Shown here one piece after another: positions 1 through 25,702 of a stretch of 25,702 bases of DNA. Location of the stretch: positions 1-25,702 of IMG/VR virus record IMGVR_UViG_3300006875_000144; one strand, 5' to 3'. The DNA is from a virus. The notes under the pieces are model-generated. The model was not told where the DNA came from. It worked only from the letters and a program-made list of their open reading frames with translations, and did not search any database. Both the position numbers and the translations under genes were made by a program. Numbering within the stretch: the stretch's first letter is position 1; every line of letters begins with the position of its first letter.

Positions 1-1635
1 TTCTCTATGACGGATGAGGGTATACGTCGTATCAAACTGCGTTCGTATCAGAAGACTATGCTTAAGTCTTTTCAGGATAACCGCTTTAGCGTAATGCTTG
101 CTAGCCGACAAATTGGAAAGACCGTAACGTCTTCCATTTTTATTGCGTGGTATCTGTGTTTTCATTATGACCGTAACGTCATGGTAGTGGCTAACAAACT
201 TGCAACTACATCGGAAATTGTAGATAAGATTAAAATCATTCTCAAGAATCTGCCGTACTTTATGAAACCAGGTATTGTCAATGGCGGCGTAACCGGAATG
301 AAGTTTGACAACGGTAACCGTCTTTTCTCACAGGCAACTACCAAAACAGCAGCCATCGGTTTTACTATTCACTTATTGTTCGCGGATGAGTTTGCTCACA
401 TCCACCCTAACTTCTTGCTACAGTTCTATCGATCCATTTACCCAACGCTATCATCCTCCAAGATATCGCGGATGATTATCTGTTCAACGCCAAATGGTAT
501 GAACCTCTTTTACGAGATATATCAAGGCGCATTGCAAAAGAAGAACGCCTTTGTTTCTATTCGGGTGGACTGGTGGGAAGTCCCTGGACGTGATGAGGAA
601 TGGAAAAAACGAGAAATAGCCAACCTGGGAAGTGAAGAGCTCTTTAATCAGGAATACGGAAACCAGTTCTTGGCGTCTTCAAGATTGCTTTTGCCAAGTA
701 GTACTTTGCTCTATATCAAACGCACAAGCGCAGAATACATGTGGCATGAAATGGAAGACTTTATAGACTATCCTGACTTATCAAATTCTCTTAAGTGGCA
801 TCCAGGCTATGACCCTAACTCCCCAGAGACCAAAGATGAACGTATCATCTTTGCGGTAGATTTAGCGGATGGTGTTGGCCGTGATTACACAGTAATTAAC
901 ATCTTTAAACTAGAAACACAATCACCTGCAATGGTTCGTAAAACACGAGACTGGATGGATGAAACAAGCTTCTTTCGTTTAAGACAGATAGGAATGTTTC
1001 GTTCAAACGTACACTCAGTCGAAGAAGCCGCTAAGGTATTAGAGATTCTTATGTTTGAAACATTTTACCATGAGTACTGTAAAGTTGTTATGGAAATTAA
1101 CTTTAAAGGTAATGTTGTCAAGGAAAGACTAGAGCGCCACCCAGAGTTTTACCCAGAGCTCTTTTTGCACACAAAGCATTCTGTAGCAAATGACCAACTA
1201 AAACTGGGAGTAAAAATACAAAAGGACAACAAGGAATCATACTCCAGAGAGTTGAGAACACTGGTACAGTCCAAAAGAATCGTGCTAACTGAAAAAAGAA
1301 CATTCGAAGAGTTGTCATCATTTGGTCTTAACAACGCAGGCCGTTACGAATCACAGATAGGAAATGATGACGTGGCTATGACATGCGTCAATATTGTGCC
1401 TTATTTTGACTCAGTAGATTTTTATGAGCTTGTAGAGGATATGTACGATACAACAACAGCAGCGTTCAAAAAGGCTACTGAAGAGCGTATGTCAGCTAAT
1501 GACCGCGCAGGTGATGATATGATGGACGTTTTCCGAGTGATCAAAAACATGGATTCTAACCCAGTCTTTGGCAAAAATGCTGGGACTTTTAAGCAAAACA
1601 ACAAAAAAGATAACAACAACCGCTTTAGACCTTAA
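1..1635 (+). CDS. terL: Terminase large subunit (T4 gp17-like), 5' end outside window
   Basis: This is the ATP-driven DNA packaging motor and headful nuclease that docks on the portal. Counting from the first visible Met (position 7) there are 542 residues. The Q-motif region LRSYQKTML (11-19) is followed by Walker A SRQIGKT (33-39, K38), Walker B LLFADE (D127/E128) and the coupling motif CSTPNG (159-164). The nuclease triad fits D285 in FAVDLADG, E363 in VMEINF and D454/D455 in GNDDVAM. The Q motif and Walker A closely resemble T4 gp17 (LRDYQRDML, SRQLGKT). T4 gp17 is about 610 residues and has over 130 residues before Walker A, but only 38 are visible here. The frame is open through positions 1-6, so the true start probably lies upstream. 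It is followed by the sheath gene, as in T4 17-18. The identification is very secure; the start is not. Confidence 0.95.
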   Translation, partial: FSMTDEGIRRIKLRSYQKTMLKSFQDNRFSVMLASRQIGKTVTSSIFIAWYLCFHYDRNVMVVANKLATTSEIVDKIKIILKNLPYFMKPGIVNGGVTGMKFDNGNRLFSQATTKTAAIGFTIHLLFADEFAHIHPNFLLQFYRSIYPTLSSSKISRMIICSTPNGMNLFYEIYQGALQKKNAFVSIRVDWWEVPGRDEEWKKREIANLGSEELFNQEYGNQFLASSRLLLPSSTLLYIKRTSAEYMWHEMEDFIDYPDLSNSLKWHPGYDPNSPETKDERIIFAVDLADGVGRDYTVINIFKLETQSPAMVRKTRDWMDETSFFRLRQIGMFRSNVHSVEEAAKVLEILMFETFYHEYCKVVMEINFKGNVVKERLERHPEFYPELFLHTKHSVANDQLKLGVKIQKDNKESYSRELRTLVQSKRIVLTEKRTFEELSSFGLNNAGRYESQIGNDDVAMTCVNIVPYFDSVDFYELVEDMYDTTTAAFKKATEERMSANDRAGDDMMDVFRVIKNMDSNPVFGKNAGTFKQNNKKDNNNRFRP

Positions 1636-1656
1636 CTATTTTCATATCCAAGATGT

Positions 1657-1664
1657 GATATATA
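1657..1664 (+). promoter_or_regulatory. ATATATA box upstream of tail sheath gene
   Basis: TGATATATAGA lies between terL and the sheath gene, ending 46 bases before its ATG. It matches the GATATATA box repeated upstream of nine other genes here and is read as a phage promoter -10-like element. No GAACTT lies at the spacing seen at the 6208, 13019 and 13908 sites. The leader is unusually long for this set. Promoter activity is inferred. Confidence 0.5.
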
Positions 1665-1710
1665 GATTGATAGGATTTATATGCGTCCTAAAAAAAATAA
1701 TCATTAGAGA

Positions 1711-4700
1711 ATGGCTCAAATTACACTTGACCTCAACAGATTTAAGGCTTCCGGCGTCTACACTATAGAGTTTGATGCATCGGAAAGTTTAGTAATCTCT
1801 ACACAAACTATCCGTTTAGTAGTAGGATTCTCAAGAATAGGTCCTTTCAACGCTCCGGTGTTTTTACGCGATATTCGTACAAGTAGAAGAATCTTTGGAG
1901 GTATCGACTCTGTCTTAGAGGCTCGAGGATCTTTCTTCCACCGTGCATTGGAAACATGTCTTGCAACAGGACCAATTTTTGCACTAAACTTATTAGCGCT
2001 TAACAACGTTCCGGTTAACGAAGGTGGTGACGCTGTAGATTACCGCTCATTTGCATTAGCTGCAGACGAAGAGAACGGAAACATTACACGTGCACTTTAC
2101 TCTTCTTTCTACAACAAAGAGCGCTTCTGGTTTGCTGATAAGGAATACCTACAAGCAACAGTTGACAGCAGACCGATTAACCGTGGAAGACTTTTCAACG
2201 TAGTTAACCTGGGACAGCAAGTTGCTAGCTTTATCATTAAAAAGTCTAACAATGCTGCACAGTACAACGTGACTGCTCAAGAGTATTACGGCGCAGATGA
2301 AATACCTGCGTACATTAAACCAACTGACTATATGTCAGATTACTTCGTAGACGTTTATGTAGTTAAAGGTGATTGGACTAACCTACCGCTTTTAGCACAA
2401 GACCCTATCTACAGTAAGTACTTTGATAGACGTGGTATTATTGCAAGCCGCCTAGATCAGTTCGTGGCACTTGATGGTGTAACATTGATTGGTTCTTTTA
2501 CAGGATGCATCATACCAAACTTCTTGGATAACAATGGTAGCAACCAATCTATTGATACAATCGTAAACGCAAACATCGCTATTACTGGGTTCTTTATGAA
2601 CATCAACGAAAGCGCTTTAAGTGATTACGAAAATAGCGCATACAAAGTTGATATGGTAGGTCACTCACTTATCAATACAACCGATGATACTATTGATTTT
2701 CTATCTTACAACACTCCAATTAAAAGTGTTTTAAGCTACAACGGCGAAGGCTCTGACCTTGATACTAACGAGTTAACTCTACAAGTATTCGACCCTCTAA
2801 GTGGCTCTGTTTCTCCATACTTGAAGTCATTCCCATACGGAGGAGCTAGCGGTAACTTTGCTAACGTTTTAGCAATTCCAAAACCAATACCAAGCGACAC
2901 TACTTTTACGCCTTCACAGTGGGAAGCCCTACTTGATGGTTTAAGTAAAGTATCTTTAATTCGCACTAACGGTGTTGATAGCGTAAATAACAGCGACCGT
3001 CCAAACGACTACGTTAAAGTTGAAAACGTTATTGATACAGGTTCTGAGATCCTTATACAACTTAGCACACCAGCACACACTGACGCAGGTTATCAAAACA
3101 GCTTCTCAACAACACCTGAATCAAACTACATTGAAGAGACAAACGCAATACTTGTTCCAACTCTTGCTAACACAATTGAGTTAAACAACTATACAAACCT
3201 TACTCCAGCAGTAAATGACGTAATTTTGGTACAATTCCCAGGTTACGCTAAATACTTTGAAATTGCATCGGTAGTAGTGGGAGCAACAACACTGGTAACA
3301 GTTAACACAGCTCCAACTCCAGGCGCTCCATTCTTTAACAATAAATGGTGTACACCAGGATTCCCTGCTGATGATTTCTCTTCGGTTCTACAACCAGCTA
3401 CAATTAAGGTTACTCTTTTCCAAGAGTCTAACCCGGCTTCTGAGTTGCTTGCGCCAAACTTAAACATTTTCCCTGGAAACCAATTTGGATATATCCTTGA
3501 GCCTGCTGCGCAATTCAACAGCATTGAAGGTCTTGGACAAACATCTGTTCTTGCAGCAGATAACCAGGTTGGATTGTTTAACGAAACAGCTGGTATTGCT
3601 TTAGCAGATGGAAATATCGTGGACCCAGGTCTAGGTATACCTGCAGTAGACGTAGATTCTTCTAGCCCTACTTTCAGAAGCGTTAACATTGTAGATAACG
3701 CAACCGGCGCTAACCCATTCTTTATCAGTGGAGCGGCGTTAGGCGACGTTATCCGCATCACATTACCAGGCGGACAAATCTGCCGCACTATCGTTTCTGA
3801 TAACACAGCAGCACCTGTACTCTACAACTCAAACACATCTGATATCTTGGCATTTGCATACGTTGAAGCCTTCCCAGGCGCTAACTTAAGCAAGAACATC
3901 AAAGGAAATCTTGTGGTAGACGGTGATAGAGTTAAATACGGAATAGGTGGTTCAATGTTTAACTACTTAAACGTAGATAACGCATGGAATAAGAAATCTG
4001 ACTTATCATCAAAAGTTGCTTACGGACTTGTAGGTACACGAGTACGCGAGTACACTGACACTGCTCTTCTTAACAGAGCCGTTGCAACCTACGCATCACT
4101 AAACAACACATACGTAGATTCTACTCAGCAAATTGCACCACTTGGTCAAACAAACTATACGGTATACTCTTCAACTGCGAAGAACATTAGCGAGCAAATT
4201 TCAATCGAGGCTCCAGGACTATACGCCGCTGGAAAGAAATTCCGTCTAAACTCGGCTAATGCAGCAAAACTTGAGATTGGTGATTTTGTAGTAAACAACG
4301 ACATCAACAATCCAATACTTGTACGAGTTATTGGTAAAGTGAAGAAACTTGACCCGGCTACTGGAGTACCATTCTTTGAATACTCGGTACTTGAGGTTCC
4401 TGGTTTAACTGCAATTAGTGGAATTGACTACATAACTAAATTTACACCAATACAAAAATTCGTTGACCGTTACCAGTTCACGAGCTTCTCTGGCTTTAAA
4501 ATGACTGAGTTCCACTTACCTGGAACGCCTGCTCAGCTTGAGAAAATCTTAAGTGTACTAGAGACAACAAACATTGGTGAAACTCTTGCATCAAAAGATG
4601 TTATCTCTTTCCGTTACATCGTTGATACATTCAACGGTGGATTAGAACCGCAAATGGGTCCAAAACAATACTTAAGCCGCTTGGCTAGGAATCGTATGCA

Positions 4701-5538
4701 ATGTATGGCTCTTCTTAACGCGCCGTCAATGGCCGAGTTCCAAGCAAGCACTGACCCAAGATTTACTGAATTGCCAGATCCGTCTACAGGAAATCCTAAG
4801 CCGGTTCTTAACACGGAGTACATTTCTACAGGTGGTAACCTTTCATTAGGGCCAAGCTATACTTGGGGATTGCCAGACGAAGAGAATGGTGCTAAATTTA
4901 TCGGGGTCTTCACTCCAAACATCATCATACGTGAGAACGGTAGAAACAAAAGCATTCCGCCAGCTGCTGACGTATCTAACAACTTTATTCGTAAATTTGT
5001 TAATGGTGAACCTTATGCAATAGTTGCTGGTCCACGCCGAGGAGTTATTTCTAACTCTAAATTTGTAGGCATGGAATACGACTTCTTGTTAAAGGATCGT
5101 GAAAACCTTGAGCCAATCGGACTTAACCCAATTACTGTGGTTCGTAACGTAGGACCAATGATTTTTGCTAACCAAACGGCTTACCAAAGAACACTATCTG
5201 CGTTTAACAACCTACACGTAAGAGATTTGCTTATTACTATCGAGGATGCTGTAATTGATATCTTACAAAACTACTTGTTTGAATTCAATGATGCTGCAAC
5301 ACGTCTACAGATTCGCACGCTAATCGAAACATACCTTGATTTGGTACGTAACGGTGGAGGTGTCTACGACTACTCGGTAATCATGGACGAATCAAACAAC
5401 ACTCCTGAGATCATCGACCAAAACTTTGGTATCGTGGACATCGGTATCGAGCCAGCTCGTGGTCTACAGAAATTCATTAATCGTATCACAGTTCTTAAAA
5501 CGGGTGCTATCTCTTCTGGAGGATTCGCAGCAGTTTAA
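1711..5538 (+). CDS. Tail sheath protein (T4 gp18-like), oversized
   Basis: This is the contractile sheath subunit that polymerises around the tail tube and drives DNA injection. The N-terminus (SGVYTIEFDASESL, then TIRLVVGFSRIGPFNAPV, near residues 14-50) and the last 200 residues are typical of the family. The C-terminal domain has SNNFIRKF, ANQTAYQRTLSAFNNLHVRD near 1152, IEDAVIDILQNYLFEFN, GGVYDYSVIMDESNN and IDQNFGIVDIGIEPARGLQKFI. At 1275 residues it is about twice T4 gp18 (659). The extra length sits mid-protein (about 200-1000), a beta-rich, Asn/Thr/Ala-rich region without motifs I recognise, presumably outward-facing protrusion domains. The start is chosen because it gives the canonical MAQITLDLNRFKASGVY opening after an AT-rich leader with a TATATA box. 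It is followed by the tube gene, as in T4 18-19. Confidence 0.95.
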   Translation: MAQITLDLNRFKASGVYTIEFDASESLVISTQTIRLVVGFSRIGPFNAPVFLRDIRTSRRIFGGIDSVLEARGSFFHRALETCLATGPIFALNLLALNNVPVNEGGDAVDYRSFALAADEENGNITRALYSSFYNKERFWFADKEYLQATVDSRPINRGRLFNVVNLGQQVASFIIKKSNNAAQYNVTAQEYYGADEIPAYIKPTDYMSDYFVDVYVVKGDWTNLPLLAQDPIYSKYFDRRGIIASRLDQFVALDGVTLIGSFTGCIIPNFLDNNGSNQSIDTIVNANIAITGFFMNINESALSDYENSAYKVDMVGHSLINTTDDTIDFLSYNTPIKSVLSYNGEGSDLDTNELTLQVFDPLSGSVSPYLKSFPYGGASGNFANVLAIPKPIPSDTTFTPSQWEALLDGLSKVSLIRTNGVDSVNNSDRPNDYVKVENVIDTGSEILIQLSTPAHTDAGYQNSFSTTPESNYIEETNAILVPTLANTIELNNYTNLTPAVNDVILVQFPGYAKYFEIASVVVGATTLVTVNTAPTPGAPFFNNKWCTPGFPADDFSSVLQPATIKVTLFQESNPASELLAPNLNIFPGNQFGYILEPAAQFNSIEGLGQTSVLAADNQVGLFNETAGIALADGNIVDPGLGIPAVDVDSSSPTFRSVNIVDNATGANPFFISGAALGDVIRITLPGGQICRTIVSDNTAAPVLYNSNTSDILAFAYVEAFPGANLSKNIKGNLVVDGDRVKYGIGGSMFNYLNVDNAWNKKSDLSSKVAYGLVGTRVREYTDTALLNRAVATYASLNNTYVDSTQQIAPLGQTNYTVYSSTAKNISEQISIEAPGLYAAGKKFRLNSANAAKLEIGDFVVNNDINNPILVRVIGKVKKLDPATGVPFFEYSVLEVPGLTAISGIDYITKFTPIQKFVDRYQFTSFSGFKMTEFHLPGTPAQLEKILSVLETTNIGETLASKDVISFRYIVDTFNGGLEPQMGPKQYLSRLARNRMQCMALLNAPSMAEFQASTDPRFTELPDPSTGNPKPVLNTEYISTGGNLSLGPSYTWGLPDEENGAKFIGVFTPNIIIRENGRNKSIPPAADVSNNFIRKFVNGEPYAIVAGPRRGVISNSKFVGMEYDFLLKDRENLEPIGLNPITVVRNVGPMIFANQTAYQRTLSAFNNLHVRDLLITIEDAVIDILQNYLFEFNDAATRLQIRTLIETYLDLVRNGGGVYDYSVIMDESNNTPEIIDQNFGIVDIGIEPARGLQKFINRITVLKTGAISSGGFAAV

Positions 5539-5542
5539 GGTG

Positions 5543-5550
5543 GATATATA
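5543..5550 (+). promoter_or_regulatory. ATATATA box upstream of tail tube gene
   Basis: GGATATATAG begins 5 bases after the sheath stop and ends 25 bases before the tube ATG. The leader is AT-rich with no Shine-Dalgarno. It belongs to the shared box family, without the GAACTT upstream element. It would allow the tube to be transcribed independently of the sheath. Confidence 0.55.
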
Positions 5551-5575
5551 GTTTAGAAAATAAAAAGTAACTAAC

Positions 5576-6133
5576 ATGGCAGGACTACCGCACTACAGAA
5601 ATTCCAAAGCGGCGATGAACAAATTCGAACCAGTGTTCTTATCACAGTTCGAAGTACAGCTTACACCGCCACCCGCAGTTTCAGGATGGAACTTGGTAAT
5701 GGAAAACGTACTAAAAGTCGGAGGAGTTGATATCAACAAGTTACCGGCAGTAGTTGAACAAAAGTACAAAAGTGCTAAGCGTTCATTTGCTGGTGGTATG
5801 AACGACGCTACAACTGCTGACGTTCAGCTTGACTTTGAGGTCAACTTGGACGACTCTAACAGTATGTACGTCTACAAAGCACTACGTAAATGGTGTGACT
5901 TAATCTACGACCCACTTACAGGTCGTATGGGTCTTAAGAAGGACTATACTGGTGGACCAATGATCATCAACTACTTCAACAAGAATGGTGATATCTTCCG
6001 TCAAGTGAAGTTCCCGGTATGTTTCCCAACTTCACCACTACCAGTAATTGAATCTGACTTCTCAAGTAACGACATCTACAAAATCTCCGGATTTACTCTT
6101 CGTTGCGACTACTGGGAAGAGACAATTCTCTAA
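5576..6133 (+). CDS. Tail tube protein (T4 gp19-like)
   Basis: This is the inner tail tube subunit that stacks as hexameric rings inside the sheath and forms the DNA channel. The protein has 185 residues (T4 gp19 has 163). Visible family features are an N-terminal FLSQFEVQLTPPP strand, the central KRSFAGGMNDATTADVQLDFEVNLD stretch split by a basic segment (about 68-95), YKALRKWCDLIYDPLTG near 102-118, and the C-terminal ISGFTLRCDYWEE strand. It directly follows the sheath, as in T4. It is preceded by a TATATA box and followed by a strong GC hairpin terminator, so it can form a monocistronic unit, as expected for a high-copy structural protein. The identification rests on length, motifs and synteny. 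Confidence 0.93.
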   Translation: MAGLPHYRNSKAAMNKFEPVFLSQFEVQLTPPPAVSGWNLVMENVLKVGGVDINKLPAVVEQKYKSAKRSFAGGMNDATTADVQLDFEVNLDDSNSMYVYKALRKWCDLIYDPLTGRMGLKKDYTGGPMIINYFNKNGDIFRQVKFPVCFPTSPLPVIESDFSSNDIYKISGFTLRCDYWEETIL

Positions 6134-6154
6134 TAGTATTCAAACTAAACATCA

Positions 6155-6176
6155 GGGAGCTTCGGCTCCCTTTTTT
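6155..6176 (+). terminator. Rho-independent terminator after tail tube gene
   Basis: GGGAGC-TTCG-GCTCCC is followed by TTTTTT: a perfect 6-bp GC stem, a stable UUCG tetraloop and a U tract, 21 bases after the tube stop. It is the clearest terminator in the window. Confidence 0.95.
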
Positions 6177-6200
6177 AGTGCCCTGTAAAAAACTTTTCCA

Positions 6201-6233
6201 AAAATGAGAACTTTTTACTGACAAGGATATATA
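6201..6233 (+). promoter_or_regulatory. Bipartite phage promoter (GAACTT-N14-TATATA) before gp26-like gene
   Basis: GAACTT (6208-6213), 14 bases, then TATATA (6228-6233) followed by AAAG. The 16-mer AAAATGAGAACTTTTT at 6201-6216 recurs exactly at 13901-13916 with TATATAAAG at the same offset. The GAACTT and TATATA spacing is also the same at 13019-13044. It lies just downstream of the terminator at 6155 and 22 bases before the ATG at 6256. Activity is inferred from recurrence and position. Confidence 0.7.
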
Positions 6234-6255
6234 AAGAAACAAAAAAACATGTATT

Positions 6256-7278
6256 ATGTCAGATGAATTAGACTTCACGGATTTAAACGATGAGGCTTCA
6301 GAAAATGAAAGCCTTCGTGATCAAATCGAGAGAGAAGCCAGACTTTTTGCTGAAGCTGAAGAAGCAACAGCGACTCCAGTAGCAGAAAAAGTTGCGCAGC
6401 CTCAAGCAGCAAAGTTAACCACTTTAGGAAAGGCGGAAAAATTTCAAGCCTATGATAGCGAGCCAATCGCAGCAGATTTAGGGTGGAAGCCTGTTCCTCT
6501 TGAAAATTTACCTTCACAGGGACTCTTCTACGAAGAGGGAACACAGGTAGCTATTCGTGCGGCTACAGTAGCAGAGATTCGTCATTGGTCAACTATCGAT
6601 GAAAATGATTTGTTAGGCGTAGACGATATGCTAAACTTTATCATTGAAAAGTGTTGCCGCATCAAAATACCTGGAAAGCCAGGAAGTTTTAAAGACCTTA
6701 AAGAAATTGACCGTTTCTACCTAATCTTTGCTATCCGTGATTACACGTTCAAAAACGGAGAAAACAAAATGATGGTAAACGTTGTAGACGATAACGGTAT
6801 TACTCATCAGGTGGAGGTTACTAAAGAAAGTCTTGATTACTTTAACACTGAGGATAGGTTAATGAACTACTATGACCAAGTAGAAAGATGCTTTATCCTA
6901 AATATGAAAAGTGGAGAAAGCTTTAGATTGCATATGCCAACTCTGGGTGTAATGACTTTTATTAAGAATTTCATTAAGTCTAAACAACAAGCAGGACAAA
7001 ACTTTGATAAGGCATTTATTAAATACGCGCCTTTTATGTTTTCTGACTGGAAAACTGTAAACCAAAATACATACGATAAAGCGGTGCAAGACTCATATTC
7101 TTGGTCCGTGCAAAGAATTTCAGTGATGGATAAAATAGTAGAAATGCTATCGGCTTCAGTAAACCCGCAAGTTCGATACATTCTACCCGGCGGTCAGGAG
7201 GGCGCCGCCCCGCTGAACTTTCAAGGTGGAATCAAGTCCATTTTCCTTATTTCAGATATCTTTGACGAGTTGGTTTGA
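6256..7278 (+). CDS. Baseplate hub / tail assembly protein (T4 gp26-like, T4_baseplate family)
   Basis: The protein has 340 residues. An acidic, Ala/Glu-rich N-terminus (about 1-75, likely disordered) precedes a core opening with LPSQGLFYEEGTQVAIRAATVAEIRHWS (split across residues 86-113), the signature I associate with the T4 gp26-type 'T4 bacteriophage base plate protein' family. The rest is a helical core with FYLIFAIRDYTF and a C-terminal tail with ILPGGQEG. Such proteins act in tail/baseplate hub assembly and may be chaperones rather than virion components. The position between tube and tape measure fits. The ATG at 6256 follows an A-rich leader; a 5-codon ATG ORF (6249-6266) in another frame overlaps it. 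The family call is moderate and the exact role uncertain. Confidence 0.7.
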   Translation: MSDELDFTDLNDEASENESLRDQIEREARLFAEAEEATATPVAEKVAQPQAAKLTTLGKAEKFQAYDSEPIAADLGWKPVPLENLPSQGLFYEEGTQVAIRAATVAEIRHWSTIDENDLLGVDDMLNFIIEKCCRIKIPGKPGSFKDLKEIDRFYLIFAIRDYTFKNGENKMMVNVVDDNGITHQVEVTKESLDYFNTEDRLMNYYDQVERCFILNMKSGESFRLHMPTLGVMTFIKNFIKSKQQAGQNFDKAFIKYAPFMFSDWKTVNQNTYDKAVQDSYSWSVQRISVMDKIVEMLSASVNPQVRYILPGGQEGAAPLNFQGGIKSIFLISDIFDELV

Positions 7279-7288
7279 GGTGGAGTTT

Positions 7289-7543
7289 ATGCTCCTAAAA
7301 CTTCTACGACTACAGCCTTCTGAGCTAGACCGTATGGAGTTTTACCGAGCAGAGTTCTTAATGGATAATCTAAAAGAACACCACGAAAAAGAGAGCCAGC
7401 ATCGCAAGAAGGAGGAAGAGAAACAAAAGGCTGAAACACCTTCAATGTCTACATCAGATATGATGAAAATGTCTAACAGTATGATGAGCAACGCTTCATC
7501 CAGTTTAGGCGGCTTTAGTATGCCAAGCATGCCGAAGTTCTAA
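7289..7543 (+). CDS. Small tail assembly partner protein (putative)
   Basis: The protein has 84 residues. The reading frame is open further upstream into the previous gene. The ATG at 7289 is preferred because GAGGTGGAG (7277-7285), one of few purine-rich ribosome-binding-like sites here, lies just before it. The N-terminal part has LQPSELDRMEFYRAEFLMDN, then a charged helix rich in Lys/Glu (about 25-50) and a Met/Ser-rich tail ending in MPSMPKF. It sits 10 bases after the gp26-like gene and ends in a terminator. The position and the 'L.P.E...M.F...' opening resemble downstream partners of tail assembly chaperone pairs, which in other phages are made by frameshifting. I see no canonical slippery heptamer, so independent translation is the simpler reading. 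The function is a guess. Confidence 0.65.
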   Translation: MLLKLLRLQPSELDRMEFYRAEFLMDNLKEHHEKESQHRKKEEEKQKAETPSMSTSDMMKMSNSMMSNASSSLGGFSMPSMPKF

Positions 7544-7551
7544 CATATTTC

Positions 7552-7585
7552 AAAGAGTGCTCAATAAGATACTGAGCACTCTTTT
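7552..7585 (+). terminator. Hairpin terminator after the 84-residue protein gene
   Basis: AAAGAGTGCTCA (7552-7563) pairs perfectly with TGAGCACTCTTT (7573-7584) around a 9-base loop and ends in TTTT. It sits 8 bases after the stop codon and runs straight into the TATATA box at 7586, a compact terminator-promoter junction. Confidence 0.88.
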
Positions 7586-7593
7586 GATATATA
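7586..7593 (+). promoter_or_regulatory. ATATATA box upstream of the tape measure region
   Basis: TTTTGATATATAC directly abuts the terminator stem and ends 26 bases before the ATG at 7620. A GATACT at 7568-7573 stands where GAACTT occurs at the bipartite sites (14-base gap). It is a weak match and lies within the hairpin loop and stem. Confidence 0.55.
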
Positions 7594-7619
7594 CTCTAAA
7601 ATTACAGTCCTCTTATTAA

Positions 7620-7877
7620 ATGTCAGCAGGTGCACAGGCAGTAGTAGCCAAACTCAATGAGCTTCTTGATGTAAACAAGAAGATGCTTCAGCTTATGGAG
7701 CAAAAGGAGAAAGGCGGAGGCAAGCAAGACGCTAAGAAGGGGCCTGCACCTACAGGAGGCGGAGACGCTCTAGGCGGCATCGATGAAAAAAAGATGACCG
7801 GCCTTGCAGGTGCTATCAAAGATTTGATAGATGCCGCAAAAAATGCTGGTGGCGTTAAAGCCAACGCAGCTAATTAA
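7620..7877 (+). CDS. Small Lys/Gly-rich protein in frame with the tape measure gene
   Basis: The protein has 85 residues. An amphipathic helix (AVVAKLNELLDVNKKMLQLMEQK, residues 7-29 split) is followed by a Gly/Lys/Pro linker (30-55) and a second helix GLAGAIKDLIDAAKNAGG, ending KANAAN. Its stop TAA (7875-7877) is followed by 12 sense codons and then the tape measure ATG at 7914 in the same frame (294 bases from start to start). It is therefore either a separate small tail protein or the N-terminal segment of a tape measure interrupted by one stop. It has its own TATATA box. I recognise no family. Confidence 0.7.
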   Translation: MSAGAQAVVAKLNELLDVNKKMLQLMEQKEKGGGKQDAKKGPAPTGGGDALGGIDEKKMTGLAGAIKDLIDAAKNAGGVKANAAN

Positions 7878-7913
7878 GTAGTTAAATTTTACGAAACTTT
7901 CGCAACAAACATC

Positions 7914-10900
7914 ATGAAGATTGTTGAGCGAATGGATGCTGACAAAATCAAAGATTTCAACGAACTCATGTCTACCTTAATACAAGGTTCAGGTAGGTTT
8001 GTACGAGCAATGGCCATGACAGCGATACTAGCACCTCTTGCTATTATTGGGGCTCTTGCGTTTGGTGCCACGGTTAACATTGTAATGGCGATAGTTTCTC
8101 GTTCACGATCAGCTTCTAAAGAACAAATGGAAGGCTTAAAGAATCTATTCGGTCTGGCTCGAGGCTTGGCGCTATTCACACTAGTGATGATAGGCATTGG
8201 ACTTGTTTTACCTATTGCAGCTAAAGGAGTTCTAGGCTTTGTTGGTATGATCATTGTCATATCAGGAGCTTTAAGGCTAGCAAGTATGATTGCTGGCGAT
8301 GGTGAAGGCTTCGTTAAAGGTCCATTAGGTTCTCTCTTAAAGTTGGGAAGAGGCTTAGCGATATTTACTCTTGTAATGATAGGAATTGGCTTAACTCTTC
8401 CGTATGTGGCTCTTGGCGTGCTAGGATTTGTAGGAGCTATCATTGTTATTTCAGGGGGTTTACGTATAGCAAGTATGATTGCCGGTGACGGTGAAGGCTT
8501 TGTCAAAGGCCCACTCGGTTCCCTAATGAAACTAACACGCGGAATAGCTCTCTTTGTAATCTCTATGATTGCCATATCCTTCTTGTTAAAACCATTTGCA
8601 ATTGGGGTGCTTGCTTTCATTGGTGCAATAACTCTGCTTGCAGGCGCAATGAGACTTGTAGAGCTTATTGCAGGCAAAGGTGGCCTTAAAGGTGCTGCTA
8701 ACATTATGAGCGATACTGGTGCCATTGGTTCGTTAATGAAAATGGCTAAAGGTATTTTCCTCTTCTCGTTAACAATGGTTCTTATTAGCTACTTTGTCCC
8801 ACAGTTTGCTATTGGAGTTCTTGCATTTATTGGAGCTTTAATACTACTTACCGGAGCCTTAAAACTCATGGATATCATCATTAGTGCAGGCGCAAAAGGT
8901 AAAGGCGCCGCAAAACGCATGAAAGAAATGATGGGTGAGGGTGGTCCTATCGGCTCATTAATGAAAATGTCATTTGGTATTCTTATCTTTTCTGCCGTTA
9001 TGGTAGCCGTAGGCTACTTTGCTGATAAATTCTTAATAGGTTCTCTTGTGGTTGCCGCTTCTTTAGCAGGCATTGGCTTAATTATGCTAACAATATACGG
9101 GAATCCTAAAGTTAAGACCGGTGCTATCAACCTTATGTGGGTTGCAGGTGCACTTGTTGCCTTCTCTATTGGATTTGGAGCAATGGCGTATGTGCTAACT
9201 AAGTTTAGCGTTGACTTAGGTAAAGTAGCAATCATGGCTGCTGTAATTGTAGGCATGGGACTGATTGGTACTGTTTTAGGTATACCTCCTATTGACGGAT
9301 GGGTCAAGGCTGGTGCCATCAATCTTATACTTCTTGGGGCATCTTTAATTGTGTTCAGTATAGGATTTGCGATATTTGCTAGTGCAGCTAAAGACATAAC
9401 ATGGGGACAGATAGGAATACTGTTTGCTGTTATTGGAGGAATGGCTATTGTCGGTACTATTTTAGGTATACCTGCGGTTGCTCCATTTGCACTTATTGGA
9501 GCAGGTGTTCTCATTGCTTTAGGCGCGGCATTGGTGATCTTTAGCATTGGCTTCGCAATATTTGCCGCAGCATCACTAATGTTTAAAGATAATGAGGAAG
9601 TTCTGCGCGCAGGGCTAGCAATTGCAACAATAGGCGGCGCGTTTGCTCTTCTTGGCCTAGCTTCACCTATGATATTATTAGGTTCCGCTGCAATGGTTGT
9701 TGCCGCGGTTGCTTTACTTCCTATTGCTATGTCATTAGCGATATGGAATGCATCAGGGGTCGCTGGTAACACTGACCAAATAAAAGATTCTTTGCAAACA
9801 CTTTTACCTGCTCTTGGGTGGGCTATGGCCGGTAGGTCGAGCGCGCCAGAATTTGGGTTTATGGGAATGGGGCTAGCGGCTGCAATGGCAGACCTCCTAG
9901 TCTATGTTGCGATGGTAGTTATGGGCTCTGCTGCAATGGTTATTGCTGGTGCTGCATTAATTCCAATATCAATTGGCTTGGCAATCTTTAAGGCAACTAA
10001 ATGGACTGCAGAAGACTCTGCAGGACTAAGATATATGCTTTTTGAAGTCGGTAATGCGTTTGCTGACCTTGCGCGAGATGGTAATTGGTTCTATGTGCAG
10101 CTTGGAATCATGGCTACTATGTTCATGGGCAACAACCTAGCCTCTCTCGCTACTGGTATTCAGGCGTTAGCAAATATGACATATACCGAGTATGAGTGGG
10201 ATGAAAGTACTAAAAAGCTAGAGCCTAAAAAGAAAGTTAAGCTTACTCGTGATGATGTACAGGTTGCGGCTGATAACGCAGCCTATATGATTACGGCAAT
10301 GGTATTCCCACTTTCTGAGTTTGGTATGCTATTTAGTGGAGGAATGTCTGGTGAAAGTGTTAGATACCCAGGTCTTACACCGTTTGGTACTATGATGGGT
10401 ATTATTATGTTAGGCACGCTTGGTCAAAATCTCGCAAAATTAGCGGATGGCGTACAAGCATGGGCTACCATGTCATATTGGGAATACGAGCTACAATATA
10501 ACCCAGAAACCAAAATGAAGGATTTGCGCCCTTCAAAAAAGAGAAAACTGAATAGTACTGAAATTAAAAGCGCAGCTAATAACATTGCACATGTAATTAT
10601 GGCAATGGTTGCACCATTAGCAGCTTTTGGTGCCTTAATGGCTTTAGGGGACGCTGCTGCTATGGCCAATCCTGTTGGTGGACTAATGGTAGGTCTTGGT
10701 TTAGGGAAGAACCCAATTGAAAAGGGTATTGATGCTATTGGAACTCTTGGAGGCAGCCTAGCAAGTTTAGCGCAGGGCGTCAGGGACTGGGCCACCATGG
10801 CATATTGGGAGTATGAAGCGCAACTCAATCCAAAGACTGGGATGAAGGAACTCCGACCGTCGGCTAAAAAGAAACTTACTCCAGCAGATTTTAAAGAATC

Positions 10901-12380
10901 TGCATCAAATATTGCTCATGTAATCAAATCTCTTATTGGACCGATTGCTGAGTGGGGTGTAATTATGACCGCAGGTAATATAGCCAGCGGACCCTTTGTG
11001 GCATTAGGACTTTCTGACTCAAAGAACGTTATTGAAAAAGGTATTGAATCCTTAGGAACTCTGGGAACAAGCATCAGATTAATGGCTGATGGAGTTAGAG
11101 CATTTGCCAATCTAGAGTTTGTTGAAAATGAAGTCTTCAAAGACCCTAAGACTGGAATTAGTAAACTGCAGCCTGGCAAAATCACCAAGCTTACGGAAAC
11201 GCAAATGACCAACGCGGTTAACAATATTGCAAAACTATTTAGAGTTTCCGTGGCGGCTATTATCGATGCCGATGGTATGGTATATCAGGGCACATACACG
11301 GCTTGGAGCAATAACGGTGAGGAGTTTACTTATGATTATGGATGGGACAACTTGCTTGAATCTACTAAGGGTCTCAACACATGGATTCCTGAGTTTGCTA
11401 AAGCCGCGCCTTCAATGAAAAAGCTTATTGATTCTGCTAGCGGAGTGGACCCGGTGAAAGGGATGTTTGGGCTATCGGTTTTAGACGTTCTGCTGTTCAA
11501 AGTTGTGAAAAGCATGATTGACATTGATGGCGCTGTTTATCACGCAACGTGGAACGCAAAAACCAATAACGGAACATCTTTCGCTTACGACGCAGGTTGG
11601 GAAGGCTTAACTACAACCACAACAGGAATGAGAACTTGGCTTAACAGCTATGCAGGTGTGGTAGGCGCTACGATAGGAATCTTTAATGACCCTGGGCGTT
11701 TCAAACCTGTTGCGGAATCCGTTAAGGTCTTTACCGACGATATAGTAAGGCGTATTGCAAACCCAGGAGAGATTATACTTTTTGCTATGGCTCTTCAACA
11801 GATGGATAAGCATCTAACGCAGTTAGGAACCCTTGCAACACGCTATTTAATGATGAACATCACACTTCAACCTGCATTGGTTGTGAAATATGATAAGTTC
11901 ACGGCCATCACAGAAAGGCTAGCTGCTATTGCTACTCCGTACGAGAAGTTTGTGAAATCATTCGAACGTATGGCTAAGGCAATGGGCGAGTTTGGTAAAA
12001 ACTTTAAGGTGATGACACCGGATGGTATTCGTGCATACAAAGAATGGACTGACGCAATTGTTAAAGTAGCAGAAACTGACTTTAGCACCATTCAGACGCA
12101 GCTTACTGCTATGCGTGATTTAGCCGCTACTATCTATGGTGGAGGTGATCCTGAGATTTCACCGAAGGATGATAACCAAACTGAAAGCCAGAAGAAAAAT
12201 GCAATGGAAAAAGCAGATGAAAACGTTACTAACAAGCCAAATCCAATTACAGGTAAAGGTGGTGATGGCGATAAAGGAAGCGCAACGGAAATAGCCAACG
12301 CTATTAAGAATGCTCTCTCTAATCTTACTGTTAGCAGCATTACTGTAAATGGTAGCATTACCGAGTTGAATCAAAGGTAA
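7914..12380 (+). CDS. Tail tape measure protein (internally repeated)
   Basis: At 1488 residues it is the longest complete protein here. It lies after the tube/assembly genes and is dominated by hydrophobic helices, which is how tape measure proteins look: they fill the tail lumen, set its length and can insert in the host membrane at injection. Three repeat sets are visible. Set A is five hydrophobic modules beginning at residues 77, 140, 203, 273 and 348 (e.g. SLMKMAKGIFLF, then AIGVLAFIGA). Set B is four ~100-residue modules at 739, 837, 946 and 1051 (e.g. LADGVQAWATMSYWEYE, then a Lys-rich turn, then NNIAHVI). Set C is two copies at 1120 and 1205 (DGMVYQGTY / DGAVYHATW). The C-terminus is a charged linker plus ALSNLTVSSITVNGSI. 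The ATG at 7914 has no Shine-Dalgarno and the frame is open upstream to the TAA at 7875, so the start is uncertain. A virion transmembrane protein is the alternative. Confidence 0.82.
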   Translation: MKIVERMDADKIKDFNELMSTLIQGSGRFVRAMAMTAILAPLAIIGALAFGATVNIVMAIVSRSRSASKEQMEGLKNLFGLARGLALFTLVMIGIGLVLPIAAKGVLGFVGMIIVISGALRLASMIAGDGEGFVKGPLGSLLKLGRGLAIFTLVMIGIGLTLPYVALGVLGFVGAIIVISGGLRIASMIAGDGEGFVKGPLGSLMKLTRGIALFVISMIAISFLLKPFAIGVLAFIGAITLLAGAMRLVELIAGKGGLKGAANIMSDTGAIGSLMKMAKGIFLFSLTMVLISYFVPQFAIGVLAFIGALILLTGALKLMDIIISAGAKGKGAAKRMKEMMGEGGPIGSLMKMSFGILIFSAVMVAVGYFADKFLIGSLVVAASLAGIGLIMLTIYGNPKVKTGAINLMWVAGALVAFSIGFGAMAYVLTKFSVDLGKVAIMAAVIVGMGLIGTVLGIPPIDGWVKAGAINLILLGASLIVFSIGFAIFASAAKDITWGQIGILFAVIGGMAIVGTILGIPAVAPFALIGAGVLIALGAALVIFSIGFAIFAAASLMFKDNEEVLRAGLAIATIGGAFALLGLASPMILLGSAAMVVAAVALLPIAMSLAIWNASGVAGNTDQIKDSLQTLLPALGWAMAGRSSAPEFGFMGMGLAAAMADLLVYVAMVVMGSAAMVIAGAALIPISIGLAIFKATKWTAEDSAGLRYMLFEVGNAFADLARDGNWFYVQLGIMATMFMGNNLASLATGIQALANMTYTEYEWDESTKKLEPKKKVKLTRDDVQVAADNAAYMITAMVFPLSEFGMLFSGGMSGESVRYPGLTPFGTMMGIIMLGTLGQNLAKLADGVQAWATMSYWEYELQYNPETKMKDLRPSKKRKLNSTEIKSAANNIAHVIMAMVAPLAAFGALMALGDAAAMANPVGGLMVGLGLGKNPIEKGIDAIGTLGGSLASLAQGVRDWATMAYWEYEAQLNPKTGMKELRPSAKKKLTPADFKESASNIAHVIKSLIGPIAEWGVIMTAGNIASGPFVALGLSDSKNVIEKGIESLGTLGTSIRLMADGVRAFANLEFVENEVFKDPKTGISKLQPGKITKLTETQMTNAVNNIAKLFRVSVAAIIDADGMVYQGTYTAWSNNGEEFTYDYGWDNLLESTKGLNTWIPEFAKAAPSMKKLIDSASGVDPVKGMFGLSVLDVLLFKVVKSMIDIDGAVYHATWNAKTNNGTSFAYDAGWEGLTTTTTGMRTWLNSYAGVVGATIGIFNDPGRFKPVAESVKVFTDDIVRRIANPGEIILFAMALQQMDKHLTQLGTLATRYLMMNITLQPALVVKYDKFTAITERLAAIATPYEKFVKSFERMAKAMGEFGKNFKVMTPDGIRAYKEWTDAIVKVAETDFSTIQTQLTAMRDLAATIYGGGDPEISPKDDNQTESQKKNAMEKADENVTNKPNPITGKGGDGDKGSATEIANAIKNALSNLTVSSITVNGSITELNQR
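8142..9012 (+). repeat. Five hydrophobic tandem modules in tape measure (set A)
   Basis: Modules start at 8142, 8331, 8520, 8730 and 8955. The first two steps are exactly 189 bases (63 residues), the later ones 210 and 225. Copies 1-2 both end in ASMIAGDGEGFVKGPLGSL with different synonymous codons (e.g. GCTGGCGATGGT against GCCGGTGACGGT), so the duplication is old and maintained at protein level. Confidence 0.85.
10102..11250 (+). repeat. Four ~100-residue modules in tape measure (set B)
   Basis: Modules are anchored at 10128, 10422, 10749 and 11064 (steps of 98, 109 and 105 residues). Each has a Gly-Thr-Leu-Gly-like turn, an Ala-rich helix, an aromatic patch (MSYWEYE / MAYWEYE / MTYTEYE / LEFVENE), a Lys-rich loop and a helix with NNIAHV-like ending. 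Copies 2 and 3 are the most alike. Confidence 0.85.
11241..11690 (+). repeat. Two-copy module near tape measure C-terminus (set C)
   Basis: The copies are anchored at 11271 and 11526 (85 residues apart). The shared pattern is a Val/Ile-rich helix, D-G-x-V-Y-x-x-T, NNG-x-x-F-x-YD-x-GW, and a T/N-W motif (GLNTWIPEF / GMRTWLNSY). Confidence 0.8.
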
Positions 12381-12390
12381 AAGCTTTAAA

Positions 12391-12398
12391 GATATATA
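12391..12398 (+). promoter_or_regulatory. ATATATA box immediately before the 104-residue coiled-coil gene
   Basis: AAAGATATATACTAC follows the tape measure stop by 10 bases and ends only 4 bases before the ATG at 12403. If it is a -10 element the transcript would be leaderless or begin within the first codons. It is otherwise a good match to the shared box. Confidence 0.45.
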
Positions 12399-12402
12399 CT
12401 AC

Positions 12403-12717
12403 ATGGAAAAGTTTAGAAAGTTTAGTGATTGGGAAACTAATCGTTTTAGCGCTAATGAGGAAGAGCAAGCAGCTGCCTCATCTAAGGTAGAATCTAACGC
12501 CAAACTCTTGGCGCAGATCGCAGACCTTGAGGCTAAACGTAAACATCACGTAAAGTATAAGCAGGATTTTGAAGCACGCATTCTGGAGGTTGACATAAAA
12601 CTCTTAAAGATTGAAGTAGAGAAGAACAACCTAAACGATACTCGTGAACAGTTAGTAGCTGCTCATGAGATTTCTAAAACATCACGCAAAGAAGGAAAGT
12701 CATATGAGCAAGATTAA
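12403..12717 (+). CDS. Coiled-coil small protein, unknown function
   Basis: The protein has 104 residues and I do not recognise it. It opens MEKFRKFSDWETNRFS and continues as an uninterrupted charged helix (about 18-95) with heptad-like hydrophobics (LLAQIADLEAKRKHH, ILEVDIKLLKIEVEKNNL), which predicts a coiled coil. It lies 22 bases after the tape measure and overlaps the next gene by 14 bases, so the two are probably co-translated. The position after the tape measure suggests a tail or assembly role, by context only. No in-frame Met occurs near the start, so the ATG at 12403 is the only sensible choice despite the very close TATATA box. Confidence 0.8.
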   Translation: MEKFRKFSDWETNRFSANEEEQAAASSKVESNAKLLAQIADLEAKRKHHVKYKQDFEARILEVDIKLLKIEVEKNNLNDTREQLVAAHEISKTSRKEGKSYEQD

Positions 12718-12949
12718 GAAGAGAACACCCAAGTTTGACCGCTTTGAAAAAAGCGATGCAAGCACTAATAACTACACACCACCGACTCAGATAGTAAAGA
12801 TACCTGATGGAGACAAAGGTTATGGTTTGGTAAGCGCGGGTTTTAATGACCAAACGGTTTACTTTAAGCCAGGAATCAAAAGTGTAAACAAAGACTTAAC
12901 TAATCACGATTACGAAAGGAAAGAAGAAGATGATTCAGGTGATAAATAG
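12704..12949 (+). CDS. Small charged protein, unknown
   Basis: The protein has 81 residues and I do not recognise the family. The ATG at 12704 is chosen over the in-frame ATG at 12665 because it has AAGGAAAG 5 bases upstream and gives a plausible MSKIKKRTPKFDRFEKS opening; the longer form would overlap the previous gene by 53 bases. It has a basic N-terminus, a central VKIPDGDKGYGLVSAGF and TVYFKPG segment likely to be beta-strands, and an acidic tail (YERKEEDDSGDK). It is coupled to the upstream coiled-coil gene (14-base overlap, different frame) and followed by a hairpin terminator, so it closes this short transcription unit. Confidence 0.75.
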   Translation: MSKIKKRTPKFDRFEKSDASTNNYTPPTQIVKIPDGDKGYGLVSAGFNDQTVYFKPGIKSVNKDLTNHDYERKEEDDSGDK

Positions 12950-12973
12950 TGACATCTAAGAAACTTTAATACA

Positions 12974-13003
12974 GGGTATATGGTTAACTATATACCCATT
13001 TTT
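12974..13003 (+). terminator. Hairpin terminator after the 81-residue protein gene
   Basis: GGGTATAT (12974-12981) pairs perfectly with ATATACCC (12990-12997) around GGTTAACT, followed by ATTTTTT. It lies 24 bases after the stop of the 12704 gene and just ahead of the bipartite promoter at 13019. The stem includes a TATATA on both strands that should not be mistaken for a promoter box. Confidence 0.85.
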
Positions 13004-13018
13004 TATGCACTCTCGTTG

Positions 13019-13044
13019 GAACTTATTACATAGGTAGGTATATA
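13019..13044 (+). promoter_or_regulatory. Bipartite phage promoter (GAACTT-N14-TATATA) before hydrophobic protein and kinase
   Basis: GAACTT (13019-13024), 14 bases, then TATATA (13039-13044), the same geometry as at 6208 and 13908. The region after GAACTT (ATTAC) also resembles the TTTAC at those sites. It ends 16 bases before the ATG at 13061 and would drive the 13061-13902 pair. Confidence 0.68.
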
Positions 13045-13060
13045 ACACTAAAACATAGAT

Positions 13061-13336
13061 ATGAACGATGCAATGAAAACTGCTGAGCTTAAAGCTAAGC
13101 TCAAAAATATCTCTAACGAGGAAAAGACCAACCAGCTGTCAAACGAAATTGCTGACTCTGTAATAGCCTTTATGGCAGGTGCCGTGCGCTCACTAGCATT
13201 TGGGAGTGTTTTTTACGGAGCGCAATTAGCTATTATACAACGTATAGGTGCGTTACCACTCAACTGGATTGAAGCTGTTTGTGTTTACGCAACGTATGAA
13301 ATACTTTTAAGCACTATCAAAAAATTAAAGTCTTAA
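13061..13336 (+). CDS. Small hydrophobic (probable membrane) protein
   Basis: The protein has 91 residues and I recognise no family. A charged N-terminal helix (about 1-28, Lys/Glu-rich) is followed by two hydrophobic stretches: SVIAFMAGAVRSLAFGSVFYGAQLAI split over about 32-57, and LNWIEAVCVYATYEILLSTI over about 66-85, ending KKLKS. Two membrane-dipping or transmembrane helices are plausible. The arrangement would suit a holin-like protein, but there is no lysis context beside it and I do not claim that. Its stop overlaps the kinase start (TAATG), implying coupled translation. Confidence 0.75.
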   Translation: MNDAMKTAELKAKLKNISNEEKTNQLSNEIADSVIAFMAGAVRSLAFGSVFYGAQLAIIQRIGALPLNWIEAVCVYATYEILLSTIKKLKS

Positions 13337-13902
13337 TGAAGAAACGAGTAATACTTGTAGGAAAGTCTGCGGCAGGCAAAGACCACGCAAGAAAAATCTG
13401 CCAACAATGGCTTGGGATGAAGTACCAAGTATCCTATACAACTCGTCCGCCAAGAGATGGCGAGGAACACGGTGTAGATTATTACTTTGTTGAAAAGACT
13501 ACTTTCGAGGAAATGATTTCACAAAACTTATGGTACGAATATGTAATGTTTAACGGATGGTACTATGGGACTAGCAAAACACAAATGGAGGAAGCCAACT
13601 CAGTTTTCATTATGACCCCTGCCGGGCTATCCCATTTGTCAATTCCCGACCGAAAAGAATCTATTGTCATCTACTTTGATATTGATGAGGAAACGCGTAG
13701 AGCTCGCATGGAAAGACGTGGAGGAAACGCTGATAGTGTAGATCGCAGAATTGAAGCTGACCGCTTAGATTTTGAAACCTACACAGACTATGATGCTGTT
13801 ATTAACGTTCCATCATACTCAATAGTGGACATATACAACATAGTTTCTCAGCACATGCCATTGCCGCATAAAGATAAATTTTTTTCCGCAAAAGTTTCAT
13901 AA
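13336..13902 (+). CDS. Guanylate kinase-like nucleoside monophosphate kinase
   Basis: It would phosphorylate (d)GMP to (d)GDP for phage DNA synthesis in the cytoplasm. The protein has 188 residues (bacterial Gmk about 205). The P-loop is GKSAAGKD (9-16, K15). The guanylate-binding signature is SYTTRPPRDGEEHGVDYYFV (33-52), matching the family S-x-TTR-x-PR-x-GE-x-x-G-x-DY. GWYYGTSK (about 75-82) and a lid-like RARMERRGGNADSVDRRIE region follow. The residue after the P-loop Lys is Asp then His rather than the usual Ser/Thr, which is seen in some phage kinases but could alter activity. It is translationally coupled (TAATG) to the hydrophobic protein, and its stop region overlaps the next promoter. 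Strict substrate specificity cannot be told from sequence. Confidence 0.88.
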   Translation: MKKRVILVGKSAAGKDHARKICQQWLGMKYQVSYTTRPPRDGEEHGVDYYFVEKTTFEEMISQNLWYEYVMFNGWYYGTSKTQMEEANSVFIMTPAGLSHLSIPDRKESIVIYFDIDEETRRARMERRGGNADSVDRRIEADRLDFETYTDYDAVINVPSYSIVDIYNIVSQHMPLPHKDKFFSAKVS

Positions 13903-13933
13903 AATGAGAACTTTTTTACAATGATGTTATATA
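13901..13933 (+). promoter_or_regulatory. Bipartite phage promoter before the sigma factor operon
   Basis: The 16-mer AAAATGAGAACTTTTT (13901-13916) is identical to 6201-6216. GAACTT is at 13908-13913 and TATATA at 13928-13933 (14-base gap), followed by AAAG. It begins at the kinase stop codon and ends 21 bases before the ATG at 13955. The left part also forms an imperfect U-tailed hairpin (AAAAGTTTCAT 13890-13900 with ATGAgAACTTTT, one bulge), so it may double as the kinase terminator. Confidence 0.7.
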
Positions 13934-13954
13934 AAGCATAAATAAGCAATCAAT

Positions 13955-14248
13955 ATGAAAAACTACACAGTTACGCCAGCCTTCAAAACGGTTGTCACAG
14001 AAATCTTAAGCACTTTAAAATTTTCAACAGTGTTCCCTTACATGAACCTGGTAAATCGTGAAGGCTTTGCTTACAGCGAGCAAGAGCTTAACAGCATTAT
14101 CCAGTTTATGGGTGAACTACCATACTCGCAAGTTGCTGAGTTCTTCCAGGGTCTTCCTAATCATGTATCTGAGTTGGAGGCAAACGCGGAAGAAAGAACT
14201 ACTGTTGAAGAAGATACTGCAAATGTGAAAGAAGAGGTTAATATCTAA
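13955..14248 (+). CDS. Small protein upstream of sigma factor, unknown
   Basis: The protein has 97 residues and I do not recognise it. The ordered part (about 1-70) opens MKNYTVTPAFKTVVTEILSTL and includes YMNLVNREGFAYSEQELNSI and a helix ending FFQGLPNHVSELE. The last 25 residues are strongly acidic (EANAEERTTVEEDTANVKEEVNI, split) and probably disordered. The leader is AT-rich without Shine-Dalgarno. It is the first gene after the bipartite promoter at 13901 and is separated from the sigma factor gene only by a large inverted repeat that begins at its stop codon. The arrangement suggests shared regulation with the sigma gene. No function can be assigned. Confidence 0.8.
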   Translation: MKNYTVTPAFKTVVTEILSTLKFSTVFPYMNLVNREGFAYSEQELNSIIQFMGELPYSQVAEFFQGLPNHVSELEANAEERTTVEEDTANVKEEVNI

Positions 14249-14317
14249 GATAAAATTGTTAATAACTTTTAGGCTAAATAGTTTACAGATTAAACTATTT
14301 TGGTTATTTTTATCTTA
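14246..14317 (+). promoter_or_regulatory. Large nested inverted repeat in the leader of the sigma factor gene
   Basis: Three nested arms can be seen. TAAGATAAAA (14246-14255) is complementary to TTTTATCTTA (14308-14317). AATAAC (14261-14266) is complementary to GTTATT (14303-14308). AAATAGTTT (14276-14284) is complementary to AAACTATTT (14292-14300) around a 7-base loop. It spans 72 bases from the stop codon of the 97-residue gene to 33 bases before the sigma ATG. All stems are A/T-rich. It could be an attenuator, an RNA stability element or an operator. No strong U-tract follows the outer stem, so it is not a standard terminator. Confidence 0.65.
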
Positions 14318-14350
14318 AATAAAACAAAACCTTTTTATACACATTTATCT

Positions 14351-14956
14351 ATGCAGGAAAATCTTTCACTACAAGAAATGGCATTACGCTTCCACGAGAG
14401 CCGAAGCGAATCTGACTTCACACGTTTGTACCACCGTCTTAAACCGGGTATTAGCGTCTACCTTAAGGACATGATTCCAAGTTGGGACGACCGTGAAGAA
14501 GTTATTGCAACTACATTTTCAAAAGTCTGGAGTAAAATCCACCAGTACGACCCATACTGGAATTTTAGTACATGGGTCTATCGCATTGCACGTAATGAGG
14601 CATTGCTCTTTTTCCGCGCTAAACGTAAAACATACTCTTACGAGGCGATGGAAGAAAAAGGAATCAACATGGCAGCAAAAGCCGGCTATGTTGAAGCAGG
14701 GTTTGACGAAGATGAAAACCCAATGGAAATGCTACACGGCATGGTCTTAGACGAGATTTACGCTCTTCCTGATTGCTACAAATCTGTCTTAACTCTTCGT
14801 GAAGTCGAAAAGAAAAAGTATGAAGAAATTGCCGAGGAGCTTGGCATGAAAATCAACACAGTTCGCACGCGCATACATAAGGCACGTCGCATCATTCGAG
14901 GCGAAATTGCCAAGAAAGCTCCAGCGTTGCTTAAACAGTACCAAGAAATCATATGA
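14351..14956 (+). CDS. ECF-type RNA polymerase sigma factor
   Basis: The protein has 201 residues and should redirect host RNA polymerase to phage promoters. Sigma region 2 (about 23-93) has FTRLYHRLKPGISVYL, DDREEVIATTFSKVWSKI and the hallmark FSTWVYRIARNEALLFFRAKRK split across 72-93. After an acidic linker (about 94-135), region 4 (about 139-186) has LPDCYKSVLTLREVEKKKYEEIAEELG and the recognition helix INTVRTRIHKARRIIR. Regions 1 and 3 are absent, as in ECF factors. The ATG at 14351 is preferred over a TTG at 14300, which lies in the inverted repeat and would add unrelated hydrophobic residues. The gene has no TATATA box of its own and follows the promoter at 13901. T4 uses gp55, a divergent sigma, for late genes; an analogous role is inferred. 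The next gene overlaps it (ATGA). Confidence 0.93.
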   Translation: MQENLSLQEMALRFHESRSESDFTRLYHRLKPGISVYLKDMIPSWDDREEVIATTFSKVWSKIHQYDPYWNFSTWVYRIARNEALLFFRAKRKTYSYEAMEEKGINMAAKAGYVEAGFDEDENPMEMLHGMVLDEIYALPDCYKSVLTLREVEKKKYEEIAEELGMKINTVRTRIHKARRIIRGEIAKKAPALLKQYQEII

Positions 14957-15414
14957 AATGGTTAGCCCGTCCCTTTATTGCAATCAAAGAAATCTGGTAT
15001 GAACTGCGCAATTGGCGCTACGTCAAGCAGATTATTCGTGAACATCGCAACACCGCTGACTGGGAACAGTTTAACTTAAGAGCTGATTGGGTAGGGCGCA
15101 TTTATACAGTGATGAATCCACAGTTGCCTTCGGACAAAGGTGATACATCTGAAGTGCTAAAGCTTAAGTATGCCGAGCGCATTAAGCCGATGAACTTGTA
15201 CCTGGATAAATTAGGCCTGGGACAATACGTCACAGTGGCATACGAAGAAATTGAAGGGTCAGACTCTCTACTGGTAGTATACGTTCCTATCTTTGAAACG
15301 CTTACTACGTGGAAAGTTTTCTGGTTCATCGTATTCTGGCTGGTATTTTTTCTTACAAAACTTGACACTTATACGTACCAAGGGCTCTCTTGGTTGTGGA
15401 ACTTAATCTTTTGA
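14953..15414 (+). CDS. Single-pass membrane protein coupled to the sigma factor
   Basis: The protein has 153 residues. The ATG overlaps the sigma stop (ATGA), so the two should be made together. The N-terminal 115 residues are soluble-looking and basic at first (KWLARPFIAIKEIWYELRNW), then mixed (WVGRIYTVMNPQLPSDKGD, LGLGQYVTVAYEEIEGSDSLLVVYVPIFE). One strongly hydrophobic segment at about 118-135 (TWKVFWFIVFWLVFFLTKL) is followed by a short aromatic tail. In bacteria the gene coupled to an ECF sigma is often a membrane-anchored anti-sigma factor. This one lacks any anti-sigma motif I can name (no HxxxCxxC), so that role is only positional inference. It could equally be an unrelated phage membrane protein. 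Confidence 0.82.
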   Translation: MKWLARPFIAIKEIWYELRNWRYVKQIIREHRNTADWEQFNLRADWVGRIYTVMNPQLPSDKGDTSEVLKLKYAERIKPMNLYLDKLGLGQYVTVAYEEIEGSDSLLVVYVPIFETLTTWKVFWFIVFWLVFFLTKLDTYTYQGLSWLWNLIF

Positions 15415-15420
15415 TGTGAA

Positions 15421-15426
15421 TATATA
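15421..15426 (+). promoter_or_regulatory. TATATA box upstream of the 193-residue coiled-coil gene
   Basis: GAATATATAAAGAG lies 4 bases after the membrane protein stop and 19 bases before the ATG at 15446. GAACTT occurs at 15399-15404 but with a 16-base gap instead of 14. The leader AAACAAAAAAAC matches that of the gp26-like gene. Confidence 0.6.
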
Positions 15427-15445
15427 AAGAGTAAACAAAAAAACT

Positions 15446-16027
15446 ATGGAAAAACAAGAAAGCACAATTGAAATTGTCTCTAAAAAAGAGCAGATTGTAG
15501 AGTTGAACAAGAAGCGTCAACAAATGGTAGAATTCCTTGACCGTAAAATCGAGAACAAGGAAAAAGCGTTAGAAGGAAAACGCTATGTGGTAGAAGGAAA
15601 AGAAAGTATTGGCGAAAAACTTATCACCTTTTTGAAGGATGATGCTCAGTGGAAATTCACAGAGGCTTTAGGTATTGTAGAATCTCTAAAGCAGGTAGAG
15701 GAGGCAGTAAAATCTGTAAAGACTAAAAAGACGTCTGAGCTTTTACTACCATCTTTAGCTCTTGAGGCCGTGTATTACTTTCTAACTAAGGTTGAAGGTA
15801 CTGGAACTCTTAACGCTGAAGCTTTTATCGCACTGCTAAAACCAGTATCTGATGCATTAGGCCGTTCAAAACAAGAACGTCAGGAAATTGACCAACTTGT
15901 TCGTGACCGTGGAACTCTTGAATCTGCTATTGACTCTGGCGTGGACATTGAAAATGAAGACGATATCCTAAAAGAGATACAGGCTGAGATGGAATTTGAA
16001 ATGCAATCTGAGACTGCAAAAAACTAA
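15446..16027 (+). CDS. Coiled-coil protein, unknown function
   Basis: The protein has 193 residues and is not recognised. The N-terminal 60 residues are a highly charged helix (EQIVELNKKRQQMVEFLDRKIENKEKALEG, split) predicted to form a coiled coil. The middle section has FLKDDAQWKFTEALGIVESLKQVEEAV and a more hydrophobic ELLLPSLALEAVYYFLTKVEG (about 105-125). The C-terminal 45 residues are acidic (DIENEDDILKEIQAEMEFEM). It looks soluble and helical. It is the first gene of a cluster with the two membrane proteins that follow (6-base and 1-base gaps), so it may act with them at the membrane. The start is supported by the TATATA box and an A-rich leader shared with the gp26-like gene. Confidence 0.82.
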   Translation: MEKQESTIEIVSKKEQIVELNKKRQQMVEFLDRKIENKEKALEGKRYVVEGKESIGEKLITFLKDDAQWKFTEALGIVESLKQVEEAVKSVKTKKTSELLLPSLALEAVYYFLTKVEGTGTLNAEAFIALLKPVSDALGRSKQERQEIDQLVRDRGTLESAIDSGVDIENEDDILKEIQAEMEFEMQSETAKN

Positions 16028-16033
16028 AAACCA

Positions 16034-16324
16034 ATGAATAAGTTTAACGACTTCATAAATAAGCACTTCACCAAGATAGCCTTGGTGATGTTGCTTCTTG
16101 TGTTCTTCAACACGTGCGGAAACCCTAACGTGGGAACTAACAAACGTATCGATGCATTAACTAAAGAGGTGGATTCTCTTAAGAATGATGTGGCCACTCG
16201 CAAAGATTTGCAAATAGAGGGTCTAAAGGCAGAGAAGCGTATGATACAGTCTACTGACCGTAAGATGCTAGACGTGCAAAGGCAAACTGCTATTGATGCG
16301 GAGCTGAAAAAATTAGAAAAGTAA
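16034..16324 (+). CDS. Membrane-anchored coiled-coil protein (lipoprotein or spanin-like)
   Basis: The protein has 96 residues. The N-terminus carries a basic stretch (NKHFTK), a hydrophobic segment IALVMLLLVFFNT (about 15-27) and a Cys at 28. The rest is a charged helix (RIDALTKEVDSLKNDVATRK to LKKLEK) predicted as a coiled coil. The topology (N-terminal anchor, periplasmic coiled coil) is that of an inner-membrane spanin. If the Cys is lipidated (FNTC, a poor lipobox) it would be a lipoprotein. No lysis genes are visible nearby, so either label is tentative. It lies 6 bases after the coiled-coil gene and 1 base before the next membrane protein gene. Confidence 0.78.
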   Translation: MNKFNDFINKHFTKIALVMLLLVFFNTCGNPNVGTNKRIDALTKEVDSLKNDVATRKDLQIEGLKAEKRMIQSTDRKMLDVQRQTAIDAELKKLEK

Positions 16325-16325
16325 A

Positions 16326-17129
16326 ATGAATCAAAAGAGGCTAAAATACTTCATCATTGGTACATTCGTCTCGCTTTATGCAATAGTTAGCGTTATTTCA
16401 ACTATACACGTGATAGACTTTTTTCGTCTATCCAACCCTGATTGGTTAGCAGTATCACTAGCCATTGCCTTTGAAATTGGAGCAGCCGCATCCCTGGCTT
16501 CTCTAATCGCCTTAAAGAAGATGAACAAAACTCTTGTATGGGCTCTCTTTATTACACTAACTGGAATGCAGATGATGGGTAATACATACTACGCGTACAC
16601 AAACCTGGAAGACTATCAAAGTTGGGTAGAACTTTTTGGTCTGGTAGACGCTGAACCTATTACACAAAAAAGAATACTTTCACTTGTAAGTGGAGCGGTT
16701 CTTCCGTTAGTTGCTTTAGGATTTATCAAATCCCTGGTTGATTACATTAAGCCAGAAGAGGATGCTGCGGCAACTATAGAGGAAACTCCTAAAGATTGGA
16801 ACGAGGATGCCAAGAGAGTATGGAAGCACGTACAAAAAATGCGCGACGAAGGAGTTTATCCTGAAGCAACAGCTGAAGAAATTGCAGACGAACCAACGGC
16901 ATTAGCAAATTCAAAGTACCGTGAAGAGTACGCCGAGGATGACTATGAAGACTACGCCGAAGGGGAACTATATACCGAGGATCAAAAAAGACAAGTCCTT
17001 ACTGATGTAGAGGAAGCTCGCACTGAACTTACCGAGGATGACATCGAAAAGTACAAAGAAAAATCCAGAATAGAACCCAAGAACGATGGAGGTTCAAGCA
17101 ATCCGCAAATAGTTCCAGGCGTTAACTAA
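16326..17129 (+). CDS. Four-helix membrane protein with long acidic tail
   Basis: The protein has 267 residues. Four hydrophobic segments are visible at about 8-30 (YFIIGTFVSLYAIVSVIST), 41-62 (LAVSLAIAFEIGAAASLASL), 68-88 (TLVWALFITLTGMQMMG) and 118-137 (ILSLVSGAVLPLVALGF). A soluble tail of about 125 residues follows, extremely rich in Glu/Asp/Tyr (EEYAEDDYEDYAEGELYTED). By the positive-inside rule both ends are probably cytoplasmic. It starts 1 base after the preceding stop, so it is in one operon with the two upstream coiled-coil genes. I recognise no family. A role at the host inner membrane (lysis control, superinfection exclusion, replication tethering) is possible but unproven. Confidence 0.85.
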   Translation: MNQKRLKYFIIGTFVSLYAIVSVISTIHVIDFFRLSNPDWLAVSLAIAFEIGAAASLASLIALKKMNKTLVWALFITLTGMQMMGNTYYAYTNLEDYQSWVELFGLVDAEPITQKRILSLVSGAVLPLVALGFIKSLVDYIKPEEDAAATIEETPKDWNEDAKRVWKHVQKMRDEGVYPEATAEEIADEPTALANSKYREEYAEDDYEDYAEGELYTEDQKRQVLTDVEEARTELTEDDIEKYKEKSRIEPKNDGGSSNPQIVPGVN

Positions 17130-17146
17130 AAGAACACTCACGTGAA

Positions 17147-18292
17147 ATGTCAATTAAACCACCTATTAAATGTCCACCTGATTACAGCATTCTTGCCTTT
17201 AGGCTAACTGAGTGCAAAAAGGCAGGTATTGTCAAAGGCATTACTACGCAACTTGCGGTAGACTTGCAGGAACTTTTTGTTCCAGTAGCTAACTACGAGG
17301 AGAGGTCAATGACCCTCAAAGCAGGCGAAACCAAACGCATTGACGTTTCATCTTTAGGAGTTTCTTGGCCCCTTAATGAGGAATACCAGTTTGTGGCAAA
17401 CGCAAACTTTTGTGGCTTAGGAACACAACATACTTACGCTTTGTATGACGCTTCAAATGTTCTTATTGAAGCTATCACTATTAATGTAAACCCTGCGTAC
17501 CCTACTTTCAAAAAAGCTTTAGAATTTGCCATTGCCAACTCTGCGCAAATCAAAGACTTAATGATTATTAGTGCAGCATCTTTTGATGGACCTACTGGTA
17601 CAATAACAGCCAAGGCTCGCACTAAAGGCGTAAAATACAGACACGAGTTCTCCTTTGACTTAAACGGATTTGGAGGCTACTGGCCTTTCCCTTACAAGCA
17701 TCCAGGCAACCTGGTAACTCCATATCAAAAATACGATAGGCCAAGAGTAAAACTCATGATGATCTATCCTGATTATTACAAGACTACAGTGTACAATAAC
17801 TGTGGTTGTATAGATTCTTCAGGGGATATGAAGTCCAACAAAAAGTGGATTGAATACGCGTACGACGACCAATACTACATGGTCAATAACCCACAAACGC
17901 CTATTACCGGTACCGCAGTTCTTAACGTCTCTCCATTTGGTAGCCAATTTACTTGGGATGCAAGCAGTGTTGACCATTTAGGCTACCATTTTAAAGAAGG
18001 TGATTTGTTATCCGCAAGTGGTAACCCCTTACTGCGTGGATTTATCACAAACATAGAAGGATATCTTATAGAACTTGATACTCCAGTAGGAGACCTACCA
18101 CTACCTACGCCATCTCAAAGTCTTTCTCACGTGTACTCCCCTGACAATGTTAAGTGGAGAAAGATGGGAGACTTTCACCTACATACAACTGCACAGGATG
18201 TTCTTGACCAAGACTATCTGTACATTGAAACTTTATGGCTACGCAATCCACATCAGTACGACCTGCCAATTAAAATTATGGTAGCTAGCTAA
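17147..18292 (+). CDS. Probable virion structural protein (tail/baseplate appendage)
   Basis: The protein has 381 residues and I recognise no family by name. It is beta-rich with many aromatic and Gly residues. Visible elements are an N-terminal PPIKCPPDYSILAFRLTECKKAG with two Cys, a central YPFTFK-like stretch (GFGGYWPFPYKHPG near 180), a Cys pair NNCGC (about 222-226), and a C-terminal HFKEGDLLSASGNPLLRGFI segment followed by strands. There is no signal peptide. It starts 17 bases after the membrane protein and its stop overlaps the next gene (TAATG). That next gene overlaps the collagen-like fibre gene (ATGA), so all three are co-translated. By context it may connect the fibre to the tail or baseplate. 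Confidence 0.8.
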   Translation: MSIKPPIKCPPDYSILAFRLTECKKAGIVKGITTQLAVDLQELFVPVANYEERSMTLKAGETKRIDVSSLGVSWPLNEEYQFVANANFCGLGTQHTYALYDASNVLIEAITINVNPAYPTFKKALEFAIANSAQIKDLMIISAASFDGPTGTITAKARTKGVKYRHEFSFDLNGFGGYWPFPYKHPGNLVTPYQKYDRPRVKLMMIYPDYYKTTVYNNCGCIDSSGDMKSNKKWIEYAYDDQYYMVNNPQTPITGTAVLNVSPFGSQFTWDASSVDHLGYHFKEGDLLSASGNPLLRGFITNIEGYLIELDTPVGDLPLPTPSQSLSHVYSPDNVKWRKMGDFHLHTTAQDVLDQDYLYIETLWLRNPHQYDLPIKIMVAS

Positions 18293-18783
18293 TGTATACT
18301 AAAACACAGATTGATGAAGGTGTTGCTCTTGCAGGCGGTGCTTACCGTGTGCAGTGGGGCGAGTATGGTGAGTCATACTATAAAAACCCTACGCCGCCAG
18401 ACATCTACTATGAGTACCTCTACGTGCTAGACTGGCAAACTCCAGAGAGTGTTATCAAAGTACAAGTTGACCAACTTGTAGATTTTATGCGCGATGGGGA
18501 GTATCTAGAAAAAGCTTTCAGCGTACTCGAAGAAGCTTTCGGCGCTGTGATAAGTACAATACCAATAGTCCCTGATGGAGAAACCACAGCAGAAGACTGG
18601 GCGCTGGTTTGCGTTGGCGGATTTACTGGAATAGCACCAACACTAAGCGAGGCTAAATGGCAGGCAGTTGGACTATGGGGACTTGAAAACCTGTATGAGG
18701 ATGCAACTCAAGGCTATCTGAAAATAGGCACCAATGAAGGAGCAGTCTTCATGATAGATGAAAATACATACTTGACGCTATGA
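18292..18783 (+). CDS. Unknown protein between structural protein and collagen-like fibre
   Basis: The protein has 163 residues and is not recognised. It is acidic and aromatic, opening [20 protein letters not shown] and then [21 protein letters not shown] helix with [20 protein letters not shown] precedes a C-terminal part with Trp-rich helices ([19 protein letters not shown]) and a beta end ([14 protein letters not shown]). Both ends overlap neighbours: TAATG with the structural gene upstream and ATGA with the fibre gene downstream, so expression is tightly linked to both. Likely roles are fibre connector or assembly protein. This is inference from position only. Confidence 0.8.
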
Positions 18784-19970
18784 CCGGACCTTTTGTAAAT
18801 AAGACTATATATGACCTGCCTGAGATATTTACACTAGGGACGGGCAATTTTATACTTGTAGGAGGAGTTACTGGCGAGAAACTTGCCAGAATTTCGCAAG
18901 AATACTTTGGGCTTACTGGAGCAACTGGAGCAACCGGTGCTGTAGGAGCAACTGGAGCAACTGGAGCAACTGGAGCAACTGGCCCACAAGGCGTACCTGG
19001 TAGTTCTAGCTCCTTTTTTAACTACAAGGCAAATACAACAGTAAATACAGGCGACCCTGGAAGAGGGTTTATCTCATGGAATAACCCTACACAGATTAGC
19101 TCAACTATCATTACCGTCAATATGATAGCATCTAATGGGATTGACATTGATTTGTTTCTTGCAAACATAGCAAGCGGCAATACAATCTATATACAAGATG
19201 CCGCGATTTCAAACTACTATCAAGAGTGGATAGTTAATGGTGCGCCTATACAATATGGAACAAGCCCTGATTTTTACTGGGAGATTCCTGTAACTTATGT
19301 AAGTGGAGGCTACTCTTTCTCGGCTGATGAAGACATTATTTTTGTTCCAATTACTACTGGTCCTCAGGGTCCTCAAGGCGATACGGGAGCTACTGGTCCT
19401 CAAGGCGATACGGGAGCTACTGGTCCTCAGGGTCCTCAAGGCGATACGGGAGCTACTGGTCCTCAAGGCGATACGGGAGCTACTGGTCCTCAGGGTCCTC
19501 AAGGCGATACTGGTACTACAGGGCAAACCGTTGACACAGTTCTTGGCTCCGGGACGCTAAGCATAACAACTACAGATACCACATACACTACTATAACAGG
19601 TCTAACACAAACTTTATCTTTCTCAGGAAGTTCGTATCAAGTAATACATGCTTCGTTAGGGCTATCGTTAGCAACATCAGCAACCACTAATGCTGTAATA
19701 GCTAACGTAGGAATTTTTGTTGATGGCATTATAGCAGAAGGTGGATATCGAACAGTTGTAGTCGGGCCAGGCATATCAGGTATCGCTTCCGGTAATCAAA
19801 CGCAAGTAAATTGCAATTTACAGCATTCTGTGCAGTTATCACCAGGCTCGCACACAATCGATGTTCGTGTACAATACGTGAATCGTATAGGAACATCATC
19901 ATTAAACGTCAGCTCTGGCAATGGTGGCACAAGAAGAGGCGTTCTTAGCGTCATAACACTAAATACATAG
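18780..19970 (+). CDS. Collagen-like tail fibre protein
   Basis: The protein has 396 residues and is presumably a trimeric host-binding fibre. The head domain (about 1-43) has [20 protein letters not shown] and [10 protein letters not shown]. Next come a first Gly-X-Y block (18909-19001, mostly GAT repeats), a globular insert (about 75-190) with strands such as [15 protein letters not shown] and [16 protein letters not shown], and a second Gly-X-Y block (19359-19530, [12 protein letters not shown]). The C-terminal ~150-residue beta domain has [28 protein letters not shown] and [19 protein letters not shown], which resembles jelly-roll heads that trimerise collagen-like proteins. The Gly-X-Thr repeats favour Thr, a possible glycosylation target. 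The second block contains a near-perfect 63-bp tandem repeat. Confidence 0.9.
19359..19510 (+). repeat. 63-bp perfect tandem repeat in collagen-like fibre gene
   Basis: Two identical 63-base units (19359-19421 and 19422-19484) and the first 26 bases of a third (19485-19510). Each unit encodes 21 residues: [12 protein letters not shown] plus GPQGDTGAT. The synonymous codons do not differ between copies, unlike the older repeats in the tape measure, so the expansion is recent or being homogenised. The length is a multiple of 9, so copy changes keep frame and collagen phase. Confidence 0.95.
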
Positions 19971-19977
19971 AAGCCTT

Positions 19978-20298
19978 ATGAATCAATGGTATTACCTGTC
20001 TCTAGAATTACAGAGAAATTCGCAAAGAAATTCCTACGAAATTTCGAATGAATCCGTCTTACAACTAAGCCCATCTCTTTTACAAAACAGGCTGCTGGAA
20101 GTGTATCAATCTTCTTATGATGATACATTACAAGATGGTACTTCATTTGATGTGTGGGATACGATAAAAATGTCTTTGCTATTAATTGATGGCTCAGAGT
20201 TCTCTTCCACCGAAATGTCACGCTCTAACTTTGATTTAGAATCAACAAGCACTTCTATCGAAGAAGTTTTGTACTCTATGTACCAAACTCTTGTATAG
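19978..20298 (+). CDS. Small acidic protein after the fibre gene, unknown
   Basis: The protein has 106 residues and is not recognised. It starts 7 bases after the fibre stop. It is Ser/Leu/Glu-rich, with MNQWYYLSLELQRNSQRNSY, LSPSLLQNRLLEVYQSSYDD and a C-terminal STSIEEVLYSMYQTLV helix; it has no Cys and no membrane segment. Its position directly behind a fibre gene would suit a fibre assembly chaperone, as T4 gp38 or gp57A follow or assist fibre genes, but nothing in the sequence shows this. ORFs on the opposite strand here (19976-20369) are treated as shadows, since all neighbours are on + and the TATATA box lies in the gap. Confidence 0.7.
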   Translation: MNQWYYLSLELQRNSQRNSYEISNESVLQLSPSLLQNRLLEVYQSSYDDTLQDGTSFDVWDTIKMSLLLIDGSEFSSTEMSRSNFDLESTSTSIEEVLYSMYQTLV

Positions 20299-20315
20299 CA
20301 ACAATGTACACTGTT

Positions 20316-20323
20316 GATATATA
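20316..20323 (+). promoter_or_regulatory. ATATATA box upstream of the 179-residue protein gene
   Basis: TTGATATATAGAAAA ends 17 bases before the ATG at 20341. It lies inside the first codons of a longer TTG-start reading frame (from 20314), which supports choosing the downstream ATG. No GAACTT is present at the 14-base spacing. Confidence 0.6.
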
Positions 20324-20340
20324 GAAAAAATCCAATAAAG

Positions 20341-20880
20341 ATGTCTTTTACAATAAACAGAGTATACAAATTACGAGCAGGCGTTAATTACAACCCAAAC
20401 ACTAACACAGTTTTACGTTTTCGTGGCACGGTAACATCCGGTGCAACTGATATAACCGTGATTAACGGTCCTGTATTTAACGCAATTACTAGCATTTCCG
20501 GTGCTGGAGGAACACCTACTGTGATAGGCACTGGCTTTAAGGACCCTGTAACAGGTTCTCCAAGAATCCCTGTAGGGTCAGCTGCACCTCTAGTAACTAC
20601 TGGAGCTATAACATCTACTGAAAGCGGTACTTTTGAGTTTATGCTTTTTGACGGAGACCGTCCTTCTTACTCGGACTCACCTATAATAGGGTTCCATGTT
20701 CAATCAACGCCAACTGCGCCCTTTGTGTTTACTACTTTGCAGGGCGATACCGTCAAACTGCCAATAACCTCCATGATAGCAGGCGCCGTGTACTATTACG
20801 CGATTGCAGAAGTTATCAGCATGGGAGCGCCTGGAGAATTACTAGGTTTAGCACCTGCAATCAAGCCCAACATCGTCTAA
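20341..20880 (+). CDS. Probable beta-rich virion protein
   Basis: The protein has 179 residues from the ATG at 20341; a TTG start at 20314 is rejected because it lies within the TATATA box. The composition is Thr/Gly/Pro/Val-rich and strand-like (LRFRGTVTSGATDITVINGP, GTFEFMLFDGDRPSYSDSPI, GFHVQSTPTAPFVFTTLQGD), ending in a small hydrophobic stretch (MIAGAVYYYAIAEVISMG) that reads as buried strands rather than a membrane helix. There is no signal peptide. It has its own TATATA box and lies among fibre genes, so a fibre, decoration or adhesin-tip role is likely. No named family is recognised. Confidence 0.8.
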   Translation: MSFTINRVYKLRAGVNYNPNTNTVLRFRGTVTSGATDITVINGPVFNAITSISGAGGTPTVIGTGFKDPVTGSPRIPVGSAAPLVTTGAITSTESGTFEFMLFDGDRPSYSDSPIIGFHVQSTPTAPFVFTTLQGDTVKLPITSMIAGAVYYYAIAEVISMGAPGELLGLAPAIKPNIV

Positions 20881-20905
20881 GAGTATTACTTGGGTTTCCC
20901 CTTTT

Positions 20906-20913
20906 GATATATA
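20906..20913 (+). promoter_or_regulatory. ATATATA box upstream of UVR-motif protein and giant fibre
   Basis: TTTTGATATATAAAGAAAA ends 20 bases before the ATG at 20934. It is a full match to the TATATAAAG form at 6228, 13928 and 15421. TTACTT occurs at 20886-20891 with a 16-base gap, resembling the GAACTT at 15399 in position. It would drive the 20934-25702 pair. Confidence 0.6.
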
Positions 20914-20933
20914 AAGAAAATAATTGCACAAGG

Positions 20934-21341
20934 ATGAATAGTGCAGACAAAGCAATTGAGAGCGTTTTACGCGCTATCGATTGGAGGAAGATTAAAAGCT
21001 ACCACAAAAAGCTTGGAATTCATTGGGAGTTTTCTTTTGATAAGGAAACTGTTCGTAGAGTTCCAACTGTAGCTGAGTTGAAAGATGAGCTTCGTAGCCT
21101 TCTTCTTCACGTAAGAAATGAAGGGTTAGGTTACATTTCATACGGAAACTGGATAGTCTTCTGGGAGAACGAAAGCTCTTTGGTTGGTGACATACGTGTT
21201 ATCTTTCGAGTGGCTGACTTTCACTTTGAAAGCACTTGCAGCGATGAGTCTATTGAGGACGAGTTGAAAAAAGCCATTGAGCAAGAAAACTACGAGTATG
21301 CTGCGATGCTACGTGATATGAAAAAAGACAGTAGATTATAG
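20934..21341 (+). CDS. Small protein with C-terminal UVR-like motif
   Basis: The protein has 135 residues from the ATG at 20934; the upstream TTG at 20904 lies in the TATATA box. The N-terminal domain (about 1-100) has SVLRAIDWRKIKSYHKKLGI and a beta part with GYISYGNWIVFWENE and GDIRVIFRVADFHFES. The C-terminus (about 110-132) reads ELKKAIEQENYEYAAMLRD, which fits the UVR motif (YE-x-AA-x-LRD) of UvrB, UvrC, Clp ATPases and McsA, a short protein-interaction helix pair. A DNA-repair role does not follow from this alone; a link to a host Uvr or Clp protein is possible. The stop is directly adjacent to the giant fibre ATG, so the two are co-translated. Confidence 0.82.
   Translation: MNSADKAIESVLRAIDWRKIKSYHKKLGIHWEFSFDKETVRRVPTVAELKDELRSLLLHVRNEGLGYISYGNWIVFWENESSLVGDIRVIFRVADFHFESTCSDESIEDELKKAIEQENYEYAAMLRDMKKDSRL

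Positions 21342-25702
<4,361 letters not shown>

Follow-up and report, generated by a model that had tools for sequence, protein, structure and literature searches.

Ten short A/T boxes in a viral DNA stretch raise the question of whether a single class of phage promoters, read by a single phage factor, can account for all of them, as was proposed in a preliminary description that named the sigma factor encoded at 14351 as the reader. The boxes were analysed in the window, i.e., the whole stretch of 25,702 nucleotides (IMG/VR record IMGVR_UViG_3300006875_000144), and in related contigs; the virus is a T4-related phage, probably with hosts among the Bacteroidota. We found two classes of boxes instead of one, and we consider it quite likely that these are two -10-like promoter classes, with a gp55-like factor reading the six lone boxes and the ECF-like sigma of 14351 reading the four bipartite ones.

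Two classes of intergenic box

Genes were called simply as the longest ORFs that begin with ATG and, because of this, some gene starts are wrong. The described sequence was recovered at all ten places, with positions that agreed within 1-3 bases, and every box lay in the gap before a gene (10/10). The earlier distances also held: nine of the ten boxes stand 16-46 bases before the ATG, and the remaining one, 12391, is separated from it by 4 nt. The in-gene TATATA copies at 16969, 18806 and 19188 are preceded by C, as had been described, and so is an additional intergenic TATATA at 12989, which was absent from the earlier list and lies inside a terminator hairpin (12974-12997). The features are as follows.

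1657..1664, + strand: lone late-type box GATATATA before the tail sheath gene (1711); a box is present at 8/8 sheath orthologues, AACTT at none
5543..5550, + strand: lone box GATATATA before the tail tube gene (5576); present in the window, G001, G005 and G007, absent in G008, G009 and G010
7586..7593, + strand: lone box GATATATA directly 3' of a terminator hairpin, before small gene 7620 and tape-measure-like gene 7914
12391..12398, + strand: lone box GATATATA, 4 nt before ATG 12403; also in G005 and G010, not in G008 and G009
20316..20323, + strand: lone box GATATATA before gene 20341; absent at 3/3 orthologues found
20906..20913, + strand: lone box GATATATA before gene 20934; absent at 3/3 orthologues found
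6207..6213, + strand: -35-like AGAACTT, 13 nt before the ATATA of box 6226
6226..6233, + strand: bipartite box GATATATA before gene 6256; bipartite at 6/7 orthologues
13018..13024, + strand: -35-like GGAACTT, 15 nt before the ATATA of box 13037
13037..13044, + strand: bipartite box GGTATATA before gene 13061
13907..13913, + strand: -35-like AGAACTT, 15 nt before the ATATA of box 13926
13926..13933, + strand: bipartite box GTTATATA before gene 13955; bipartite at 4/5 orthologues
15398..15404, + strand: -35-like GGAACTT, 15 nt before the ATATA of box 15418
15418..15426, + strand: bipartite box GAATATATA before gene 15446; bipartite at 4/5 orthologues

The seven exact GATATATA copies are all forward and intergenic, against a mean of 0.73 in whole-window dinucleotide shuffles, and the remaining boxes are the variants GGTATATA, GTTATATA and, at 15419, AATATATA. 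A de novo ranking of intergenic 7-mers had GATATATA at the top. In nine contigs (approximately 627 kb), in which intergenic DNA makes up about 6% of the sequence, 64 forward copies were intergenic and 20 were nominally genic; at least 19 of these 20 fell no more than 47 nt from the end of the gene upstream, which is a gene boundary. The box is thus not equally common inside genes, the result that had been named as grounds for giving up the promoter reading. Coding-strand copies occurred in 13/13 related contigs. A scan with the sigma-70 consensus was uninformative (29 sites versus 33.5 in the shuffles), and the intergenic DNA of the window held no copy of TAnnTTTG, the -7 box of the Bacteroidota housekeeping promoter.

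The claim that the ten boxes form one class did not survive. Four of them have [AG]GAACTT placed 13 or 15 nt before ATATA, while upstream conservation is absent at the six lone boxes. In alignments of 59 and 38 sites, the lone box has sharp limits of 8-9 bp, with at most 0.4 bit anywhere between -45 and -1, and is followed by an A-rich sequence. The offsets of AACTT from ATATA cluster at 13-15 nt, a spacing found at 4/10 window boxes compared with a shuffle mean of 0.05 and a maximum of 2 in 20000. Among the sigma loci, a control spacing of 7-9 nt gave 0 copies versus 17 at the AACTT spacing; a second control spacing of 18-20 nt still gave seven upstream copies, which counts against the division into two classes. 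For these counts at gp55 and sigma loci, near-identical loci were dropped (19, 22 and 33 kept). When compared with known promoter types, the lone boxes correspond to a short A/T box at -10 with no -35 and the four AACTT boxes do not; an AAC-containing -35 at a fixed distance, as in ECF-type promoters, is found at 4/10 window boxes. Class membership is mostly preserved gene by gene among the orthologues of the relatives, with the exception of a lone box at the orthologue of 6256 in G007 and of 15446 in G005. The idea that the two classes interchange between lineages was dropped as an artefact of too narrow a pattern, and only a few true exceptions remained.

Candidate readers of the two classes

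A homologue of gp55, the T4 late sigma, that has only sigma-2 was found in 8/8 relatives with the phrog_234 profile (E 2.7e-13 to 1.1e-15); as a point against the proposed reading, this profile also matched 7/14 cellular control genomes. In the population of the window itself, the gp55-like gene was located through L120 at some 11 kb upstream of the stretch, and the protein has relatives in 236 contig stretches. The family was sampled at 80 gp55 loci (those shorter than 7 kb were omitted), and 38 members entered the alignment, whose profile gave T4 gp55 as its only credible PDB match (7d7c, E 3.7e-6); 3nrg, of the TetR family (E 0.057), was taken as chance. The protein shares 31% identity, over 96%, with a cyanophage protein annotated as 'sigma factor for late transcription', and its predicted model (pLDDT 83.6) had 7d7c_F as the top fold match (TM 0.76). 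In T4 gp55, the -12 A and the -8 A are read by Y97 and T99 (PMC7892883). The equivalents of both residues are invariant in 38/38 aligned members, and both adenines are kept in GATATATA. The -9 base gave no clear covariation with the T4 -9 pocket, in which H95 is replaced by F in 10/10 non-T4 proteins aligned; the same replacement occurs in a cyanophage whose group uses NATAAATA.

The other candidate is encoded in the window together with a promoter-like element of its own.

14258..14266, + strand: GTTAATAAC, distal component of the third promoter-like element, 5' of sigma gene 14351
14305..14312, + strand: TAnnTTTA, proximal part of the third element, exactly 38 nt after GTTAATAAC
14351..14956, + strand: gene for an ECF-like sigma (sigma-2 and sigma-4; Pfam PF04542 and PF08281), candidate reader of the bipartite boxes

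Its profile matched ECF sigmas in the PDB, with SigW at the top (5wuq, E 4e-24) and sigma-E also among the best, and it has the build of an ECF sigma, with sigma-2 and sigma-4, a short linker and no sigma-3. Of 25 sigma loci, 16 were aligned with the window protein. Because it is ECF-like with both sigma-2 and sigma-4, the 14351 sigma suits the four AACTT boxes better, and its sigma-4 would bind AACTT. The bipartite boxes share with ECF promoters of the sigma-E and SigW type the sequence GGAACTT or AGAACTT at a fixed spacing and a factor with sigma-2 and sigma-4, but they have an ATATA box as -10, which differs from the -10 usual for ECF sigmas, and the 14351 sigma is their putative reader. 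Clade G015 encodes the ECF-like sigma but shows no enrichment of AACTT-N13..15-ATATA (one upstream, three genic); the link between this sigma and AACTT is therefore weak or lineage-bound.

Of the original proposal, promoter behaviour held up, but for the six lone boxes there is a better candidate than the 14351 sigma, since the gp55 homologue, encoded by 8/8 relatives and the window's own population and having sigma-2 only, matches a lone -10-like box. We infer this assignment of factors from the form of the boxes and the proteins; the presence or absence of the two sigma genes failed as a discriminator because both are core genes of the group, the ECF-like sigma being found in 11/12 further contigs (all but one fragment of 83 kb), which had themselves been selected through the gp55 homologue.

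It is unlikely that the gp55-like protein alone reads all ten boxes with AACTT as the site of a separate activator. The shared ATATA core would fit such an arrangement, as would the observation that AACTT is lineage-bound and GATATATA universal, but the rigid spacing of 13-15 nt is more typical of one sigma bridging -35 and -10 than of a loose activator, and many AACTT sites in G008-G010 are combined with a different -10, GAATATAA. Quite improbable, too, is the original single class, in which the 14351 sigma would read every box and AACTT would be an optional enhancer. The common core, the conservation of this sigma, the lone boxes at the G005 and G007 orthologues and the intermediate site 6226, which combines an exact GATATATA with AACTT, speak for it. 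Its sigma-4 domain and ECF relatives, however, speak against it, because ECF sigmas normally require a -35 element and the lone boxes have none; moreover, a dedicated late sigma occurs in every relative searched, and the classes are largely kept gene by gene.

Probable promoter function of the boxes

Three boxes follow terminator-like hairpins.

6154..6171, + strand: terminator-like hairpin before box 6226
7552..7584, + strand: terminator-like hairpin before box 7586 (z -5.6)
12974..12997, + strand: terminator-like hairpin before box 13037, containing the C-preceded TATATA at 12989

As these boxes lie directly behind terminators, they are placed where new transcripts must start, and the sequence evidence supports a view of the boxes as phage-specific, strand-specific elements that probably act as promoters where transcription units begin. 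An RNA-level element, such as a leader or translation signal, would also lie close to the ATG and could explain the A-rich stretch after the box, but this is very improbable: a box may stand anywhere between 2 and 56 nt from the ATG, the box is rarer before tightly packed genes (13/346 with gaps below 15 nt versus 84/347 with larger gaps), three boxes stand behind terminators, and the form of the box resembles T4 late promoters and is paired with a gp55 homologue. Chance in AT-rich intergenic DNA is negligible as an explanation, being refuted by shuffles of the AT-rich intergenic pieces alone (mean 0.09 and maximum 2 versus 7 seen in the window, with 0 reverse; mean 2.6 versus 76 forward in nine contigs, with 2 reverse).

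Proposed late transcription and the T4 model

The lone G-ATATATA box would be a variant of the T4 late promoter that starts late, structural transcripts, read by the gp55 homologue on the host RNA polymerase, with transcription starting about 6 nt downstream. At box 12391, the implied start is the ATG itself, which counts against a promoter there. In the window set, lone boxes stand before the genes for sheath, tube and tape measure, with a lone box at 6/6 tape-measure-like genes of the relatives; in G008, they stand before those for the baseplate wedge, head closure and a tail fibre. A late-promoter reading is countered by non-structural genes with lone boxes (ribonucleotide reductase and homing endonuclease) and by several lone boxes that are missing at G008-G010 orthologues.

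T4 late promoters have no -35 element (PMC7892883, PMC1524935, PMC2988020). The same 8-bp -10-like box with no -35 is described for the promoters used with gp55 in T4, KVP40, cyanophage S-PM2 (NATAAATA) and, as a variant, Aeh1 (PMC1524935, PMC2984593, PMC7892883). These promoters likewise precede structural genes and are paired with a gp55 homologue that has the invariant Y and T. The T4 consensus TATAAATA differs from GATATATA, which has G at -13 and T at -9, and had 0 copies in the window. The lone box is likely a variant with the function of a T4 late promoter, and not a strict member, because TATAAATA is absent but other T4-related phages are documented to have variant consensuses as well (PMC1524935, PMC2984593). 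In titles and abstracts of the open-licence literature, we found no description of this box in such phages.

Compared with T4 gp55, the homologue is small (114-147 aa) and is without the C-terminal part that carries the clamp-binding motif. The gp33 profile (phrog_254) matched 0/6 relatives, whose contigs are fragments, and gp33 diverges fast. The T4-type clamp gp45 (phrog_223) had no match in the window or in 5/6 relatives and only E 0.027 in G008; this profile probably does not reach the phage group because it finds T4 but gives no match in the complete genomes of PTm1, MaF61 and Lak. A natural gp55 of only 114 aa makes it possible to ask what purpose the clamp-binding tail and gp33 serve in T4.

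Upstream of the sigma gene at 14351 there is neither class of box but the third element, GTTAATAAC with TAnnTTTA. A tentative possibility is a cascade unlike that of T4. The ECF sigma would be made from an activator-type promoter in which GTTAATAAC precedes TAnnTTTA by exactly 38 or 48 nt, two spacings that differ by one helical turn. At the AACTT promoters, those of topoisomerase and some tail genes, this sigma would replace the MotA/AsiA middle system of T4, and the tail-less gp55 would read GATATATA for the structural genes, perhaps without a clamp tether. The promoter classes would provide a code that can be read in these T4-related phages, which form a large and uncultured group, and early, middle and late genes could be distinguished by sequence alone.

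Distant relatives with gp55-like genes, namely Flavobacterium phage MaF61 and the huge phages LR756500 and LR756502, differ at the -13 or -9 base. The gp55 matches of MaF61 and PTm1 were weak with the phrog model (E 0.002-0.006) and clear with the family model. MaF61 has the related box GATAAATA, with 12 copies upstream of genes and 4 genic, and the 50-kb part of LR756502 has AATATATA, with 21 upstream and 4 genic.

Enrichment, conservation and promoter reading of the box

The window covers an entire virus record (25,702 bases), all of whose genes lie on the + strand. They include those for a T4-type large terminase, a 1275-aa tail sheath, a tail tube, a guanylate kinase, a sigma factor and collagen-like fibres, while the tape-measure-like protein, which has no family match, is labelled from its size and place only. 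The nearest neighbours by terminase or sheath in the phage collection include Prevotella Lak phages, Tenacibaculum phages and Flavobacterium phage MaF61, as well as huge uncultured phages, which points to a probable host among the Bacteroidota. The two collagen-like Gly-X-Y fibre genes occupy 18780-19970 and 21342-25702, the second being cut by the contig end.

GATATATA was found seven times in the window, always forward and always intergenic, compared with 0.73 copies when the whole window was shuffled and 0.09 when shuffling was restricted to the intergenic pieces. Among the 24 contigs that were related by their terminase, the 13 examined, which were picked mostly for length, all carry it, nearly exclusively on the coding strand. 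ATATATA ranked first for intergenic enrichment among the 7-mers (90 intergenic copies vs 36 elsewhere, 41-fold) in nine stitched contigs, i.e., the window and eight relatives. In these, intergenic GATATATA occurred 76 times forward and twice in reverse (shuffle mean 2.6, maximum 8). Two large relatives gave the same picture, with 36 upstream and 9 genic copies in G015 (250 kb), and 23 and 6 in G019 (238 kb). The box was common to both members in 101 of 753 orthologue pairs below 75% identity (31.9 expected under independence) and in 43 of 456 pairs across the two main lineages (16.2 expected), these expectations being a guide only since orthologue pairs are related.

The proposal that the boxes are promoters stands, because three of them directly follow terminator hairpins, their distance to the ATG varies (2 to 56 nt) and they avoid tightly packed genes. 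The hairpins directly 5' of boxes are:

6154-6171, terminator hairpin
7552-7584, terminator hairpin
12974-12997, terminator hairpin

The box at 12391 ends 4 nt 5' of the ATG at 12403 (6 and 7 nt in the relatives G005 and G010), and it may yield a leaderless message or serve another start.

Two box classes and their genes

The ten window boxes had been described as one class, which does not hold: [AG]GAACTT ends 13 or 15 nt 5' of ATATA at 6226, 13037, 13926 and 15418, and the AACTT element is absent at the remaining six. Against these four of ten, 20,000 shuffles gave 0.05 on average and never more than 2. More widely, boxes of this second kind are preceded by [AG]A[AC]CTTT at an almost constant distance. 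In the aligned lone boxes (59 sites, including a few AACTT boxes, and 38 sites), the information is confined to the box, with all of the positions from -45 to -1 at or below 0.4 bit.

The box class mostly goes with the gene. A lone box precedes the sheath gene in 8/8 cases and the tape-measure-like genes in 6/6 relatives. Gene 6256 is bipartite in 6/7 (a lone box in G007), and genes 13955 and 15446 are each bipartite in 4/5, the exception in G005 being imperfect for the former and a lone box for the latter. In the orthologue comparison, the boxes of genes 5576, 12403, 20341 and 20934 were incompletely conserved and missing from some lineages.

In the relative G008, 14 of the 20 listed lone-box genes were scanned for function and five gave informative matches (baseplate wedge, head closure, tail fibre, ribonucleotide reductase and homing endonuclease); the function of a further one, the sheath, was recognised separately. 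Scanning ten of the 11 AACTT genes put names to a topoisomerase II large subunit, a second topoisomerase II protein and a kinase/isomerase-like protein. Six of the eight GTTAATAAC genes were scanned and none had a named function; of the remaining two, one is the sigma gene and the second resembles, by eye, an NAD-dependent DNA ligase. This content fits, without proving, a predicted late use of the lone boxes, middle use of the AACTT boxes and early-to-middle use of GTTAATAAC.

Candidate readers of the boxes

The T4 late promoter is described as an 8-bp TATAAATA at -13 to -6 without a -35 element, and gp55 reads it together with gp33 and the clamp gp45 (PMC1524935, PMC2988020, PMC7892883). A gp55 homologue (phrog_234) was found in 8/8 relatives (E 2.7e-13 to 1.1e-15); this model also matched 7/14 cellular control genomes and is therefore too unspecific to rely on alone. 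The protein (114-147 aa, sigma-2-like) lacks the C-terminal part of T4 gp55. A single-sequence search returned an annotated cyanophage late sigma (31% over 96%), T4 gp55 was the sole credible relative in the PDB profile search (7d7c, E 3.7e-6), and the same chain was the best fold match of the structural model (pLDDT 83.6, TM 0.76). The gene does not lie within the 25,702-nt window; its left end overlaps contig L030 (99.4% over 467 nt). L030 in turn matches L120 with 99.9% identity across 9 kb, and on L120 the gene is found about 11 kb 5' of the window's first base.

In T4 gp55, residue Y97 stacks on the -12 A and residue T99 forms a bond with the -8 A (PMC7892883). Both equivalents are invariant in 38/38 family members, and GATATATA keeps both bases, differing from the T4 promoter at -13 (T to G) and at -9 (A to T), where T4 gp55 uses a shallow pocket. 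Among the gp55-like genes, MaF61 ORF75 (L068:4739-5476) encodes a ~125-residue insert immediately before the promoter-reading motif, and the one in Lak-B1 (MK250020, 402972-403304) has in-frame TAG codons inside the phrog_234 match, consistent with translation of TAG as an amino acid.

The sigma factor gene at 14351 had been put forward as the candidate reader of all ten boxes, a role that is probably too broad given that AACTT occurs in only four and that the gp55 homologue is found in all eight relatives. Its product has Pfam sigma-2 and sigma-4 domains, is of the ECF type and best matches SigW in the PDB profile search (E 4e-24). Since ECF sigmas normally require a -35 element, usually containing AAC, it is the most natural candidate to read the four AACTT boxes. 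Clade G015 encodes this sigma, yet AACTT boxes are not prominent there, and therefore its specificity would have to differ. GATATATA was missing upstream of the sigma gene itself in 25/25 loci, and GTTANTAAC lies within 150 nt upstream in 19 of them. G008 has a second ECF-like sigma gene (L041:12179-12796, minus strand), which is distinct from the 14351 orthologue.

The promoter system is ordinary in kind, because T4-related phages have gp55 late promoters; what is new is the variant, by its sequence and by its setting, next to which stands a second sigma class.

Other upstream elements

GTTAATAAC, a GTTA-N-TAAC dyad, precedes a TAnnTTTA that sits shortly 5' of ATGs, the distance between the two being exactly 38 nt in 34 cases and exactly 48 nt in 5. 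It occurs in a single orientation, with 42 intergenic and 2 genic copies. In the window the pair is:

14258-14266, GTTAATAAC
14305-14312, TAnnTTTA

The pair is also present in G008, G009, G010, G001, G005 and others, and the element was absent in such form from both G015 and G019. It resembles an activator-dependent promoter with precise phasing. TATATTTG, a TAnnTTTG Bacteroidota -7 box, is among the top upstream 8-mers in G019 (L226-L237) and Tenacibaculum phage PTm1 (L072, L074-L077), where these sites are probably host-sigma early promoters.

Follow-up and report, generated by a model that had tools for sequence, protein, structure and literature searches.

An ECF-type sigma factor and its adjoining membrane protein in T4-related phages: a probable two-sigma organization

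Phage sigma factors are usually discussed as single switches for late genes, as exemplified by T4 gp55. The T4 late promoter read by gp55, TATAAATA, lies at -13 to -6 (PMC1524935). ECF sigma factors have a characteristic two-domain build, and their promoters carry AAC-type -35 boxes, which are a hallmark of the group, and usually a CGT-type -10 (PMC8103513). T4-like (group 2) jumbo phages are known to encode both minimal and fuller sigma factors (PMC7824862; the text of that survey does not mention ECF), and ECF-type sigmas are already present in records of crAss-like and Lak phages. A literature search combining ECF sigma factors with crAss-like phages found nothing, and no precedent for an ECF-type sigma combined with gp55 and paired promoter classes emerged from the papers searched.

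The window analyzed here is a virus record of 25.7 kb, probably a fragment, in which the named cluster genes all lie on one strand. It encodes a T4-type terminase, a tail sheath, a tail tube, a gp26-like protein, a tape-measure-like protein of 1,488 residues that contains numerous hydrophobic segments, a guanylate kinase, the sigma factor, ORF2 to ORF5 and collagen-like fibre proteins; the labels gp26-like, tube and tape-measure-like were assigned from position, length and composition. The guanylate kinase gene (13336-13902; phrog_1815 in PHROG, 1e-39) lies between the tape-measure and sigma genes and is kept in most sigma-bearing relatives, and the long collagen-like Gly-X-Y repeat proteins at 18780-19970 and 21342-25700 are likely tail fibres. 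The sigma-bearing phages are a clade of large, contractile-tailed, T4-related phages. In the terminase tree they group with the sigma-less contig L109, the order within the group being unresolved; the gp26-like tree does not resolve the phages. Their hosts are probably Bacteroidota, since TATATTTG, found upstream of the sigma gene in several relatives, fits the Bacteroidota promoter consensus TAnnTTTG (PMC10309648). The central features are the following.

13955..14248, + strand: g11, a 97-aa protein encoded 5' of the sigma gene and preceded by an ECF-like bipartite element (gene order, promoter element scan)
14256..14349, + strand: region 5' of the sigma gene, with TTGTTAATAACTTTT (14256-14270), an A/T-rich hairpin (14277-14300) and a T-rich stretch
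14351..14956, + strand: ECF-type sigma factor, 201 aa, regions 2 and 4 only (Pfam Sigma70_r2 and Sigma70_r4_2; PDB SigW and sigma E; NCBIfam TIGR02985)
14953..15414, + strand: ORF2, a 153-aa protein with an alpha/beta domain and a C-terminal membrane helix (ORF call, hydrophobicity, model, homologues with and without an adjacent sigma)
15446..16027, + strand: ORF3, a 193-aa helical protein, the usual 3' neighbour of ORF2 (gene order, model pLDDT 90.5, structural matches)
16034..16324, + strand: ORF4, an N-terminal membrane helix and coiled coil, weakly Rz-spanin-like (phrog_739, E=0.001; conserved order)
16326..17129, + strand: ORF5, a 267-aa multi-pass membrane protein (hydrophobicity, conserved order)

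The sigma reading frame begins with ATG at 14351 and ends with TGA at 14954-14956; an in-frame TTG is present at 14300. Both Pfam domains exceed their curated cut-offs (Sigma70_r2, 8e-11; Sigma70_r4_2, 1e-13), region 2 spanning residues 25-92 and region 4 residues 134-179. The protein therefore consists of sigma2 and sigma4 domains only, with a short linker (residues 92-134) that falls within the under-50-residue limit for ECF sigmas. Its nearest solved relatives in a PDB search are ECF sigmas, Bacillus subtilis SigW (2.6e-24) and Escherichia coli sigma E (5e-18). The top NCBIfam match is TIGR02985 (Sig70_bacteroi1, a Bacteroidota ECF subfamily), at 1.3e-25 but under the model's cut-off. The protein belongs to PHROG family phrog_1740 and does not match the gp55 family, phrog_234. 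Relatives in IMG/VR (n=25) are 39-70% identical and have invariant residues in both regions. Judged from its domains and conservation, the window sigma is probably a working phage-encoded ECF-type sigma.

The sigma stop codon overlaps the ORF2 start as ATGA, and an ORF2 homologue directly follows the sigma gene in 25 of 25 IMG/VR sigma relatives, starting -7 to +16 nt from the sigma end. The pair is therefore not due to chance. An ORF2 profile scan added two further contigs carrying the pair (L031 and L033). The original prediction, a complete sigma with regions 2 and 4 in 201 residues, overlapping by ATGA a 153-residue protein with one C-terminal membrane segment and set amid phage structural genes, is borne out in each of these respects by the domain matches, ORF coordinates, hydrophobicity, model and neighbouring genes, and the conservation in related phages that it proposed to check is complete among the IMG/VR sigma relatives found. 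Its placement of the pair at 14246-15414 needs adjustment, as 14246 lies about 105 bases 5' of the sigma start. Of its wider proposal, that the phage carries its own regulated sigma system, the phage-borne ECF-type sigma, the tight coupling of the membrane gene to it and the conserved pairing are supported; ORF2 as the cognate anti-sigma is not supported.

The explanation that we favor, with moderate confidence, is that the phage uses two sigmas, the ECF-type one reading a bipartite promoter class, and that ORF2 is an independent member of a membrane module, not a dedicated anti-sigma. Two classes of promoter-like element were distinguished: class A, which is T4-late-like and consists of GATATATA alone, and class B, in which AAC(T/C) precedes TATA(T/A)A by 18-21 nt (a box about 16 nt upstream) and forms an ECF-like -35. 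Class A elements were located in the window by motif scan as follows.

1657..1664, + strand: GATATATA before the tail sheath gene
5543..5550, + strand: GATATATA before the tail tube gene
7586..7593, + strand: GATATATA before 7620
12391..12398, + strand: GATATATA before 12403
20316..20323, + strand: GATATATA before 20341
20906..20913, + strand: GATATATA before 20934

In the window GATATATA occurs seven times upstream of genes, and it occurs neither in the 24,987 nt of coding sequence nor on the reverse strand; the seven intergenic copies compare with 0.45 expected and a maximum of five in 2,000 resamplings. The clade as a whole has 59 copies, whose median distance to the start codon is 29 nt and which are not generally accompanied by a second element further upstream. 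The motif is similar to the T4 late promoter. Most tail genes carry this T4-late-like element and lack an ECF-type -35. Homologues of gp55 (phrog_234; 8e-13 to 1e-15, frames of 114-163 aa) are encoded in five relatives with larger contigs (G003-G007). One of these phages additionally carries, in L103 (G004:192191-192631, minus strand), a second, divergent ECF-type sigma in a 207-aa frame alongside its main sigma and gp55 homologue.

The ECF-type sigma as the late sigma reading GATATATA was our first leading idea and was dropped on finding the gp55 homologues. In this account the ECF-type sigma would be the main late sigma, in place of gp55. The strong, strand-specific enrichment of GATATATA some 29 nt before structural gene starts in sigma-bearing loci is consistent with it, as is the absence of GATATATA from the upstream regions of contig G001 and of the stretches of phages PTm1 and PAU that were examined. 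We nevertheless consider it unlikely: the same phages encode gp55 homologues, and GATATATA resembles the element that gp55 reads and usually has no -35 partner, whereas the window sigma has an intact region 4. The suggestion that the ECF-type sigma times late transcription is weakened by the presence of the gp55-like late sigma in the clade and by the composition of most tail-gene promoters.

ORF2 is co-directional with the sigma gene and overlaps it, yet has no anti-sigma signature. In the model of the protein (pLDDT 90) the elements run helix-strand-helix-strand-strand and end in the C-terminal membrane helix, modelled over residues 119-152; the single hydrophobic segment covers residues 116-134. 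The profile search and structure prediction that had been proposed for this protein were both run: no anti-sigma profile matched, and the alpha/beta fold is unlike the helical anti-sigma domains of the RseA/RsiW type. No Pfam match rose above cut-off among 20 members checked, no PHROG or NCBIfam family was matched, and the ORF2 profile found no relative among PDB sequences. ORF2 contains no cysteine and therefore no zinc anti-sigma motif. Searches with the model gave no PDB structure at E<0.1 and eight uncharacterized phage proteins at E<0.001. No relative was found in bacterial genomes, and the window ORF2 had no match in the phage collection searched.

ORF2 is separable from the sigma gene. 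In G001 (L054/L109) the gene order is tape measure-ORF2-ORF3-ORF4-ORF5-g17; the sigma, guanylate kinase and g7-g11 genes are all missing from this stretch. The 239.8-kb record G002 carries an ORF2 homologue found by the ORF2 profile scan. The ECF profile matched nothing in the G001 and G002 records, a result that covers the sequence in these possibly fragmentary records. A 460-aa sigma-70-like protein (phrog_351, 2e-13) is encoded divergently beside the G002 homologue (L055:3517-4899, minus strand). In three phages of 635-735 kb (LR756502, LR745206 and LR756501), ORF2 comes immediately after a gene for a hydrophobic tape-measure-like protein. The nearest sigma relative lies about 185 kb from ORF2 in LR756502 and more than 100 kb away in LR745206 and LR756504, with positions in the latter two taken from separate searches. 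The LR756502 ORF2, used as a query against the phage collection, matches only giant phages. Close behind ORF2, four giant phages have in common a protein of 143-154 aa (L098:14074-14505, L115:12451-12882, L116:12774-13226 and L117:13262-13726), the L098 copy of which matches phrog_11269 at 2.6e-5.

Could ORF2 be a membrane-anchored anti-sigma of new fold, holding the sigma at the inner membrane until a signal releases it? The sigma-ORF2 adjacency, with overlap or near-overlap in all 25 relatives, is as expected for such a pair, and the topology, an N-terminal soluble domain with a C-terminal membrane helix, fits. As a separate promoter-like element usually stands before ORF3, ORF2 may share a transcript with sigma; L025 has three ORFs between ORF2 and ORF3 and none between sigma and ORF2. 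Against this, several lineages (G001, G002 and the giant phages) keep ORF2 with no sigma next to it, including those where the ECF profile finds nothing; ORF2 lacks an anti-sigma profile, fold or zinc motif; and almost no protein extends beyond the membrane helix for signal sensing. We regard this account as unlikely, and the original proposal that the coupled protein is an anti-sigma is not borne out. Since every member keeps ORF2 tightly coupled to sigma, some functional link between the two may exist. Most likely, ORF2 is an old phage gene in its own right, not the off-switch of the sigma.

In the favored two-sigma reading ORF2 and ORF3, here with ORF4 and ORF5, probably form an old phage membrane module, with the tape-measure gene as the other usual neighbour. 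A structure search with the ORF3 model (pLDDT 90.5) finds only phage proteins, including A0A5S9ERK9 of Tenacibaculum phage PTm1, and both PTm1 and phage ctL4h4 occur in the structural match lists of ORF2 and ORF3 alike. The PTm1 ORF2-like and ORF3-like matches agree in length with two successive genes (153 and 190 aa); A0A5S9ERK9, a weak match at E=8e-3, equals in length the gene after the ORF2-like gene. The ORF2 profile found no match in PTm1 and PAU sequences and profile alignment of ORF2 to PTm1 genes was not significant, so the PTm1 link is one of structure and gene order. The PTm1 genome has no Sigma70_r2 match. Profile comparison did not link the window ORF3 to the genes after ORF2 in the giant phages or G002. 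The simplest reading is that ORF2 adjoined the tape-measure gene before sigma came between; the terminase tree is compatible both with loss of the sigma gene from G001 and with its original absence there. A part for the module in assembling the tail, in DNA entry or in excluding other phages is guesswork prompted by its tape-measure neighbour.

Class B elements, and one class B-like element, were found in the window at these positions.

6206..6233, + strand: GAGAACTTT...GATATATA before the gp26-like gene (6256) (motif scan)
13018..13044, + strand: GGAACTT...TATATA before 13061 (motif scan)
13906..13933, + strand: GAGAACTTT...TATATA before g11 (13955) (motif scan)
15398..15426, + strand: class B-like GGAACTT...TATATA before ORF3 (15446), with the -35 inside the coding end of ORF2 and possibly incidental

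AAC(T/C) lies 18-21 nt before TATAWA in 35 of 84 upstream regions; other spacings give about 3.5 for a window of the same width, and 9 of 131 coding controls contain the pair. It is concentrated by gene, recurring ahead of baseplate-like, guanylate-kinase-cluster and sigma-proximal genes: 28 of 30 upstream regions of gp26-like, g9 and g11 genes carry it and none of 33 upstream regions of tape-measure, tube, g21, g22 and similar genes do (Fisher 7e-16, for a post hoc gene grouping and related loci). The AAC box is missing from 2 of 13 gp26-like upstream regions, though these phages carry the sigma. In the giant-phage loci L098 and L115-L117, AACT/TATAWA pairs occur in 6 of 35 upstream regions; most sigma-less contigs yielded 0-2 TATAWA upstream regions, too few for a negative control. 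Class A sites outnumber class B sites genome-wide in G003 and G004, and the class B set therefore looks small. The GGAACTT seen twice in the window is the -35 box of E. coli RpoE (PMC8103513). The class B -10 is TATA(T/A)A, not CGT, and is shared with class A.

From the ECF-like -35 we infer that class B is read by the ECF-type sigma. Because the TATA-like -10 is common to both classes, class B could also be read by gp55 together with another -35-binding protein. T4 middle transcription is a precedent for a separate -35-binding activator. In such an arrangement the ECF-type sigma would act elsewhere, for example on host genes. We consider this improbable, given that an AAC -35 is an ECF hallmark (PMC8103513) and that the locus itself encodes a sigma of this type. 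It is quite improbable that a tail-module membrane protein was recruited as a new-fold anti-sigma, which would combine two sigmas and two promoter classes with membrane-controlled timing. That the sigma is a host acquisition of little or no role, kept by chance, is very improbable indeed: its best NCBIfam match is to a Bacteroidota ECF subfamily, but it is conserved in position and sequence across its diverse relatives, with invariant residues in both regions.

Under the favored two-sigma explanation, the ECF-type sigma would probably be expressed from its own promoter. The 14256..14349 region contains neither GATATATA nor an AAC/TATAWA pair. With regard to positive autoregulation, a trait of ECF sigmas, the nearest class B element in the window lies one gene upstream, before g11, with none directly before sigma. 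Since neither class is present there and TATATTTG of several relatives fits TAnnTTTG, we infer that sigma is expressed before, or apart from, the late genes. TTGTTAATAACTT is usually present upstream of the sigma gene; TTGTTAATAACTTTT recurs before it in most relatives and before other genes in L108. The sigma may then guide host RNA polymerase to a small set of phage class B promoters, most of them ahead of the gp26-like, g9/guanylate-kinase and g11 genes and in some cases ahead of ORF3, and most other tail promoters, with GATATATA only, would be better suited to the gp55-like sigma. ORF2 would be a C-terminally anchored membrane protein of the old module, the sigma gene having been inserted between tape measure and ORF2 in this clade, and the sigma-ORF2 overlap may reflect compact gene packing or co-expression.

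One clade appears to carry both a gp55-like and an ECF-type sigma, with two separable promoter classes in the tail-gene region, and this likely two-sigma, two-promoter organization is a more interesting feature than the sigma-ORF2 pair. If correct, it offers a testable transcription programme in uncultured large phages that probably infect Bacteroidota. The analysis also defines a widespread, unnamed ORF2-ORF3 membrane module beside the tape-measure gene, and cautions that position alone is insufficient for calling a membrane gene an anti-sigma.

Compared with membrane anti-sigmas of the RseA, RsiW and FecR types, ORF2 is alike in being encoded just after an ECF sigma and in having one membrane segment, and differs in its lack of a profile match and of cysteine, its alpha/beta fold and its retention without an adjacent sigma. 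The window sigma resembles the Bacteroidota-type and SigW/RpoE-type ECF sigmas in having regions 2 and 4 only, a short linker and the corresponding profile and PDB matches, and its candidate targets resemble ECF promoters in their AAC -35 box, with GGAACTT in two cases. Unlike these, it is phage-encoded in a tail-gene cluster, has a candidate TATA-like -10 and has no recognizable anti-sigma partner. The ECF-type sigmas of crAss-like, Lak and giant phages are its homologues (24-30% identity, phrog_1740), but no ORF2-like neighbour was detected beside them, and giant-phage ORF2 lies far from sigma where both could be placed. T4 gp55 is likewise a phage sigma using the host polymerase, has a homologue in the same clade and reads a promoter that GATATATA resembles; it is a member of phrog_234, whereas the window sigma falls in phrog_1740 and includes regions 2 and 4.
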